DNA of 64,000 nucleotides from positions 1 through 64,000 of the forward strand of contig JACJNW010000044.1 in the NCBI GenBank assembly GCA_014695195.1, in the 5' to 3' direction. The translations under genes were made by a program, and so were the position numbers. The notes beneath the pieces were generated by a model. The model saw only the letters and a list, made by a program, of their open reading frames with translations. It was not told the DNA's origin and made no database searches. Shown piece by piece: positions 1 through 64,000 of this stretch (positions within the stretch are counted from its first letter, which is position 1; every line of letters begins with the position of its first letter). This DNA is from Cyanobacteria bacterium FACHB-DQ100. GTDB lineage: Bacteria; Cyanobacteriota; Cyanobacteriia; Leptolyngbyales; Leptolyngbyaceae.

Positions 1-46
1 TGCCATGCTTATGAGGTTTGATGTGACCACAGAGCGGACAGTCCAT
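1..46 (-). pseudogene. IS1-family transposase N-terminus, cut by window edge
   Basis: Read on the minus strand, an ATG at 46 opens a frame that runs off the left edge and encodes MDCPLCGHIKPHKHG. A Met-Asp-Cys-Pro-x-Cys start with a CxxC zinc finger is typical of the IS1 InsA N-terminus. Only 15 codons are visible, so it cannot be said whether the element is intact. The sequence between about 47 and 115 would be the left end of the element, and no second inverted repeat is in view to confirm it. Confidence 0.5.
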
Positions 47-250
47 AGAGCAATTCTCACCTGAAACCACTCTCAAGATATCATCCCACATCAGACTGAC
101 ACACTATCGGATTTTCCTCCCCACTTCCTTTGCACTGATCAAGTAATTATTTGAGTTTGTCCTGCATCAACAGGTGTTTAGTTTCCCCAAGCTTCAACTG
201 TATGGCATTTTTTCACGAGTCAATTAGGATTGCTATAGCAATCGCGACGG

Positions 251-2527
251 TTAACAGGTGTGGCTTTGTTGCAGACTCAGAGTAAAGAATTGTTCTAGAT
301 GAAGCTTCACGTGAGGACTCCTTGCTGTGAAATAAACCTGAATTAGTCCTGTGTCCAATGAAACTTTCAGGACTTTCACATAAATATCTTCCTCAGCAAA
401 AGCTGGTTCATCTGGTAGAAAAAGATTAAGCTTGAGATTGGTTTGCACTGCGGGAAATGTCTCCGGATTGAGGTCGGCGATCTGAATTTCTCCACCCCGT
501 TCAGAAAGCTGGATCAAAGCTCCCTTAAACCAAGTGCCATTAATCTGTTTACCGTCTAAAACGGCATATTGAAGCGGAATCGATCGGGGCAGTGAAACTA
601 GGGACTCTTGGCGTTCTGGCAGAGCTAAGTTGTAAGTTCCCCGAATTGCACTCACATCATAAACTGTAATCGGATGCTTAATGCCTTTCGCTTGCACCTG
701 CTGCACTTCTCGAAACACGAGAGCATCGCTGACTTCCTGTGCAGTTGATTCTGAAATCAGAATCTGTCCGCCGATCGTAAAAGATTCAATCCGATAGGTT
801 AAATTCACATGGCTCCCAATCACGCTGTACTTCGTGCGCTTTTCTGAGCCGATATTACCAACCACAACCTCCCCGGTATGAATCCCAATGCCCATTTCTA
901 AAGCTGACCAGCCCAGTTGTTGAAGTTTTTCGTTCACCGGGATCAAGGCTTGCTGCATCGCAATGGCACAAGCGATCGCTCTTTCGCTATCATCAGCTCG
1001 GAGCGTTGGCGCACCAAACAAGACTAAGATGCCATCCCCCATGAATTCATCGATCGTGCCTTGATAAGCTGTGATCACATCGGTCATTGCAGCGAGATAA
1101 ATGTTTAGAATCTTCACGACCTCTTCGGGTGGAAGTTGTTCGGCAGTTGCGGTGAAGCCGCGTAAGTCCGAGGTCAAAATCGTAATCTTTCGCCGTTCTC
1201 CGCCAATTTTCAGCCCCTCCGGATTTTCGAGCAAACTGGCGACAACTTGATCAGTTAAGTAGCGACCAAAGGTTTTACGAATCTCTGCCGCAGTTCTAGC
1301 AATATAAGAAGTCACAAACATTGCTGAACCCGTCAAAGCTATCAAAGGCGGTACCACTGGAATCCAGAGTCCCTGTAAAAATGCAGCATAGCCCACAAAC
1401 ACTAACCCGCCTCCAGCCGTGAGAATGCTTGCGATAATCAAACTTAAACGATATCGATCGCTCAGTTTAGAGGATTGATTGGTCGATCGATTGCACCAGA
1501 TCAAAAGCGCCCCTAGACCCGCCCAACTAATGATCCAAGCGATCTCAAGTAGCTCGTTCCAAGTGTGAATCAGCGATCGCTTTTCCAGTGCAGCACTCAG
1601 AATTTGGCTAATTGCGTTAGCATGAATCACCACACCTGGCGTGCGTTTGGGCGCAGTGAGCAAACTGCTACTATAAGGCGTGTAGAACAAATCCTTGAGA
1701 CTCTCAGCCGTACTGCCGATTAATACAATGCGATCGTGCATCAACTTAGTCGGGATGCGATTCCGTAATACCTCAGTCAACGAAATCGTTGGAAACTGCT
1801 GAATCTGCCCGCGATAGTTGAGCAAAACTTGATATCCTCCCGCTTCTGCTCGTTGATATCCACCATCATCTGAAGCGAAACTGGGAAAAATTGCCTGACC
1901 TAGCTTGACTTTCTCATCTGGAGTCAGTTCGGGCTGGATACCTTGATTTTCCAAATAGAGCAAAGCCAGCTTAAAGCTAAAACTAAACACCGTATTGCCT
2001 GCTGGATCATCCAAATAAAGCAAACTGCGGCGAATCTTGCCATCTCCATCGATCGGTAAGTCATTCGCGCCGACTTGATCGCGCTGCTTCAGAATCGGCG
2101 GTGGTGCCACCGCAGAACTATCGACGCTTTCAGCAACCTTCTGAACTCCAACTAGATTTGGAGTGGTTAAGAACACTTGATTGAGCTTCTGTAGCCCTTG
2201 TTCAACAGGCAGATCCCGATAGATATCTAAGCCGATCGCTCGCGGCTTCTGATTCCGAATGTTCGTCAAGACCTGAGCGAGCATTGCATCTGAGAGTTGC
2301 GTCCGCTTGATGTTGCGTAGATCCTGCTCTGTGATTTCGACAATTACAATCCGAGACTCTCTCGACTCGGACGGACGCAACAAGAAGAACTGATCGAGCA
2401 TTGCAAGTTCTAACATTTGCAGTGCCCCCAGAAACCGCAATCCAAGCACTAGAGTCGTTACGCTGGGGACTGCAATCACTACACCGCGCCAATGCCAGAG
2501 TTGTCGTTTTAATCTCGTCCAAATCAT
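251..2527 (-). CDS. CHASE2-domain adenylate/guanylate cyclase
   Basis: A membrane-bound class III nucleotide cyclase that should make cAMP or cGMP in response to an extracytoplasmic signal. The 758-residue protein has an N-terminal membrane anchor, a CHASE2 sensory region (about 35-330), three hydrophobic helices (about 335-415) and a catalytic domain (about 445-630). The metal-binding stretches DLRGFTATAEQ (near 452) and EFMGDGILVLFGAP (near 495) are both present, so it is probably active. The last 120 residues form a further domain that I cannot assign; it has a vague PilZ-like look. It is the last gene of a minus-strand series after an MBL hydrolase and a DUF928 protein. In cyanobacteria CHASE2, DUF928 and CHAT/haemagglutinin genes often sit together. 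The family is certain; substrate (ATP or GTP) is not. Confidence 0.9.
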   Translation of the reverse strand: MIWTRLKRQLWHWRGVVIAVPSVTTLVLGLRFLGALQMLELAMLDQFFLLRPSESRESRIVIVEITEQDLRNIKRTQLSDAMLAQVLTNIRNQKPRAIGLDIYRDLPVEQGLQKLNQVFLTTPNLVGVQKVAESVDSSAVAPPPILKQRDQVGANDLPIDGDGKIRRSLLYLDDPAGNTVFSFSFKLALLYLENQGIQPELTPDEKVKLGQAIFPSFASDDGGYQRAEAGGYQVLLNYRGQIQQFPTISLTEVLRNRIPTKLMHDRIVLIGSTAESLKDLFYTPYSSSLLTAPKRTPGVVIHANAISQILSAALEKRSLIHTWNELLEIAWIISWAGLGALLIWCNRSTNQSSKLSDRYRLSLIIASILTAGGGLVFVGYAAFLQGLWIPVVPPLIALTGSAMFVTSYIARTAAEIRKTFGRYLTDQVVASLLENPEGLKIGGERRKITILTSDLRGFTATAEQLPPEEVVKILNIYLAAMTDVITAYQGTIDEFMGDGILVLFGAPTLRADDSERAIACAIAMQQALIPVNEKLQQLGWSALEMGIGIHTGEVVVGNIGSEKRTKYSVIGSHVNLTYRIESFTIGGQILISESTAQEVSDALVFREVQQVQAKGIKHPITVYDVSAIRGTYNLALPERQESLVSLPRSIPLQYAVLDGKQINGTWFKGALIQLSERGGEIQIADLNPETFPAVQTNLKLNLFLPDEPAFAEEDIYVKVLKVSLDTGLIQVYFTARSPHVKLHLEQFFTLSLQQSHTC

Positions 2528-2552
2528 CGCGTTTGATCCTAGTGCTTTAATG

Positions 2553-3353
2553 TTAAGCCGTAATTAGAGATAACTCAAATCGTTGTCCTCGTCGAACAAA
2601 CCCTAAAAATCCATCTTTTTGAGCATCAGGCAAAAGTCCAGGTTGATAACCATATAGCCAGATCTTGCGGCGAAGACGTTCTGGTAATGCGATCAGGTCG
2701 CTGTAATGAGCATGAACCGGAGTTCGAGCGATCGCAGTTTCACAATCATGAAAAATCAGGTCAGCTTGCTCATAAAACGGATAGTTCTGCTGTAAACAAA
2801 GCTGTGAATCTCCTGAGATAAAGACTTTTACGCCCTGAACTTCAAAGAATAAACCGTAGCTCGGCATGACATAAAATCCTGTATCGACATGAATCATGCG
2901 TACGAGTTCAAATCGAATTCCTTCCCACATGAACCCTTCTCCTTTACCAATGCGATGAACTGTAAAGTAAGTGTCCAGTGTTGCAATATCTTGATCAATC
3001 GATCGCATTCCACCGGATAAGGTTCTGTCCCAAAGTTCACTCGCGATATCTTTGCTGAGATAAAGATTGGCACGATCGCAGCGTGGATCAAATCGCCGCG
3101 TCATGCCGATAAACTCTAGTCCGCCTGCGTGATCAGCGTGCAGATGGCTAATAAAAATATCAGTAATCTCTAGATAAGACAGTCCCGCCGCATAGAGTGA
3201 AAAGCGAATATCAGAGCCGCAGTCAATCAAAAGTTTTCGTCCGCGATCGCTCGTTAAGAGCATATTGGAGTGAAAGTTATCTCCGCCAACCGTGAATGCT
3301 GATCCTGATCCGAGAAATAGTAGGTTTGGCATAGTAAAAGCAACATGGGGCAT
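2553..3353 (-). CDS. MBL-fold (RNase Z-like) metallo-hydrolase
   Basis: A metallo-beta-lactamase-fold hydrolase of the RNase Z/PhnP-like group. The zinc motif SHLHADHAGG (HxHxDH, near residue 70) is intact. Further ligands are offered by a His in the RMIHVDTG stretch, ISGDSQ (Asp) and HDCE/HAHYSD near the C-terminus. It is a soluble protein of about 260 residues. The frame opens at an ATG at 3353, but MPNLLFLGSGSAF, starting at 3332, looks more like a family N-terminus; neither start has a good Shine-Dalgarno. It lies between the DUF928 gene and the CHASE2 cyclase gene, 25 bases from the latter, so co-transcription is likely. Whether the substrate is RNA, a phosphodiester or a signal nucleotide cannot be told from the sequence. 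Confidence 0.85.
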   Translation of the reverse strand: MPHVAFTMPNLLFLGSGSAFTVGGDNFHSNMLLTSDRGRKLLIDCGSDIRFSLYAAGLSYLEITDIFISHLHADHAGGLEFIGMTRRFDPRCDRANLYLSKDIASELWDRTLSGGMRSIDQDIATLDTYFTVHRIGKGEGFMWEGIRFELVRMIHVDTGFYVMPSYGLFFEVQGVKVFISGDSQLCLQQNYPFYEQADLIFHDCETAIARTPVHAHYSDLIALPERLRRKIWLYGYQPGLLPDAQKDGFLGFVRRGQRFELSLITA

Positions 3354-3438
3354 CTAAAATTCAGGCAGCAATCAGCATTGCAAGACTTGAATGTTGCTAG
3401 TCTTCACTAGAACAACGTTCAAGCGCTAAAAAGCTACA

Positions 3439-4209
3439 CTAACGTTGGGTAGATTGATGACTGTTAACCATAGATTGACAAGTATTAACCAAGGGTTCAG
3501 ACATCACAGCAGAAAGGTCGACCGATCGCAGCAACTCTCTCCAACTCATGTTCAGCCTAAGATCGCTCGGTTGCCTCAAGCGTAATGCAGCGAGTATCGT
3601 TACGGCTTCGTGCCAGATTCCTGCTTCTGCGTAGAGCCTGACCTGTTCTCTCGGAGTTGCTGTTTTCAGTGCTTTGGTGAGTTCTGGATTGGCTGCAATT
3701 CGCTCAATCCAACCATCGACGCTGATTTCGTTGCCTGTGCCGTCTACCTTACAGTTGATACTCAGAAACCAGCGATACTGCTGACCCACTTCGAGCGCGG
3801 GAGCATCCGGCGGCAAAGTGAACTGAAAAATGCCTGCCGTTTTTGGGAGTGCGATCGTCGTTTCATACACCACACGACTTTCTTTGTCACCCAGAATCGT
3901 GAGTTGAGCAGTGCCGCTCACCGCTTGAGGTAGTGACCAAAACAGCGTGGGACGGTCTGAGATAGTCAAGCCAAACTTATCTTTGGGCAGTAAGGGAGTC
4001 AGGCTCTTGCGGCTTGCATCACACTGTCCTCGCGTCGCTCCACCTGCTGTAGTCTTCGGCGCACCGCGCTTTGGTGGTTTAAATGCTTGGGCAATCAGAG
4101 TCGGAGTGGACAGTTGCGACGATCGCGTCTGAGTTGGAGCAGCAACGGTTGGAACCGAGAATGCTCCAAGCGCCAATGGAATCATGAAGAAAGATCGAAA
4201 CAGTTTCAT
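3439..4209 (-). CDS. DUF928 domain-containing exported protein
   Basis: A cyanobacterial secreted protein of unknown function. Residues 1-23 form a signal peptide ending at VAA. The mature part begins with a low-complexity basic linker (near 43-58), followed by the DUF928 core from about 62 with recognisable stretches TPLLPKDKFGLTISDRPTLF and GQQYRWFLSINC. It lies between the CHAT/haemagglutinin gene upstream and the MBL hydrolase downstream on the same strand. DUF928 genes frequently accompany CHASE2 and CHAT genes in cyanobacteria, which suggests a shared surface or envelope process. No catalytic residues can be pointed out. Confidence 0.8.
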   Translation of the reverse strand: MKLFRSFFMIPLALGAFSVPTVAAPTQTRSSQLSTPTLIAQAFKPPKRGAPKTTAGGATRGQCDASRKSLTPLLPKDKFGLTISDRPTLFWSLPQAVSGTAQLTILGDKESRVVYETTIALPKTAGIFQFTLPPDAPALEVGQQYRWFLSINCKVDGTGNEISVDGWIERIAANPELTKALKTATPREQVRLYAEAGIWHEAVTILAALRLRQPSDLRLNMSWRELLRSVDLSAVMSEPLVNTCQSMVNSHQSTQR

Positions 4210-4374
4210 AGGTTAATTTTGTGACGAATTGCGAACAAGTAGAGCGCTGCTGTCATCCTAGAAAGGACTGCAATTAAAGGTCATCGCGAAGGCTACCCAG
4301 GTTAGAACTTCAGCAAGCCCAAGACTGTGGAAATCTCGCAGGACGATCGAAGCGATCGTGAGCTATGGCATCCT

Positions 4375-7300
4375 TCACCAAGGACTTCCAATCATCGTAA
4401 AACTCGACCAGTAGTAGGGATGAGAGAATGTTTGTTTCGTTGCCGACTCATCAGAACGTAAGCTGTCTTTTTCTTTTAGAAGTTGAAGCTGTGCTTGTCG
4501 GAGTGCTTCTGCTTTGATCGGTGAGGTCTTTAAAGCTTGGTAAAACTTTGTCATTAACTCTAATGTTCCTTGATCATCGACCGACCAAAGACTTGCCATT
4601 GCTGTTTTGACCCCAGATTTAACAGCGAGACCTGCGAAACCCAGTTCTGCGTCTTCATCGCCTAACGCCGTTTGGCAAGCACTCAAGACCAGCAGTTCAA
4701 CGGGTGGCTTGTTCCAACCGAGTTGTCGGATTTGATCGAGCCGGAGCTTTGTGTCCGAGAGTTGGATATAAGAATTTTTTAGTGTGCCGGGTTGAAATTC
4801 GGCATGAGTTGCAAGATGAATAATTCCATAAGGATTGCTGTTTCGTTGAGATTTCAGGTTTTCTAGCGTGAATGCAGTGTTCAAAAAGCCTCTTCCGCGC
4901 CACAGCATCGTTACGGTGTTAATTTCGAGCGGGACAGCAGGCAAAGGAGCTTGATCGGTTTGAGGAAACTGCGATGCCCCCATCGCCAAAATTTCAGATT
5001 TTCTAATGTCGCTATAGCGAGTGTCGGTGAGACTGATACTCGGCATCAATCCCAAACTGTAACGCTCGATCAAGAAGCCCGTGCCATCATGCAAGGCAGC
5101 AAAGGGCAGCGATCGCAGTCCTGCATCGGTGATGAACACTAAGCTTTGAATGTCGCGGCGCTTAAACTCAGCTTCTAGTGGTGCAATCAACCATTGGTAA
5201 AGTTGTTGTGCTGGAGCAAGGTAAGTTGTCGTGCGGACTCGATTGCGATCGGAGACTTCTTTTTGAAACTGTCGGGCGAGTTTGACCACTGTGCTGCGCG
5301 TTGCTCCAGGAATTCGCTTGCGAATCGGAGCGCCCTTTGCGGTGACAATAAACAGTTCTAGCTGGTCGCGATCGCGATCAGCCTGAGAGCGGCTTGTTGA
5401 TTCCGCTTGAGAAATATCGCTGGGTACAAACAAGGCGTAAACTAATGCAGGCTTAATGCCAGTATTGGTTTCTACATCTGAAAGATCCGATCGGACATCT
5501 GGTAGCTCTTTCGGTTCAACTTCATCGAGTTCTAAATAATCCTCAAACCCTTGTGAAACCTCCTCATCAATTTCACTCATGAAGGGAGCAACTTCTAACG
5601 AGTCTGAACTACTCACCGTGGGAATTTCATCTAAACTCTCCTCTGATTCCTGTTCAAACTCATCCGGGTCAATATTGGGTTTTGGGGCTTCTTGTGGTGG
5701 ATTGCTCGGCTCAGTTGGAGTATCCGGTTGAGGAATTGGTGCGGCTGTAACCGTCGCTTGCACAGTCACAGGGTTAGAGGTCGCGACAGCATCGGATGCA
5801 GTAAGCGTAAAGGCTGAAAAGCTGCCTGTTGTTCCAGACGGAGGAGTGTATTCAAAGGTTTGAGGAGTTTGAGGATCTGCGGAGATTTGCACGGTTGACC
5901 CTTGGACTGGAACGCCATTGATTCTCAAAGTTGCTCCGGGCGGAAGGTTCAGAAACAATGTTGTTGCATCACGATCGACATCTGTGACTAGGGGAGCGAG
6001 ATCGCGAGTTGTAAAAGTAATTGACTGTCCTGATTCAACCGGGAACAGTGTTGTGTTTGCGCTGAGAGTCGGTGCATCATTTTTAAACGTGAATGTCACA
6101 TTACCTTGAGTGACTGATCCAACTGTTCCGAAGGCAGTTGTCGGCGAGATTGTAGTATCGGTTGTGATTGCGCCTGCGGTTCCATTTGTTGCAGCATCTC
6201 CAACCACAAACGGAGCATTGGAAATGCCACCATCATGACGAATTTCGACGATTCCACTCGACGCATTGGACTGTGTATGAATTGTGTCTCCTGGAAACAG
6301 GGGCACGAATTTAGTTCCTCGAACAGTACCATTTAGCGCAAAGAGTTGAACACTGCCTCCAATTCCTGATGTCGGTGGTTCCCCTTCTATTGGTAGTTCC
6401 CCTTCTATTGGTAGTTCCCCTTCTATCGGTAGTTCCCCTTCTGTTGGTAGTTCCCCTTCTATCGGTGGTCGCTCCCCGCCTCCAAAAAAACCACCTCCGG
6501 ATATTGCGCGAGTGTTAATACTTTCAAAGGTGATGTTTCCGTTAGTGGAGGTCAAGCTCACGGCTCCACCGACCGTAATGTTGGTATAGAAAGCACTCAC
6601 CGCAGAAGTGTCGATCGCACCTGTCACAATATCTCCGCCTGCACTAATATTCACCCCGCCACCAAGTGCATCGATCGTGGTATTTGCAGAGGTATCGATC
6701 GCCCCTGTAGTGACCGTGCCGGGAGCTTGAATGATTACCGTATCTAGAGAAGTAGAGCTAAAAAACAGTCCTGTTCTAATATTGCCAACGCTGACATTCG
6801 CAGGAGTGGTTGGCGCGTTCTGCTCGAAAGTTGAGGTTTCCGCTGTCACCGGGAAACTACTAACCGGATTCGCAAGTGTGCTTAAGCCTGCTCGAAGAAT
6901 GACAGCAGGACGAGTGCTAAGAATTTCAATATCTGGATCAGATCCAGTAAGCCCCACATCGGGCTGAGCGATTGTAATGTTGCCGCCTCTAATGCTGCCT
7001 GTCGCTTCGACTTTGAGAGAGGCTCCGGTGTAATCTCCGAAAGAGACATCTCCATTTGCACTAATGATCGGATCGTACAAGCTCAGGAATGTTCCCGGAT
7101 TACCGCTGAGAGTTTGCAGTGTGAAGTTCCCTCGACCGGCAAAATGAGCATCTCCAGAGATGATGCCATCACTCATCAGAGTCAGGTTGCCACCACTGAC
7201 AAAGGGCGTTTGTTGAAGATGATTGAGTGCCAGAATATCAATTCCTTGGTTGCCGCGAACCCAGAGATCACCTTGCGATCGGATCAGTACCGGATTGGTC

Positions 7301-8298
7301 ACACTGTCTCGCACTCTGACAGTATCATTCGCAAAGAGGTTGAGATTTCCAGTCGTTTGAAACTGGCTTTCAAACAAGGTAAGCGTTTGATCAGCAGATA
7401 GAGTTGCAGTTTTAGCAGTAAGAGTTCTCGCAGCAACATCACCATTTCCAATCCGTAATCCTGATCCGGTTAGTTCAACTTCTCCATTTTGATTGACTAA
7501 CAATTGGGTTGCATTCGTGCCCGTTCCGCCAGTTAGCAGTTGCGGAAGCGTGGCAACCGATGGAGCAGCAAAGACAAGCGGTGGAGCAACTTCCAAGCTG
7601 AGAGAACTTCCAGTTGGATTGAGGCGAACCAGCGATCGTTCTGGAACTGCGGCGGCTAACAATTGTCCATTCGGAGCCGCGAGCGTGCCAGTGCTAATGA
7701 CAGTTCCCCCAAGCAGCGTCAGATTTCCATTGGGAACCGTGAGATTTCCGGTGTTGACGATCGCGCCACTCAACGCAAAGGGAAAGGCAAAAGCATCAGG
7801 ATTGCCGTTTAAGGCTGAATAGTTCGTGGTGGTTGCACTGAGCCAGTTTCCCCCAAAACCGATTCCCGGAGCAGTCGTCGCAGTAAAAGAACCCGGAACA
7901 TTGAGCGAAGCCGTATTGCCAAAGAGAATACCAGACGGATTCATCAAAAAGAGATTAGAGTTGCCGCCTGTCACTTGAATCCATCCATTAATGATGGATG
8001 GATTGCTCCCGTTCACACCCGCCAAAATATTCTGAATCGTGGGATCAGAGAGAAAGTTGGCAATCTGGTTCTGATTCAACCCAAACTGGGTGAAACTGTG
8101 AAACAGGTTCGCGCCATCCGTCGATCGCGCTCCCCCAGTAATATCAAATCGATTGCCGTTGAGTGTTGAAATTGTTCCTCCGGTTGGAACAATTTGAGCC
8201 GTTGCAGTCTGGCTTAGACCCGCTACACCAATGAGTGCGATCGCGAACGGAAGTTTTTTCAGGACAGTCATCAGGAAGCTGGAGTAATAAGCAATCAT
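4375..8298 (-). CDS. Two-partner-secretion haemagglutinin fused to CHAT protease
   Basis: A large exported protein (1307 aa) that joins a TpsA-type secretion domain to a caspase-like CHAT protease. A signal peptide (ending near TATA) is followed by the filamentous-haemagglutinin N-terminal domain (about 35-180, with NLFLMNPSGILFGN). Then comes a beta-helix region, a five-fold EGELPI repeat, an Ig/cadherin-like segment (about 730-830), an acidic linker and the CHAT domain (about 1000-1307). The catalytic pair is intact: His1165 in HLATHAEF and Cys1208 in LSACQTALGD. The partner transporter gene lies divergently at 8618. A second ATG at 8271 (MTVLKKLPF) is an equally good start. The target of the protease is unknown. 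The export route follows from the TPS domain and the neighbour. Confidence 0.9.
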   Translation of the reverse strand: MIAYYSSFLMTVLKKLPFAIALIGVAGLSQTATAQIVPTGGTISTLNGNRFDITGGARSTDGANLFHSFTQFGLNQNQIANFLSDPTIQNILAGVNGSNPSIINGWIQVTGGNSNLFLMNPSGILFGNTASLNVPGSFTATTAPGIGFGGNWLSATTTNYSALNGNPDAFAFPFALSGAIVNTGNLTVPNGNLTLLGGTVISTGTLAAPNGQLLAAAVPERSLVRLNPTGSSLSLEVAPPLVFAAPSVATLPQLLTGGTGTNATQLLVNQNGEVELTGSGLRIGNGDVAARTLTAKTATLSADQTLTLFESQFQTTGNLNLFANDTVRVRDSVTNPVLIRSQGDLWVRGNQGIDILALNHLQQTPFVSGGNLTLMSDGIISGDAHFAGRGNFTLQTLSGNPGTFLSLYDPIISANGDVSFGDYTGASLKVEATGSIRGGNITIAQPDVGLTGSDPDIEILSTRPAVILRAGLSTLANPVSSFPVTAETSTFEQNAPTTPANVSVGNIRTGLFFSSTSLDTVIIQAPGTVTTGAIDTSANTTIDALGGGVNISAGGDIVTGAIDTSAVSAFYTNITVGGAVSLTSTNGNITFESINTRAISGGGFFGGGERPPIEGELPTEGELPIEGELPIEGELPIEGEPPTSGIGGSVQLFALNGTVRGTKFVPLFPGDTIHTQSNASSGIVEIRHDGGISNAPFVVGDAATNGTAGAITTDTTISPTTAFGTVGSVTQGNVTFTFKNDAPTLSANTTLFPVESGQSITFTTRDLAPLVTDVDRDATTLFLNLPPGATLRINGVPVQGSTVQISADPQTPQTFEYTPPSGTTGSFSAFTLTASDAVATSNPVTVQATVTAAPIPQPDTPTEPSNPPQEAPKPNIDPDEFEQESEESLDEIPTVSSSDSLEVAPFMSEIDEEVSQGFEDYLELDEVEPKELPDVRSDLSDVETNTGIKPALVYALFVPSDISQAESTSRSQADRDRDQLELFIVTAKGAPIRKRIPGATRSTVVKLARQFQKEVSDRNRVRTTTYLAPAQQLYQWLIAPLEAEFKRRDIQSLVFITDAGLRSLPFAALHDGTGFLIERYSLGLMPSISLTDTRYSDIRKSEILAMGASQFPQTDQAPLPAVPLEINTVTMLWRGRGFLNTAFTLENLKSQRNSNPYGIIHLATHAEFQPGTLKNSYIQLSDTKLRLDQIRQLGWNKPPVELLVLSACQTALGDEDAELGFAGLAVKSGVKTAMASLWSVDDQGTLELMTKFYQALKTSPIKAEALRQAQLQLLKEKDSLRSDESATKQTFSHPYYWSSFTMIGSPW
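6374..6463 (-). repeat. Five 18-bp tandem repeats inside the CHAT gene
   Basis: Five in-frame units, each close to GGTAGTTCCCCTTCTATT on the plus strand, encode the hexapeptide EGELPI (with one T for I and one P for L) between the beta-helix part and the Ig-like part. The near-identity of the units suggests recent expansion by slippage. They probably form a flexible acidic linker whose length may vary between strains. Confidence 0.9.
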
Positions 8299-8617
8299 CG
8301 GCTTTATCGATAATCAGGACAAGCGACTCTGGGCAGGCAACCAAACTGCGATCGCAACTGTCGCTCAGTGTTCCTGTAGAGCTAGAGTTGTTTCACAGCG
8401 AAGCTAGATACAGCTTTCGTGTGTAGCGAGAGCCATAATGACAGATATTAAGGAGGGTTAGCAGATGGGAGAGCAACCGTAGAAACGCTTAGAACTAAGA
8501 CGCAGAGTTAAAGGAATTCTGGATATTTTACTGTTGAATGCCCTTGAAATTGCAGTCGATCGCTGCCTCTCCTGAGAATCAAGGAAAAGTGCGCCAATTA
8601 TCAGTTTTCCGAGTATC
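8299..8617. promoter_or_regulatory. Intergenic region between divergent TPS genes
   Basis: This 319-bp gap separates the divergent CHAT/haemagglutinin gene and its transporter gene, so it should hold both promoters. It contains a GCGATCGCA site (HIP1-like) near 8349. I see no convincing -35/-10 pair, no terminator and no coding region. Confidence 0.5.
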
Positions 8618-10360
8618 TTGAAAGCCGAATCCAACAATCCCGGTGTGTTTCTCTGGATTATATATGAGGCTTCTATGGTACGGTGTCAGCTTTTCTTGTT
8701 TAGTACGCTGTTGAGCTTATGGTCGATTCGTCCTGCTTCAGCAGAATCTATCTCAAGTTATCTTCTAGCACAGGCGCTACCAGCAACAAACCCGTTACCA
8801 CAGGCTTTACCTAACAATCAGCAACCCGCACCCACTCCAACGAACGAAACAACTCCAGAATCGTCTAAAGTTCTGGTGCGTCGAATTGAAGTGCAAGGTA
8901 GCACAGTGCTTAAGCCTGAGGAGATACAGCGCATTACTCAGTCGATCGAAGGCAAATCCGCCACCGTAGAAGACTTGCAATCGGTTGCAGATGGGATCAC
9001 ACAGCTTTATCTAGAGCGTGGATTCATTACCTCTAGAGCAATTCTTGTTGATCAGACCATCAAAGAAGGCGTTGTTCAGATTCGAGTCATTGAAGGATCG
9101 ATCGAGACCATTGAGGTTCGAGGTTTACAGCATTTACGTGAACAGTATGTCCGCGATCGCTTACAAATTGGAACAAAGCCGCCATTCAACAAAAATCATT
9201 TAGAAGATCAACTGCAATTACTCAAAGCTGATCCATTATTTGAAACCGTAGAAGCGAGCCTCAAACCTGACGAGAACCTTGGACAAAGCATCTTAACAAT
9301 ACAAATCAAAGAAGCAGCACAACTTCAAGCCTTTATTGGTGCAGACAACTTTTCTCCAGCAAGCGTCGGATCTGAACGATTCAGTACGACTGTAAGCTAT
9401 CGAAACTTAGCTCGCTCTGGTGACGAATTGAGTGCATCTTACTATCGCACAGCACAAGGCGGCTCAAATTCGTTCGACTTTAGCTATCAACTGCCTGTAA
9501 ATGCAATGAATGGTGTAGTTCAGTTAAGAATTGCACCAAGTCGAGGCAAGATTATTGCTCCCAACTTTTCTGCATTTGGGATTCGCAGCAACACGGCTCT
9601 CCATGAAATTAGCTATCGACAGCCCTTGATCCGATCGCCGCGTGAGGAACTAGCGCTCTCGCTCGGCTTCACTGTTCAGGATGGGCAAACCTTCTTGTTT
9701 CAAGATACGCCTTTTCCATTTGGGATTGGTGCGGATGCAGAAGGCAACAGTCGGACTAGAGTTTTGCAGTTCGGGCAGGACTATGTGCGCCGCGATCCGC
9801 GAGGGGCTTGGGTACTGCGATCGCAATTCAACTTCGGTCTAAATGTTTTTAACGCGACCGTAAACGACTCCCCGATTCCAGACGGGCGATTTTTTAGCTG
9901 GCTCGGACAAGTTCAACGCGTTCAGCGATTGAGCAATGATCATCTTTTGATTGCTCAAGCAGCAATTCAACTATCACCGGATAGTTTGCTGCCTTCACAG
10001 CAATTTATCATCGGGGGCGGACAAACGATTCGCGGCTTTCGTCAGAATGCGCGATCGGGAGATAACGGGTTTCGAGTTTCAGTTGAAGACCGCATCACCG
10101 TTCAACGGAATGCAGCAGGACTTCCAGTTCTACAACTCGTTCCATTTGTGGATTTTGGCACAGTTTGGAATTGCTCAGACAATCCGAATCTGTTGCCAAG
10201 TCAACGTTTTTTATCATCAGGCGGAATTGGGCTGATTTTGGAGCCGATTCCGCGTTTAACGATTCGAGCAGATTATGCAGTGCCCTTTGTCAAACTCAGC
10301 GATCGTGGAAACAATGCTCAAGACCAAGGATTTACCTTTAGTGTGGGTTATCGTTTTTGA
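8618..10360 (+). CDS. ShlB/FhaC/HecB-family TPS outer-membrane transporter
   Basis: The outer-membrane partner (TpsB) of a two-partner secretion system, belonging to the Omp85 superfamily. It moves a haemagglutinin-type protein across the outer membrane. The 580-residue product has an N-terminal hydrophobic signal (about 20-42), a Pro-rich linker, two POTRA domains (about 85-235, e.g. VLVRRIEVQGSTVLKPEEI) and a C-terminal 16-strand barrel ending in an aromatic residue (SVGYRF), the usual outer-membrane insertion signal. The barrel contains the family's lid-lock stretch IIGGGQTIRGFRQNARSG. It is divergent from the TpsA-like CHAT protein, its obvious cargo. The true start may be the internal ATG at 8675 (MVRCQLFLF), which gives a tidier signal peptide. 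Confidence 0.92.
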   Translation: MKAESNNPGVFLWIIYEASMVRCQLFLFSTLLSLWSIRPASAESISSYLLAQALPATNPLPQALPNNQQPAPTPTNETTPESSKVLVRRIEVQGSTVLKPEEIQRITQSIEGKSATVEDLQSVADGITQLYLERGFITSRAILVDQTIKEGVVQIRVIEGSIETIEVRGLQHLREQYVRDRLQIGTKPPFNKNHLEDQLQLLKADPLFETVEASLKPDENLGQSILTIQIKEAAQLQAFIGADNFSPASVGSERFSTTVSYRNLARSGDELSASYYRTAQGGSNSFDFSYQLPVNAMNGVVQLRIAPSRGKIIAPNFSAFGIRSNTALHEISYRQPLIRSPREELALSLGFTVQDGQTFLFQDTPFPFGIGADAEGNSRTRVLQFGQDYVRRDPRGAWVLRSQFNFGLNVFNATVNDSPIPDGRFFSWLGQVQRVQRLSNDHLLIAQAAIQLSPDSLLPSQQFIIGGGQTIRGFRQNARSGDNGFRVSVEDRITVQRNAAGLPVLQLVPFVDFGTVWNCSDNPNLLPSQRFLSSGGIGLILEPIPRLTIRADYAVPFVKLSDRGNNAQDQGFTFSVGYRF

Positions 10361-10363
10361 CTT

Positions 10364-10526
10364 AAATTGAGGGCATTGCTGAATTTGAGTATGAATTTCG
10401 GATTCGCCCTCACCCTAGCCCTCTCCCCAGGGAGAGGGAACAAGAGGTTTCTAGCTCCCTTCTCCTTAGGGAGAAGGGTTGGGGATGAGGGCAAACCATA
10501 CTTGCATTCAGCAATGCCAAATTGAG
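10364..10526. repeat. 8-bp target duplication flanking a MITE
   Basis: The octamer AAATTGAG occurs at 10364-10371 and again at 10519-10526, directly touching the two ends of the 147-bp inverted-repeat element between them. The next outer base differs (T against C). This is the footprint of a transposition event. Confidence 0.85.
10372..10518. mobile_element. 147-bp MITE-like element with terminal inverted repeats
   Basis: The ends are perfect 13-bp inverted repeats (GGCATTGCTGAAT). The homology continues with three mismatches through AGTATG to about 22 bp, and then into the GCCCTCA blocks. Inside are two hairpins: 10419-10438 (CCCTCTCC, loop CCAG, GGAGAGGG) and 10457-10478 (CCCTTCTCC, loop TTAG, GGAGAAGGG). 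There is no reading frame, and an 8-bp direct repeat flanks it. The end sequence resembles IS903-type termini (GGCTTTGTTGAAT), but those elements usually make 9-bp duplications, so the parent transposon is not settled. Confidence 0.85.
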
Positions 10527-10697
10527 TAGGTTTATCATTGACGAGATTCAAGAAAAGCGGAATATCAGCTTCAGATACATTGGAATTGCCTTGAGCCAAA
10601 TCAAGCGATTCAAAATTTATCAATCCGGGTATTATGAAGACCTCAGAAGCCTGAAAACTAACATTACTCATCCAAAAACTTACTGCTCTAGATCATC
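10527..10697. other. Gap between MITE and cNMP-fold gene
   Basis: These 171 bp lead into the GTG start of the next gene. The plus strand contains a stop-free stretch (about 10530-10690) without a proper start, and it could be debris of a lost gene. No promoter or terminator is evident. Confidence 0.3.
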
Positions 10698-11687
10698 GTG
10701 AACCAACTCACTTCATCTCTCCCGGTGCTTCGTATCCTGCACGATCAGGATTTAGAAGCCTTGATTCAGTTCTCGCATCGATCGACTTACGCACCCAACA
10801 CGCTGTTGATCCAAAGCGGCACAGCGATCGATCACATCTTTCTGCGTCTGACAGGTCAACTCGCTGCATCTTGGGCGAACTATGAGCATTCTGAATTATT
10901 TTCAGTCGGCGAACTTGCAGGAGCAACAAGCTTACTGAGCGATCAACCTGCGCTGATCAGCATTCTTGCAGAGCAATCGTCAGAGGTGTTAGCCATTCCA
11001 AAAGCAAGACTTAAGACCGAGTTGAGTCGCGATCGTGGATTTGCTGCCCGTTTTTATCAACTCCTCGCCATCAACTTGTCTGAATACCTGCGCGATTTGA
11101 GTACATCTTTGGTACATCGGCAGATTCGAGAAGGAGAACCGCTCCGCAAAGTTCTGATGTTTTTTGCAACGCTGAATGATGCGGATATTGCTTGGATGAT
11201 GGCAAATGGCAGTGCTGAAAAATCAACAGCAGGCACAATCTTGATTCAGCAAGGTCAGCCTGTGCCCGCCGTGTATTTACTGCTTGATGGCACGGTTGGC
11301 ATTGATATTTCGATCGCAGGTCAAACACGAGAACTGGCGAAGCGGGGGAAAGGCGATATTTTGGGAGAGATATCGTTTGTCGATGGCGGAGTTGCTTCAG
11401 CGAGCGTTAGAGCGGTAGATGAAACCTGGGTGCTCCGGATCTCGCAGGCTCAACTTGCCATGAAACTTCAAGAAGATGCAGCGTTTGCAGGACGGTTCTA
11501 TCAGGCAACCGCACAAGTTCTGTCGAGTCGCTGTCAAGATCTGCTAATTCGGAGCGGCATTGCCTCTGCCGCAATCGCACAAGATGCTGAAGAACTCGAA
11601 GAAGACGAACTTGATTTGGATATTCTTGAGGGCACTGCGATCGCAGGGACTCGCTTTGACTGGATTATTCAGCAACTCCGTCGGTGA
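10698..11687 (+). CDS. Protein with two cyclic-nucleotide-binding-fold domains
   Basis: A 329-residue soluble protein with two tandem CNB (CAP/Crp-type) beta-barrels, at about 8-130 and 165-285, and no helix-turn-helix, so it is not a Crp-like transcription factor. Both domains keep the Gly-Glu of the phosphate-binding cassette (VGELAGATSL; LGEISFVDGG), but the Arg that contacts the cyclic phosphate is missing (PALIS and VASAS where PRAA-like residues are expected). It may therefore bind another ligand or none. A short acidic tail (EELEEDELDLD) follows. The start is a GTG with a poor ribosome site. It stands alone between the TPS transporter and the convergent peptide operon, and might work with either. 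Confidence 0.8.
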   Translation: MNQLTSSLPVLRILHDQDLEALIQFSHRSTYAPNTLLIQSGTAIDHIFLRLTGQLAASWANYEHSELFSVGELAGATSLLSDQPALISILAEQSSEVLAIPKARLKTELSRDRGFAARFYQLLAINLSEYLRDLSTSLVHRQIREGEPLRKVLMFFATLNDADIAWMMANGSAEKSTAGTILIQQGQPVPAVYLLLDGTVGIDISIAGQTRELAKRGKGDILGEISFVDGGVASASVRAVDETWVLRISQAQLAMKLQEDAAFAGRFYQATAQVLSSRCQDLLIRSGIASAAIAQDAEELEEDELDLDILEGTAIAGTRFDWIIQQLRR

Positions 11688-11699
11688 GAAGTGAGGGAT

Positions 11700-11717
11700 G
11701 GTAGAGCCGTCTCTACC
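11700..11717. terminator. Small hairpin between convergent genes
   Basis: A 7-bp stem (GGTAGAG / CTCTACC) with loop CCGT lies between the end of the cNMP-fold gene and the end of the convergent peptide operon. There is no T-run, so termination is weak or the hairpin is a short extragenic palindrome. Confidence 0.35.
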
Positions 11718-11755
11718 GCCATGCTCACATTCTTTCACGTTAACGATCAATGAGC

Positions 11756-12817
11756 TTAGAAACCACTCCAACCCATCAGCAAAGATTGAATGGAGACGGG
11801 GGAAGGATACAAACGCTGTGCTTCCGCTTGTAAAAGGCTTTCATTGATTGCATCGAAATTGGTGAACGCATACATCTTTTGAATGCTCGTTGAACACAAC
11901 CGACTATAAATCAATTCAAACAAGGCTTGTAGGGCTTGTGCTTTAGCAACAGGCGTTGGGTAAATCTTGTGATAAGCAGACTGAATCTCCTCGAAGATTG
12001 CTGGATGCTGTTGAGCGATGAAATGAGTTGCAATGTTCTGTAAGTAAAAATTAGCGTGAAGTTTATCTCCAAAAAATCGAAGTTGCTCGGTTCGACCAAA
12101 GCGCACGCTAAACGACATTCCCGTCTCGCAGTATTCTAAGTAATGCCAAATGCCAGCAGGCATAAACACGGTTTCACCCGGATAAAGTAGAAAATCATAG
12201 CCGTTTGCATAGTGAACAAAAGCAGTTTTGTCGGATTCAGAGAAGTTTTCTAGAAAAACATTACTAAAATTGCCGATGGGACTAAGCTTCTGCGCTTGGT
12301 TCGCAGGAATCAGAATCACCCGCTTTGTGCCAAATACTTGATGAAGCAACACCTGACGATAATCCCCGTCAAAGTGGAGATGAGCATAGTTACCCGCATT
12401 CCCAAGAAACAGCAGCGATGCAACATCAGAGAAAGTCTCATCTCCATTGATTCGAGCATAGTCCGGGAAATCGAAGCGTTGTCGGATCTCAGGCGGAGTC
12501 AGTCCTTCTGTCGCCATTAAGCGAGTGTCTGGATTAGCTTCAATATAGTCAAGATACTGTTGAAATGACCAAAGCTTCTTTTCACGCTGATCCAGCAAAA
12601 TCGAGGTTTTGAGAACTGACGAAGTAAACTCTTCCTGGACTTCTAACGGCATTGAGCTTAGGTAGATTTTGGCACTCTCGATCGTTCTCAATTCATTCAT
12701 TGCATCCGATGCAAACAAATCGGTGAGAACGACAGGTTTCTGTTTGAGAAGATAGTCTTGTTCAAACACTTGCACTGAAAGCGCGGAAATTCGTTCAATG
12801 TTGTCTAGCGTTTTCAT
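11756..12817 (-). CDS. JmjC/cupin-like Fe(II)/2OG oxygenase
   Basis: A cupin-like (JmjC-related, FIH-type) oxygenase, probably a peptide hydroxylase. The 353-residue protein shows the iron facial triad: His148-x-Asp150 in AHLHFDGD and the distal His225 in MPAGIWHYLEY. A Lys in FGTKRVILIP is at the position that often binds 2-oxoglutarate in this family. The start overlaps the stop of the preceding GNAT gene (ATGA), so it is translationally coupled and is the last gene of the operon. By context it should modify a residue of the lanthipeptide core. Which residue is not evident, since the core has no Asn, Asp, Pro or His. Val, Ile, Leu, Lys and aromatic side chains remain candidates. Confidence 0.82.
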   Translation of the reverse strand: MKTLDNIERISALSVQVFEQDYLLKQKPVVLTDLFASDAMNELRTIESAKIYLSSMPLEVQEEFTSSVLKTSILLDQREKKLWSFQQYLDYIEANPDTRLMATEGLTPPEIRQRFDFPDYARINGDETFSDVASLLFLGNAGNYAHLHFDGDYRQVLLHQVFGTKRVILIPANQAQKLSPIGNFSNVFLENFSESDKTAFVHYANGYDFLLYPGETVFMPAGIWHYLEYCETGMSFSVRFGRTEQLRFFGDKLHANFYLQNIATHFIAQQHPAIFEEIQSAYHKIYPTPVAKAQALQALFELIYSRLCSTSIQKMYAFTNFDAINESLLQAEAQRLYPSPVSIQSLLMGWSGF

Positions 12818-13701
12818 CCTGACTGCTCCGAACTGAGTGATTTTGTAGCTCCTTTTGTTAGTGCGATCGAGGTCATATAAGGAGCCATCCGATTTTGCAC
12901 AAAATTAAACATGGCAGTATGACGAAGCGGAACTGTCCAAATTCCGTTGCGAATTCCTGCTTGCGCTTGTCGTCGAATCGCTTCAACATAAAGCGGAATG
13001 ATTCGCCCTCGACGCTGAAAATCCGCCCGAATAAAGCTACAGGTGTAGCGGATTGTATCTGGGTTTAAGCGATGCGTGATGACCCAGCCCACGATAGTTC
13101 CTTGATAACGGACTCCTAAGCTATTGAGCGATTCGATCGGTTCTTGTTCTAAAGGGGCAAGATCGGAGGGAATCCAAGTGGCGGTGGTTTGTTGGTGTTG
13201 TAAGTACGATCGCTCTTCATGCGTGAGTTGAGCCCAGGGAAAAATTGTGAAGGTTGCAGGCAGATGAGATTGAGCCATCCAGGGCGCTTGAGCAATTCGA
13301 TCAATCGTCGAGCGTCCCACAAGCATTCGCGTTTGCGGGGCTGTCCAATGAAATTTCTCTAACAATCGTTCCAGAATCGAAGCCGAAGGTTTCCCAGTCA
13401 TGTAGACAAGCTGAACTTCAGCACAACCTTGATCGGCTAGAGACTGTTCCAGCGCTCCGAGCAGTGCGGTTCCAATGCCTTGATTTCGGGCAGATTGCGT
13501 CACAAAAATAGATCGCACTTCTGCTCGCTTTAAGTCTGCTGAAAGTTCTGCCAGAATTAGCCCAACCGGATAACCATCTTTCGCCGCTCCGACAGCAATG
13601 CAGGAGGTTTCCAGGCATTGTAGGTGCGATCGGAATGCAGGAAAGGTAAAGGCTTGATAAGGAAGGGCTGTGATCGAATTCAGGCGCTCTAGAGTCAGCA
13701 T
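12814..13701 (-). CDS. Tandem-GNAT N-acyltransferase, copy 1
   Basis: An acyl-CoA (or acyl-ACP) dependent N-acyltransferase of the GNAT fold, 295 residues from the ATG at 13701. A longer frame starts at 13737 but would overlap the upstream gene, and MLTLERLNSI aligns with the start of the paralogue at 14480-15361. The N-terminal GNAT unit has the acyl-CoA loop QSARNQGIGTALL (near 83-95). The C-terminal half is a degenerate second unit with RRGRIIPLYVEAIRRQA. Known NHLP-leader pathways (selidamides) use GNATs to attach fatty acids to Lys or Orn side chains. Here the core contains three Lys. Peptide acylation is thus a reasonable but unproved role. Acetylation for self-immunity is the alternative. 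Confidence 0.8.
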   Translation of the reverse strand: MLTLERLNSITALPYQAFTFPAFRSHLQCLETSCIAVGAAKDGYPVGLILAELSADLKRAEVRSIFVTQSARNQGIGTALLGALEQSLADQGCAEVQLVYMTGKPSASILERLLEKFHWTAPQTRMLVGRSTIDRIAQAPWMAQSHLPATFTIFPWAQLTHEERSYLQHQQTTATWIPSDLAPLEQEPIESLNSLGVRYQGTIVGWVITHRLNPDTIRYTCSFIRADFQRRGRIIPLYVEAIRRQAQAGIRNGIWTVPLRHTAMFNFVQNRMAPYMTSIALTKGATKSLSSEQSG

Positions 13702-13706
13702 ATCAA

Positions 13707-14483
13707 TCACCAATACAGTTGCCAAATGCCGCGACACTTTAAGCCGTGTCCTTGCAGCGTGATTCTGACATCATTCGGTTGAGCCTGCCAAAAGGGTGCA
13801 ACTTGGTGATAGTAATATCCAGAATGCACAGCCGCATCACCAATCTGATACCGATAGAGCTGTTTATCTCGTGTGTCTAAAAGGTTGCGAACTTTCTCTT
13901 GAGACAGACCCAGCGTTTCGCTGCGATGCAAATCCCACACATACATTCCAGCACCGTTTTGGGGAAGTGCGATCGCTAGGGTAAACGAAATCGGATGATT
14001 GAAGTCAATGTCACTATAGGACGCACCCCAGTTAAACAATAAATGCGGCGTATCACAGTGAATCGGCGTAGCAATCACATTAGGATTATATCGTTGCTGA
14101 AACCATTCGTCATGCAGCAATGCTTGCGGTTGCTCAAATCCAGGAAACGATTCAAAAATGTGAAACCCTGGAAGGGCAAAGCTCTCCGGGTAGCAAACTG
14201 GGGCTTGTAGCACCTGAGAAAGTGTCTGGGCGAGTTGGTCGTAGAGCCAGCCTAAATGATTCTGTAAAACAGGATTCGCTTCAGCCGCAATGCGACCATA
14301 AGGACACTCTGGATTGTTGGCAATGTCGTAATAGTTGGATGCCCCAAGTGTATAAAACGGTGCGACCGGATGGCGTTGAATCCAATGTGATCGGAGTGCT
14401 ACGATCGTTTGCCTCACCCGCGCACAGTCTGATGCTGTCAGAATGTTGATGGATTGAACAACTTCGGAATTCAGTGTGATCAT
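13707..14483 (-). CDS. Fe/2OG-type oxygenase of the paired family, copy 1
   Basis: A 258-residue protein without a confident family name but with the layout of a 2-oxoglutarate/Fe(II) dioxygenase. His142-x-Asp144 (TPIHCDTPH), a distal His220 (AAVHSGYYYHQVAP) and Arg240 in DVRITLQGHG fit the HxD...H...R pattern. It is a clear paralogue of the protein at 15935-16651: both share PFYTLGA near residue 45, SFALPG(F/L)HI, NPISFTL or HPISFTL, and a nearly identical tail RITLQGHG..RG.WQLYW. The start overlaps the stop of the upstream GNAT by 4 bp. Expected job: hydroxylation or another oxidation of the lanthipeptide. Having two copies suggests two sites or reactions. Confidence 0.65.
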   Translation of the reverse strand: MITLNSEVVQSINILTASDCARVRQTIVALRSHWIQRHPVAPFYTLGASNYYDIANNPECPYGRIAAEANPVLQNHLGWLYDQLAQTLSQVLQAPVCYPESFALPGFHIFESFPGFEQPQALLHDEWFQQRYNPNVIATPIHCDTPHLLFNWGASYSDIDFNHPISFTLAIALPQNGAGMYVWDLHRSETLGLSQEKVRNLLDTRDKQLYRYQIGDAAVHSGYYYHQVAPFWQAQPNDVRITLQGHGLKCRGIWQLYW

Positions 14484-15361
14484 ATAGCAACGAGTGCGGG
14501 GAAGGTTTTTGTCGATCGACGATATTCATCCATTGAAGTGATATAGTCCGCCATGCGATGTCTTACAAACTGCACCATTCCTGGGTGGATATAAGGCACA
14601 ACCCAAGACGCATTTGGAATATCAGGTCGAGTGCAATGGCGGTTGATGGCTTCGGCATAGAGGGGAATGATTCGCCCGCGTTGCCGCAAATCGGGACGAA
14701 TGTAGCTGCAGCTATAACAAAGTGTATCGAGGCAAAGCCGCTGAGTGATCATCCAACCGACGACTTCGCCTTGATAGCGTAATCCTAAACTATTGAGGGG
14801 TTCCATTGAGGCTTCATACTCAAACGGACTCAAGCTAGAGGGATACCAATCCGCGTTTAACAATGCGGCTCGGTCTGCTAAAGTTAGTTCCATCCAAGGA
14901 AAAATCTCAAACGATCGTGGTAAAACCGCTCGTTGTACCCAAGATGCTTGCTGCATCGCTTGAGGAGTACAACGACAAATCAGCATTCGAGGTTCAGGAT
15001 CAGCCCAACCACATTTTTCTAAAACTCGTTCTAGTGCTTTAGCCGTTTGCTTACCCGCTGCATAAACTAAGTAAGTTTCCTGACAACCGAGGCTGATTAA
15101 GGCTTGCTCGATGCGATCGATTAATCGAGTGGCAATACCTTGATTGCGATACTCAGCTTTGACAAACAGAGAAAGAATTTTTGCGGACTGTGCTTGAATC
15201 TCTGCAAGAATCAGTCCAGCAGGTTGATTATTCTCGCTGGCACCGATCGCGATCATCTGACGACCTAAGCCGACGCTTTGCAGCATTGCCTGGAACTTCG
15301 GGAAAGTCATCGTCCGAAACGGAGGTGCAGAAAACAAGTTTAATGATTCAAAGGTAATCAT
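14480..15361 (-). CDS. Tandem-GNAT N-acyltransferase, copy 2
   Basis: A 293-residue paralogue of the protein at 12814-13701; the two align along their length (FTFP/MTFP near the start, SLGLRYQG or SLGVRYQG, QRGRIIPLY). The acyl-CoA binding loop is AEYRNQGIATRLID (near 88-101). Seven bases separate it from the AspH-like gene, and its end overlaps the next oxygenase gene in an ATGA junction. Each GNAT is followed or preceded by one of the paired oxygenases, so an ancestral GNAT-oxygenase module appears to have been duplicated. Probable substrate: an amine of the peptide (Lys, or the N-terminus after leader removal). Donor and chain length are unknown. Confidence 0.8.
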   Translation of the reverse strand: MITFESLNLFSAPPFRTMTFPKFQAMLQSVGLGRQMIAIGASENNQPAGLILAEIQAQSAKILSLFVKAEYRNQGIATRLIDRIEQALISLGCQETYLVYAAGKQTAKALERVLEKCGWADPEPRMLICRCTPQAMQQASWVQRAVLPRSFEIFPWMELTLADRAALLNADWYPSSLSPFEYEASMEPLNSLGLRYQGEVVGWMITQRLCLDTLCYSCSYIRPDLRQRGRIIPLYAEAINRHCTRPDIPNASWVVPYIHPGMVQFVRHRMADYITSMDEYRRSTKTFPALVAI

Positions 15362-15369
15362 GGTTAAAC

Positions 15370-15915
15370 CTAGAGAGATGGAATCATTTGAGCAACACTA
15401 TTCGGCACGATTAGATCAATCGGTTGCACTATCTCAGGCTTCTTAAAATCAAGCAGCAAAACAATCCGATTTGTGTTGCCGCGATGCCAGACTTCATGTT
15501 CCATCGTGTCATCAAAAACCAGACATTTCCCTTCTTGCCACTGTCGAGTTTCAGTTCCAACGCGCATCGAACAGCCTTCAGGCACCACTAATCCCAGATG
15601 ACAGCGCAGAACCGCACTGGTATAGCCTGTATGCGGCAGAATGTGGGTTCCTGGCTGTAAACAAGAAAATCCTGCGGTGGTCAGGTTGGGAACTTGCTCA
15701 AGGATCGCTGTGGTTTGAGGGCAACGCTGGCAATTCTCATCGAGTCTGCGCCCGAACGCATAAAAGCCGAAGACATCCCAAGCCCCTTGATACAAAAATC
15801 GTTCTGCCCACGGCATGAACTGAGCCGATTGGAGTTGCTCAAGCTCCTGACGAATGATCAACCAATTCGCTTCGAGCAAAGCAGTAAATGGAAAGTGAGC
15901 GGGGTCAAAAAACAT
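15370..15915 (-). CDS. Aspartyl/asparaginyl beta-hydroxylase-like oxygenase
   Basis: A member of the AspH/LpxO-like Fe(II)/2OG oxygenases (Asp_Arg_Hydrox fold). From the ATG at 15915 (MFFDPAHFPFT) it is 181 residues. A longer frame from 16002 exists, but the internal ATG has the ribosome site AAAGGT about 9 bases upstream and avoids a long overlap. Family landmarks are HTGYTSAVLRCHLGL, the Asp-rich FDDTMEHEVWHRG with its iron-binding His, and Arg in NRIVLLLDF. It lies inside the peptide operon between an oxygenase and a GNAT. Relatives hydroxylate Asp/Asn in proteins or modify Asp in RiPPs. As the visible core has neither residue, the target here is open. Confidence 0.82.
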   Translation of the reverse strand: MFFDPAHFPFTALLEANWLIIRQELEQLQSAQFMPWAERFLYQGAWDVFGFYAFGRRLDENCQRCPQTTAILEQVPNLTTAGFSCLQPGTHILPHTGYTSAVLRCHLGLVVPEGCSMRVGTETRQWQEGKCLVFDDTMEHEVWHRGNTNRIVLLLDFKKPEIVQPIDLIVPNSVAQMIPSL

Positions 15916-15934
15916 AACAGTGTACCTTTGCGAA

Positions 15935-16651
15935 TCACCAATACAGTTGCCAGCATCCACGACTGAATAATCCGTGTCCTTGTAACGTAATTCGATCGTC
16001 ATCTGGTTTTAAGTTAGAACCCGGTGCAGCCTGATGTAATGTCCATCCAGAATGCACAACCAATGATCCAATCTCATACGGGTAAAAGCGCTGCTCGCGA
16101 GATTGAATGAGTTGCTGCAATGCTGCTGAATCGGGCATTTCTGATTGCTCAACATTCCAAACATTCAACCCTCCACCTGACTGCGGGAGTGAGATGGGTA
16201 AGGTGAAGGAGATTGGATTGGTAAAATCCGTATCCTCTGCATCCCACTGCAATTTTTGATACTGCAAATCAATGTGAATTGAAGCGATCGGAAACTCAAA
16301 AAGAACACACGATAGATAAATATGAAGCCCAGGCAGCGCAAACGAGTGACTATAACTGATTGGCGCTCCTAGATGTTGAGCAAGAACAGTTCCTAAGCGT
16401 TGATACAACCCAGCAAATCGACTAGAGAGTAATGGATTCGATCGCTGTGCAGATTGCAGATATTGCTCATTTTCAGCAGCATCGAGATAGCTTGCCGCTC
16501 CCAGCGTGTAAAACGGTAGAAACGGATTGCGCCGTGTCCAATCCTGCTTCAATTCATAAATCACTGAGCGAATCGTTTGACATTCGGATTCACTCAACAT
16601 CGGAATGCTGTGAAACGTTTGAAAGGCATCTATTTGTGGCGAGGGTTTCAT
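15935..16651 (-). CDS. Fe/2OG-type oxygenase of the paired family, copy 2
   Basis: A 238-residue paralogue of the protein at 13707-14483. Candidate iron ligands are His126-x-Asp128 (SIHIDLQ) and His200 (VVHSGWTLHQ). Arg220 in DDRITLQGHG is the likely 2-oxoglutarate anchor. The N-terminal half shares the PFYTLGAASY and SFALPGLHIY stretches with its sister. The start at MKPSP fits the junction TGATGAAA, where the LanM stop and this ATG overlap by one base, so the two are translationally coupled. Its position directly after LanM suggests it acts on the same peptide. The family is assigned from the residue pattern only; a database profile search would decide. Confidence 0.65.
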   Translation of the reverse strand: MKPSPQIDAFQTFHSIPMLSESECQTIRSVIYELKQDWTRRNPFLPFYTLGAASYLDAAENEQYLQSAQRSNPLLSSRFAGLYQRLGTVLAQHLGAPISYSHSFALPGLHIYLSCVLFEFPIASIHIDLQYQKLQWDAEDTDFTNPISFTLPISLPQSGGGLNVWNVEQSEMPDSAALQQLIQSREQRFYPYEIGSLVVHSGWTLHQAAPGSNLKPDDDRITLQGHGLFSRGCWQLYW

Positions 16652-19600
16652 CATGCCAACATCCAAGCTTGAGAAGTTGATTTTGGATCAAGTAACCAGA
16701 GCAACATCAACCCGATACCAGCAACGCCATCGAGTAAGCCAGGAATGATTCTGCGTTCTGAAAACTCGTGCAATCGCCAGTAACCGCGCCGCTCATAAAA
16801 TGTCGTAGTTGCAACTGCGGCTTGGATTGCAGTTTCCCACAATTCCGGGCGATTTAATTGCTGTGCTGCTTTTGCCAGAAACACAATTCGCCCCGCTTCA
16901 CCACAGCATAAATGATGTTGTGCTTTGCCAAGATGCTTCTGGGTTGCTGCGATCGCTCGTTCAATATCAATCCAAATCTCCGCTTCATCTTCCAGCATTC
17001 CCAAGCTTCCCAGCCGAGCTAAACCAATTCCCGGAGCGCCTGCACACCAGCCTGTCATAAACTGAGTGTGTCCAATCGGCTGACGAAAATCCGCCCAGTC
17101 TTGCTGCTCGATCGCAAAGTTCTGCTGCTCGAATGCGATTCCGCGCTGAGCCGACTCCTTAAAGCGTGAATCACCTGTTATTGCATAAAGCTGCAACAAC
17201 GCATAGCTAATTCCTGCCGCACCATGTCCCATTCCCATCAACGGACGCTCAAACTCAGGAATAAACCATCCGGCTGCTGCTCCCGAAGCTTGGGACTTGA
17301 GAATCGGAGTGGCAAGATCAATGGCTCGATCGACTAATCTTTGATCTGGATGCAGTCGGTGTAGATGCAGCAAGGTGAGCAATCCTCCAGCCGCGCCACA
17401 CAGAATATCTGGATTAGTTTCTCGCAGTAGCTTCTCTGGGGTTAGCTTGAGAGCGATCGACAGAGCTTGATCAATCAAGCTGCGATCGTTGAGGCATCGC
17501 CCGGTTTCCGTCAAAGCATAGATGCCTAACCCAATCCCGTGATATCCCGAAACGGGAAGGTCATTCCACAATCCCGCTTGGCTGAATTGCTCTAGCATTG
17601 AGAAAGTAAATTTCATTCCTCCTCGCGCTAAACGGGCGTATTGTTCGTTTCCGGTGTGTCGAGCGAGATTGGCAAACAATAAGCTTGTTCCTGCTGCTCC
17701 CGCTGCGTGCCACGGATAATGATGCACTGGAGCGACCATTGCAGAGTTGTTAGTTCGTCCTAAACTAAGCCAACTACTACCCTCCATATGATTTAGGGCT
17801 AGATTTGTCAGAACTTCTGCGATCGCGCTTAGGTGCGTCTCTAACTTCAGCATCGGATCAGTGGCTTCTGTTTCGGCTACCGCAGCATTTAATGGAACCC
17901 AACCATTGAGTTGTAACCATTCAGCATTCAATGATTGATTCAACCAAGCGGGTTTTGAGGTTTGATTCGGGGCTGCTTCTAGATTCAGTGCCATGGCTAA
18001 TGAAACCCGCAAAAGTTCCGCTTGCCAAATTAAGTCTTCTTCAGAAGCATCTTCTAGGCGCTGCTGCATCTGTTGAAAGCTTGGCTGCTGAACAAAGGCA
18101 GGATAGAGAGTGCCCTCACTAGAATAAATGTCGATCGAAGCAGGCGATCCATAAAAACTAGGAATGTCGAGCCAGCGTAAGCACTGCCGTTCTTCATCGA
18201 CGATCGCTTGAGTCGGAGCTAGACTGGCACAGGTCGGACTCAGTTCACTCAAAGACTCTAATGCCACAAAAAAGGCTGCACCACTGGTAAGCTGATCGGG
18301 TGCTACACTCCAGGCTAGTAATCCAGAATAATCGCTCGTGTCGCGCACTAAAACACGAGTTTGCACCGAGTAGAATGCCTGCAATGGGCTTTCTTCTGAA
18401 AGTAAATACTTGCGATGCTGAAGTAACGTTCGATAAACCGCAGCAAACCCTTGTACAACGTCAGGTAAAAAGCGATCGACCGAAATTCGCTGATCATTCA
18501 ATCGCGGTAAGCTCTGATCAAAATGCAGAGGTTGAGCAGTGCGTTTGAGTGTTAGTCGATCGGTATTGATGTTGCTCCAAGCTGAAACCGCAGTATGCCA
18601 GGGGCGATCTCCACTGCCATTGATCCCACTGGCAGCAAAAAGAATCTGATCAAAATCTCCAGACCGCCAATAGGTTGACATTCCGGTTGATAGCATCGAA
18701 AACAAACTCGAAGGTAAAAGATACTTCGGCAGATGTTTCCATTCACGTGCGGGAACATGAACTCCACTCGTCAGTAGCGCTTCTAAGTCGATCGGAACTG
18801 GATATTCACCACATGGAATAAAGTTTTCATAGTGAAAATCCACGCCACACAGGAAGTAAGCCAGCGCAACATGCCCGCCTTGACGTTGATAGTATCGAGC
18901 GATCGCTGCTTCAGAATCACAAGATTGAGTCGCAACAAATTCTGTCCAGCCATATTCAACACGATCAAGAATTTTGAGTGTCTTAAATGTCGGTGTGCTT
19001 CCGGTTTGATTTAACCAATCGATCAAGTGATAGAAGGCATGATCGATCGCTAAGCTCCGAGGCTTATAAATTAGTTTAGTTTGATCGCTCACTTGAACAA
19101 GACAGACTGTTCGCCCTCCTTGATGGGAATCAGACAATCCGGGAAACAATGCTGCGATCGACGAAGTACGATCACAGCCAAAGACTTGAGCCAGATCGAC
19201 TATATCCTGCTTAAATCGTGTTAGTAATTCGATGATTGAACTGGCAACTTGTTGAGTTGCAACGGCTAAAAGCCGCCCTAATACTGGATATTGCAGCAAT
19301 AGCTCTGTGAGTCCTGCTGAATTTCCTAAAACTTGCTCAGCAAAATATTGATACCGTAGCTCTGGAGTGTCACCCAGCAGTTTGCCTTTGAAGCTGTGTT
19401 GCTTGACTTCATAAGCAATAGTGCGTGCTGATAGCTCCGACAATCGCCAAACTAGATATCGTCCGATCGTTTCGATCGCATTCCAACTTAATAAGTCTGG
19501 TTGCTGTGACTGAATTTCCCGCAGTGCCCATGTGACAAAAGGATGTAGAAACTGTGGAAACAATGGCAGTGCGTCAAGATTGATATCATACTGCTGCAAT

Positions 19601-19965
19601 TCTGCTTCTGTCCAGGCTTGCAGTTGTGCAACACTAACAATCGGTTGCTTAAAGTTGTCAACTTGTAGAATGGCTTCTAACACGATCGCCCAGTCTGGAA
19701 CAGGTGCGTTTGCAGGAAGCTTACGTGGTGTCAGAAACGCGATCGCACTGTCTTGATCCAGTCCTAACTGCTGTAAACGTTTCTCGAACGCATTTAGATA
19801 AGCCTGTCGCATCCCTAACCGTTTCTGCCAGCGAAGGAACAACTGTTCAGAACCCTGCCGATCGCTCGATAAACGGGTATCACAAATCGTTGACCATTCA
19901 TCGGGAAGTAAGGCTTTTTCCGTCAGCGATCGAGCAATGGAAATTTGCAGGGGTTGGGCAATCAT
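16651..19965 (-). CDS. lanM: Class II lanthipeptide synthetase LanM, CCG type
   Basis: A bifunctional enzyme that phosphorylates and dehydrates Ser/Thr of the precursor and then adds Cys thiols to form (methyl)lanthionines. The 1104-residue length is normal. The N-terminal dehydratase domain (DUF4135, about 150-560) has KLIYKPRSLAIDHAFYHLID and VDFHYENFIPCGEYP followed by IDLEALL. The C-terminal LanC-like domain (about 740-1095) has GYHG, WCAGAPG and HHLCCGEAG. The zinc ligands are Cys974, Cys1020 and Cys1021. The usual Cys-His-Gly is Cys-Cys-Gly, as in the substrate-tolerant ProcM group of cyanobacteria. It starts 6 bases after the epimerase gene without a clear ribosome site. The substrate should be the NHLP-leader precursor at 21300. 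Confidence 0.95.
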   Translation of the reverse strand: MIAQPLQISIARSLTEKALLPDEWSTICDTRLSSDRQGSEQLFLRWQKRLGMRQAYLNAFEKRLQQLGLDQDSAIAFLTPRKLPANAPVPDWAIVLEAILQVDNFKQPIVSVAQLQAWTEAELQQYDINLDALPLFPQFLHPFVTWALREIQSQQPDLLSWNAIETIGRYLVWRLSELSARTIAYEVKQHSFKGKLLGDTPELRYQYFAEQVLGNSAGLTELLLQYPVLGRLLAVATQQVASSIIELLTRFKQDIVDLAQVFGCDRTSSIAALFPGLSDSHQGGRTVCLVQVSDQTKLIYKPRSLAIDHAFYHLIDWLNQTGSTPTFKTLKILDRVEYGWTEFVATQSCDSEAAIARYYQRQGGHVALAYFLCGVDFHYENFIPCGEYPVPIDLEALLTSGVHVPAREWKHLPKYLLPSSLFSMLSTGMSTYWRSGDFDQILFAASGINGSGDRPWHTAVSAWSNINTDRLTLKRTAQPLHFDQSLPRLNDQRISVDRFLPDVVQGFAAVYRTLLQHRKYLLSEESPLQAFYSVQTRVLVRDTSDYSGLLAWSVAPDQLTSGAAFFVALESLSELSPTCASLAPTQAIVDEERQCLRWLDIPSFYGSPASIDIYSSEGTLYPAFVQQPSFQQMQQRLEDASEEDLIWQAELLRVSLAMALNLEAAPNQTSKPAWLNQSLNAEWLQLNGWVPLNAAVAETEATDPMLKLETHLSAIAEVLTNLALNHMEGSSWLSLGRTNNSAMVAPVHHYPWHAAGAAGTSLLFANLARHTGNEQYARLARGGMKFTFSMLEQFSQAGLWNDLPVSGYHGIGLGIYALTETGRCLNDRSLIDQALSIALKLTPEKLLRETNPDILCGAAGGLLTLLHLHRLHPDQRLVDRAIDLATPILKSQASGAAAGWFIPEFERPLMGMGHGAAGISYALLQLYAITGDSRFKESAQRGIAFEQQNFAIEQQDWADFRQPIGHTQFMTGWCAGAPGIGLARLGSLGMLEDEAEIWIDIERAIAATQKHLGKAQHHLCCGEAGRIVFLAKAAQQLNRPELWETAIQAAVATTTFYERRGYWRLHEFSERRIIPGLLDGVAGIGLMLLWLLDPKSTSQAWMLA

Positions 19966-19971
19966 GGGCAG

Positions 19972-21174
19972 TTAGGACATATGTTGATCAATCATGCGAT
20001 CGCAAATTGATCGCAAACTGGCACTATCTGTGAAGGTTTCTTCGTCATAGACAATGTAGCCACGAGGAACTTCTGGTGTTGCTTTACAAGGACTGATTAA
20101 TTGAATCGATCGCGTGACGAGATTGATCAAAAATCCACTCACACAAGCGATCGTGCCGTCGATCACAGGTTGTTTTCGCACTGTCCCGAATGTCCGTCCT
20201 GCATTAATTTTGGGAGCAAGTTCAGCTTTAAACGGAAACTGCGTGATCACAACTGCTTCTGGATTTTGTGGCACAATCCCGACAAACGCCAACTCTTCAG
20301 CCGTGAATTCTTTATACACGCGATCGAGCGTTTTGGCTGACAAAATTGATAGCCGATTCAACTTACATCCTTTTTCGAGCGAATGCTTGAGCAGCGATCG
20401 CAACCGTTCAGGATATTTCGTTGGTTGTGCTGTGGTAGTTTGCGGAAAAATTCCTAAAACATCATGAAACTCAGCCGCAAATTGCTCATAGTCAGGATTA
20501 TCAAGCGGATCAGTCGCCCAATAGCAAAATCCCGCACTCACAGCCGTTCCAAGTAGATCTTGTAGCACCTGAAGAATCGATCGCCAAAGTTTTGCATTTT
20601 CCGGTGTGTAGTAGAAATTGCCTTGCAGCGACGAAGCGGAGATCGCGCAAAACGAGCAACCAACTGAGCAACCTTGACTCAGTTCAAAACACACAGGAAC
20701 GTGCGCTAGATTGGCAGCGATCAAAGGCATCTCGCACTGAGTGCGCTCAATTTGCCGCGATCGCCAAGCTCGATACTTGGCATGACTCGATCGAGCACTG
20801 ATTGATTGGAGTTCTGACCAATGTAAGCGCTCTTGACCAAACGCAAAGAAATGCTGAAGCGTTTCGGAAATTGTTCCAGGCTGATGTGTCCAGAGGGATT
20901 CAACATCTTGTAGCGCTACGGCAAGTCCAGCTTGTTGAATCGCCTCACCCGGATTGCTTTGCAGCGCTTCCCGAAAGCTACGATCGACGCAATATTTTTC
21001 CAAGAATCGTTTGAGATGGCTCGTAGTCGAGAGGCGTTGTTGCAACGCTGCATCCGACAGATCACACCAAGATTGCGTCTGTGTTCCTGCCCATTGCTTC
21101 AAATTCTGGCGCAGGGATACCGCATCAATCAAGCCAATGTTACTAGAAAAAAGGGAAGCACTCATAAAAGTCAT
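19972..21174 (-). CDS. Radical SAM peptide epimerase, PoyD-like
   Basis: A radical S-adenosylmethionine enzyme of the RiPP amino-acid epimerase family (PoyD, OspD, AvpD relatives), which converts L- to D-residues in a leader-bearing peptide. Cys169, Cys173 and Cys176 in SQGCSVGCSFCAIS form the CxxxCxxC [4Fe-4S] site. The N-terminal 150 residues contain a Nif11/NHLP-like helical stretch (SFREALQSNPGEAIQQAGL) that may help bind the leader. Met1 at 21174 lies only a few bases past a hairpin/T-run, and Met4 at 21165 is an alternative. The core rich in Ala, Val, Ile and Leu is a plausible substrate. D-residues are expected, but their positions cannot be predicted here. Confidence 0.88.
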   Translation of the reverse strand: MTFMSASLFSSNIGLIDAVSLRQNLKQWAGTQTQSWCDLSDAALQQRLSTTSHLKRFLEKYCVDRSFREALQSNPGEAIQQAGLAVALQDVESLWTHQPGTISETLQHFFAFGQERLHWSELQSISARSSHAKYRAWRSRQIERTQCEMPLIAANLAHVPVCFELSQGCSVGCSFCAISASSLQGNFYYTPENAKLWRSILQVLQDLLGTAVSAGFCYWATDPLDNPDYEQFAAEFHDVLGIFPQTTTAQPTKYPERLRSLLKHSLEKGCKLNRLSILSAKTLDRVYKEFTAEELAFVGIVPQNPEAVVITQFPFKAELAPKINAGRTFGTVRKQPVIDGTIACVSGFLINLVTRSIQLISPCKATPEVPRGYIVYDEETFTDSASLRSICDRMIDQHMS

Positions 21175-21180
21175 CTGATT

Positions 21181-21222
21181 AAAAATAGCTCCCCAATTTC
21201 AACCACTGATTTCAGGGAGCTA
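21181..21222 (-). terminator. Attenuator hairpin after the precursor gene
   Basis: On the minus strand an 8-bp stem TAGCTCCC / GGGAGCTA (21222-21215 with 21193-21186) with a 21-base loop is followed at once by TTTTT. It lies between the precursor and epimerase genes inside one operon. It probably acts as a partial terminator, giving much precursor mRNA and less maturase mRNA. Confidence 0.75.
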
Positions 21223-21299
21223 GGATTCAGCACAATGTCTGACTTGGCTCGAAGGAACTCATTCAGACGATCGAAATGCTGCTTGACGCAAGTTAGGGA

Positions 21300-21962
21300 T
21301 TAGCACTTGCCCTTTGAACTTGCAACTGTGCCACCTGCTGTTGAGATACCCGATGCTACACCGCCTGCAACTCCTAAACCGCCAGCAATAATTCCAGTGA
21401 CGGCTGTTCCAACTGCACTAAAGGCTAAAGCAGCAGCAGCGATTCCGAATCCTCCGGCAGCGACTCCTGTAACTGCACCAGCAGATCCACAGCCGACGCC
21501 CCATTGTGCGCCTTTAGACAGTCCACCCGCAACCCCTTCAAGATCCATATCGCTCAGTTCTGAGTCATTCGGGTTCGCAGGCAAAATCATGTGGCGCACT
21601 TCTGGAGTGTTTTCATAGACATTGACGGTCATCTCTTCTGGGAGTGTTACGCCCGTCGCATCTTGAATTGCAGCTTTCGGCGCAGCTAGCAATTGCGTCT
21701 TGAACTCACTGTCTGCCCAGGCTCGCTTCATCACTTTCCCTGCAACCGGATCAAGCGCTTCAGGGTCAGCCCCTTCAAAAATCGCTTGCTCAGGCAAAAT
21801 AAAGTTGAGGCAGTTTGCCGTGTTCTCATGCACTTTAACGTCAACTTGGTCGGAAATGTCCAAACCAAACTCAGACAAGACAGGCTTCGGATCGCTCAAT
21901 AAGCGATTTTTGAGCGCTTCATCGCTCCATACCTGCTCTAGTGCTTCTTGAATTGTTTGCAT
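21300..21962 (-). CDS. RiPP precursor with duplicated NHLP leader and Gly/Ala-rich core
   Basis: The substrate of the operon. The start is the ATG at 21962, with TAGGAG seven bases upstream; a TTG six bases earlier is in frame but unlikely. The 220-residue protein has two nitrile-hydratase-like leader units in tandem (about 1-75 and 76-140). The paired stretches are QVWSDEALKNRLLSDPK / RAWADSEFKTQLLAAPK and VKVHENT..ILP / VNVYENT..ILP. The leader ends in LEGVAGG, a double-glycine site for the C39 protease. The remaining 73 residues are almost all Gly, Ala, Val, Ile, Ser and Thr, with 12 Ser/Thr and two Cys (core 11 and the last residue, 73), plus Lys at core 3, 70 and 72. GxxxG-like spacing suggests a membrane-inserting helix. 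Confidence 0.93.
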   Translation of the reverse strand: MQTIQEALEQVWSDEALKNRLLSDPKPVLSEFGLDISDQVDVKVHENTANCLNFILPEQAIFEGADPEALDPVAGKVMKRAWADSEFKTQLLAAPKAAIQDATGVTLPEEMTVNVYENTPEVRHMILPANPNDSELSDMDLEGVAGGLSKGAQWGVGCGSAGAVTGVAAGGFGIAAAALAFSAVGTAVTGIIAGGLGVAGGVASGISTAGGTVASSKGKC

Positions 21963-22039
21963 TGTCAAGCTCCTAATATAGATTGAGGCTCTTCGCTATT
22001 AAATGCGATCGCACTCATTCCAGTGTTGCGTTTCCTTGG

Positions 22040-22840
22040 TTAAACATTGCATTTCTTTCGATCCCGTTCGAGAACTAAGAAATCGCAAGTCCCTCGGTGT
22101 TGATTTCGCCACGATCGAGGGGTTTGTCCATAGATTTGCCGAAACTGGCGAAAGAAATTGCAAACATTCAAATAGCCCACCGATCGCGCAATCTCCTCAA
22201 TGGAGCGATCGGTTTCAATCAATAAAGCCGATGCAGCTTTCATCCGACGCTGTATCAACCAACTATGCAATGATTGCCCAGTTTGCTTGCGGACAAGGTG
22301 AGTTAGATAAGTCGATGAATATCCAACCGCCTCAGCAATATCTTTTAGCCCAATCTCTTCTGTGTAATGCGCTTCGAGAAAGTCAAATACAACTTGAAGC
22401 CGGGCAGACACAGTGGGAAAAATCGTTGAATCTGATGGAACTGTCGATTGAGCGGCATACCATTGCTTTAGTTTGGCTTGGCGATCGATCCGGACTGTGA
22501 TCACTCTCAGCAATTCTGCGATCGAAAACTGAATCAGATAGTCATCTGCACCGAGTTCCATCCCCCGACGATAGTCTTCTGTGGTTGCTTGAGCGCTCAG
22601 AAAAATAAAAGGAATAGGTAACGTTGCGGTCTGTTGACGCAGCGAAGCCAAAAGCTCAAATCCGTCCAGATTCGAGGAATTCACGCCACAGAGAATCAAA
22701 TGAGGCAACCATTGATGTGCTGTTTGCATTGCCATCTGTGCGGTTTCACAGCCGATCGCGTGAAATTCTTCAGCTTCAAGACATTGAATTAACTGTTCTC
22801 TAGCTTTCCTCTCAGTTTCAATTACCAAGATTTTGTTCAT
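22040..22840 (-). CDS. AraC-family regulator with a degenerate receiver domain
   Basis: A response-regulator-shaped transcription factor: REC domain (1-120), linker, and a C-terminal AraC double helix-turn-helix (about 155-255, e.g. GLKDIAEAVGYSSTYLTHLV and IEEIARSVGYLNVCNFFRQF). From the ATG at 22840 it is 266 residues. The longer frame from 22864 overlaps the exporter gene and spoils the family start MNKILVIE. The receiver has lost key residues: Gly52 (LILCGVN) replaces the phosphorylated Asp, Thr9 replaces one acidic-pocket Asp, and Gln104 replaces the conserved Lys. Control by phosphorylation is thus unlikely; ligand or protein binding may operate instead. It sits between exporter and precursor genes, so it likely controls this operon. 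Confidence 0.85.
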   Translation of the reverse strand: MNKILVIETERKAREQLIQCLEAEEFHAIGCETAQMAMQTAHQWLPHLILCGVNSSNLDGFELLASLRQQTATLPIPFIFLSAQATTEDYRRGMELGADDYLIQFSIAELLRVITVRIDRQAKLKQWYAAQSTVPSDSTIFPTVSARLQVVFDFLEAHYTEEIGLKDIAEAVGYSSTYLTHLVRKQTGQSLHSWLIQRRMKAASALLIETDRSIEEIARSVGYLNVCNFFRQFRQIYGQTPRSWRNQHRGTCDFLVLERDRKKCNV

Positions 22841-22844
22841 TTTC

Positions 22845-25736
22845 CTACACCACTTGCCGAGCAATTAACTGAGAAAACAAGCCATTCTGCTTTGCTAACT
22901 GATCAAAATTTCCGACCTGCACGACTCTCCCTGCCTGCAAGACATAAATGCGATCGGCATTACGAATCGTACTGAGGCGATGAGCAATCACAATCCGCGT
23001 TACATTCAGTCGATCGAGGCTTTCACTGACGATCGCTTGAGTCCGGTTGTCTAGCGCACTGGTCGCTTCATCAAAAAATAAAATCCGAGGTTTCAGCACC
23101 AGCGCTCGTGCAATAATCAATCGCTGCCGTTGTCCACCAGAAAGATTGCTGCCACCTTCGCTGATGACGGTGTGCATTCCCATCGGCATTGCCTGAATAT
23201 CTTCGGCAAATCCCGCCATTTGTGCGGCTTCCCAGGCTTCGTCCATTGTGACTTGAGCGCCAGACGCAATGTTGTCAAAGATTGAGGCAGAGTTAATTCG
23301 GGCATTTTGTAAAACAACACCAATTTGACGACGCACTGCATAGATATCCAACCCTGCCAAATCTTGTCCATCATAGAAAATGCTGCCTAGCTCTGGAGTA
23401 TCAAACCCCAGTAAAAGTCGCAGAATGGTTGACTTACCACTTCCAGAAGGGCCGATCAAGGCAATAAATTCACCGGGATTTGCTTCTAAACTGACATCAT
23501 CAAGCGTCAGTGCTCCGTCCATTCGATAGCGAAACACTACATGATCAATCTTAATACCTCCAGCGAGTCTACCTGGATCAGCTTTACTTTGATCGACTTC
23601 TGGAAGTTCTTCGAGAATCGGCTTGGCTCGTTTCCAAAGCGGAATCACTGACAGAATACTGAGAGTGGTATTGCTCAGACTGGTAGCACCACTAATAAAG
23701 GTTCCAAATGCAGAACTAAATGCTAGAAATGTACCTGTTGACATTGGCTCTGCATCTAATGCAGTCTCAGGTTTTGTCAGCATTCCTACCACAAACCAGT
23801 ACAGCGCGATCGAGGTTAAGGTCGGCATGATTGTATTGAACAATATCACCACATCTTCGATCAATTGAGTGCTTAGCTCTAGCTTAATCTGCTGACTATA
23901 TCGACGACTCCAGTAAGCGAACGCTCGTTCTTCAGCTCCGGCAACCCGCAGCTTCGAGATGCCATTAATCAATTGCACAACCAAACCAAAAATGGTTCCT
24001 TGTAGCTCTAGCAGCGGACGCTGTTTACGAAGCAGCAGCACGCCTGAAACAGTGGTAACAATGATCGAGATCAGCGCGACGACGATGGCTACGATCGACA
24101 GCTTAAAGCTATAGAACATCAGCAATCCCAGATTCAGCAGCGAGAAAAATCCGCTAAACAGGGTTCTTAAAGTCGTACTGCTCAACTGTTGCCGAATGCT
24201 ACTGATTGCGGTGACGCGAGACTGCAAATCTCCAACCGAGTACCGCCGAAAAAATCCCATGCGGAGATTAAGCAATCGATCCCACACCGCAGCTTGCGTG
24301 GTTGCATCTGAAGCGGTTTCCGATCGCAAACTTGCAAACGTTTGAGTAAGCTGAAACATCGTCGAACCAAATGCAGTCGCTGCGAGTCCTAATGCAAGCT
24401 GAAGCACTAAGCTACGATCGCTGTTCGGAATTGCTGAATCCATCAAAATTCCAGTCGCTTGGGGTACAACCATGCCCAATACCGACCCCACAATACCCAT
24501 CACGATTACAGTGGCAAAGTCTTTGAAGCGTCCTCTGCCTGCAAATCGGATTAAATCGCCCGCATTCAGCAATGTTGCGGGTAGGGGGCGGTAAAACATC
24601 ACGCTTTCCGGGGCTAAAGTTGCAGCCACTTCAGGAGTCACAAGCGATCGGGATTGGTCTGTGGGATCAAACAAGTCGTAACGCGCTCCCCGAATCGGTA
24701 ACAAAGTGACCGGAGATTGATCCGCCTTGCGATAGGCGAGCAGTGCGCCCGCATCTTGCCGCCACCAATCACCTCGCAACAACACCCGACGGCTGCGAAT
24801 TCGAGACGATCGCACGATCGCTTCTAAGGGATCTTTCAGCCGCGATAAATTTTCTGATTTTGCCGGGGGACGGATCTCGATGTTGAGCGATCGACCAATT
24901 GCACCCATCGCAATCAGTAAGGCATCGCCTTCAAAAAAAGACCGCTTCTGTTTCGGGATCAGAATCGAAGCTAACTCACCAAAGGCAGATTCGGTCACTT
25001 GCTGATTCAGCCGTTCTTTTTCCGCAAAACGCTGAAGTTCTGATTGGGCTTCTTGTTGTTCTAGCCAAGCAATCGCATCGAAGACAACCGCGTGGAACAC
25101 GGCTAGGCTGGATAAAATTTGATTCCAGTTCAGATCTTGAGTCGCGCTGATCGTCAGAGTCGATCGCTGTTCTGCTTTAATCCAAGCGTGATGACTAAGG
25201 GGAAACCTACCTGTTTCTACATCTAGCGACTTTATCCCCATCCAGGAGAAGCATCCGGTCTGCACTTGCAACCAATCGATCGTAGAGGATTGATAAGTCT
25301 GACCTGCTTCTAATTCCAATGATGAAAGAGATTGTTGAGTTGCTGTGTTTTTCGTGTAAGTAATTGTATTTTCAGATTGAATTGCAGCACTGAGATGATG
25401 AATCCAGGCTTCAAGCAGTGAGACCAGATCAATCTGAGAATCGCCCTTCTCGGCTGAAATCGCGTACTGTACCAATTCAGTTGGTTCGATCGGCACCACT
25501 AAAAGCTGTCGATCGCTCTCCTCCAATTCAGAATTAAACAATGCCGCGCCCGCTTCCAAGCTAAACAAATAGCGTCGAGCCGCAGGGGTTCCCTGTTCGA
25601 CCGACACTGCAAACACTGCCACAGAGCCAGACCGAATCCACCAAAACGTTTCGTCTGAATCAGTGAGAAATAAAGGCTGATTCGCAGTGATGTTTTTAAC
25701 GCGTCCAGTCGCTTTGGCAAAAAATGAGTTCAGCAT
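22845..25736 (-). CDS. NHLP-type bacteriocin ABC exporter, permease/ATPase without peptidase
   Basis: One of the two ABC proteins typical of NHLP-leader bacteriocin systems. The 963-residue protein has an N-terminal cNMP-binding-like/linker region (1 to about 390), a six-helix exporter transmembrane domain (about 400-690) and a nucleotide-binding domain. The latter has Walker A LIGPSGSGKST, signature NLSGGQRQRL, Walker B RILFFDEATSALD and the switch His in IVIAHRLSTI. There is no C39 peptidase. It probably forms a heterodimer with, or works after, the peptidase-bearing partner at 25777. It ends 4 bases before the regulator start. The long N-terminal extension agrees with the family and may sense a signal or the substrate. 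Confidence 0.92.
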   Translation of the reverse strand: MLNSFFAKATGRVKNITANQPLFLTDSDETFWWIRSGSVAVFAVSVEQGTPAARRYLFSLEAGAALFNSELEESDRQLLVVPIEPTELVQYAISAEKGDSQIDLVSLLEAWIHHLSAAIQSENTITYTKNTATQQSLSSLELEAGQTYQSSTIDWLQVQTGCFSWMGIKSLDVETGRFPLSHHAWIKAEQRSTLTISATQDLNWNQILSSLAVFHAVVFDAIAWLEQQEAQSELQRFAEKERLNQQVTESAFGELASILIPKQKRSFFEGDALLIAMGAIGRSLNIEIRPPAKSENLSRLKDPLEAIVRSSRIRSRRVLLRGDWWRQDAGALLAYRKADQSPVTLLPIRGARYDLFDPTDQSRSLVTPEVAATLAPESVMFYRPLPATLLNAGDLIRFAGRGRFKDFATVIVMGIVGSVLGMVVPQATGILMDSAIPNSDRSLVLQLALGLAATAFGSTMFQLTQTFASLRSETASDATTQAAVWDRLLNLRMGFFRRYSVGDLQSRVTAISSIRQQLSSTTLRTLFSGFFSLLNLGLLMFYSFKLSIVAIVVALISIIVTTVSGVLLLRKQRPLLELQGTIFGLVVQLINGISKLRVAGAEERAFAYWSRRYSQQIKLELSTQLIEDVVILFNTIMPTLTSIALYWFVVGMLTKPETALDAEPMSTGTFLAFSSAFGTFISGATSLSNTTLSILSVIPLWKRAKPILEELPEVDQSKADPGRLAGGIKIDHVVFRYRMDGALTLDDVSLEANPGEFIALIGPSGSGKSTILRLLLGFDTPELGSIFYDGQDLAGLDIYAVRRQIGVVLQNARINSASIFDNIASGAQVTMDEAWEAAQMAGFAEDIQAMPMGMHTVISEGGSNLSGGQRQRLIIARALVLKPRILFFDEATSALDNRTQAIVSESLDRLNVTRIVIAHRLSTIRNADRIYVLQAGRVVQVGNFDQLAKQNGLFSQLIARQVV

Positions 25737-25776
25737 GAATCAAATCGCAGATAGAACTTTAATCAAACACAGGTGA

Positions 25777-27981
25777 CTACTCTCCCTGTAATGCTTCGCC
25801 CTCAGTCTTAATCAACCGAGCATAAACCCCATCTCGATCGCGCAATTGCTCATGAGTTCCACGCTGTACCACTCGCCCTCGCTCTAGAACAATGATTTCA
25901 TCACAATCGCGAATCGTACTCAATCGATGCGCCACAATCACGCAGGTACAACCCCGACGACGCAAATTTTGATCAATGATTTTCTCGGTTTCAGTATCTA
26001 ATGCACTCGTCGCTTCATCCATCACCAAAACACTGGGATTGTAAACGAGCGATCGAGCAAGTTCCAATCGCTGTCGCTGTCCCCCGCTTAAATTCACGGC
26101 TCCTTCTAACAACAAAGCATCATATCCACCTGGAATCGATAGCACCGTGTCATGAATCGCAGCATCCTGGCAAGCATGAATTAGATAGCTATCCGGTACA
26201 GTCGCATCCCAAAGCGTCAAATTATCTCGCACAGTTCCCGCAAACAAGAAAATCTCCTGCTCGACCATGGCAACCGAGTGAGTTAACACACTCCGAGGGA
26301 TCTGCGATCGTGGCTTTCCATCAAACAACACTTCACCCGACCAAGGTTCGTACAGTCCCGTGATCAATTTCGCGATCGTAGATTTGCCAGAACCGCTACC
26401 GCCAACTAAGGCAACTCGTTGCCCTGGTTTGACCGAGAGATTGAAATTTTCAATCAAAGCATCCGACGCTCGACTATAGCCATAAGTGATGTTTTTTAGC
26501 TCTACATGCCCTTGTAGCTTTGGTGTTTGAAAGACTACAGGCTGTTGTCTGGGTTCAACCTGGGGATCAGTTTCATTCTGAAGCACATCATCAAGCCGAT
26601 TCAGGCTTCCTTCCAATTCCTGCAAGCTGCTTCCAAAGCTCACTAAACTATTGACAGGTCCTTGAAAGCTTCCCATCAATGATTGGAACGCAATCAGCAT
26701 TCCAATACTCAAATTGCCATCCATCACTCGAAAGCCACCGACGACTAACAGCAACATCGTAGTCAATGATGAAAGCAATGAAGGTAAAGCTTCCAAAACT
26801 TGTCCGACCGTATCTAATTCTTGTTGAGCGTTGATGGCTTTGGCATAGTAACCCGCCCAGCGCGAGAAAAACTCTGATTCTAACCCCGATGCTTTCAAAG
26901 TCTCCATGCTTTGCAGTCCCGCGATCGATGCTCCTGCAACTTTGCCATGTTCTTGTACCAGCCGCATATTTGTATCAATCCGCCGCCGCGAAATCCACTG
27001 CAACGCAGATACATTGACGATCGCAAAAAACACACCAATGCTAGTTAAAACCAAGTCATACTGAATCATGACCCCCAGGTAAAAAATTAGCATCACGACT
27101 TCAATTACGGTACTCGCTAACCTTCCAGACAAAACATCTGAAACATTGTCGTTTAATCTCACTCGGTTACTAATTTCGCCTGCAAATCGTTGTGCATAGA
27201 AACTAACTGGTAATCTCAGAATGTGCCAGAGAAATTCACTCGACAGTTTCACTGATAGCTTAACTCTCAGCTTTCTCAGATAGCGCAGTTGCAGTAACGT
27301 GAGTAAAGCTTGGAGTAAGCCCGTAATCAGCATTCCTAAGATTAATGGTCGTAACCATTCATACCGACCTTCAATCAGCACATTATCGACAAAAACCTGG
27401 CTGAATACAGGAATTGCTAGTCGTGGTAACACCAAAAAGAAACCAGCGATCACACAATACAAAAGTGCACCCGTCGAACTCGACAAGCGATCGACCAGTG
27501 CTAGCATTAAACTTGGCTTTCGTCCGCCGCGCTTAAATTCATCAGTCGGTCGAATCACGAGCGCAACTCCCGTGAATGACTCATCAAACTCTTGCAGCGA
27601 AACGGTTCTAGGTCCTGTTGCCGGATCGTTGAGATAAACTCGCTGTTCCTGAATGCCCTCAACGACGAGAAAGTGGTTGAAATTCCAGAACACAATGTAT
27701 GGAGGCGTTAACTCACGCACGGCTTCAATACTTTTCTTGAACCCTTTCGCGCTCATTCCATAGTTTCGCGCTGCCTTCAGCACATTTGAAGCCTTACTGC
27801 CATCGCGGGAAACGCTGCATTCTCGACGCAGTTCAGCAAGCGGCACAATCCGCCCGTAGTACGCCAAAATAATTCCTAAAGCGGCGGCTCCACATTCTAC
27901 TGCTTCCATTTGTAGCACTGTGGGCGTTTTCACACGGCTTGAGGATTGGGAAGATTGGGGGAGCTTGAGCTTAATAAACAC
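25777..27981 (-). CDS. NHLP-type bacteriocin exporter with C39 peptidase domain
   Basis: A peptidase-containing ABC transporter that cuts the leader after Gly-Gly and exports the mature peptide. The 734-residue protein has an N-terminal C39 cysteine protease (1-150) with Cys30 (AVECGAAALG), His103 (WNFNHFLVVEG) and Asp119 (YLNDPATGPR). A six-helix membrane domain (about 170-450) follows, then the ATPase (about 495-730) with LVGGSGSGKST, NLSGGQRQRLELARSL and VLVMDEATSALDTE. Its start overlaps the HlyD-like gene by 11 bp. The LEGVAGG site of the precursor at 21300 is the expected cleavage site. Confidence 0.95.
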   Translation of the reverse strand: MFIKLKLPQSSQSSSRVKTPTVLQMEAVECGAAALGIILAYYGRIVPLAELRRECSVSRDGSKASNVLKAARNYGMSAKGFKKSIEAVRELTPPYIVFWNFNHFLVVEGIQEQRVYLNDPATGPRTVSLQEFDESFTGVALVIRPTDEFKRGGRKPSLMLALVDRLSSSTGALLYCVIAGFFLVLPRLAIPVFSQVFVDNVLIEGRYEWLRPLILGMLITGLLQALLTLLQLRYLRKLRVKLSVKLSSEFLWHILRLPVSFYAQRFAGEISNRVRLNDNVSDVLSGRLASTVIEVVMLIFYLGVMIQYDLVLTSIGVFFAIVNVSALQWISRRRIDTNMRLVQEHGKVAGASIAGLQSMETLKASGLESEFFSRWAGYYAKAINAQQELDTVGQVLEALPSLLSSLTTMLLLVVGGFRVMDGNLSIGMLIAFQSLMGSFQGPVNSLVSFGSSLQELEGSLNRLDDVLQNETDPQVEPRQQPVVFQTPKLQGHVELKNITYGYSRASDALIENFNLSVKPGQRVALVGGSGSGKSTIAKLITGLYEPWSGEVLFDGKPRSQIPRSVLTHSVAMVEQEIFLFAGTVRDNLTLWDATVPDSYLIHACQDAAIHDTVLSIPGGYDALLLEGAVNLSGGQRQRLELARSLVYNPSVLVMDEATSALDTETEKIIDQNLRRRGCTCVIVAHRLSTIRDCDEIIVLERGRVVQRGTHEQLRDRDGVYARLIKTEGEALQGE

Positions 27982-29410
27982 CAGTGTACGACCTCAAAAT
28001 CGGGAGCAAAAATGTAATCGGCGCACGTTCTTCCACCACCACACGGGCGATCGTTGTTGTTCCTGGCGTGATTTTTAGGTCTGGTCCTTTCGATGAAGAC
28101 CATTCATAGCCGCTAAAATTTCCAGCACCGGGCTGTAGTTCTGCTGTGATTTCAAGCATCGGTCCTTGAGCAGACAATCCTTTTACCAGTTCTTCATTTC
28201 CCAGTAGCGCCACTGCCCCAGCTTGGGTCACTGGAAACGGCGATACACTTTTAACCTTGGCAATAATGCCGCCAAACCGCTCACGCTTTACCGTTTGCGG
28301 TGTGATTTGGATTTGCATTCCGGGTTTGACTTTTTTACCGTCTCCAATGCTGAAGTAAGTAATGCCTTCGAGTGAGCCAGACTCATTCTCGGCAGCAATC
28401 ACGCCCACCCGCAGTCCCATTGAGACAAGCTGACCATCGACTGCTGAAACTTCCAGCACTCGACCACTGTAAGGACTAACAATCTGACTTTGGTTCTTCA
28501 GTTGCAGAGTGAGTTGCGCGATCGCTCGTTGCAGTTCGTTGATCTGATTTTTACGACTTAAGTTCGCTTCAAAGGTCTGTTGTGCGACTGAAGTTTGTCT
28601 TGAGTCAAGCTCACGAAGCTGCGATCGCAACTCCGCAATCAAGCTGAGGTTCTCTAGATACGATCGCTGTGCCTCAGCTTCACGAGTATCGAGTTCTTTA
28701 AGCTGTGCTTGAATGTTCGCAATCTGAGCATTTTGATCGAGATACTGTTGCTCGGCTTGCAGAACCAGATCTTCGGTGACATATTGATCTTTGTATAGTT
28801 GTCGTCGATTGTCTAATCGTTCTTTGAGTACAGGTTTAAGCGCTTGAGCATCCCTAAGACGCTGCTGCAAATTCTGTCGTTGTACCTCCAGCGAAGTCAG
28901 TCCTTTATCTTTCAGCACTGGAGTTAGTTCTTCTGCATTCGCAATGCGCTGAGTTAGGTTGCGCCGTTGCTGCTCGATCGAAGTGGTTTCACTCGCAATT
29001 CGCTGCTGTTGCAACTGATTTGCGTCTTCACCCTGAGCTAAGAGTTCGGTGAGTTTGGCTTGTTGTTGCTGAAGCTGTTTTTTTAGTTCGGGTTGGTCGA
29101 TCGTGGCAATCACATCTCCTTTTTTCACCACATCTCCAACTTTGATCCTAAGATTTTGCAGTTGCCCAGCGCTCGGAGATTGTAGCGAGGTCACTCGACG
29201 AGGATAGATTAGCACTCCTTGTCCTGCAACGGTCATCGGAATTCGCCCAAAAATGCTCCAGCCTAGCCCAATGGTTAACAATCCGCCTAATGCTGCAAGC
29301 GGTATCCAGGTTTTCGGGCGAACGACTTGCATCAATTGATCCAATCGTTCCGGCGAAGACAGCCGCTCTAGTGATTCCTTACGAAAAACATTTCGATTGG
29401 GATTAAACAT
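27971..29410 (-). CDS. HlyD-family NHLP bacteriocin secretion protein
   Basis: The periplasmic adaptor linking the ABC exporters to an outer-membrane channel. A single N-terminal transmembrane helix (about 35-55) is followed by a biotinyl-lipoyl-like half-motif (GQLQNLRIKVGDVVKKGDVI). A long Gln/Leu-rich coiled coil with several heptad blocks (about 105-300), the second lipoyl half (VSPYSGRVLEVSAVDGQLVS) and a beta-barrel domain complete its 479 residues. This is the membrane-fusion architecture with an extra-long hairpin. It is the first gene of the peptide operon, with the divergent TolC-like gene 360 bp away as its natural partner. Confidence 0.92.
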   Translation of the reverse strand: MFNPNRNVFRKESLERLSSPERLDQLMQVVRPKTWIPLAALGGLLTIGLGWSIFGRIPMTVAGQGVLIYPRRVTSLQSPSAGQLQNLRIKVGDVVKKGDVIATIDQPELKKQLQQQQAKLTELLAQGEDANQLQQQRIASETTSIEQQRRNLTQRIANAEELTPVLKDKGLTSLEVQRQNLQQRLRDAQALKPVLKERLDNRRQLYKDQYVTEDLVLQAEQQYLDQNAQIANIQAQLKELDTREAEAQRSYLENLSLIAELRSQLRELDSRQTSVAQQTFEANLSRKNQINELQRAIAQLTLQLKNQSQIVSPYSGRVLEVSAVDGQLVSMGLRVGVIAAENESGSLEGITYFSIGDGKKVKPGMQIQITPQTVKRERFGGIIAKVKSVSPFPVTQAGAVALLGNEELVKGLSAQGPMLEITAELQPGAGNFSGYEWSSSKGPDLKITPGTTTIARVVVEERAPITFLLPILRSYTGVY

Positions 29411-29772
29411 ACAAAGAGCTTCAATTCACTAATGACTTAACTTCCTCTTGCGGATCAATTCAACAAGTTCTGATCGTATCGATAAGCCGATGTTCTCTAA
29501 TAAACTGCGAATGACACCTAAGATTAGATGGCAATCCTCTTTAGGGATAAACAGAGAATTCACGGATTTTTATTGAGATAATTAGTGAAACTACTTAGGT
29601 ATTACGTAGATTTTGCTAAAACTTTACTGATTAAATTGAGTATCTAAATTCAGAAATCAGAGTAAACTGAACTCTGCAACTTTGCAAACGCTGTTAGCAA
29701 GCGAACTGATTTGCTTCTGAGTCCTAATTCTAGGAGTACAGAGTATTTACTTGTGCTGGAAATAAGAAACAG
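29411..29772. promoter_or_regulatory. Divergent promoter region of peptide operon and TolC gene
   Basis: A 362-bp AT-rich gap between divergent starts, which must hold the operon promoter (minus) and the TolC-gene promoter (plus). I see no unambiguous -35/-10 pair and no clear inverted repeat for the AraC regulator. It holds no reading frame of note. Confidence 0.55.
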
Positions 29773-31446
29773 ATGAAATGTTTAAATTTCGGTATTATTG
29801 CAGGACTGAATGCTGCGATCGCGCTGCAATTTGGCATCTACCCAGTTCAGGCTCAATCCCCGCCTCCAGTTCCATCAGCACCGCTTCCCACATTACAACC
29901 CAGTGTTCAACCTAAAACTTCGGTGGTTGAAGCTCCCGCAACTCCGTCTGCCGCCGATCTAACGCCCAATCCAAATCGGCTTCAGCTTCCTACTGAGACC
30001 AATCAAGTTGAAGTACAAAAAACAGTTGCGATTACCCTGAAGCAAGCGATCGAAACCGCTCAGCGCAACAGTCTTACTTTGCAGGTTGCTCAGGCACAAC
30101 TGCGGCGATCGCAGGCAGCATTGCGCGAAGCAGAAGCCGCGCTCTATCCAACCTTCAGCTTTCAAGCCAGTCTCAGTCGTGATCTGTCTGCAAGCGGTGA
30201 TATTGCAGTCCAAGCAACGGAGCGTCAAACCCGTCAACAGATTACTCAAGGAGAAGCAGCGCTCCGTGGTCTACTTGCATCTCCGTCACCAACTGATCCA
30301 TTAAGTGCTTTCTTACAACGGAATAGCCTCTTGCAGACGCAAGCCCAACTTGCCCAAGGACAAGCTTCGCTCGACGCGCTCAAGAACTATGGCACCACCA
30401 GCTTCAATGGTTCTTTTCTACTTGAGTACGCACTCTACACGGGCGGACAAAGACCCGCATTAATTCAAGTGTTTGCAGAACAGGTTCGACAAAATCAATT
30501 GGAAGTAGAACGCATTCTGGAACAACTGCAACTAGATATCACCAATGCTTACTATGATGTGCAATCTGCCAACGAGCAAGTTCGGATTGAGACCGCAGCC
30601 GTTACCGAAGCAACACGCAGTTTGGACAACACAGAAGCGCTGTCGAAAAATGGATTAGCAACCCGCTTGGATGTTTTAAACACACAAGTTCAATTAGATA
30701 ATGCCTCACAGCAACTCGTCGTGGCACAAACACAGCAGCAGGTGAGCCGTAGACGGCTTTCTCGGTTGCTCAACAGTTCAGCAACGATTACTGTAACCGC
30801 CGCAGAGCCGGTCAAACTGGCTGAACCTTGGACACTATCATTAGAGGAAAGTATTGTTCAAGCTCTGAAAAAGCGGGTCGAATTGCAGCAGCAACTCGCA
30901 CAACGCAATATTAGTATCAATCAACGCAAGGCAGCAGAGGCAGCACTCCGTCCGCTAGTGGGGGTGTTCGCAAACTATAACGTATTGGCATTAGGCAATG
31001 ATGCGCCAGGGGAGGCAGTTAGCCGAGGCTGGGGAGATGGCTATAGCGTCGGAATGCGCGTCCAATGGAAGTTATACGATGGAGGTGCAGCCAGAGCTAG
31101 AGCAGCGCAAGAAACGGAAAACATTGCGATCGCAGAAACCCGATTCGCGGAAACTGGGCAGCAAATCCGGTTGGATGTGGAGCAAAGCTACTTTAACTTA
31201 CAGTCGAACCTGAAGAATGTTCAGACTGCGACTGCTTCCCTGAATCGAGCCAAAGAAGCGTTACGTGCAGCTAGGGTCCGGTTTGGAGCCGGGGTTGGAC
31301 TTCAAAATGATGTGCTAGATGCAGAAAGTCGATTGACCCAGGCAGAAGGCAATTTAGTTCAGGCGACTCTGGGATATAATCGAGCGCTAGCTGCACTGAA
31401 GCGAGCCGTGAGTTGGGTAGAAAGTAGCCCGAATGAGCAGGGCTAG
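29773..31446 (+). CDS. TolC-family outer-membrane efflux protein
   Basis: An outer-membrane channel of the TolC type (557 aa). A signal peptide ends at VQAQ (about residue 28). A Pro-rich linker (30-75) is followed by two repeats of the OEP fold (about 85-300 and 345-540), with long coiled coils and typical beta-strands such as FNGSFLLEYALYTGGQRPAL and GYSVGMRVQWKLYDGGAARA. The second repeat carries the conserved DGG turn. It is divergent from the HlyD/ABC operon and therefore very likely the exit channel for the lanthipeptide. The start context (ATGAAATG) lacks a strong ribosome site. Confidence 0.92.
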   Translation: MKCLNFGIIAGLNAAIALQFGIYPVQAQSPPPVPSAPLPTLQPSVQPKTSVVEAPATPSAADLTPNPNRLQLPTETNQVEVQKTVAITLKQAIETAQRNSLTLQVAQAQLRRSQAALREAEAALYPTFSFQASLSRDLSASGDIAVQATERQTRQQITQGEAALRGLLASPSPTDPLSAFLQRNSLLQTQAQLAQGQASLDALKNYGTTSFNGSFLLEYALYTGGQRPALIQVFAEQVRQNQLEVERILEQLQLDITNAYYDVQSANEQVRIETAAVTEATRSLDNTEALSKNGLATRLDVLNTQVQLDNASQQLVVAQTQQQVSRRRLSRLLNSSATITVTAAEPVKLAEPWTLSLEESIVQALKKRVELQQQLAQRNISINQRKAAEAALRPLVGVFANYNVLALGNDAPGEAVSRGWGDGYSVGMRVQWKLYDGGAARARAAQETENIAIAETRFAETGQQIRLDVEQSYFNLQSNLKNVQTATASLNRAKEALRAARVRFGAGVGLQNDVLDAESRLTQAEGNLVQATLGYNRALAALKRAVSWVESSPNEQG

Positions 31447-31501
31447 TTTATTGGAGAAAGAAAAAGCAGAATGAAAGCGTTGTTCCTGCCGTGAATAGCC
31501 C

Positions 31502-31810
31502 GTGAGCCTGATTGAGCATCTCAATCAAGTGCGCGACTTCCGCACTCATTCTCAGTATGAGCTATGGGTGATCCGATTGCGGGTCGTGATGGGCATGCTG
31601 AGTGGCTGTACGAGCTATCGAGCGTTAGAAGAATTTGTGACACGGCGTCAAAAAGCATTGCTGAAATTGCTGGAACTGTCTTATGCTCGCTTGCCCTCGT
31701 ACTCGGCGATTTGCAAAGCAGTTGAGCGTGTTTCATATGCGTCGCTGACGAGTGCATTCCCCAAGAGTACGAGACCCATCCAATTGGGCGGAGTAGCGCG
31801 AGACGGATAG
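31502..31810 (+). pseudogene. ISAs1-family transposase fragment
   Basis: A 102-codon frame with a GTG start matches the N-terminal region of ISAs1/H-repeat transposases (DDE_Tnp_1-associated): SLIEHLNQVRDFR, then a helical stretch, then FVTRRQKALLKLLEL. The full enzyme is about 370 residues, and the DDE catalytic part is missing. The frame breaks at 31810 and no continuation is recognisable in the next 180 bp. It is a decayed remnant downstream of the TolC gene. Confidence 0.75.
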
Positions 31811-31927
31811 CTGAAAGGCGATGCTGCATCAAACAATTATCACCCTGCGGTGGGGCATCACGCGGAGTCTAAATAACGCTCGTGGAGGCGATAGGGGCTG
31901 CCCAGCCGATGAAACGAGTAGCCGAAC

Positions 31928-31979
31928 GCTTGCCTACCCGGACGCTGTACTCTCCAATTCAGCGTCCGGGTAGGCAAGC
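31928..31979. repeat. Perfect 20-bp palindrome with 12-base loop
   Basis: The arm GCTTGCCTACCCGGACGCTG (31928-31947) is followed by TACTCTCCAATT and its exact reverse complement (31960-31979). No T-run follows on either strand, so a plain terminator is unlikely. It lies between the transposase remnant and the pentapeptide gene and may be an IS end or a folded repeat. Confidence 0.85.
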
Positions 31980-31991
31980 TAGTAGGATATG

Positions 31992-32354
31992 TCACACCCG
32001 TGGCACTCTCAGATGCTTCGAGAGCGTACTGACACTAACTCCGGTAGGTAGAATTGCACCTCTGAGATAGGTCTGGTTCAGAGTAGCTTCACTTAAGCTG
32101 GTATCGCTTAAATTCGCCTCAGTAAGATTTGCTCTAGTGAGGTTCGCTTCAGTTAATGTTGCCCCAGTCAGAATTGCACCTGTAAGATTGGCGCAACTTA
32201 AGTTAGTTCGAGTTAGATTTGCCTTTGTTAAGTTCGCACCACTTAGATTGATACCCATAAGGTTTACATTTCTGAAGTTGACTGCCATTAAATTCAGATT
32301 TCGGAAGTCCCGTTGTCCCGCAGCATATCGGCTCAGAATTTCTTTGGTATTCAT
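31992..32354 (-). CDS. Pentapeptide-repeat protein
   Basis: A small protein of 120 residues. Residues 1-20 (MNTKEILSRYAAGQRDFRNL) are the usual cyanobacterial N-cap, and about 20-100 are A(N/D)LxX pentapeptide repeats such as LTKANLTRTNLSCANLTGAI, forming a right-handed beta-helix. The function of such proteins is usually unknown. The last 20 residues (from ILPTGVSV) do not resemble the repeat or the common family end. They abut the palindrome and the transposase remnant, so the original C-terminus may have been replaced by insertion. Confidence 0.85.
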   Translation of the reverse strand: MNTKEILSRYAAGQRDFRNLNLMAVNFRNVNLMGINLSGANLTKANLTRTNLSCANLTGAILTGATLTEANLTRANLTEANLSDTSLSEATLNQTYLRGAILPTGVSVSTLSKHLRVPRV

Positions 32355-32425
32355 TTGTGTTTTAGCCTAAGTAAAGAACAATAGATCGCTGAATCGAAAA
32401 GCAGGATCAGCGATCGCAAACAAGG

Positions 32426-32470
32426 CAAACTCTATATATTTACAAGAGCTGCTTATAAATATAGAGTTGC
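32426..32470 (-). terminator. AT-rich hairpin downstream of RRM gene
   Basis: GCAAACTCTATATATTTACA (running to 32447) pairs with CTTATAAATATAGAGTTGC (to 32470), with small bulges and a loop AGCTG. It lies just past the stop of the minus-strand RRM gene. There is no strong T-run, so it could end or stabilise that mRNA. Confidence 0.45.
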
Positions 32471-32489
32471 ACTTAAAACCCGTTGAGAA

Positions 32490-32789
32490 CTAACGTCGAG
32501 AAGAGCCACCTCTGCGATCCCAACTTCCCCCTGAAGAACCTTTCTCCTCACGTGGCTTCGCCTTATTGACGGTCAAATCGCGCCCCATCCACTCGGCTCC
32601 ATCGAGCGCACCGATCGCAGCCTCTTCTTCTGCTTCAGTTGCCATTTCGACAAATGCAAAGCCCCGAACTCGTCCCGTCTCCCGATCGGTCGGTAACTGA
32701 ACCCGCTTGACTGTTCCATATTCTGCAAAGACTTCGCTGAGACTGTCTTGCATCACTTCGTAAGAAAGATTACCAACATAGATAGACAT
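32490..32789 (-). CDS. rbp: RRM-type RNA-binding protein, Gly/Arg tail
   Basis: A cyanobacterial single-RRM RNA-binding protein (99 aa), a family often induced by cold. RNP2 is IYVGNL (residues 3-8) and RNP1 is RGFAFVEM (near 43-50), both with the aromatic residues that stack on RNA. The domain ends near 80 and is followed by a short Gly/Ser/Arg tail (GSSGGSWDRRGGSSRR), typical of the Rbp proteins with a glycine-rich end. It stands alone. Its 5' region (32790-33000) is long and AT-rich, as expected for cold-regulated messages. A second RRM gene with a different tail is at 50371. Confidence 0.93.
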   Translation of the reverse strand: MSIYVGNLSYEVMQDSLSEVFAEYGTVKRVQLPTDRETGRVRGFAFVEMATEAEEEAAIGALDGAEWMGRDLTVNKAKPREEKGSSGGSWDRRGGSSRR

Positions 32790-33081
32790 AAAAATGGCTC
32801 CAGAATCACAATGTAGAGAGATTTAGGTTCGGAGCAACACTTATATTTACATAATAAGGCATTACATAGCCGAAAATATCGCTTTAGTCTCCAGCCTAAC
32901 ACAGCTTCAAAGAGTGCGACGATCGTATAGAGCAATAGAGAAACGACAAATTGGGGATTGTCAGTCAATTGTTGCTGATCGCGCCTTTAATCGAAACCGC
33001 TAGAGACACTTCTAAAGGTATAGAGCCGATCTGAACTCCGCTTATATGATGAGGGGTAGAAGTTTATTAAGAAGTGTAACA

Positions 33082-33282
33082 ATGCAATCGAACAAAGCGA
33101 CTAACTTACCTCCTGTTGCCACAGAATACAATGGTGTCGATCGCAATGCTTTTCTTTTCGGCTTTAATCCTCAAGCAGAACTCTGGAACGGTCGGCTAGC
33201 AATGATTGGATTTGCTGCTTACTTATTGTGGGACTTAGCGGGCTTTAGTGTTCTGCGAAACGTTTTGCACTTGATTAAGTAG
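33082..33282 (+). CDS. High-light-inducible protein (Hli/Scp)
   Basis: A one-helix relative of the chlorophyll a/b-binding proteins that protects photosystem assembly intermediates. From the ATG at 33082 it has 66 residues. An upstream ATG at 33046 would add 12 unlikely residues. The chlorophyll-binding helix is AELWNGRLAMIGFAAYLLWD, with the ExxNxR ligands intact. It is a single gene, divergent from the RRM gene. Confidence 0.92.
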   Translation: MQSNKATNLPPVATEYNGVDRNAFLFGFNPQAELWNGRLAMIGFAAYLLWDLAGFSVLRNVLHLIK

Positions 33283-33653
33283 ATTTGAGAATGCTTTCTC
33301 TGAGCTGCAAACTGTTGACTCAGGAGTAAGCATTAAATAATCTAGCCCCCAAATTTGAAGCGATTCGCCGCTCTAGTTCGGGGGCTTTGAAGTTTTAAGT
33401 CTTCTCCAGCAAAGGCAGCGCCAAATTCAATCCGAAATGAACGCAACTTCGGGTATGGTCGAACTCGGTCGAACGTTCTCAAGAATCGGCTCCATCGGCT
33501 GGAATCTGCGAAGTTGAACAATTCGTTTGGCTCGAAGCCGTAGGATTGGAACTGATACTGTGGTCAGGACAGTTCGAGGAAACAATAACGCCCTAGTTTG
33601 TGTCAAAATCTCCTGCGATCGCTCACAGTAATCCTACGTTTCTAAACAACGAG
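33283..33653. other. Intergenic region after hli gene with weak hairpin
   Basis: A 371-bp gap. It holds a hairpin at 33344-33386 (AGCCCCC / GGGGGCT with a 29-base loop, then TTTGAAGTTTT) that may end the hli message. The rest shows no gene, tRNA or repeat that I can recognise. Confidence 0.45.
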
Positions 33654-34136
33654 TTAAACTTTCAGCCCTAAGAGAATGACATCGTGATCCATACCCCACG
33701 ATCGCGCCACCTGCGGCAAATATCCCCATTGCTCAAAACCGAATTTTTTCAGCAAAGTTACACTCGGTTGATTCTCAGCAAACACCACTGCAATCAAGGT
33801 GTTGATCTCTAGCTTTGGAGCCTGCCCGATCGCATAACTGAGTAACGTTTGTCCGACTCTCTGACGCTGAAATTCGGGTGCAACATACAAGCTAAACTCA
33901 GCGGTCGATTGATAAGCGGCTCTACCATAGTACATTTTGAGTCCAAGCCATCCCGCGATCGCATTGTCTCGCTCTAGTACCCAGAGTGGATATCGGCTCG
34001 AATAGCTATGAAACCAATCCAAGCGACTTTCCACGGTTACAGGTTCAATGTCGGCGGTGATCGTATGAGCGGCGATCGCGTGATTGTAGATTGTCACGAT
34101 CGCGCTTAAATCAGACTCAACGGCATTTCGGATCAT
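33654..34136 (-). CDS. GNAT N-acetyltransferase, phosphinothricin-acetyltransferase-like
   Basis: A small acetyltransferase of the Pat/YncA-like GNAT group, 160 residues from the ATG at 34136 (MIRNAVESDLSAIVTIYNHA). The longer frame from 34163 is ruled out by the ATGA overlap with the cutA stop. The acetyl-CoA loop is QRQRVGQTLLSYAI (near 97-110), and the substrate-side signature is GWLGLKMYYGRAAYQST. Relatives acetylate the amino group of small amino-acid analogues (methionine sulfone, sulfoximine, phosphinothricin). It is translationally coupled to cutA, though no functional link is known. Confidence 0.88.
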   Translation of the reverse strand: MIRNAVESDLSAIVTIYNHAIAAHTITADIEPVTVESRLDWFHSYSSRYPLWVLERDNAIAGWLGLKMYYGRAAYQSTAEFSLYVAPEFQRQRVGQTLLSYAIGQAPKLEINTLIAVVFAENQPSVTLLKKFGFEQWGYLPQVARSWGMDHDVILLGLKV

Positions 34137-34459
34137 CGGGACGTAACCTGCTGAGAAATCCACTGAAGATAAGGATGCGAACCTGCCACAATCGGAAGGG
34201 CAATAATTTCGGGTATTTCGTAGGAGTGAAGTTCACGAATTTTGGCTTCGAGCGCAGCGAAGCGATCGAGATCCGCTTTGATCATTAGTTGCCATTCTTC
34301 TGCGTGTTCGAGTTCGTCTTGCCAAGTGTAAATCGATTGCACCGGGAAAAGTGTGACACAGGCTGCTAACTTTGCCGAAACGAGCGATCGGGCGAGGGTT
34401 TCTGCTTCGGATTTCGATGCAGCCGTGACGAATACGACTCCATACGTTGCTTCTGCCAT
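34133..34459 (-). CDS. cutA: CutA1 divalent-cation tolerance family protein
   Basis: A small trimeric, ferredoxin-like-fold protein of 108 residues, normal for CutA1. Family stretches are VFVTAASKSEAETLARSLV, LAACVTLFPVQSIYTWQDEL and HSYEIPEIIALPI (the conserved HPYExPE-like loop, here HSYEIPE). The name goes back to copper tolerance in E. coli, but the biochemical role is still uncertain. Its stop overlaps the start of the next GNAT gene by 4 bp. Confidence 0.95.
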   Translation of the reverse strand: MAEATYGVVFVTAASKSEAETLARSLVSAKLAACVTLFPVQSIYTWQDELEHAEEWQLMIKADLDRFAALEAKIRELHSYEIPEIIALPIVAGSHPYLQWISQQVTSR

Positions 34460-34506
34460 GAGTTCTCTACAATAAATATGCTTGTTTTCAGTTTAGGTGA
34501 GTCGGG

Positions 34507-35178
34507 ATGAGTGGGAAAATTCTGTTAGCGCTAATTTGGGTGGGGTTTGTTGGGTATGCGTTTACGCTTGCGCCTCCCAATCAGCCGGATACGTTTGAGT
34601 TGATCAAAAATCTTTCAATGGCGAATGTCGCGGGAATTAATCCCTTGATCGTCGCGCTGTTTAATATCATGGGCTTTTTGCCATTGGCGTATGCTTGCAT
34701 TACGTTTTTAGACGGTCGATCGCAAAAGATTCCAGCGTGGCTGTTTACAGCAGCATCCTTTGGAGTGGGTGCGTTTTCGCTGTTGCCATATCTGATCTTT
34801 CGCAAATCCAATCCGACGTTTACCGGACAGAAGAACTGGTTTCTGAAGCTGATGGATTCGCGGATTACAGGCGGCGCGATCGCGCTGGGTGCGATTGGAT
34901 TATTTCTCTATGGTGTGACAAATGGCGATTGGAGTAATTTTGTGCAGCAGTGGCAAACCGATCGATTCATTCATGTGATGAGTTTAGATTTTTGTTTATT
35001 GTGTGGACTATTTCCCGTGTTATTGCAAGATGACATTAAACGACGGGGTTTAGAAAATTCCCAAGCGTTTAGGATTCTGTCATTTCTGCCGTTCTTTGGA
35101 GCGTTGATGTATTTGGTACTGCGTCCACCGACGATCGAACCATCCACTTCTGTGTCCCCTGAAAAAGTCCCGGCATGA
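34507..35178 (+). CDS. Conserved membrane protein, function unknown
   Basis: A 223-residue integral membrane protein with about six hydrophobic segments (near 1-20, 42-65, 75-96, 118-136, 150-170, 182-203). I do not recognise a named family. Notable conserved-looking stretches are NVAGINPLIVALFNIMGFLP and PLAYACITFLDGRSQKIPAW; they remind of cyanobacterial/plastid hypothetical proteins. The end overlaps the phosphopantetheinyl transferase start in an ATGA junction, so the two are co-expressed. No active site can be pointed out. Confidence 0.8.
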   Translation: MSGKILLALIWVGFVGYAFTLAPPNQPDTFELIKNLSMANVAGINPLIVALFNIMGFLPLAYACITFLDGRSQKIPAWLFTAASFGVGAFSLLPYLIFRKSNPTFTGQKNWFLKLMDSRITGGAIALGAIGLFLYGVTNGDWSNFVQQWQTDRFIHVMSLDFCLLCGLFPVLLQDDIKRRGLENSQAFRILSFLPFFGALMYLVLRPPTIEPSTSVSPEKVPA

Positions 35179-35900
35179 ACTGGCAAACTCCACCGGACGA
35201 ATTGAGGCTGGGCGATTCAGAGGTTCACATCTGGCTGACGAACTTAGATGCGATCTCACCCTCATTTGAGATGCTCTCGATCGGTGAACGATCGAGAGCC
35301 GATCGCTTTAAGTTCGAGCAGCATCGACAGCGATTTATTGCAGGGCGGGGATTTCTGCGATCGCTCCTCGGTTGCTATCTCAACACTGATCCCGCAACTT
35401 TAGAATTTGACTATGGCGCCCACGGAAAGCCGTTTCTCAAGCATTCAACCCTTCAGTTTAATCTGGCACATTCACAGCATTTAGCGCTTCATGCTGTCAC
35501 TTACGATCGTGCAGTTGGCATTGATATTGAACAGATTCGAGTGATCGATCAGGTTGAGAGATTAGCGCAACGGTTTTTTCTACCCTCAGAAGCCGAAGCA
35601 GTTCAGACACAGCCTGATTTATTTTTTCAGTATTGGACGTGCAAAGAAGCGTTTCTCAAAGCAACAGGCATCGGGCTTTCAGGGCTGAAAGAGATAGAAA
35701 TTGATCGCTTTCAGCTAAGAAGCATTCCGCCTGAAGCTCGATCGCAACAATGGCAACTGCATCCCATTACAATCAGTGATCAATTTGCAGGCGCGATCGT
35801 GATTGAGCAAAATTGTTCTCAGTTAGACCTGCGCTACTTTCACATTGAAGCGAGTTCAACAGATTTACACGCTTTACGAATTCAGGATTACAGGGAATAA
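35175..35900 (+). CDS. hetI: 4'-phosphopantetheinyl transferase, Sfp/HetI type
   Basis: Transfers 4'-phosphopantetheine from CoA to a conserved Ser of acyl- or peptidyl-carrier proteins. The 241-residue length fits the Sfp group. Motifs are the basic RADRFKFEQHRQRFIAGR (near 37-54), the Mg-binding AVGIDIEQIR (near 113-122) and FFQYWTCKEAFLKATGIGL (near 153-171). Cyanobacteria usually have one such enzyme serving fatty-acid, polyketide and non-ribosomal carriers, and HetI is the name used there. No carrier-protein gene is nearby. It is coupled to the upstream membrane-protein gene. Confidence 0.92.
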   Translation: MNWQTPPDELRLGDSEVHIWLTNLDAISPSFEMLSIGERSRADRFKFEQHRQRFIAGRGFLRSLLGCYLNTDPATLEFDYGAHGKPFLKHSTLQFNLAHSQHLALHAVTYDRAVGIDIEQIRVIDQVERLAQRFFLPSEAEAVQTQPDLFFQYWTCKEAFLKATGIGLSGLKEIEIDRFQLRSIPPEARSQQWQLHPITISDQFAGAIVIEQNCSQLDLRYFHIEASSTDLHALRIQDYRE

Positions 35901-35927
35901 TGGGGCATTCTTTCTCTAGCCCGGATT

Positions 35928-36980
35928 ATGACTTTATCTGCTCAACGATCGCTGAAACACTCGGCGCTTTGCTTCTTACTTTCTGTGCCTGTTTGGTTAA
36001 CGGCTTGCTCGACCGCGCCTCAAACTTCGACCACGACTTCTAGCCCTGCTTCCCCGGTCGCCGCAACAAACGAGAACAAACCTGCAAAGTTTGCTTTAAT
36101 TTTGAGCGCTCCGCCAACAGACAAATCCTGGAACCAAAAAGCCTTTGAAGCTACCCAAGCACTCAAAGCCAAAGGAGTCGAAGTGGCAGTGTCGGAGTCA
36201 GTCTCTAACTCGGATGTCGAACGAGTGCTAAGGCAATATGCAGAAGCGGGATTTACGACGATCGTCGCGCATTCTTTTAACTATGGCGATGCTGTCTTTA
36301 AGGTGGCAAAAGAGTTTCCGAATGTGAACTTTGCTTGGGCAGGTGGGATTAACAAAACTGCGACTAATGTTGCAGACTATGACCAGCCATTTTATCAAGG
36401 CGCTTACTTAGTGGGCATCGTGGCAGCAAAACTCAGCAAGACCGGGAAGCTGGGAGCGCTTTCTGGGTTTGATATTCCCGTGTGTCATGCCATGGGTGAA
36501 GCGATGTTAGCGGGGGCAAAAACCGTTCGTCCGGATGTGACATTGACCAGTGCTGCAGTGGGAGATTGGTACGATGTGGCAAAAGCCAAAGAAGCCGCAT
36601 TATCACAGGCAGAAACTGGGGTAGATTATTGGATCGGCTGTGGACAAGGGCCGACGATCGGGCAAATCGAAGCCGCAAAACAAAAGGGGGGCTATGTCAC
36701 AAGCTACGTCGGCGATATGTCTTCAATGGGCGAAAAAGTCGTTGCAACGAATTTGATTTGGAACTTAGAGCCACTGTTCAGCCGGATGCTCGAAGACACC
36801 AAAGCGAAGAAGTTTGCCAACCAGTATTACAAAATGGGCGTTGCTGACAATGTGGTCAGCGTTGAAGTGAATCCAGCCGTGAAAGATAAAGTGCCGGCTG
36901 ATCAACTCAAGGCGTTAGAAGCGGCTCGCGCCAAGATTGCGTCTAATGAGCTGAAAGTTCCATTTGTGCCGAAGAAATAG
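35928..36980 (+). CDS. BMP-family nucleoside-binding lipoprotein
   Basis: The solute-binding protein of a BMP/Med-type ABC importer (PnrA, YufN relatives), which binds purine nucleosides. The signal peptide ends in a lipobox (LTAC, Cys27), so it is a lipoprotein, followed by a Ser/Thr/Pro linker. The mature domain (about 52-345) has the family stretches SAPPTDKSWNQKAFE, DYDQPFYQGAYLVGIVAAKL, KLGALSGFDIP and VATNLIWNLEPLF. It lies 30 bases upstream of the ATPase gene, with both permeases following. Nucleosides are the expected ligand, but urate-like or modified purines are possible given the Rieske oxygenase at the end of the series. Confidence 0.92.
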   Translation: MTLSAQRSLKHSALCFLLSVPVWLTACSTAPQTSTTTSSPASPVAATNENKPAKFALILSAPPTDKSWNQKAFEATQALKAKGVEVAVSESVSNSDVERVLRQYAEAGFTTIVAHSFNYGDAVFKVAKEFPNVNFAWAGGINKTATNVADYDQPFYQGAYLVGIVAAKLSKTGKLGALSGFDIPVCHAMGEAMLAGAKTVRPDVTLTSAAVGDWYDVAKAKEAALSQAETGVDYWIGCGQGPTIGQIEAAKQKGGYVTSYVGDMSSMGEKVVATNLIWNLEPLFSRMLEDTKAKKFANQYYKMGVADNVVSVEVNPAVKDKVPADQLKALEAARAKIASNELKVPFVPKK

Positions 36981-37009
36981 ACGGTAACTGTTGTTCTAAG
37001 GTGCAGACT

Positions 37010-38491
37010 ATGACTTCCAAATCAGACGCGATCGCAATCGAGATGCGCGGCATCACTAAGCGATTTCCGGGAACGATCGCGAACCAAGCGATCGACTTTA
37101 CGGTAAGAGCAGGTGAGATTCACGCGCTCTTGGGTGAAAACGGTGCGGGTAAAACTACATTGATGAACATTCTCTGTGGACTCTACACGCCAGATCTGGG
37201 AGAAATTCGATTGTTTGGTCAGTCGGTGCAGTTTCGCTCTCCCAAAGCTGCGATTCGTGCTGGAATTGGCATGGTGCATCAACACTTTATGCTGGTTGAG
37301 TCGTTTACTGTGGCTGAGAACATTGTCTTGGGAACGACTCGATCGCTAATGCGAGAACCACCTCAACGCCTTCACACCAGAATTCAAGGTTTAGCGGCTC
37401 AGTATGGCTTGAAGCTTGATCCGGCGGCGAAAGTGTGGCAGTTGTCCGTGGGGGAACAACAGCGCATCGAAATTCTCAAAGCGCTTTATCACAATGCTCG
37501 AATTCTGATCTTGGATGAGCCAACCGCAGTGTTGACTCCACAAGAAGCCGAAGATTTGAGTGCAACATTACGATCGCTCTCTGCTCAAGGAACTACGATT
37601 ATTTTTATCTCACACAAGCTCAAGGAAGTGATGTCCCTGTGCGATCGAGTCACGGTTCTGCGCGATGGGCAGACTGTTGGAACTGTTGTGATCAAGGACT
37701 GTACAGAAAAAGCGTTAGCGCAAATGATGGTCGGACGCGAGGTTGATTTATCACGTAAGTCACAAAGGTCGTCCAAAGCAACCACACCAGCATTAACGCT
37801 AAAAGATGTTTGGGTGATGGGCGATCGAAGTCTTCCAGCATTGCGAGGCATCAATCTAACAGTTCATGCAGGTGAGATCTTGGGGATTGCTGGTGTGGAT
37901 GGGAACGGACAACGAGAACTAGAAGAAGCGATCGTCGGCTTACGAACGGTACAAGGTGAAATTAAGTTAGACGGCAAGTTAGCTCACATTCCCTCGGATC
38001 GCTATTCGATGGGATTGTTAACCGAGTTTTCGATCGCAGAAAACTTCGTTCTTAAAGATATCCAGCATCCGCCGTTTAGCTGGAAAGGTTTACTCCGCCC
38101 ACAGTTGATCTTTAAGAATGCGATCGACCTCATTCAACGGTTTCTCATTCGTACCCCTTCTCCGAATGTTCCTGCTGGAAAATTGTCCGGCGGCAATGCC
38201 CAAAAAGTAGTGTTTGCAAGAGAACTATCTCGCGATCATCAAGTGCTATTAGCAGCACAACCCACACGCGGATTGGACATTGGTGCAACGGAATTTGTAC
38301 ATAGTCAATTGATCGCCCGGCGTGATGCAGGAACGGCTGTTTTATTGATCTCGACTGAGCTTGATGAAGTTATGCGATTAAGCGATCGGATTGCCGTGCT
38401 GTACGAAGGCAAAATTGTCGAAGTTCTGGATGTTGCACAAGCAAATCTCGATCGACTTGGACTATTAATGGCAGGGAGGAACCACGCTTGA
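37010..38491 (+). CDS. Nup/Yuf-type nucleoside importer ATPase
   Basis: The energy-coupling subunit, 493 residues with two ABC domains in tandem (about 10-245 and 260-490) as in NupA, YufO and RbsA. The first has LLGENGAGKTTLMN, LSVGEQQRIEILKAL and ILILDEPTAVLTP. The second has a degenerate Walker A (AGVDGNGQRELEEA) and LSGGNAQKVVFARELSRD with QPTRGLDIGA. The ATG at 37010 has AAGG upstream; an in-frame GTG at 37001 is less likely. The stop overlaps the permease start. Confidence 0.93.
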   Translation: MTSKSDAIAIEMRGITKRFPGTIANQAIDFTVRAGEIHALLGENGAGKTTLMNILCGLYTPDLGEIRLFGQSVQFRSPKAAIRAGIGMVHQHFMLVESFTVAENIVLGTTRSLMREPPQRLHTRIQGLAAQYGLKLDPAAKVWQLSVGEQQRIEILKALYHNARILILDEPTAVLTPQEAEDLSATLRSLSAQGTTIIFISHKLKEVMSLCDRVTVLRDGQTVGTVVIKDCTEKALAQMMVGREVDLSRKSQRSSKATTPALTLKDVWVMGDRSLPALRGINLTVHAGEILGIAGVDGNGQRELEEAIVGLRTVQGEIKLDGKLAHIPSDRYSMGLLTEFSIAENFVLKDIQHPPFSWKGLLRPQLIFKNAIDLIQRFLIRTPSPNVPAGKLSGGNAQKVVFARELSRDHQVLLAAQPTRGLDIGATEFVHSQLIARRDAGTAVLLISTELDEVMRLSDRIAVLYEGKIVEVLDVAQANLDRLGLLMAGRNHA

Positions 38492-39522
38492 ATCTCACGC
38501 TTTCCCGATCAGTTCAACTGAGAGCCTTTGCTCCTTGGATGGGTGGATTGATTGCACTGTTACTGGGCGCTGTGTTGATTCAATTAAGCGGTGCGAATCC
38601 GCTCCAAGCCTACGGGGTTATGCTTGCGGGTGCATTTGGTGGCTTTCGGCAGCTCACTGAAACATTGTTAAAAGCAACGCCACTGTTAATCATTGGGTTG
38701 GGAATGACGATCGCGTTTCGCTGTCGCGTGTGGAACATTGGTGCAGAAGGACAGTATTACATTGGGGCATTGTTGGGAAGCATTGTTGCCCTGAAATTGC
38801 CGGGCTTGAATGCTGTTATTCTAATTCCATTGATGCTAATGGCTGGAATGCTGGGTGGTGTGATTTGGAGCGCGATCGCCGGACTCCTACACCTAAAGCG
38901 CGGCATGAATTTGATTATTTGCACCTTAATGCTGAACTATGTCGGAATTCTGCTGGTGCAATATGCAGCGCGGGTTCCTTTACAGCAACCGGATGGATTT
39001 TTGCCCGAATCGGCTCAGTTTAGTGTTGCAGCTCAGATTCCAACCTTGTTTGGAACCCGATTGCATTTGGGAATGGTTCTGGCGGTGTTGCTGGTGGGTG
39101 GGGTTTACCTGCTGCTGTGGCGGACTCCGCTTGGGTTTCAGCTTCGGGCAGTCGGATCACGCCTAAGTGTGGCACGTTGCGCGGGAATGAAGGTCGATCG
39201 TAGCATTCTCACAGCATTGTTACTGAGTGGCGCGCTCTCAGGACTGGCAGGCATCCTCGAAGTGAGCTACACCTACACGCGGCTAAAAGGAGATATTTCA
39301 GATAGCTATGGATTTAGTGGCATTCTCGTTGCATTGTTGGGTCAACTGCACCCGATCGGCGTTTTGATTGCTGCGGTGTTATTTTCAGCATTAATGGTTG
39401 GGGCACAGTCGCTCAATGTTGTATTGCAAATTCCCGCTTCGGTGGCAGAAGTGATTCAAGCATTAGTGGTGCTGTTTGTGCTGGCGGGTCATGCTATTTC
39501 GCGACAATCTGAATCGGAGTAA
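38488..39522 (+). CDS. Nup/Yuf-type importer permease 1 (TTG start)
   Basis: A membrane subunit (344 aa) of the BMP-type importer, with about eight to nine helices and the BPD_transp_2 signature CRVWNIGAEGQYYIGALLGS (near 76-95). The start codon is TTG at 38488: GGAGG lies eight bases upstream, and the next Met codons are far inside. The TTG overlaps the ATPase stop (TTGA). It works with the permease at 39528. Confidence 0.93.
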   Translation: MNLTLSRSVQLRAFAPWMGGLIALLLGAVLIQLSGANPLQAYGVMLAGAFGGFRQLTETLLKATPLLIIGLGMTIAFRCRVWNIGAEGQYYIGALLGSIVALKLPGLNAVILIPLMLMAGMLGGVIWSAIAGLLHLKRGMNLIICTLMLNYVGILLVQYAARVPLQQPDGFLPESAQFSVAAQIPTLFGTRLHLGMVLAVLLVGGVYLLLWRTPLGFQLRAVGSRLSVARCAGMKVDRSILTALLLSGALSGLAGILEVSYTYTRLKGDISDSYGFSGILVALLGQLHPIGVLIAAVLFSALMVGAQSLNVVLQIPASVAEVIQALVVLFVLAGHAISRQSESE

Positions 39523-39527
39523 GAGCA

Positions 39528-40490
39528 ATGCCGTGGGAACAGATTTTAACCTGGAGTTTTGTCGTCGGTTTGCTGACCGCAGGCATTCGATTAGCAGTGC
39601 CTGTATTGTTAGCGGTGCTTGGAGAAATTATCTCAGAGCGATCGGGCGTGATGAATCTCGGACTCGAAGGTGTGATGCTGGTCGGAGGATTATCGGGATT
39701 CATTGTTGCCTATCAATTAGAGCAAGCCGGGATTAGCGGCGCGGACTGGTTTGGATTGTTCGCAGGGCTATCTGGAGGAGCAATCATGGGGTTGCTGATG
39801 GCGGTTTTAGCGGTTCGATTTAAGACGGATCAAGTGGTGACAGGGGTAACACTCGTATTGCTTGGACAAGGCTTAACTTCATTTGTATTTCGCAAATTTA
39901 GCGCTCTATCTGGGACGCGGGTGAAAGGCTTAGAAGCTTGGGCAATTCCGGGACTCTCAAAGATTCCAGTGATCGGAGATATTCTGTTTAATCACAACGC
40001 GATCGTCTATCTCACGGTGATCTTAGTGATTCTCTGCTCGGTTTTTCTCTTTCGCACCAATTGGGGACTGGCGTTACGTGCAGTGGGAGAAAATCCCGCA
40101 GCCGCAGAAACCTCTGGATTGAACGTCAATCGCATTCGTACTCTTGCGGTGATGGTTGGGTCAGCCTTTGCCGGGTTCGGGGGAGCTGTGCTGACGGTGG
40201 TGCAGCTCAATATCTTTACCGAAGGCATCATTGCGGGGCGGGGCTGGATTGCGATCGCGCTCGTCTTTTTCTCGCGCTGGCAACCGATTTGGGGATTAGT
40301 CGGGGCGGTGTTGTTCGGGGTTGCCGATGCGCTGCAATATCGAATTCAGGCATTCGGGTTAAGGGATCTTCCCTATGAATTTCTATTGATGCTACCGTAT
40401 GTGTTGACGCTGCTCGTCTTGTTACGCGGAACTGTTCGCAGCGATACGCCTGCTGCGTTAGGTGTCCCGTACTTTAAAGGTAAACGGTAA
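39528..40490 (+). CDS. Nup/Yuf-type importer permease 2
   Basis: The second membrane subunit (320 aa), with eight to ten helices and the paired signature ISERSGVMNLGLEGVMLVGG (near 36-55), matching YufQ/NupQ. It has a good ribosome site (GGAGTAAGAGCA before ATG) and a 5-base gap to permease 1. The C-terminal half contains the EAA-like loop RAVGENPAAAETSGLNV. Fifteen bases later the Rieske oxygenase gene starts on the same message. Confidence 0.93.
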   Translation: MPWEQILTWSFVVGLLTAGIRLAVPVLLAVLGEIISERSGVMNLGLEGVMLVGGLSGFIVAYQLEQAGISGADWFGLFAGLSGGAIMGLLMAVLAVRFKTDQVVTGVTLVLLGQGLTSFVFRKFSALSGTRVKGLEAWAIPGLSKIPVIGDILFNHNAIVYLTVILVILCSVFLFRTNWGLALRAVGENPAAAETSGLNVNRIRTLAVMVGSAFAGFGGAVLTVVQLNIFTEGIIAGRGWIAIALVFFSRWQPIWGLVGAVLFGVADALQYRIQAFGLRDLPYEFLLMLPYVLTLLVLLRGTVRSDTPAALGVPYFKGKR

Positions 40491-40505
40491 GCTGGAGAAG
40501 CTCAA

Positions 40506-41519
40506 ATGGTTGGATTGATCGCTGCACCTCAAAAGAACAATCGCTCGATTGAGTCGGTGTTGCTAGATGAATGGTATCCCGTCGCGCGATCGAGCGAAAT
40601 TCAGCCCGGAACAGCGCGATCGGTGCAACTGTTTGAGACGGACTTGGTACTATGGCGCGGTGAAAATACTGGGGTCGTGGCATGGCTCGATCGTTGTCCC
40701 CATCGCAGCGTTAAGCTCTCTCCCGGAACGGTCGAAGCAGATACTTTAGTATGTCCTTATCATGGACTCGCCTTTGATGCTCAAGGGCAATGTGTCAAAG
40801 TTCCAGCGCATCCGAACTATCCCCCGCCCAAGCAAGCCTGCACCACAACCTTCCCGGTACTGGAGCGATATGGCGTAATTTTTGTTTCATTGGGCGATCC
40901 GCCTGCCGATGTTGTCCCTTTTGCAGAATGGGATGATCCAGACTATCGCACTTATCTAAGCGGCGGACACCGATTTCGCTGTAGTGGATTAAGAGCGATC
41001 GAAAACTTTCTGGATGTGGCACATTTGCCGTTTGTTCATGCGGGGATCTTAGGTGTGCCCGAACAGCCTGTGATCGAAGACTACGAAGTTCAGACGATCG
41101 ACACCGGCATTTACATGAGAAACATTCAAATCTGGCAACCTGATCCCGATGGCACAGGCAAAGACGGGATTGCGACCTACGACTATTGGACGCTTCGACC
41201 GTTAATGGTTGCTCTGAAGAAAGAAAGAGCGAGTGGGCAAACAATGGTGCTGCTTTACTGTGTCGCTCCGATTTCCGAAGAAGAGTGTGTCGGATGGATG
41301 TGGGGCGCTTTGAACTATGCTCATCACATTCCAGAAGCAGACCTTGTGGCATTTCAAGACACTGTAATCTTGCAAGATGTCGCGAACCTGGAATCCCACA
41401 ACCCAAAGCGGCTCCCGCTTGATCCGCAGATGGAATTTCATCTGCCGAGCGATCGTGCTTCTTTGGCGTACCGCAAGTGGTTGAAACAGAGCGGTGTCAC
41501 TTATGGAACCGTGCGCTAA
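40506..41519 (+). CDS. Rieske non-haem iron oxygenase alpha subunit
   Basis: A Rieske-type ring-hydroxylating or demethylating mono/dioxygenase (337 aa). The [2Fe-2S] ligands are in RCPHRSVKLSPG (C-x-H) and LVCPYHGLAFD (C-x2-H), at about 64-86. The mononuclear iron motif NFLDVAHLPFVH (NxxDxxHx4H) is at about 163-174. The ribosome site GGAGAAGCTC precedes the ATG. The size and motifs are closest to the vanillate-demethylase/N-demethylase branch. No reductase gene is adjacent, so electrons may come from a ferredoxin. Its place at the end of a nucleoside-type import operon hints at oxidation or N-demethylation of an imported purine. That is inference. Confidence 0.9.
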   Translation: MVGLIAAPQKNNRSIESVLLDEWYPVARSSEIQPGTARSVQLFETDLVLWRGENTGVVAWLDRCPHRSVKLSPGTVEADTLVCPYHGLAFDAQGQCVKVPAHPNYPPPKQACTTTFPVLERYGVIFVSLGDPPADVVPFAEWDDPDYRTYLSGGHRFRCSGLRAIENFLDVAHLPFVHAGILGVPEQPVIEDYEVQTIDTGIYMRNIQIWQPDPDGTGKDGIATYDYWTLRPLMVALKKERASGQTMVLLYCVAPISEEECVGWMWGALNYAHHIPEADLVAFQDTVILQDVANLESHNPKRLPLDPQMEFHLPSDRASLAYRKWLKQSGVTYGTVR

Positions 41520-41652
41520 TTTGAGTTAAATCTATCCACAGATACAAGACAGTAATGCCCTTTTCGATAGATAGTCAAATACGGAGAATCGCGCTATGGG
41601 AAATACATGTGATCTTGCGTCTTAGGAACGCAGATTTATTCATGCTAGAATC

Positions 41653-41697
41653 TTTGCCCTCATCCCCTAACTCCTTCTCTCACTTGGGGGTAAGGAC
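41653..41697. repeat. Degenerate relative of the MITE's internal sequence
   Basis: TTTGCCCTCATCCCCTAACT followed by CCTTCTCTCACTTGGGGGTAA resembles one half of the element at 10372-10518 (reverse complement of 10456-10495), but lacks its terminal repeats. It is a probable fragment of the same repeat family in the 296-bp gap between the Rieske and kinase genes. Confidence 0.5.
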
Positions 41698-41815
41698 GAA
41701 TTAGTCTTGTCATGAGCGCTCTCTTATTGAGTCCCCGTTCCTTAGCGATCAAATTTGCTAACCTTAAAGGCGATCGCTCGTCGATTATTGATGCGAGAAG
41801 ACCAGGATAAATTAA

Positions 41816-44716
41816 GTGCTGCATTCGCCTGACATCAGTAAAGCCTTCGTTCGCATTACCGAGAGCCTAGCACAGCGCTCCTCAAGAACACCAAATTTTC
41901 AAGCAGAAAATCGGGCACTGCAAATCCTGGCGCAACAACTTGCAGGAGATGCTCGATCGCTGCTCAAAACCCTGACCCATCTGGCGATCGAACTCTGTCA
42001 AGCCGATGCCGTTGGAATCAGCCTGCTCGAAGACACTATGTTTCGATGGGTGTCGATTTCAGGAACCCTCAGCCATTGGGAGGCTCAAACTGTCGCCGTC
42101 GATTTGAGTCCCTGTGGCACAACCGTCCGAACTCGGCAACCGCAGTTGTATACCTGCCCGGAAATCTATTTCTCCGACCTATGTCATCTCGATCGTCCAC
42201 TGGCTGAAGTGCTGTTGATTCCTTTGTTTGCCGATCAGCAAGTCCTTGGCACTATTTGGACGGTTACCCATGATCTTGATCGTCATTTCGACCTCGAAGA
42301 CCTGCGCATTTTGACCAATCTCTCTGGCTTTATCAGTGCAGCGTTAGCGAACCTAAGAGTTAGACAAACCGCTGAGGAACTCCTTCAGCGCGAACAAGCC
42401 TTTAACAAAGCTGCAAATCGAGCGATCGACATTCTCGAAAGCACAACGGATTGCTTTGTGTCCCTCGATCACGATTGGCGCATTACCTATGTGAATCAAG
42501 CCACCGCAAAACTCAATGCGCTCTCCCCGGCTGAGATGATCGGGAAGACGCACTGGGAAATGTGGTCTTGGTCGGCTGGAACTATTGTCGAACACAACTA
42601 TCGTCAAGCGGTTGCAACTCAAACTCCGGCGCACTTTGAGGTGCTGTATGAACCCCTGGAGATGTGGTTAGAGATTCATGCTTATCCCTCGATCGACGGT
42701 CTCAATCTATTCTTTCGCAACATCAGCGATGCAAAGCACCGCGAAGTGGAACGCAAACGAGCGGAACTGCTTTTAAGCCAACAATATGCCGAAATTGAAG
42801 CGATTTACAACACGGCTCCGATCGGCTTGGCGGTTCTAGATCTTAACTATCGCTTTGTGCGCCTCAACCCGAAGTTGGCGGAAATTGACGGACGGTCTGT
42901 GGAAGATCATTTAGGTCGATCGATACGCGAAATTGTGCCTGCCATTGCCGACCAATTAGAATCCATCTTTCAGCAGCTCTTAGCGACCGGAGAGACGGTG
43001 TTAAATCTCGAAATTAGCGGCGAAACTCCCTCGCAACCCGGACAGCAGCGCGTCTGGCTGGGAAGCTGGTTTCTGCTGCGTGATTCAAACGGTGAGAGTA
43101 TTGGCATCAATGCAGTCGTGCAGGAAATCACCAGCCGTAAGCAGTCCGAAGCAAAGCTGAGTGAAAGTGAAGAACGCCTACGTATGGCGCTGGTGGCTGC
43201 TAATCAAGGTCTGTATGATCTGAACGTGCAGACCGGAGAAACGATCGTCTCTCCCGAATATGCTCAGATGCTTGGTTACGATCTAGAAACGTTCTGCGAA
43301 ACGAATGCGGCGTGGCGAGAACGGCTGCACCCGGACGATTGGGAAGCCGTGAGCCGAAATTACGAAGACTATCTCTCTGGTCAACGCAGCGACTATCGCG
43401 TTGAATTTCGCCAACGGACACGATCGGGCAATTGGAAGTGGATTCTATCGCTCGGCAAAATTGTCGCTTGGGATGCCGATGGACGACCCCTGCGAATGCT
43501 GGGAACGCATACGGATATCGACGATCGCAAAGCTGCCGAAGCCGAACGCGAACAGCTTCTACTGAGAGAACAAGCTGCCAGAGAAGAAGCCGAACGCGCA
43601 AACCGCATCAAAGACGAATTTCTCGCTGTCCTCTCTCACGAACTCAGAACCCCGCTGAATCCGATTCTCGGCTGGAGCAAACTGTTGCAAACCGGAAAAC
43701 TCGATGCAGATCGAACCCGGCAAGCTCTCGTCACGATCGAGCGCAATGCTCAACTGCAAACCCAACTGATCGATGATTTGCTCGATGTCTCGCGGATTTT
43801 GCGCGGCAAACTGACTTTAAATGCTCAGCCCGTGAACCTAAAAACCGTGCTCGAAGCGGCGATCGAAACCGTTCGCCTCGCCGCCGAAGCCAAATCAATT
43901 CAGATCAAAACTGCATTCGATGGGATTGGTATAGTTCTCGGCGATTCGGGGCGATTACAGCAAGTCGTCTGGAACCTGCTAACCAATGCGGTGAAATTTA
44001 CCCCGCCGCACGGACGAGTCAAAGTCGAACTGACAGCAACCGTAACTCAGGCTCAAATCCAGGTCATCGATACCGGGAAGGGCATTGCTCCTGGATTTTT
44101 ACCACAGGTTTTTGAGCAATTTCGACAAGCGGATTCTTCCACCACGCGCCGATTTGGAGGGCTAGGCTTGGGGCTGGCGATCGCTCGTCAATTGGTCGAA
44201 CTGCATGGCGGCACGATCGCAGCCGCAAGTCCCGGAGAAGAACAAGGCGCAACCTTCACCGTTTGCCTGCCGCTGGCTTCAGCGTTTGCGATCGCGTCGT
44301 GCCCCGGAGGGTTCACCGCTCCAAACTCACCAACTTCAGGCTCTCTCGCAGGAGTCCGAGTCTTACTGGTCGATGATGAAACGGATGCACGAGAGCTCGC
44401 ACAGTTTATTTTGCAGCAAGCGGGCGCGATCGTCTTGAGTACAGCATCGGCAACTGTGGCGCTACAAATTCTGCAAGGAGCGACTGTTGATCTACTGATA
44501 AGTGATATTGGAATGCCCGACTGTAATGGCTATCAACTACTCAAAGCCATTCGCTCTCGTGGGCATCAATTTCCTGCGATCGCGCTTTCTGCTTACGCAG
44601 GAGAACTCAATCAAGCGAAATCGCATCAGGCAGGATTTCAGCAGCATCTCTCGAAACCGCTTGATCCAGCTTTACTGATTACTGCCATCACTACCTGCTT
44701 GTATCCTGCTTCATAA
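41816..44716 (+). CDS. Hybrid sensor histidine kinase, GAF-PAS-PAS-PAS-HK-REC
   Basis: A soluble-looking 966-residue hybrid kinase with a GTG start. In order: GAF domain (about 45-185), three PAS domains (about 195-310, 325-440, 455-575), a HisKA dimerisation domain with the phospho-His near 607 (VLSHELRTPLNPILGW), HATPase (about 705-825, with NLLTNAVKFTP, DTGKGIAP and GGLGLGLAIARQ), and a C-terminal receiver (about 845-960) with phospho-Asp near 898 (LLISDIGMP) and Lys in HLSKPLD. No membrane segment is seen, so the signal is cytoplasmic. The next gene encodes a close paralogue. No output partner is adjacent. Confidence 0.92.
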   Translation: MLHSPDISKAFVRITESLAQRSSRTPNFQAENRALQILAQQLAGDARSLLKTLTHLAIELCQADAVGISLLEDTMFRWVSISGTLSHWEAQTVAVDLSPCGTTVRTRQPQLYTCPEIYFSDLCHLDRPLAEVLLIPLFADQQVLGTIWTVTHDLDRHFDLEDLRILTNLSGFISAALANLRVRQTAEELLQREQAFNKAANRAIDILESTTDCFVSLDHDWRITYVNQATAKLNALSPAEMIGKTHWEMWSWSAGTIVEHNYRQAVATQTPAHFEVLYEPLEMWLEIHAYPSIDGLNLFFRNISDAKHREVERKRAELLLSQQYAEIEAIYNTAPIGLAVLDLNYRFVRLNPKLAEIDGRSVEDHLGRSIREIVPAIADQLESIFQQLLATGETVLNLEISGETPSQPGQQRVWLGSWFLLRDSNGESIGINAVVQEITSRKQSEAKLSESEERLRMALVAANQGLYDLNVQTGETIVSPEYAQMLGYDLETFCETNAAWRERLHPDDWEAVSRNYEDYLSGQRSDYRVEFRQRTRSGNWKWILSLGKIVAWDADGRPLRMLGTHTDIDDRKAAEAEREQLLLREQAAREEAERANRIKDEFLAVLSHELRTPLNPILGWSKLLQTGKLDADRTRQALVTIERNAQLQTQLIDDLLDVSRILRGKLTLNAQPVNLKTVLEAAIETVRLAAEAKSIQIKTAFDGIGIVLGDSGRLQQVVWNLLTNAVKFTPPHGRVKVELTATVTQAQIQVIDTGKGIAPGFLPQVFEQFRQADSSTTRRFGGLGLGLAIARQLVELHGGTIAAASPGEEQGATFTVCLPLASAFAIASCPGGFTAPNSPTSGSLAGVRVLLVDDETDARELAQFILQQAGAIVLSTASATVALQILQGATVDLLISDIGMPDCNGYQLLKAIRSRGHQFPAIALSAYAGELNQAKSHQAGFQQHLSKPLDPALLITAITTCLYPAS

Positions 44717-44790
44717 AATCTTTCTTTAAGGCGACGAGACCGCTTTATCTTTGGTGTATATCTACACTGAGCGACTCTTGTGCCTGTGTT

Positions 44791-47589
44791 ATGACGATTC
44801 GCCCGTCCTCTGTCTTTTTCGCTATCATTCGTCGAATTCGGCAGCGCCTCGGATTAATTTCGCTCGATCGTCAGTCTCAGCCCCCCCAACAGCAGATTCT
44901 CGACATTCTCGAAAGCATTTCCGATGCGTTCTTCTCGCTTGACCAACAATGGCGCTTTACCTATGTCAATTCTCAAGCCACACAGGTTCTGAATCGCTCA
45001 AAAGCAGACCTCATTGGTAAAAGCATTTGGGAAGTATTCCCTGAAGCGGAAGACAGTGTATTTGGACAAGAATACCGGCGGGCTGTGGCTGAACGAATCA
45101 CGGTGAGCCTGGAGGCTTTTTATCCACCCTTGAATGCTTGGTTTACAGTCCGCGCCTATCCGATCGTCTCCGGGCTTGCGGTGTACTTTCAAGATGTGAC
45201 CGCACAAAAATCAGCAGAAGCCGCTCAGCTTCAGCAGCGGCAAACGGCTCAGCGCCGACGCGCCGAAATTGAGGCAATTTACGCCACTGCGCCTGTAGGA
45301 CTATGCTTTAACGATACCGACTTGCGCTATGTGCGGATCAATCAACAATTAGCAGAAATTAATGGCGTTCCAATCCAGCAGCACCTCGGACGAACGGTGC
45401 GCGAGGTGCTTCCAGAACTTGCAGATCAGCTAGAACCAATCTACCGACAAGTGATCGAGACTGAGAAACCCATTCTTAATCTGGAAGTGAGCGGCATGAA
45501 TCCGGCTCAGCCTGGAGTGCTGCGAACTTGGCTATCGAGCTTTTACCCCCTTAAAAGCGAGGACGATCACGTTTTGGGCGTAAATGTCGTGGTGCAGGAA
45601 ATCACCGCACTCAAGCAGCGAGAAACCGAACGCAAACAAGCAGAGGAAGCCCTACGACAATCCGAAGAACGCTATCGATCGCTGTTTAACTCGATCGATG
45701 AAGGTTTTGCCGTCATTGAACTCCTGTTCGACGACGCTGACAAAGCGATCGATTATCGCTTTCTCGAAGTCAATCCAATCTTTGAGCAACAAGCCGGACT
45801 CAAGAATGCAGTCGGAAAAACAATACGTGAGTTCGTTCCTGATCTTGAGAGTCATTGGTTTGAGATTTATGGCAGAGTGGCGCTAACTGGAGAACCCGTT
45901 CGGTTTGAAAATGGTTCTGAATCAATGAACCGCTGGTTTGATGTCTATGCGTTTCGCGTCGAGGAACCCGAAAAGCGCAAAGTCGCGATTTTGTTTAGAG
46001 ATGTCACCGATCGCAAGCGCACCGAGAAGGAACTGCGCCAGAAGAACGCCATTTTGAATGTGATTAACGCCGCCGCTCCAACGCCGATTTTTGTCAAAGA
46101 CCGAGCCGGACGAATTATCTATGCCAATCCTGCCACGCTAGAAACGTTAGGTAAGACGGCAGATCAGGTGATCGGATATCGCGACTCTGAAATCTACTCT
46201 CCACCCGAACTCGGTGAGATCGTCTCAGAAAACGACCAGCGCATCATGACCACCGGACAAACCGAAGTCGTCGAAGAGTCTCCCGATGGCATTCGCACTT
46301 TTTTGGGAACGAAAACGCCTTATCGCAATGAAACAGGAGAAGTGATTGGCTTAATTGGCATCTCGAATGACATCACCGAACGAGTACAATTCGAGCGCGA
46401 ACGAGAACGCCTATTTCAGCAAGAGCAAGCTGCCCGCGAAGCCGCAGAGCAAGCCAACCGCCTCAAAGACGAATTTCTCGCAGTTCTCTCTCACGAACTA
46501 AGAACGCCCCTGAATCCCATTTTGGGCTGGATTAGACTGTTACAAAACGGGCGCTTAGATCCTGCAAGAACCGCAGAGGCACTGAATACGATCGAGCGCA
46601 ACGCCAAACTTCAAACCCAACTGATCGATGATCTGCTCGATATTTCTCGCATTATGCGCGGTAAGCTCAGCCTCAACCGCTACCCTGTCAATGTTGCCTC
46701 AGTGATTCAAGCCGCTGCAGAGACGATTCGACTCACCGCCGAAGCCAAACAAATCACCTTTGACTTGCAATCTGATCGCCAAGATTACTTTGTGTTTGGG
46801 GATGCGGGACGATTGCAGCAAGTGTTTTGGAATTTGCTCTCCAACGCTGTGAAATTCACCCCAGAAGCGGGAAGAGTGACGATTCATCTGACGCAAATCG
46901 AGCATCAGGCTCAGGTGCAAATTACGGATACAGGAATTGGAATTCGCCCAGACTTTTTGCCTCATCTGTTTGAACACTTTCGGCAAGAGGACGGCTCAAT
47001 TACTCGCAAGTTTGGCGGCTTAGGATTGGGGTTAGCAATCGCTCGTCAAATCATGGAATTACACAGCGGCACGATTTCCGCCGAAAGCCAGGGAGAAAAT
47101 CAAGGCGCAACGTTTACGGTGCAATTGCCATTACTTCCGCAAGTTCCAGAGGAAGCGGTTGCTTCTACACCTGTCACGCCTCCTACGGTGGATATACCCT
47201 TGGGCGGGATTCGAGCAGTGATCGTCGATGATAACGCTGACACACGAGAATTTCTCACCTTCTTATTAGAAACAAACGGCGCGACCGTAATCACGGTTGA
47301 CTCAGCCCTTGAAGCGTTGATTTTGGTTAAGCAAGCTCCACCTGACATTCTCCTGAGTGATATTGGAATGCCAGAAATGACGGGTTATGAGTTCATTCGA
47401 GCCGTTCGCGCCGCGAAGATTGCAATTCCTGCGATCGCGCTGACCGCTTATGCGAAGGAGTTCGATCGCCAACAAGCCCTTGAATCTGGATTTCAGCAGC
47501 ATCTTGCAAAGCCAATCCAGCCAGAAGCGCTCGTTGCAGCCGTGCTGGAGCTAGTTCAGCAAAGCGCTGCTCGCGATTCCCAGAGTTAA
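44791..47589 (+). CDS. Hybrid sensor histidine kinase, multiple PAS-HK-REC
   Basis: A 932-residue paralogue of the preceding kinase, with the same C-terminal half: HisKA with His near 567 (VLSHELRTPLNPILGW), HATPase (NLLSNAVKFTP, DTGIGIRPDF, GGLGLGLAIARQ) and receiver with Asp near 856 (ILLSDIGMPEMTGYEF). The N-terminal part has four PAS-like units (about 35-145, 160-270, 295-410, 420-540) and no GAF. The gap between the two genes is 74 bases. Tandem duplication followed by divergence of the sensor half is the simplest history. Confidence 0.92.
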   Translation: MTIRPSSVFFAIIRRIRQRLGLISLDRQSQPPQQQILDILESISDAFFSLDQQWRFTYVNSQATQVLNRSKADLIGKSIWEVFPEAEDSVFGQEYRRAVAERITVSLEAFYPPLNAWFTVRAYPIVSGLAVYFQDVTAQKSAEAAQLQQRQTAQRRRAEIEAIYATAPVGLCFNDTDLRYVRINQQLAEINGVPIQQHLGRTVREVLPELADQLEPIYRQVIETEKPILNLEVSGMNPAQPGVLRTWLSSFYPLKSEDDHVLGVNVVVQEITALKQRETERKQAEEALRQSEERYRSLFNSIDEGFAVIELLFDDADKAIDYRFLEVNPIFEQQAGLKNAVGKTIREFVPDLESHWFEIYGRVALTGEPVRFENGSESMNRWFDVYAFRVEEPEKRKVAILFRDVTDRKRTEKELRQKNAILNVINAAAPTPIFVKDRAGRIIYANPATLETLGKTADQVIGYRDSEIYSPPELGEIVSENDQRIMTTGQTEVVEESPDGIRTFLGTKTPYRNETGEVIGLIGISNDITERVQFERERERLFQQEQAAREAAEQANRLKDEFLAVLSHELRTPLNPILGWIRLLQNGRLDPARTAEALNTIERNAKLQTQLIDDLLDISRIMRGKLSLNRYPVNVASVIQAAAETIRLTAEAKQITFDLQSDRQDYFVFGDAGRLQQVFWNLLSNAVKFTPEAGRVTIHLTQIEHQAQVQITDTGIGIRPDFLPHLFEHFRQEDGSITRKFGGLGLGLAIARQIMELHSGTISAESQGENQGATFTVQLPLLPQVPEEAVASTPVTPPTVDIPLGGIRAVIVDDNADTREFLTFLLETNGATVITVDSALEALILVKQAPPDILLSDIGMPEMTGYEFIRAVRAAKIAIPAIALTAYAKEFDRQQALESGFQQHLAKPIQPEALVAAVLELVQQSAARDSQS

Positions 47590-47642
47590 AACTCCCAGAC
47601 TAGAATGGCAGCAACGACTACCGACGCATAAGGAATACGGCT

Positions 47643-48857
47643 ATGAAGTTTTCGACCGAGCAACTAAGGCGCAGCGCAGGAATCAGTTTGCTAGGATTTG
47701 CGATGACCGCTTGCTCCCTAACTGCCGCGAATACGGTTGCGCCCGCTCAAAGCCCCTCAGATGCTGCTCAGATATCTTCTGCCCAAACGCCTCAAGGATT
47801 TCAGCAAACAACGATCGTGTCAGGATTAGAACGCCCGTGGAGTATGGCATGGCTTCCCGATGGCGCGATGCTGATTACCGAGAAAGCCGGACGGCTACGG
47901 CTGGTGCGAAATGGCGTGTTAGATTCGACTCCGATCGCGGGAGTTCCAGAAGTGATGTCAGCAGGTCAGGGCGGTCTGCTGGATGTCTCGATTCATCCCC
48001 GATTTGCCCAAAACCGCTGGGTGTATTTAACTTATTCGCATGGAACTCAGAGCGCAAATCGGACTCGTGTAGCGAGAGCCACGTTTGATGGCAAAGCGCT
48101 GCGGGATTTGCGCGTGATTTTTGAAGTGAAGCAAGCGAAATCCGGCGGACAGCATTTCGGGTCGCGGATTCTTTGGCTACCGGATGGCACAATGCTGGTC
48201 GCGATCGGCGATGGTGGTAATCCGCCCGTTCAGCTAGAGGGTGAGTTGATTCGCAAGCAGGCGCAAAATTTACGCAGTCGCCTCGGTAAGATTGTGCGGC
48301 TAAATGACGATGGCTCAGCGCCACGTGATAACCCCTTTGCAACGAATCAAACCGCAGATCCAGCGATCTGGAGCTATGGACATCGCAATATTCAAGGGTT
48401 GGCGTTTGACCCGCTCAAGCAGCGAGTTTGGGCAACTGAACATGGGGCGCGGGGCGGTGATGAGCTGAATCTAGCGCAAGCAGGTAAGAATTACGGCTGG
48501 CCCGTTGTGACTTATAGCCGAGAATATTTTGGCGGGGAGATTTCGACAGCGCGATCGCGCTCCGGTATGGTGAGTCCGAAAGTCGTTTGGACTCCGGCAA
48601 CGGCTCCTTCGGGATTGGCGTTTTATACGAGCGATCGCATTCCGGCTTGGAAAGGTGATCTGTTTGCGGGCGGATTGGTGTCTCAAGATGTACGGCGCAT
48701 TGATCTTGATGAAACGGGAAATGTGCGAGGGCAGCAGAGGCTTGCGATCGGGCAGCGAGTACGCGATGTGCGGCAGAGTCCCGATGGATTGCTGTATGTT
48801 CTTACGGATGGATCAGGAGACGGGCGCTTAATTCGACTAGAGCCGCCAGGGAGCTAA
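47643..48857 (+). CDS. PQQ-dependent sugar (aldose) dehydrogenase family protein
   Basis: A six-bladed beta-propeller of the glucose/sorbosone (YliI/Asd) dehydrogenase family, exported and probably lipid-anchored: the N-terminus has a hydrophobic stretch ending in MTAC (Cys24). The domain (about 55-400) contains ERPWSMAWLPDGAMLITEK, GQGGLLDVSIHPRF, WSYGHRNIQGLAFDP and ATEHGARGGDELN, the last two holding PQQ- and calcium-binding residues in relatives. Relatives oxidise aldoses in the periplasm with PQQ. Whether this strain makes PQQ cannot be judged here; some relatives lack activity. Confidence 0.88.
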   Translation: MKFSTEQLRRSAGISLLGFAMTACSLTAANTVAPAQSPSDAAQISSAQTPQGFQQTTIVSGLERPWSMAWLPDGAMLITEKAGRLRLVRNGVLDSTPIAGVPEVMSAGQGGLLDVSIHPRFAQNRWVYLTYSHGTQSANRTRVARATFDGKALRDLRVIFEVKQAKSGGQHFGSRILWLPDGTMLVAIGDGGNPPVQLEGELIRKQAQNLRSRLGKIVRLNDDGSAPRDNPFATNQTADPAIWSYGHRNIQGLAFDPLKQRVWATEHGARGGDELNLAQAGKNYGWPVVTYSREYFGGEISTARSRSGMVSPKVVWTPATAPSGLAFYTSDRIPAWKGDLFAGGLVSQDVRRIDLDETGNVRGQQRLAIGQRVRDVRQSPDGLLYVLTDGSGDGRLIRLEPPGS

Positions 48858-48921
48858 AAAACGTAAGTTCGATGGGTATGACCTCCTTATACCAAATCTC
48901 TAAATACTCGCTACAGACTGG

Positions 48922-48949
48922 GTAAAGACGCGATGAATCGCGTCTTTAC
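48922..48949. repeat. Extragenic palindrome (GACGCGA family)
   Basis: A perfect 12-bp stem GTAAAGACGCGA / TCGCGTCTTTAC with loop TGAA lies between two convergent genes (sugar dehydrogenase and frameshifted gene). The same core recurs at 53694-53733. Such palindromes are dispersed repeats in cyanobacterial genomes and may also end transcription. Confidence 0.8.
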
Positions 48950-48958
48950 GTCACATCT

Positions 48959-50291
48959 TCACCGGTTGAGCATTCGTTTTTCAGCCGAAGCCCTCATTTC
49001 TGCTGCTTTCTCGTAAACCGTTGTATTGGGTTTCACTTGATCAAGCCGATCAAGGATGGCGCGTAGCTGTCCAAGAATGTAGGAACGATCGACTCGGTTT
49101 GGATCAGCATTTGAAATCAAGCTCTGAGTCATTCGCTGCGCGGATTTGTAAGCGACAACAGAGTCTTCCTCATGCTGAATTCTCTCTTTAATCGCATTGC
49201 GACTCTGTTGATAATGGGTCATTCTGCGGCTCGCTTCTACATAATCTGGATCAGTGGGCTGAATTTGCTGTAATTTGGCGATCGCGCGCTCCCAGTTCTC
49301 CTGCACCTGCCCCAGTTGGATTAGCGACATTGGCGCATCTTGCGTTTGTTGTTTTGCAGCGTTCGCGCTGATTTGAGCGACTTCGATTAATCGACGGTTG
49401 CGATCGCTCTCTGTTTGAGTTCCAACCATGGCGCGAAAGTCACGTTCTGCCGCGCTTAATTTATTGCGGGCAAGTCGTCCGGCGAGGGTTGAACCCGGAA
49501 GTTGACTCAGGGTATCGATCGCCGAGCGCCAGTCCGCGATCGCAGCGTTACGATTTTCTCCGGTTGCACCATCGCGAATGATGCGAATGGCTTCGCCCAA
49601 TGACTGTTCAGCTTGCTCAAATCGAGTTTGAGCGTTCTTCTCCTGAAAGAGCTTTGCATCCAGCCGAGCAACTTGCTCACGGGCAGATTTGAACTCATCG
49701 ATCGTGAATCGCCAATAGCATTTAGCCCATCGGCAGTAACTCCCTGGGTAATGTCCTAAAAACCAGGCAGGCAGTTCGTCCAAATGCTTTTGCGCCGCTT
49801 TGACTTTTTGTGTTCCAAGATCTAAGTCTTCAAACGCGGTTGCTTCGTTCACGAATTGATCGGATTGCTCAACCAGCGCGATCGCCCTACGGTAGTTGTG
49901 ATCCATCGCCATGTAGCTCGGTGTAAGCAGAAATGGAGCAGCCTCCATGGACCGGATAACGAATCCACGGAATCGGGCGATTGACGAGCCAAATTCCACC
50001 CGCTGAAAGAACGCTCGCAACCGTTCCAAGCTTTAAACTGATCCACAGCGGCGACGAGGGGCGATTTACTGTTGCCGCCTTGCGGAGAATTTTTGAATCA
50101 AAATCTGGAATCAAATCGCCGATCGCGTCTCGTAATTCTGCCTCGGTTGCAGGTGTTCCCGACCGGAGGCGTAATCTCTCCAAACGACGAAGGGCAAGCT
50201 CAAACTGAACTTGCCCAATCTTACACGAACCAAGACATCGTCGAACCTCAGTCTGGAGGATGTAAAATGCTTGATTGTTCAAACGCTTCAT
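48959..50291 (-). pseudogene. Conserved cyanobacterial protein broken by one frameshift
   Basis: Two overlapping minus-strand frames together give one protein of about 440 residues. Frame 1 starts at 50291 (MKRLNNQAFYILQTEVRRCLG) and carries an N-terminal helical domain and a membrane helix (VASVLSAGGIWLVNRPIPWI). Near 49945, at RYPV, the sense passes to a second frame, which continues with SMEAAPFLLTPSYMAMDHNY and ends at 48959. One extra base near CCGGTCCATGG explains it. The C-terminal part is long and helical, with repeated coiled-coil blocks and IQHEEDSVVAYKSAQ. Other cyanobacteria have this as a single protein of unknown function. It may be a real mutation, a sequencing error, or a strain-specific split. 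Confidence 0.75.
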
Positions 50292-50370
50292 TCAAACGAA
50301 ACCCTATCACAACGCAATGTTATTAGGGTTCCCGTCACTCAAACCGAAATGCGGCGGAGAATCGCAAATT

Positions 50371-50823
50371 CTATGAATTAGTCGTTTGAGTTGCCAGCAT
50401 TTGTTTGAGTTTTTCCAGTTCTTGTGCCCAGCGCGGATCGGGTTGAACCGAGTCAGGATCAGCAGTAGAAGTGGTGGTGCGGCGCGATTTGTTGTTGTTG
50501 TTCGTGTTGCCGCCTTTGCGCTTTCCACCGGCCGACGCGACGGGTGCTGCTGCGGGTTCATCAGCTTTGTCTTTCGATCGAGGCAACGCTTTTTCAATTT
50601 TGATCGCGTTGTCCTTGATGCTGACTCCGTTGTATTTCTCAATGAATTGATCCGCCAATTCATCAGATTTGACGGTGACGAAGCCAAAACCGCGGCATTT
50701 ACCGGTTTTGCGATCGGTGATCAGCTTGGCGGAGACTCCTTCTCCTGCATCCGCAAATGCAGCTTCGAGGTCTTGCCGACTTAAATCTTCGGGCAAATTG
50801 CCCACATATAGACGAATTGACAT
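50371..50823 (-). CDS. RRM RNA-binding protein with basic tail
   Basis: A 150-residue RNA-binding protein. RNP2 is LYVGNL (5-10) and RNP1 is CRGFGFVTV (near 43-51). After the RRM (1-80) comes a Lys/Pro/Ala linker, then GGKRKGGNTNNNNKSRRTTT, a low-complexity basic stretch, and a C-terminal amphipathic helix (RWAQELEKLKQMLA). This organisation differs from the Gly-rich Rbp at 32490. Probable roles are binding and localising mRNA, as shown for some cyanobacterial RRM proteins at thylakoids; this one is not assigned. Confidence 0.92.
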   Translation of the reverse strand: MSIRLYVGNLPEDLSRQDLEAAFADAGEGVSAKLITDRKTGKCRGFGFVTVKSDELADQFIEKYNGVSIKDNAIKIEKALPRSKDKADEPAAAPVASAGGKRKGGNTNNNNKSRRTTTSTADPDSVQPDPRWAQELEKLKQMLATQTTNS

Positions 50824-51402
50824 ATCGAGACACCTCCAGACTTTGATCCTAATACATGGTACGGACGCTTACCACACATCCCTCAGCTACACCTTTCGTT
50901 TTCTTGGCTCAGGTTAGACGATACAGACATTTCTGCCACCTTTCGTCAGGACTACATGAAGCAGCACGATCGCACTGCTGACCCTTCCTCCGGAGATTTC
51001 AAACCAAACCCGGAAAATCTCCATAGGGTTCGATTCTTGTCGCTGGGCGATGATCGCGGGATTTGAGGTTAAGCAACTTGGTCACTGTGTCCCAAGGATA
51101 TGCGCCACTCTTAAAGGTATCATGCTCGTCTCTCAGATTCGAGCCACCTGAACAATTTCCCTCCTGAGTGCTATTTCGATTGTTAGAGCCTGGAAAATTG
51201 TTAGAGTCTGCAAAATTTTGCTTCCGTTGTGAGACAAAAACCAGCCGATCCTACGATCGGCTGGTTCAGCTTGCTGTGTTGGGAGGAGAAATACCGAATA
51301 CTGAAAGTTCTGTAAGTCGATGCACGACCGACTGAGCCACTTCAGGACTGGACTCCTTGTAACGAAATGTAACACTATGTCTAGAGAGAACGCAACTATT
51401 CT
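50824..51402. other. Intergenic region, no gene seen apart from a terminator
   Basis: A 579-bp gap upstream of the RRM gene and downstream of the M48-like gene. It contains the terminator at 51233-51266 and should contain the RRM promoter. A minus-strand frame at 51133-51375 reads across the terminator hairpin, so I do not accept it as coding. No tRNA fold was found. Confidence 0.5.
51233..51266 (-). terminator. Rho-independent terminator of the M48-like gene
   Basis: On the minus strand the 12-bp perfect stem AACCAGCCGATC / GATCGGCTGGTT with loop GTAG is followed by TTTTT-G. It lies about 140 bp past the stop of the minus-strand M48-like gene. Confidence 0.85.
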
Positions 51403-53580
51403 TTACAGAATCTGAGCGATGCCAAATAGAATTGCCGAGATCGCAACCAGTAACGACCAGACGGGATGCCCAGCCCGGATTAACGATCTCGTTCTAATCG
51501 TGTCTACATCAATCCAGGGAGTTGCGCTACGTCGGAGCCATCCAGTGACGATCGCAGGCTGCCCAAGCGGGAGCGAACAGAGTAGATTCCCGATCGCGCC
51601 TAGCTGAGAGCAGTAGTGCAGCTTAATTAATCCGGTCTCGGTTTGCAGGAGGAGGTCTTGAGCAAGTCGGTTGCTGGCTCCAGTGCGCCCGATAAGCGTT
51701 CCTTCGAGTCGAATTCTGGGACTATCGAGGGGGGTGAGCTGGGGTTGCGTCAGGAGCTGGACGAGATCAGTGTGTGCGTCCTGAGAGTCAGGAAAGAAGC
51801 GATTAAATCGAATGATCATCCCAACGCCAAATCCAATGCACCCAAAACTTGGAAACAAGCTGTAATCGCTGGCTAACCAATTGAGGCGGAAGTTACCAAT
51901 GGCAAAGAGAGCGTGAGCAATTAGCCAGAGTAATGCTGCGATCGCAATGCCGCCTAAACCACCAAACAGGGGTGCGAATTGCAGTAAGGGTTGCTTACGG
52001 TTAGTGGGGGTGAGGGTTTCGAGATCGAGTTCAGGTTTGAGGTGCCATTGCTGACAGCAATTCATCAGTTTTTGCAGTCGGGTTCCCATGAGAGCATGAG
52101 GGCTATCCAACAGGGATAAACTACGATCGCAGTTAGCAAAATCCCACTGAAATAAAGTCGATAAAGAGACTCGATCGAATAGCCCTTCAAATAAAATTGC
52201 GCTGCGATAACTCACAGGATTAAGCAGCTCAAAACCCTCTAATAGATAAGAAGTTCGCTTTTCGTGTTTGATTGTTTTAGTCGTCACGATCGTTAATTTA
52301 ATCAAGGTTCGTGCTAGTCCGTTTGGATTGCCTGTGAGACTGCAAGCCTGACGATCGCTATAGATAATACGCTCTCTTGAAAGCCATAATCCTGACCAGC
52401 GAAATACCCAGAAAAATCCATAGGCGATCGCAGAAATTAGCCCTGTTACATCAGCAGCAATTTGAATGAGTTTGGAAACAAAAGCCTGATTTAACTGCAA
52501 GGCTCGGAGCCGATCGCTGGAGATCGCGCTCAATTGATAAATGGAGTAAGGAATCTGCAACACGACAGCAACAAGTGACATCCAAGCAAAATCCCAATGA
52601 GCAATATGGCTCACTTCTCCGGCATAAATTGCTGCAATTTCTTCATCGGTTAACTGATCTAAAAGCCCTTGACTCACCACAATTCGAGCAAATTTAGGTA
52701 GACAACCGTAAGTAAACGCGATCGGAACCGAAGCCGGCAAAATTCCGAGCTTGGGAATGGGAATTTTCTGCTGCTGAGCAAATCTTTGAATCAGGCGATG
52801 CGCCTCTACGCTATGACGAGCGATCGCGGCCGTGGAAAGCGGCTTGAGTCCATGCAGTCCTTTCAGCACTGCATCCAAAATCCACGGAGATGCAAAAAAT
52901 AGGAGCATCAAGCTCAATCCGAATTGCAGGATCGGAATGGTTTGATCAGGAGCAGCAATACTCCAGCGCAAGAGCCGTGTCACTGCTGTATGGGGCAGCG
53001 AGAAAGTGAAACCTACTACTTGCCAGAGCAAGCACAGTGTCATAAAGAGCGAGATCGCGCTTCCAACTTCTGCACACCGCAACCGCATCGGATTGAGCGG
53101 AGGAAGGGGATGCCAGCGCTGAGCACGATCGGCGTTTTTCCAGGCGTGCGGCGTTATAGCTGAGATGGTTTCAGGTCGAGCTGGCTCTGATAGGGGTTCT
53201 GTTTGAATTGTGGCGGCATTTTGCTGAGATGGCGTTGCTCGTTTGCGTCGAACGGGTTGAACTGTGGCATCAAGCGGCACGAATCCCGGATCAATAGGCG
53301 CAAGCTTTGTCATCATTTGCGTCGCCCACGCCCGCACCTTTTCGTGGTGGCTCTGGTGAAGCTCTTGGCAAAGTGCGATCGCTGACTGAATTTCTCCACT
53401 TTGCGCGTATGCCTGCACTAATCCCATTTTGGCTTTGACAGCATCTGAGGAATTGAGATCGGGAGAGGTGAGACACCGGTTAAGTTGTACGATCGCGCTT
53501 TCGGTCTGCCCGCTTTGAAGCGCCATTAGCCCTGCTTCTAGCTGATTCTGACAAGAAGCAGACTCCGAAAAAGAAGACAT
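51403..53580 (-). CDS. M48/HtpX-like membrane protein with altered zinc motif
   Basis: A 725-residue protein: a TPR-like N-terminal domain (about 10-95), a basic linker, two transmembrane helices (about 175-250), an M48-peptidase-like domain (about 265-480), a third membrane region (about 555-600) and a C-terminal soluble domain (about 630-725) with a GTLIGRTGASN stretch. M48 enzymes need HExxH; here the site reads YAGEVSHIAHWDFAW, where the first His is Gly (codon GGA) though Glu and the second His remain. Unless another residue substitutes, it should be a weak or dead protease. Similar changes may be common to this cyanobacterial subfamily. I could not check that. Confidence 0.82.
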   Translation of the reverse strand: MSSFSESASCQNQLEAGLMALQSGQTESAIVQLNRCLTSPDLNSSDAVKAKMGLVQAYAQSGEIQSAIALCQELHQSHHEKVRAWATQMMTKLAPIDPGFVPLDATVQPVRRKRATPSQQNAATIQTEPLSEPARPETISAITPHAWKNADRAQRWHPLPPLNPMRLRCAEVGSAISLFMTLCLLWQVVGFTFSLPHTAVTRLLRWSIAAPDQTIPILQFGLSLMLLFFASPWILDAVLKGLHGLKPLSTAAIARHSVEAHRLIQRFAQQQKIPIPKLGILPASVPIAFTYGCLPKFARIVVSQGLLDQLTDEEIAAIYAGEVSHIAHWDFAWMSLVAVVLQIPYSIYQLSAISSDRLRALQLNQAFVSKLIQIAADVTGLISAIAYGFFWVFRWSGLWLSRERIIYSDRQACSLTGNPNGLARTLIKLTIVTTKTIKHEKRTSYLLEGFELLNPVSYRSAILFEGLFDRVSLSTLFQWDFANCDRSLSLLDSPHALMGTRLQKLMNCCQQWHLKPELDLETLTPTNRKQPLLQFAPLFGGLGGIAIAALLWLIAHALFAIGNFRLNWLASDYSLFPSFGCIGFGVGMIIRFNRFFPDSQDAHTDLVQLLTQPQLTPLDSPRIRLEGTLIGRTGASNRLAQDLLLQTETGLIKLHYCSQLGAIGNLLCSLPLGQPAIVTGWLRRSATPWIDVDTIRTRSLIRAGHPVWSLLVAISAILFGIAQIL

Positions 53581-53693
53581 AGGGTTCCCTGAACGACAGC
53601 GCTTCTAGAGTACCCAACGAAATCTTTAAAGAATGGTCGGTGTGAATTCCAATTCAAAAAACAAATGCGGCAAATCGCCCACTCGTTGTATCC

Positions 53694-53733
53694 GTCGTCA
53701 TAGAGACGCGATTAATCGTGTCTCTATGACGAC
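53694..53733. repeat. Extragenic palindrome (GACGCGA family), 40 bp
   Basis: GTCGTCATAGAGACGCGAT, then TA, then ATCGTGTCTCTATGACGAC form a 19-bp stem with one G-T type mismatch. It lies between the start of the M48-like gene and the end of the PanC/Cmk gene. It shares its core with the palindrome at 48922-48949. Confidence 0.85.
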
Positions 53734-53762
53734 CCCAAATCCCGCAGCGACCCATAATATTG

Positions 53763-55334
53763 TCAAATCGAAACCGGTGCCGTTTTTTCCTGATATAGAC
53801 TGACAATCCGTTGCAGCACTTCCGCCACCGTCAGATTGTCGGATTGAATCTCGATCGCATCCTCCGCCTTCCGCAACGGTGAGATGACACGAGTGCTGTC
53901 CTTACGATCGCGCTCAAAAATTGCGGCTTCTAACTCTGCCAAACTCACCTCTGGCTGTCCCAGAGTCTTCAGATCGTGCTGTCTGCGCCGCGCTCTTTCT
54001 TGAATCGAAGCAGTTAAATAGATTTTTACTTCTGCATCCGGAAAAACGTGCGTTCCGATGTCGCGGCCATCAACCACGATGCCCCCGCGCCGACCGTAAT
54101 TCTGCTGCTGCTTCACTAACGCTTCCCGCACCGCCGCCTGTGCCGCGATCGTCGAAACATGCGCCGTTACTTCTGGAGTCCGAATCGCCTGCGTCACATC
54201 TTGGCCGTTGACAAACACGATCGGGGTTGCCGTGTCAGTTTGAAAATCGATCTCGCACTGATGCGCCAATTCTGCAACTGCCGGTTCATCGTTCAAATCT
54301 AAGCCTGATTGCAGCACAAACCAAGTCAGCGCCCGATACATCGCGCCCGTATCCAGATAAAACAAGCCCAGCTTAGCCGCTACTGCCCGTGCCACTGTCG
54401 ATTTTCCCGCTCCCGCAGGACCATCGATCGCAATCATCGGGCGACGATCGCGCAGCACGCAGTTGTCAATCAGGCGGGTCGAACCCAAACGCGCAGCCAG
54501 CGCTAACAAACCCTCATCGGTCACAGAGTCTAAAGATTTCAGCGTCATCGGATCAACAAGTTCGATATATTCTGGTCGCAGTTCGGAAACTTTTTCGAGT
54601 TCCTGTTTCACTGCCTGAACTAAGGTAGCACTTACACGCTCTCCGGATCGAAACAGTTTTTCAGCTTGTGACAATCCTCGATAAAGTGCAGTTGCCTTTA
54701 TTTTTTCTTCATCTGTTAAGTATTGATTTCGGGACGAAAGCGCTAAACCGCTGGATTCCCGCACGATCGCGCACGGCACAACCTCAACAGGCAAATTCAA
54801 ATCTTTCACCATTTGCTGAATCACCGCGAGTTGCTGAGCATCTTTCTGCCCAAAATAAGCTCGATCGGGCTGCACCAAATTTAAGAGTTTCGTCACAATG
54901 GTTGCCACGCCTTCAAAATGCCCAGGACGAAACGCCCCACACAGCCCAGAAGTTAGCTCGATCGACGGCTGCACTCTCGTCGGAGTAGGCGGACTGACTC
55001 CCATTTCTGCGGCATCAGGCGTAAAGATCACATCAACCCCAACCGCTTCACACAGCGATCGATCGCGCTCCAAAGTGCGGGGGTAGCGGCTCAAATCTTC
55101 GTTTGCTCCAAACTGCAGCGGATTGACAAAAATGCTGACGACAACGATTTGATTTTCTTGTCGCGCTCGTTGAATCAGGCTCAAATGTCCAGCGTGGAGT
55201 GCGCCCATCGTGGGAACAAACCCGATCGTTGATCGTGCGATCGTCGATTCGGTGGAACCCGTCGCGATCGGTTGTTTTCCCTGAGCCAAGTTCAAGTAGC
55301 ACCGCAATCCTGCGACGGTCGTAAACAGGCGCAC
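53763..55334 (-). CDS. panC/cmk: Bifunctional pantothenate synthetase/cytidylate kinase
   Basis: The cyanobacterial fusion of two enzymes. The N-terminal pantothenate synthetase (1 to about 285) joins pantoate and beta-alanine with ATP; it has FVPTMGALHAGHLSLI with the HxGH motif, the KDAQQLAVIQQM stretch and LALSSRNQYL. The C-terminal cytidylate kinase (about 298-520) phosphorylates CMP/dCMP; it has the P-loop IDGPAGAGKST, YLDTGAMYRAL and VVDGRDIGTHVFP. The length (523) is that expected for the fusion. Why these two steps are fused is not known. Confidence 0.97.
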   Translation of the reverse strand: MRLFTTVAGLRCYLNLAQGKQPIATGSTESTIARSTIGFVPTMGALHAGHLSLIQRARQENQIVVVSIFVNPLQFGANEDLSRYPRTLERDRSLCEAVGVDVIFTPDAAEMGVSPPTPTRVQPSIELTSGLCGAFRPGHFEGVATIVTKLLNLVQPDRAYFGQKDAQQLAVIQQMVKDLNLPVEVVPCAIVRESSGLALSSRNQYLTDEEKIKATALYRGLSQAEKLFRSGERVSATLVQAVKQELEKVSELRPEYIELVDPMTLKSLDSVTDEGLLALAARLGSTRLIDNCVLRDRRPMIAIDGPAGAGKSTVARAVAAKLGLFYLDTGAMYRALTWFVLQSGLDLNDEPAVAELAHQCEIDFQTDTATPIVFVNGQDVTQAIRTPEVTAHVSTIAAQAAVREALVKQQQNYGRRGGIVVDGRDIGTHVFPDAEVKIYLTASIQERARRRQHDLKTLGQPEVSLAELEAAIFERDRKDSTRVISPLRKAEDAIEIQSDNLTVAEVLQRIVSLYQEKTAPVSI

Positions 55335-55559
55335 AAGCCCTCCTAACTCTGTTTCATACAGATCTTTCTAAGTTTAGTGAATCTCCAGAATTTTTTGCGT
55401 ATATCCAAGTGAATTCGGAGGCGAAAACGGAATACTTATCCAATCTTTCGCTCGGCTTCGTTTCTTTCGCCTTTCCCGCTGGTACGCCTTCGTTGGAGAT
55501 TCAAGTTGAAGTGGGGTAATTTCGACTAGCGTATTGTGGCCCTGCATCCGATCTCTGAA

Positions 55560-56150
55560 TTAAAGCTCTCTGACTTCAGGCGATCGCAATTCCTTCCGCA
55601 AAAACATCCGTCTCGGTTTTCCCAAGAACCAATCCCAACTCGGCTGAATCTCTTCTAGCTGATACCCCAACTTAAAATAAAGCCGCTTTGCCGCCTCATT
55701 CGTTTCCAGCACATGCAAATAAATATTGCGATAGCCCCACTCTCGGACATACGGCTCACATGCCAATAACAACTGCTGCGCCACTCCTTGCCGTCGCGCG
55801 TCTTCCCGTACCGCCAGATTCGACAAATACATATACTGATTAGTACGCGGCTGCCAAGGATTCGTTCCACGTAATCCAATCTCGACCGTTCCAACCAATC
55901 GCTCTGCTTGATCGCTCGTATCGATCGCCACCAAGCAAACATAATTCGGTGCCGGAAATCGCGTTCGGCTCCTTAGATCCTCATGAATCCCAACTCGAAT
56001 CACTGGAGCCAGCCACGGTAAAAACGACGGATACAGCGGAAAACTATCCACCAAAACTCCCGCAATCTCATACAAATCCGAAGGCTGTACCGCCCGAACG
56101 CAATAGCGAGTCGGACTGGAAAAATCTGTTTGTCGCGAAGAAACGCTCAC
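55560..56150 (-). CDS. GNAT-family N-acetyltransferase
   Basis: An acetyltransferase of unknown substrate (about 196 residues). The frame is open to 56297, but that would run back through the psbT terminator and psbT itself. The GTG at 56150 (VSVSSRQTDF) or the one at 56156 is the likely start. The domain begins at YCVRAVQPSDLYEIAG. The acetyl-CoA loop is REDARRQGVAQQLLLA and the C-terminal part is IYLHVLETNEAAKRLYFKLG. It follows the psbB-psbT operon but is separated by a strong terminator. Confidence 0.85.
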   Translation of the reverse strand: MSVSSRQTDFSSPTRYCVRAVQPSDLYEIAGVLVDSFPLYPSFLPWLAPVIRVGIHEDLRSRTRFPAPNYVCLVAIDTSDQAERLVGTVEIGLRGTNPWQPRTNQYMYLSNLAVREDARRQGVAQQLLLACEPYVREWGYRNIYLHVLETNEAAKRLYFKLGYQLEEIQPSWDWFLGKPRRMFLRKELRSPEVREL

Positions 56151-56204
56151 AAGCACCGAGTAAACCCAACATTCACATCCTAAATCAGCTTGTCCGAAAC
56201 CGTC

Positions 56205-56241
56205 GCAAAAAAGAACCCGCCTCGGTCTGAAGCGGGTTCTT
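56205..56241 (-). terminator. Rho-independent terminator of the psbB-psbT operon
   Basis: On the minus strand AAGAACCCGC pairs with GCGGGTTCTT (56241-56232 with 56220-56211), with an 11-base loop, followed by a run of T (TTCTTTTTTG). It is 15 bp past the psbT stop. Confidence 0.88.
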
Positions 56242-56256
56242 CTCGTCATCGTGAAA

Positions 56257-56352
56257 TTACTTACCAATTCTCGGTGGTTCCCGAAAGGCGATCGCAAAGA
56301 ACAGAACGCCGATCGCCAAAGCCAAAATCAAAATATATGCAACACTTTCCAT
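56257..56352 (-). CDS. psbT: Photosystem II protein T
   Basis: A 31-residue single-helix subunit of photosystem II at the dimer interface. The N-terminus [20 protein letters not shown] is diagnostic, followed by a cytosolic tail with FREPPRIGK. It lies 64 bp after the psbB stop, in the conserved psbB-psbT order, and a terminator follows. Confidence 0.97.
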
Positions 56353-56416
56353 GATGGTGTCCCAAGATAAAGAGCTGTGTCGGGTCTAAGCGAATCGCCT
56401 AGACCCGTGAAGCCAA

Positions 56417-57949
56417 TTAAGCTTCTGTTCTCTGAAGAGTGGTTTTGTCACCCACTTTCGCAAAACGTCCCCATTCAACTTGTTCTTCCGACAGATCGGG
56501 GTCAACTCCAGCAAACACATCCCGGAAGATCGTCCGAGATCCGTGCCAAATGTGACCGAAGAAGAACAACAGCGCAAACACAGCATGACCAAACGTAAAC
56601 CATCCACGCGGGCTGGTGCGGAATACACCATCCGAGTTCAGTGTTTCACGATCGAATTCAAACGGTTCGCCTAACTGAGCAGCACGCGCATAACGCTTAA
56701 CCTGTGCCGGGTCGCTGATGGTCTGCCCATCCAGCTTACCGCCATAGAAGCTAACAGTTACGCCAGCTTGCTCAAAGCTGTACTTCGACTCAGCCTTACG
56801 GAACGGAATGTCCGCACGAATCACGCCATCGCTATCTTGGAGAATCACAGGGAAGTTCTCGAAGAAGTTCGGCAAGCGACGGACAAACAATTCACGACCT
56901 TCGCCATCCTTGAATACCGGATGTCCGACCCAAGTCTGAGCGATTCCATCCCCTTTGTTCATCTGACCGGTACGGAACAAGCCACCTTTCGCGGGGCTGT
57001 TACCGACGTAATCGTAGAACGCCAGTTTTTCAGGAATTTGGTTGTAAGCTTCAGACAGACTTGCGCCATCTGCAACCGCATTTTGAACGCGACGATCGAT
57101 TTCTTGGCGGAAGTAGCTGCTATCCCACTGATAGCGCGTTGGGCCAAAAAGCTCGATCGGAGTGGTTGCGTTGCCGTACCACATGGTTCCTGCAACCACA
57201 AATGCCGCAAAGAACACGGCTGCAATACTGCTCGACAACACCGTTTCGATGTTCCCCATTCTTAGAGCGCGATAGAGACGCTCAGGCGGACGAACGCTGA
57301 GGTGGAATAAGCCTGCAATAATGCCGACAATGCCCGCTGCAATATGGTGCGCCACAACTCCACCCGGATTAAACGGGTTAAATCCAGCCGGACCCCATTC
57401 AGGCGCGACAGCCTGAACGTGACCCGTTACACCATAGGCATCAGACACCCACATTCCGGGACCAAATAAGCCCGTCAAGTGGAACGCACCGAAACCAAAA
57501 CAAAGTAATCCCGACAAGAACAAATGAATTCCGAACATTTTCGGCAAGTCGAGCGCAGGTTCACCTGTGCGCGGATCGCGGAAAAGCTCCAAATCCCAAT
57601 AAACCCAATGCCAGCAAGCTGCCAAGAACAGCAAGCCCGATAAAACGATGTGGGCAGCCGCAACGCCCTCAAACGACCAGAAGCCTGGATCGGTGACGGT
57701 TTCACCCGTAATGCTCCAACCGCCCCAGGAAGAGGTTACGCCGAGTCTTGCCATAAACGGCAGCACGAACATACCTTGTCTCCACATGGGGTTCAGAACT
57801 GGATCGCTCGGATCAAAAATGGCAAGCTCATAGAGCGCCATTGATCCTGCCCAACCTGCTACCAGTGCGGTGTGCATCAGGTGAGTCGCAATCAACCGTC
57901 CCGGATCATTCACCAGAACTGTGTGTACGCGGTACCAGGGTAGTCCCAT
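56417..57949 (-). CDS. psbB: Photosystem II CP47 chlorophyll-binding protein
   Basis: The inner antenna protein CP47 (510 aa) that passes excitation to the reaction centre. It starts [20 protein letters not shown] and has six transmembrane helices, with His ligands for chlorophyll in, for example, [24 protein letters not shown] and [16 protein letters not shown]. The large lumenal loop lies between helices 5 and 6 (about 260-440). The last helix has [20 protein letters not shown]. The ribosome site is a strong GAGGAGGAG ten bases before the ATG. The length is exactly that of the family. Confidence 0.98.
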
Positions 57950-58310
57950 TGACTACTCTCCTCCTCTAAATTACGTCTACTGCAACGCTTCTTTCAGCCT
58001 TTTGTTAAAGTGCCTAATATTGGTAACTTTACCAGACAAGGCATCCCGTAACCCCGCCGTTTCTGCGCTCCAGCCGTTCACAAGAACGTTGAATCGCGAC
58101 CATGACAAGGGATTGATAAAAAATGAAAGTGTATAAAGAAGTGTAACCAGTGTTAGAAGCGATTGCAAGCGAATCGCGATCGTCTGAAATTCCTTCCAAT
58201 TCTTGCTTTTCACTTATTAATATTTCTTAATTTTTGAATGAAATGAGGTACAACTAAAGAAAGCATTTTGAGTGCCAATCAATCTACAAATTCTCTTCAA
58301 GAGGAAGACT
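57950..58310. promoter_or_regulatory. Divergent control region of psbB and the 2Fe-2S gene
   Basis: A 361-bp gap between divergent starts. It carries the strong psbB ribosome site (57959-57967, minus) and the AGAGGAAG site of the 2Fe-2S gene (plus). The AT-rich part near 58115-58145 and 58215-58260 is a likely promoter zone, but no exact -35/-10 call is justified. Confidence 0.5.
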
Positions 58311-58682
58311 ATGCAACCAGCAGACACCGATCTCCAACCCGTTGAAGAAGCTGTCGTTCAGGAGTCACCGAAACCCGCATTCCAGTCTGCCAGCATCAAT
58401 TTTGTCAAAGAAGGTAAAGAAGTGGTCGCGGCTCAAGGCGCGAATCTGCGGATTAAAGCGATCGAAAATCAAGTCGATCTCTACACCTTTGGCGGCAAGT
58501 TAATGAACTGTGGCGGCAGCGGTCAATGTGGCACTTGCATTGTCGAAGTGATTGAAGGTATGGAAAATCTCTCGCCGCGCACCGCATTCGAGGAGCGCAA
58601 ATTAAAGAAAAAACCCGCTTCTTATCGCCTGGCTTGTCAAGCCCTAGTCAACGGGGCAGTCAGCGTTAAGACCAAGCCTTAG
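58311..58682 (+). CDS. Plant-type 2Fe-2S ferredoxin-like protein
   Basis: A 123-residue electron carrier with a ferredoxin beta-grasp fold. From the ATG at 58311 (good site AGAGGAAG) there is a 35-residue acidic extension, then the domain from about 37. Cluster ligands are Cys in [17 protein letters not shown] (C-x5-C-x2-C) and YRLACQALV. The spacing differs from photosynthetic PetF (C-x4-C-x2-C), so this is a specialised ferredoxin. It lies between psbB and psbM, an order seen in other cyanobacteria. A role in photosystem II assembly or electron transfer is suggested but unproved. Confidence 0.88.
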
Positions 58683-58730
58683 TGGTATTCTAGAAAGTGT
58701 TGATGCCAAGTTTAAAAGGGGTCGTGCTTT

Positions 58731-58847
58731 ATGCAAGTTAATGATTTGGGATTTATTGCGTCGATTCTGTTTGTGCTTGTGCCGAGCGTGTTTCTGCTGA
58801 TTCTCTATATCCAAACCGCCAGCCGCCAGCCCAAAGACGAGCAATAA
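58731..58847 (+). CDS. psbM: Photosystem II protein M
   Basis: A 38-residue single-helix subunit at the photosystem II dimer interface. It begins [20 protein letters not shown], continues with a hydrophobic stretch, and ends in a polar tail with SRQPKDEQ. It follows the 2Fe-2S gene by 48 bp and ends just before a bidirectional terminator. It is too short for most gene callers. Confidence 0.96.
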
Positions 58848-58867
58848 AACTTTACAGTTTCACTCAG

Positions 58868-58904
58868 AAAAAGCGCTGAAGATTAAGCATCTTTGGCGCT
58901 TTTT
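58868..58904. terminator. Bidirectional terminator between psbM and convergent gene
   Basis: AAAAAGCGC (58868-58876) pairs with GCGCTTTTT (58896-58904), and the inner GAAGAT/ATCTTT extends the stem. T-runs occur on both strands, serving psbM (plus) and the convergent gene at 58907 (minus). Confidence 0.85.
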
Positions 58905-58906
58905 GC

Positions 58907-59266
58907 CTATCTTTCGGTTTCAGAGCAGGTGTCCTCTTCGACAATTTCGACAATCAGATTTCGCAGAAACTCTTGAAGCGGCATGCGATTGATATAGGGC
59001 CATCCCCCCGTCGCTTCAATATCTTTCAATAAACTATAGAGTGCCTGACGATTACTAGGCAGTGCCTCCTGAAACAAGCCTTCTCGGATTTCGCGATGGA
59101 GGATTTCAAGCACCCTCAGCAAAGCGAGAAGCGCGAGTCCGTCTCCGGCTGAACGCTCCGAGATCGAGCGAACCGTCCGCGCTAGCTCGTCAAGTTCTAA
59201 CGACCTCGCAGTAATCTCATCAGCTTTACTCTTGGCGTAATCTCTCATCATCGCATCGTGATCCAT
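58907..59266 (-). CDS. Conserved hypothetical protein, helical
   Basis: A 119-residue soluble protein. It is mostly helical: AKSKADEITARSLELDELAR, then a Leu/Ala-rich helix (LALLALLRVLEILHREIREG), then a stretch GGWPYINRMPLQEFLRNLI. The start has GGAGCGACC as ribosome site ten bases upstream. It ends convergent to psbM and begins near psbO. I do not recognise a family; similar proteins are known to me only as cyanobacterial hypotheticals. Confidence 0.75.
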   Translation of the reverse strand: MDHDAMMRDYAKSKADEITARSLELDELARTVRSISERSAGDGLALLALLRVLEILHREIREGLFQEALPSNRQALYSLLKDIEATGGWPYINRMPLQEFLRNLIVEIVEEDTCSETER

Positions 59267-59542
59267 ACGGGTCGCTCCTCAGGCGCGTCTACTGATAACC
59301 TGATAACCGGAAAAAGGCATTAATACCGTACCGCTTTTTGGCGATCGAGACTGCTGCCCCCAGCACTGTAATTCCTTCCGTGCAATCTGCGATCGTCTTC
59401 GATTCTTAAAATGTTTACGAATATCTGTAAAATGCTATGAGAGGTTCGATTGAACCACACCAGAATTTATAGAAACTCGATGAGATCTGACAGCAGTGCC
59501 AAAACACCCTGACAGAATTTTTACATTACTTTGAGGTTGACC

Positions 59543-60370
59543 ATGAGGTATCGCGCATTGATTGTGACACTGCTGGCATTCTGCCTGAGTGTTCTAACGG
59601 CTTGTAGTGACGCTACTGCTACCAGTACGGAAGGATTGACCTACGAGCAAATTCGCGGCACAGGCTTAGCCAATAGCTGCCCCCAAATTGAGGAAACATC
59701 CCGCGGCTCGATCGCGATCGAAAACGGCAAATCCTACAGCATCACCGGATTGTGCCTCCAGCCCACCACTTACTTTGTCAAAGAAGAGTTGGGCAACAAG
59801 CGCCGTGAAGCTGAGTTTGTTCCCGCGAAAGTGATGACCCGCTACACCTCGTCGATCGATGCGGTGTCAGGAACATTGACGGCAAACACAGATGGTAGCT
59901 TGACTTTTGTAGAAGAAGATGGTCTAGACTTTCAGGCGATTACTGTTCAGCTACCAGGTGGCGAACGGGTTCCCTTCTTGTTCACCATTAAAGGATTGGT
60001 GGCAACGACTGCGCCGGGTTCGTCCACGATCAACACTTCAACCGACTTTACTGGAAACTTCCGCGTTCCGTCTTACCGGACTTCTAACTTCCTCGACCCG
60101 AAAGGTCGCGGTTTGACCACCGGTTACGATAATGCAGTTGCGCTTCCAGCTTCAGCAGACTCAGAAGAGTTGAGAAAAGAGAACGTCAAACGCTTCCAGC
60201 TTGACAAGGGTGCAATTTCGCTACAAGTGGCAAAAATCGACAGCGCAACTGGCGAGATTGCCGGAACGTTCGAGAGTGAACAGCCATCTGAGACCGACAT
60301 GGGATCCCGTGAAGCCAGCGAAGTGAAGATTCGCGGCTTGTTCTACGCACGAGTTGCGCCTGCTGCTTAG
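59543..60370 (+). CDS. psbO: Photosystem II manganese-stabilising protein PsbO
   Basis: The extrinsic 33-kDa lumenal protein that stabilises the Mn4Ca cluster. It is 275 residues from the ATG at 59543, where GAGG lies seven bases upstream; the in-frame TTG codons before it are unlikely. An export signal ends at LTAC (about residue 22). The mature domain has LTYEQIRGTGLANSCPQIEE, and Cys in NSCPQ pairs with Cys in ITGLCLQP as the known disulfide. Other family parts are LDFQAITVQLPGGERVPFLF and DFTGNFRVPSYR. A strong terminator follows. Confidence 0.98.
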   Translation: MRYRALIVTLLAFCLSVLTACSDATATSTEGLTYEQIRGTGLANSCPQIEETSRGSIAIENGKSYSITGLCLQPTTYFVKEELGNKRREAEFVPAKVMTRYTSSIDAVSGTLTANTDGSLTFVEEDGLDFQAITVQLPGGERVPFLFTIKGLVATTAPGSSTINTSTDFTGNFRVPSYRTSNFLDPKGRGLTTGYDNAVALPASADSEELRKENVKRFQLDKGAISLQVAKIDSATGEIAGTFESEQPSETDMGSREASEVKIRGLFYARVAPAA

Positions 60371-60762
60371 ATTCCCGCTAGTCTAGGAATTGCCAATTTA
60401 ACGCGCTCTTTTTCAGAGCCATTCACGTCTTGGGGCAAGCTGCCCCATTTTTTTGCGTATTTTAATTTTGTAAAATCCAATTCTCACGTTTGTTCAGAAT
60501 CTATTCATAAAGTGATTCAAATCACGGTGGGCTAACGTTCCGTGGAAATGCAGTTGTACGCAATTCGATCAAAGAAATAAGTTTGATTTGTCACCAAGAG
60601 AAGAGCAAAAATCTAGCAGTTTCAACGACTTGCTTAAAGCTTTTGTTCTCATCTCTCCGATCGCATTCTGGGTGTGATTTCTACCATCACAGCTCTCAGC
60701 AGAAGCAGCAAAAAATCGGGTTTGACACCTTCTTAAGCGTAAGCTCATCACTGAAATTCGTC
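60371..60762. other. Intergenic region psbO to sigma-factor gene
   Basis: A 392-bp gap. The psbO terminator (60431-60454) lies in its first third. The rest should hold the promoter of the sigma-factor gene. An in-frame ATG at 60583 would add a 60-residue non-homologous extension, so I take that stretch as untranslated. Confidence 0.5.
60431..60454 (+). terminator. Rho-independent terminator of psbO
   Basis: A GC-rich 7-bp stem TGGGGCA / TGCCCCA with loop AGC is followed by seven T. It is 60 bp after the psbO stop. Confidence 0.93.
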
Positions 60763-61536
60763 ATGCCTAATCTTGTCTCTACCGATTTAAGAAACGAAAC
60801 GTTACAACTGCTCCGTGAGTATCAGAAGTCGGCATCGGCTTCTATCCGCAATCAACTAGTTGAACTGAATATTGGGCTGGTGAGGAAAGAAGCGCACCAT
60901 TGGGTGAATCAGTGTACGGAAAGCTACGACGATCTGCTTCAGGTTGGATCGATTGGATTAATTCGGGCGATCGAGCGATTTGATATGTCGAAAGGACACG
61001 CTTTTAGCTCGTTTGCAATTCCCTACATCCGGGGCGAGATTCAACATTATTTGCGCGACAAAAGCCCCTCGGTGCGAATTCCGCGCCGTTGGCAAGCGCT
61101 GCAACGCCAAGCGGTCTGGATCATTCGAGAATTTCAGGCACAACATCGCAGACCCCCGACTGATACTGAAATCGCGGCGGCGTTGGATATTGCGATCGAA
61201 GAGTGGCAGGAAATTCGATTAGCGGGTCAAAATCGCGCCCTGCTTAGCCTAGATACCCCCATCGGTGACGAAGAGGGGACTGCATCCCTAGGAGATCTGG
61301 TTCCCGATACCCGTTATCGCAGTTTTCAACTCGTTCAGGAAGACCGCCTTCGGCTTCAGCAAGCCTTGGTGCAGTTAGAACAGCGAACCCGTGAAGTTTT
61401 GGAGTTCGTTTTTCTCTACGATTTAACTCAGAAAGAAACCGCAGAACGCCTGGGAATTAGCGCCGTCACCGTCTCTCGCCAAGTGAAAAAAGGGCTACAA
61501 AAGTTACAAGCCATCATGGTTTGTACTGAGGCTTAA
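60763..61536 (+). CDS. sigF: RNA polymerase sigma factor, group 3, SigF type
   Basis: A 257-residue alternative sigma factor of the group 3 (SigF/B/G-like) class. Region 2 has YDDLLQVGSIGLIRAIERFD and FSSFAIPYIRGEIQHYLRDK; region 3 follows with RIPRRWQALQRQAVWII. Region 4 has EQRTREVLEFVFLYDLTQKE, then TAERLGISAVTVSRQVKKGL as the helix-turn-helix. In Synechocystis SigF drives pilin and motility genes. The PilP-like lipoprotein just downstream fits that loosely. The start at 60763 (MPNLVSTDL) matches the family length. Confidence 0.92.
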   Translation: MPNLVSTDLRNETLQLLREYQKSASASIRNQLVELNIGLVRKEAHHWVNQCTESYDDLLQVGSIGLIRAIERFDMSKGHAFSSFAIPYIRGEIQHYLRDKSPSVRIPRRWQALQRQAVWIIREFQAQHRRPPTDTEIAAALDIAIEEWQEIRLAGQNRALLSLDTPIGDEEGTASLGDLVPDTRYRSFQLVQEDRLRLQQALVQLEQRTREVLEFVFLYDLTQKETAERLGISAVTVSRQVKKGLQKLQAIMVCTEA

Positions 61537-61700
61537 GCAAGAAAGCTACGAAAATTCACGCAATTTTTTTTTGCGAGTCGGCTCTTGAGCGAAATCGGGG
61601 CACACTGTCATCACACGAATCGTTCTCCATTGCGGGTCATTTAAGTTTGGGCTGTGAACCGTGATCGAGGCTAATTCTAAGTCGAATTTTGGGAGTGATC

Positions 61701-62474
61701 ATGAGCAAGCGGTTCACAAAGCAAGTTACGGGGAATCTTCCAAGCAGAATGCTGATTCTTTGTGTGGGTGCGTTTACGCTTTGGCTGAGCGGCTGCACGA
61801 CGGGCGAGGAAACTGCGACGGTTAATCCTTCGCCCGCAGCTAACCCATCCACGCCTGCTCAGGCGTTTGCCAAGCCAACCGTCCCTGCTAAAGACGCAGC
61901 AAAATTGGAAGGTGCACAATCAGGAAACAAAATTGCGGGTCTACTGCAATCGACTGATCCATTAGAGCGAGCGAAACAAGTTCAGCGCGGCATCAGTAGC
62001 GGGAAAGATCCGTTTTCGAGTGTCCCGCCCCTTGTTTCGTTCAAGGTTCCGGTGGCACCGCCATCTACAGCACAGCCAACGGGATCTACTCCCACTCCAC
62101 AGCCGCCAGTGAAATCCGAGCCAAGGAATCGACCAACTGTGACTTTACCGAAACCAAAGCCGCAATCGCCGATTCGTCCGCTTCCGCCGCTGCCTGATTC
62201 GAGCTTAGCAAAGGGAGTGCAAATTACGGGTGTCGTGGTCGTTGGTGGTGTACCGCAGGTGATCGTGCAGGCTCCGAATGAAGCAACCAGTCGCTATGTT
62301 CAAGTGGGACAGCGCATTGCAAACGGGCAGGTCTTGATCAAGCGGGTCGAAATGAATAGCGGATCTGAACCCATTGTGATTCTGGAGCAAAATGGTGTCG
62401 AGGTGGCGCGCTCTGTTGGGGGTTCTGGGACTCAACCCACTGCGGCCTTGCTGACTGTTCGATTGTTTGGTTAA
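61701..62474 (+). CDS. Lipoprotein with PilP/GspC-like C-terminal domain
   Basis: A 257-residue lipoprotein from the ATG at 61701 (ribosome site GGGAG). The signal peptide ends in LSGC (near residue 32). A long Pro/Thr-rich linker (about 36-175) contains GKDPFSSVP, a motif that recalls PilP. The C-terminal domain (about 175-255: VQITGVVVVGGVPQVIVQ, SRYVQVGQRIANGQVLIKRV, IVILEQNGVEV) has the beta-rich form of PilP/GspC homology regions that join inner-membrane assembly proteins to secretins. A role in type IV pilus or another envelope machine is inference. Confidence 0.75.
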   Translation: MSKRFTKQVTGNLPSRMLILCVGAFTLWLSGCTTGEETATVNPSPAANPSTPAQAFAKPTVPAKDAAKLEGAQSGNKIAGLLQSTDPLERAKQVQRGISSGKDPFSSVPPLVSFKVPVAPPSTAQPTGSTPTPQPPVKSEPRNRPTVTLPKPKPQSPIRPLPPLPDSSLAKGVQITGVVVVGGVPQVIVQAPNEATSRYVQVGQRIANGQVLIKRVEMNSGSEPIVILEQNGVEVARSVGGSGTQPTAALLTVRLFG

Positions 62475-62586
62475 TTATTTAGCAGTGACTCGCTACAATT
62501 TGCAACAGCTTGCAGTCAACTTCGGGAGACAAGCGCTAAAGTTGAAGCACTGATTCTCTAGCGCGGGCTTCCGAAGTTGTTGGGTT

Positions 62587-63213
62587 ATGACTGCACATGT
62601 TTCTGAATTGGATCAATTTTTGAGTTCGTTGCTCCCAACTCCCCAAGCGTCTCAAGATACGGAGTTGCTTCAGCAGATTGGATTTATTCCTGGACTGCGA
62701 GAAACGCTGATGGTGCGGCAGGTTCATGCGCTTGAACACGCAACGGTCTGGATTTTAAGTGGTTTGCCCGATCGGCGAATTGCGCCACCTGACTGGACAG
62801 ATAATAGTGGGCTAGGCGGATTATCGACTGAGGAAGGATTTTATTTATATGGTCAGGCGGATACGGTTGAGGTTAAACGATCGGTGAATCAAGCGCTAGA
62901 GCGCATTACCCATGGGGAATGGAACTTGGCGGTTCACCCGCGTTGTGGGACAAATCTTTCAGTGGGAATGCTGCTCACCGCCTCGATCGCGCTCGGAATT
63001 CACTTGCTCTTACCGCGCAACCCGATCGAGCAGCTATTGGGCTTAGGAGTCGCAGCAACAACCGCTTCGCAGATTGCACCGGAATTAGGGCGGTTTGTGC
63101 AGCAGTATGTTACCACTGCAATTCCGTTTAACCTGAGAGTGCGCGAAGTCTCTGTCGTTCAAGATGGTTGGGGTCGCCCCGCTCATTTTGTTCGGACAGA
63201 GTGGATCGATTAA
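62587..63213 (+). CDS. Conserved cyanobacterial DUF6391-like membrane protein
   Basis: A 208-residue protein. The N-terminal half is soluble, with a striking RQVHALEHATVWILSG stretch (His-rich, near 43-58); the middle has GLGGLSTEEGFYLYG and HPRCGTNLSVGMLLTASIAL. Two short membrane segments follow (about 123-145 and 148-165). The HALEHAT and HPRCGTN motifs look like metal-binding residues, but no activity is known. The name follows my memory of the family. The end overlaps the convergent prenyltransferase gene by 4 bp. Confidence 0.75.
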   Translation: MTAHVSELDQFLSSLLPTPQASQDTELLQQIGFIPGLRETLMVRQVHALEHATVWILSGLPDRRIAPPDWTDNSGLGGLSTEEGFYLYGQADTVEVKRSVNQALERITHGEWNLAVHPRCGTNLSVGMLLTASIALGIHLLLPRNPIEQLLGLGVAATTASQIAPELGRFVQQYVTTAIPFNLRVREVSVVQDGWGRPAHFVRTEWID

Positions 63214-64000
63214 CTTCCAACAATCATTCCAGCTAATAAGAGAAAACCAATCCAAACATTTTGCTTGAAGCTAAACGCATAGAATGAATGGGGAATTGAG
63301 AGTTGGATCAGTTTGTACGATTGCCATGCCCACGCGATCGTGCTGAGTCCTAATGCGCTCCAATACCACAGATTCAACTGCATCACGGCTCCCAGTTTTG
63401 CCAAAATGACCACCGTTCCTATATAGAAGGCAGTGATCGCATAAGGAGCATACCGTCCAAAAAATAAAGCGCTGGACTTGACTCCGATGCGGCGATCGTC
63501 CTCGCGGTCGGACATGGCGTACACCGTATCAAATCCCAACGTCCAAAGCACCGTTGCGCCCCAGAGTAACCACATCGGTTGGGTGAGGCAAGCCGTGTTT
63601 GAAGTCGCGCTACAACTCACCGCACTCCAGCTAATCAAAACGGCAAAGCCCCACGCGATCGATAACACCAGTTGCGGCACAGGAAACACTCGCTTAGCAG
63701 CAGGATAAAGGAGAATCACGGGAACGGCAGCGACACAAAGCCAGAATGTGAACGGGTTGAGAAATATCGCTAATCCTGCGGCACACAGCAGCGAAATCAA
63801 GCCGACGACGATCCCGACCTTTACGGAGAGCGCTCGTGAAGCCAAGGGACGATCGCGGGTGCGTTCAACGTGTGGATCAATATTGCGATCCCAGAGATCA
63901 TTTGCCACACAACCTGCCGCACTGGTTGCCAAAGTGCCTAAAATAATGATGACTACTAATAACCAGGGTGGCGTTCCTCGTCCTGCGAGAAACACCGCCC
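63210..64000 (-). CDS. 4-hydroxybenzoate polyprenyltransferase (UbiA family), partial
   Basis: A membrane prenyltransferase that in cyanobacteria attaches a solanesyl chain to 4-hydroxybenzoate in plastoquinone synthesis. Both diphosphate-binding motifs are intact: NDLWDRNIDPHVERTRDRPL and DTVYAMSDREDDRRIGVKS. Seven or more helices are visible. The N-terminus, with probably 25-40 residues, lies beyond the right edge, so the first Met in view is not the true start. It is convergent with the DUF6391-like gene. Confidence 0.92.
   Translation of the reverse strand, partial: AVFLAGRGTPPWLLVVIIILGTLATSAAGCVANDLWDRNIDPHVERTRDRPLASRALSVKVGIVVGLISLLCAAGLAIFLNPFTFWLCVAAVPVILLYPAAKRVFPVPQLVLSIAWGFAVLISWSAVSCSATSNTACLTQPMWLLWGATVLWTLGFDTVYAMSDREDDRRIGVKSSALFFGRYAPYAITAFYIGTVVILAKLGAVMQLNLWYWSALGLSTIAWAWQSYKLIQLSIPHSFYAFSFKQNVWIGFLLLAGMIVGS

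Follow-up and report, generated by a model that had tools for sequence, protein, structure and literature searches.

A double-leader proteusin operon joining lanthipeptide, epimerase, oxygenase and acyltransferase genes in a cyanobacterium and its relatives in other phyla

Lanthionine rings, D-residues, side-chain lipids and multiple hydroxylations have been described in separate RiPP clusters; an operon in Cyanobacteria bacterium FACHB-DQ100 brings together predicted genes for all of these and is conserved elsewhere. We analysed a 64,000-nucleotide stretch of contig JACJNW010000044.1 (the window), assigning families by NCBIfam and Pfam profile matches judged against curated cut-offs (Table 1). 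The original prediction, made from the sequence, was that all of the enzymes act on one core, giving a heavily modified peptide, and we likewise infer that they may do so.

The operon has 13 colinear minus-strand open reading frames, from the HlyD gene (29410) to the JmjC gene (11756), with intergenic gaps of -68 to +125 nt and overlaps at seven of the 12 junctions. This agrees with the 13 colinear, partly overlapping genes originally predicted, except that the TolC gene is divergent on the plus strand and therefore lies outside the 13; an AraC-type response regulator gene is one of them. Every gene named in that prediction is present, as judged by open reading frames and profile matches. The exporter components, precursor, LanM, PoyD, AspH, JmjC and GNATs all exceed curated cut-offs, which bears out the NHLP-leader precursor, the LanM, the PoyD-type epimerase and, with TolC present, the NHLP export set. 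The four Fe/2OG oxygenases also hold up as homologs – AspH and Cupin_8 by profile, OGB by fold, and OGA as a paralog of OGB – and the metal ligands are intact in the sequences of all four. The two GNAT genes, which had been called tandem, are not adjacent, with OGB sitting between them. The LanM matches TIGR03897 over residues 139-1094 and carries a CAG...CCG zinc motif, as expected of a full-length LanM. The PoyD-type protein has CxxxCxxC at 169-176 and covers positions 2-360 of the 446 in its model, the last 86 C-terminal positions being unmatched; longer copies occur in Acidobacteriota (522 aa), Microcystis (487 aa) and at locus L139 (501 aa), and no PoyD was seen on the two contigs of a Burkholderiales MAG, facts that count against the reading favoured below.

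Table 1. Features of the operon and its surroundings, with positions in the window.
Feature	Position	Strand	Evidence or remark
JmjC: Cupin_8/JmjC-type oxygenase, JMJD5/FIH-like	11756..12817	-	Cupin_8 52 bits; HFD...WH
GNAT2, acyltransferase homolog	12814..13737	-	GNAT family over cut-off; P-loop RNQGIG
OGB, WelO5-fold Fe/2OG oxygenase	13707..14483	-	AlphaFold2 model and Foldseek
GNAT1, selidamide-type acyltransferase homolog	14480..15361	-	GNAT family over cut-off; P-loop RNQGIA
AspH-family Fe/2OG oxygenase	15370..16002	-	Asp_Arg_Hydrox PF05118 187 bits
OGA, Fe/2OG oxygenase homolog of OGB family	15935..16666	-	paralogy to OGB; WelO5 PF22814 below cut-off
LanM class II lanthionine synthetase	16651..19965	-	TIGR03897 707.6 bits (cut-off 304)
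PoyD-type radical SAM epimerase homolog	19972..21174	-	TIGR04517 410 bits (cut-off 325)
Terminator-like hairpin	21186..21222	-	11-bp outer stem then U run; after precursor, in 125-nt gap
Precursor peptide, 220 aa from likely ATG	21300..21962	-	TIGR03793 (leader_NHLP)
Core, 73 aa	21303..21521	-	Gly 20, Ala 17; Cys11, Cys73; Lys3, Lys70, Lys72
NHLP leader domain 2	21522..21746	-	TIGR03793 85 bits; LxxxxL helix and VAGG cut site; folded in model
NHLP leader domain 1	21738..21947	-	TIGR03793 53.8 bits, over cut-off; folded in model
Response-regulator/AraC-type transcription factor, within operon	22040..22864	-	Response_reg and HTH_18
ABC2, second NHLM ABC transporter subunit	22845..25736	-	TIGR03797 1023 bits (cut-off 709)
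ABC1, NHLM ABC transporter with C39 peptidase	25777..27981	-	TIGR03796 1174 bits (cut-off 853); Peptidase_C39 match
NHLP-type HlyD adaptor	27971..29410	-	TIGR03794 400.9 bits (cut-off 156.2)
TolC-family outer-membrane channel, divergent	29773..31446	+	OEP PF02321 177 bits

The precursor most likely starts at the ATG at 21962, preceded by AGGAG, rather than at the TTG at 21968 chosen by the ORF finder. It contains two tandem NHLP leader domains, a feature absent from the original prediction; TIGR03793 is matched over its cut-off twice, and the two halves of the leader align with a score of 86, relative to a mean of 22.8 and a maximum of 49 for shuffled sequences (n=500). The double leader raises the question of whether each domain recruits a different set of enzymes. 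Of 70 homology matches to the precursor we aligned 40, the others being weaker, with E values of 5.9e-8 or higher; the GG of the cut site is invariant in all 40, and the genes for the proteusin-type exporter (TIGR03796, TIGR03797 and TIGR03794) adjoin. The whole 125-nt gap downstream of the precursor folds at -38.1 kcal/mol (z -3.24), and the hairpin within it, which was not listed by a terminator scan with a loop limit of 8, is likely to attenuate read-through into the tailoring genes, judging from its sequence.

The core contains two Cys, seven Ser and five Thr, in keeping with a class II lanthipeptide, and no Arg, Asp or Asn. Core lengths in the alignment range from 27 to 85, and lysines are conserved at both ends, with Lys at core positions 3-5 in 36 of the 40 rows, among the last three residues in 32, and at both ends in 32. 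Shuffled cores have both end lysines in 0.6 rows on average and at most five of 40 (2000 shuffles), a comparison that shows conservation and not a probability because the rows share ancestry. The end lysine is kept without a final Cys in 15 of the 32, and is missing from eight rows (P0020, P0023-P0025, P0027, P0028, P0036 and P0039). A search of the window's genome for the peptide arginase PF12640 gave no matches, and none of 14 controls matched either; genome G338, a positive control, gave two. The arginase match and core Arg of landornamide- and kamptornamide-type (ornithine) clusters are thus both missing here, a pattern consistent with acylation of lysine.

OGA and OGB are paralogs, identical at 105 of 252 aligned positions, and neither has a Pfam match over cut-off; OGA scores 21.9 bits against WelO5 PF22814, below the cut-off of 27. 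OGB was modelled with AlphaFold2 at a pLDDT of 95.1, and its best PDB fold match by Foldseek is WelO5 (E 5.4e-11, 13% identity), specifically 5iqu, the deposited G166D variant. The putative ligands of OGB, the one of the two with a model, are H142-x-D144, H220/H226 and R240, and those of OGA are H131-x-D133, H205/H211 and R225. As a rule, WelO5-type halogenases have Gly or Ala at the position of the Asp ligand. OGB shares their fold but differs in this residue, and in an alignment of the two window proteins with 60 of 349 OG homologs the HxD motif (H142 and D144 in OGB) is present in all 62 rows, which speaks against OGA and OGB being halogenases of this type. Because the aspartate is kept throughout, both are grouped as hydroxylase-like and predicted to hydroxylate rather than halogenate, so that a WelO5-like enzyme, apparently a hydroxylase, is paired twice with a lipidating GNAT. 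In four other cyanobacterial genomes OG relatives have no LanM, PoyD, NHLP precursor or window-type GNAT within about 10 kb, and membership of the OG family alone is therefore no proof of peptide hydroxylation. AspH matches the PDB AspH entry 5apa with 127 bits, and among curated families it scores best with the lipid acyl hydroxylases OlsC (130.5 bits, cut-off 450) and LpxO (83.7 bits, cut-off 500); these equivalog cut-offs are far from reached, and AspH is not classed as either enzyme.

GNAT1 and GNAT2 are identical at 138 of 292 aligned positions. Their selidamide-type assignment is consistent with 42% and 46% identity, respectively, to the GNAT of locus L140, itself classed as kamptornamide-like by gene content and core (arginase, LanM and a four-Arg core) and not by name. 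L140 differs from the window in having an arginase, one leader domain and a 20-aa core, and the window oxygenases and PoyD have no match there.

The original prediction had looked to co-occurrence in other genomes, and the precursor and tailoring set do recur, in a Bryobacterales (Acidobacteriota) MAG. One of its contigs carries the precursor and the N-terminal part of LanM (36% identity to the window LanM), and another carries the C-terminal part (44%), OGA (49%), two AspH (52% and 67%), OGB (47%), JmjC (38%), GNAT1 (42%), GNAT2 (41%) and PoyD (40%). The order from LanM to JmjC is that of the window, with PoyD placed differently and one extra AspH; the JmjC reading frame meets an in-frame stop short of where the alignment ends. 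We predict that the combination works as a single pathway, because the order of the tailoring genes is largely retained in a second phylum. In a 66-row OG tree, the OGA sequences of the window, Acidobacteriota and Burkholderiales share a 24-row clade (100/99), and the OGB sequences from the window and Acidobacteriota group in a separate clade of 32 rows (100/98). In a 64-row GNAT tree, GNAT1 from the same three groups shares a 15-row clade (100/99); GNAT2 lies outside it, with the window and Acidobacteriota copies not joined with support. Six contigs appear to carry a precursor homolog together with a homolog of OG, GNAT or both. With recurrence at 36-67% identity, what was a single listing becomes a family for which a minimal gene set can be named, and the relatives can be used for testing each modification step.

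On balance, the operon probably makes a long hydrophobic lanthipeptide, predicted to have D-residues, a thioether ring towards either end, hydroxylations and fatty acylation of the terminal lysines. Sequences and models show the genes and their order, the leader folds, the conservation at both core ends, oxygenases with intact ligands and a largely matching Acidobacteriota set; the modification steps that follow are predicted. PoyD would epimerise core residues, and LanM would form dehydrated residues from Ser/Thr and join them to Cys11 and Cys73 in rings that enclose or flank Lys3 and Lys70/72. OGA and OGB may then hydroxylate lysine side chains, by analogy with phaeornamide, in which PhaI hydroxylates ornithine and PhaN then acts on the same side chain (PMC9505594), and GNAT1 and GNAT2 would acylate the hydroxylated lysines from acyl-CoA or acyl-ACP. 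AspH most likely 2-hydroxylates the acyl chain, a role suggested by its OlsC and LpxO matches (below cut-off) and by the lack of Asp and Asn in the core, and the JmjC protein may add one more hydroxyl somewhere on the peptide. The C39 transporter would remove the leader behind VAGG and pass the peptide out via HlyD and TolC, and the product could be a membrane-embedded Gly-zipper segment with a lipidated ring holding each end. More tentatively, the relatives in Cyanobacteria, Acidobacteriota and Burkholderiales may form a new RiPP family of double-leader proteusins that are membrane-spanning, contain D-residues, and have a long Gly-zipper core with both ends capped by a lanthionine ring with a hydroxylated, fatty-acylated lysine, built by two hydroxylase-acyltransferase modules and an acyl-chain hydroxylase.

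It is rather doubtful that a single lysine is acylated, with OGA and GNAT1 as the working selidamide pair and OGB and GNAT2 serving another role (a second acyl type on that lysine, O-acylation at a newly introduced hydroxyl, or a shunt substrate). The Burkholderiales MAG speaks for this, having AspH, LanM, JmjC and one oxygenase-GNAT pair (OGA and GNAT1), with OGB and GNAT2 not seen in the cluster; of its two cores, one keeps both lysines and the second has the first only. In the other direction, OGB is the neighbour of GNAT2 in the window and again in the Acidobacteriota MAG, and most of the aligned cores have retained the C-terminal lysine. The idea of one GNAT per lysine is itself unsupported, as the whole Burkholderiales genome (possibly incomplete) has one GNAT match yet encodes a core with both lysines. 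We also think it rather unlikely that the peptide serves primarily as a channel of the polytheonamide kind, a long Gly/Ala/Val helix formed through many D-residues, with the lipids and rings doing no more than anchoring its ends. The length of the core, the GRAVY of 1.35 of its middle 55 residues, the PoyD homolog, and a RiPP radical SAM C-methyltransferase (TIGR03975, 479 bits) in the Burkholderiales relative would fit this, but the window PoyD is C-terminally short and profile searches gave no methyltransferase match in the operon. To our knowledge, polytheonamide involves no LanM and no side-chain lipids, and its cluster uses methyltransferases instead. An ordinary selidamide- or landornamide-type cluster, with most of the extra oxygenases idle or acting on other cell substrates, is improbable, for although OG homologs occur outside recognisable RiPP loci, the metal ligands of all four oxygenases are intact, each of the four has a counterpart in the Acidobacteriota cluster (38-67% identity), and no tailoring enzyme is better conserved than AspH (52-67% over the three clusters).

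The ring-capped, doubly lipidated lanthipeptide that we favour resembles several known products in part. Phaeornamide (pha) already joins an NHLP precursor, LanM, the Fe/2OG hydroxylase PhaI and the GNAT PhaN, with a peptidase-type exporter, but has one hydroxylase, one GNAT and the arginase PhaR, of which none was found in the window's genome, and no epimerase is named in the available part of that account (PMC9505594). Kamptornamide, a selidamide, shares the NHLP precursor, LanM and GNAT and is described as acylated on ornithine, versus the lysine predicted here (PMC12703449). The nostolysamides (npu) are class II lanthipeptides acylated on lysine by a GNAT, but have a single one, and the words epimerase and hydroxylase are absent from the main text of their report (PMC13060382). 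Landornamide A (osp) has a proteusin precursor, LanM (OspM) and a radical SAM epimerase (OspD), confirming the precedent originally cited for LanM with an epimerase; it differs in its arginase OspR, and the available portion of the paper names no GNAT or oxygenase (PMC10028609). Polytheonamide (poy) shares the proteusin precursor, PoyD-type epimerase and long hydrophobic core (PMC9505594). As for the suggestion that the combination is undescribed, no cluster with the full gene set was found in the open-licence papers searched; phaeornamide and landornamide, as far as their available descriptions go, already join parts of it, and the window cluster thus combines and extends sets that were already known. 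New here are the double leader, the end-lysine core family, the WelO5-like oxygenases with an Asp ligand, and the largely matching gene set in Acidobacteriota.

As a separate observation, the host is most likely a Leptolyngbya, the genus in which two of its proteins have their closest named relatives, at 93-98% identity.

The cluster merges proteusin, class II lanthipeptide and selidamide logic, and adds to these a double leader and a larger oxygenase set. Its tailoring genes include two paralogous WelO5-like Fe/2OG oxygenase homologues (OGA and OGB) and two selidamide-type acyltransferase homologues (GNAT1 and GNAT2). The original prediction of 13 colinear, partly overlapping genes is borne out, with seven of the twelve junctions overlapping and a largest gap of 125 nt. 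This gap lies directly 3′ of the precursor gene and contains a hairpin with a U run behind it (z -3.24 over the full gap), an arrangement that, judged from sequence, is likely a way to get precursor in excess of enzyme. Promoter and terminator scans returned fewer sites than in shuffles, and we therefore claim no promoter. The combination was also predicted to be undescribed, and no cluster with the full set was found in searches of open-licence literature; an earlier mention of the gene set in a table is possible.

Features of the window and of related loci (G000, genome of the window; L numbers, other loci)
Feature	Location	Strand
HlyD, ABC + C39 peptidase, second ABC, response regulator/AraC protein, precursor, PoyD, LanM, OGA, AspH, GNAT1, OGB, GNAT2, JmjC (ORFs in this order)	29410->11756	minus
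TolC	29773-31446	divergent from the 13-gene series
DDE transposase-associated ORF	31502-31810	
TPS-secretion protein with terminal CHAT domain, ShlB-type transporter beside it	4375-8298 and 8618-10360	
Photosystem II genes	56417-57949 and 59531-60370	
Further LanM homologues	G000:C27:10522-13212 and G000:C8:13916-17080	
Second Burkholderiales precursor	L005:8031-8678	
Mesorhizobium sp. L-2-11 plasmid RiPP cluster	L107:7934-19094	
Gloeothece plasmid GNAT region	L106:10795-12789	
Nostoc plasmid GNAT region	L108:10720-12831	
Sulfotransferase, GNAT and OG-type oxygenase	L141:6637-8881	
ORFs with C-terminal OG-type oxygenase	L142:8517-10367 and L143:9516-11189	

The photosystem II genes identify the host as a cyanobacterium. 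Among the matches listed, the closest organism-named relative of OGB is in Leptolyngbya sp. DQ-M1 (93% identity); that of GNAT1 is in Leptolyngbya sp. FACHB-17 (98%). The transposase-associated ORF just past TolC is a possible mobility trace adjoining the cluster. With two more LanM homologues (34-35% identity), the genome may hold three lanthipeptide loci. The possibility of another precursor in this genome was rejected, because the other NHLP match (contig 11) is the alpha chain of a nitrile hydratase and has a CTMCSC site.

The precursor carries two TIGR03793 domains, head to tail, and its leader halves align with a score of 86, whereas 500 shuffles reached no more than 49. An AlphaFold2 model built on a 40-row alignment has two folded domains (ten-residue pLDDT means of 82-97 to residue 130) and a short helix at 138-145 spanning the LxxxxL motif, with the core after it disordered. 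For a single-leader proteusin, a published NMR study places enzyme contacts on the LxxxxL helix (PMC10858898). The alignment takes 40 of 70 precursor matches, the weaker 30 being excluded, and its cores range from 27 to 85 residues. The window core has 73 residues, including 20 Gly, 17 Ala, two Cys and three Lys, with no Arg, Asp or Asn. A lysine at core position 3-5 is present in 36 of the 40 rows and one within the last three residues in 32, all 32 having both; in shuffled sets, at most five of 40 cores have both end lysines. Because the rows share kinship, these counts represent conservation, not probability. Eight rows break the pattern (P0020, P0023, P0024, P0025, P0027, P0028, P0036 and P0039). 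Cysteine occurs at core 10-14 in 34/40 rows and at the terminus in just 17/40, and as 15 of the 32 two-lysine rows keep the end lysine without a terminal Cys, the end lysines persist longer than the end ring.

No peptide arginase match was found in the window's genome and the core lacks Arg, from which we infer that lysine is the natural acyl acceptor. A locus (L140) read as kamptornamide-like, on the grounds that it combines LanM and GNAT with a PF12640 arginase and that its core has four Arg, encodes a GNAT with 46% identity to GNAT2. The GNAT1 sequence has one weak match in the PDB (2pdo, E 0.0073).

AspH and JmjC have Pfam matches above cut-off; OGA and OGB have none. The OGB model (pLDDT 95.1) has WelO5, WelO5 variants or WelO15 as all of its top 17 Foldseek matches, and its His-x-Asp aligns onto that of the WelO5 G166D variant in a weak profile alignment (E 0.015). 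Both His142 and Asp144 are present in 62/62 aligned family members; 61 keep each distal His, with a gap in the other row, and 61 the 2OG arginine. The motifs HxD, HSG and RITLQ are also shared by OGA and by the counterparts from Acidobacteriota and Burkholderiales. Halogenases are marked by HxG or HxA; given the Asp ligand, halogenation by OGA or OGB is rejected and chlorination is disfavoured. Since the ligand is kept, hydroxylation is the reaction expected of OGA and OGB, which are predicted hydroxylases. AspH is the most conserved tailoring enzyme (52-67%) and JmjC among the least (35-38%). A role for AspH as an Asp/Asn beta-hydroxylase on the window core is unlikely because that core has neither residue; it may apply in relatives, with Asp or Asn present in 23/40 family cores.

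These features suggest a pathway in which core residues would be epimerised and rings closed near both core ends. A CCG motif marks a ProcM-like zinc site. Lys3 and Lys70/72 would be hydroxylated and acylated, AspH would hydroxylate the acyl chain, JmjC would add one further hydroxylation, and the product would be cut at VAGG and then exported. Similar logic is described for phaeornamide, in which Arg is converted to Orn, hydroxylated by PhaI and acylated by PhaN, with LanM ring formation largely independent (PMC9505594); in nostolysamides, a GNAT is reported to acylate lysine, the acyl groups being C16 and one of them carrying a hydroxyl (PMC13060382).

Several observations count against the proposed pathway. 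AspH scores fail to tell lipid from protein substrates, the window PoyD is C-terminally short, and the Acidobacteriota JmjC ORF has an in-frame stop. A Burkholderiales MAG has a single GNAT match though one of its cores has two lysines, and a rule of one GNAT per lysine is set aside as unproven. Moreover, OG relatives in the four other cyanobacterial genomes matched at E 1e-20 (G133, G137, G153 and G219) lie away from recognisable RiPP genes, although that in G219 adjoins a GNAT of another family. At L141 the oxygenase directly follows a sulfotransferase and a GNAT from a different family (Acetyltransf_3, 32 bits), giving an OG-GNAT pair with no RiPP genes. The L142 and L143 ORFs (557-616 aa) have no Pfam match and no recognisable RiPP genes near.

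The original prediction proposed gene co-occurrence in other genomes as a check, and the precursor and tailoring set were found in nearly the window's order in a Bryobacterales (Acidobacteriota) MAG, G388 (locus L006). This and the Burkholderiales MAG, G389 (locus L005), were recovered by a precursor-family scan of a species-genome collection. One G388 contig encodes a double-leader precursor and LanM residues 2-672, running to the contig end; another has, on a single strand, LanM residues 730-1089, OGA, two AspH, GNAT1, OGB, GNAT2, JmjC and PoyD, an order matching the window's bar the second AspH and the PoyD position. Neither contig has an exporter or regulator match. On one G389 contig, two double-leader precursors accompany AspH (62%) and the export genes ABC1, HlyD and an outer-membrane efflux protein (OEP, 87.5 bits); another encodes a RiPP radical SAM C-methyltransferase, LanM, OGA, GNAT1 and JmjC. 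No OGB, GNAT2 or PoyD match was found on these two contigs, the GNAT search alone spanning the whole genome. The second G389 precursor, in which the double leader and the first lysine are retained but the core is Pro-rich and has no end lysine, is perhaps a diverging second product. In trees, the window OGA, OGB and GNAT1 group with their G388 counterparts in clades that also hold many rows of undefined context, consistent with an OGA/OGB split predating spread between phyla. The GNAT2 proteins of the window and G388 both fall outside the GNAT1 clade, with no supported joining to each other.

At E 1e-20, and counting the starting genome each time, the precursor profile matches 7/388 genomes of the window's class, 1/257 of the Bryobacterales genome's order (itself), 2/396 of its phylum (the second being G1186) and 1/250 of the Burkholderiales order (itself). 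The full set is absent from the other six class genomes at one stretch per genome, three having further matches on other contigs. The OG family matches 5/388 class genomes at E 1e-20, the window's own included, and LanM 3/8 genomes of the genus, again with the window's own, the other two at 32-34% identity. Among 5.8 billion proteins, six contigs (lengths 14330, 20417, 26831, 33718, 142865 and 145790), paired by identical length as an indirect link, appear to hold a precursor homologue with an OG and/or GNAT homologue, the OG side comprising the best 120 of 349 homologues. Comparison of the precursor alignment with viral contigs gave 87 pattern matches, none a relative.

OGB has no plasmid match; GNAT1 matches 15 plasmid records. 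Among four examined (L105-L108; L105, which lacks annotation, was scanned instead), only L107 is a RiPP cluster with PoyD. It encodes a Nif11-type precursor, PoyD-type epimerase, GNAT, radical SAM C-methyltransferase and NHLP exporter, so that GNAT and epimerase occur together, with LanM absent from the annotation. A PoyD-type epimerase is named at two further Mesorhizobium/Aminobacter plasmid records among the GNAT1 matches listed. In L106 and L108, a GNAT1-related GNAT lies within genes annotated TIGR03032, followed by Ig-like or cadherin-like proteins.

Double leaders also occur outside the window precursor's family, in L138 and L007 (sequences read by eye). Three cyanobacterial genomes of one genus (L135, L136 and L137; 2.4-2.7 Mb) have double-leader NHLP precursors in tandem arrays with adjoining NHLP exporters, and no LanM or PoyD match inside the stretches taken. 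In the species-genome contig scan (140 precursor relatives, 80 kept), matches ran in one segment across both leader halves in L005, L006 and L007 (39-52%) and L008 (33%). L008 and L009, from the Alphaproteobacteria MAG IP29b_bin.124, contain two arrays with, between them, about 20 matches resembling NHLP precursors; both arrays lie near the NHLP exporter and one beside a GNAT, an arrangement suggesting that the precursor array may be lipidated.
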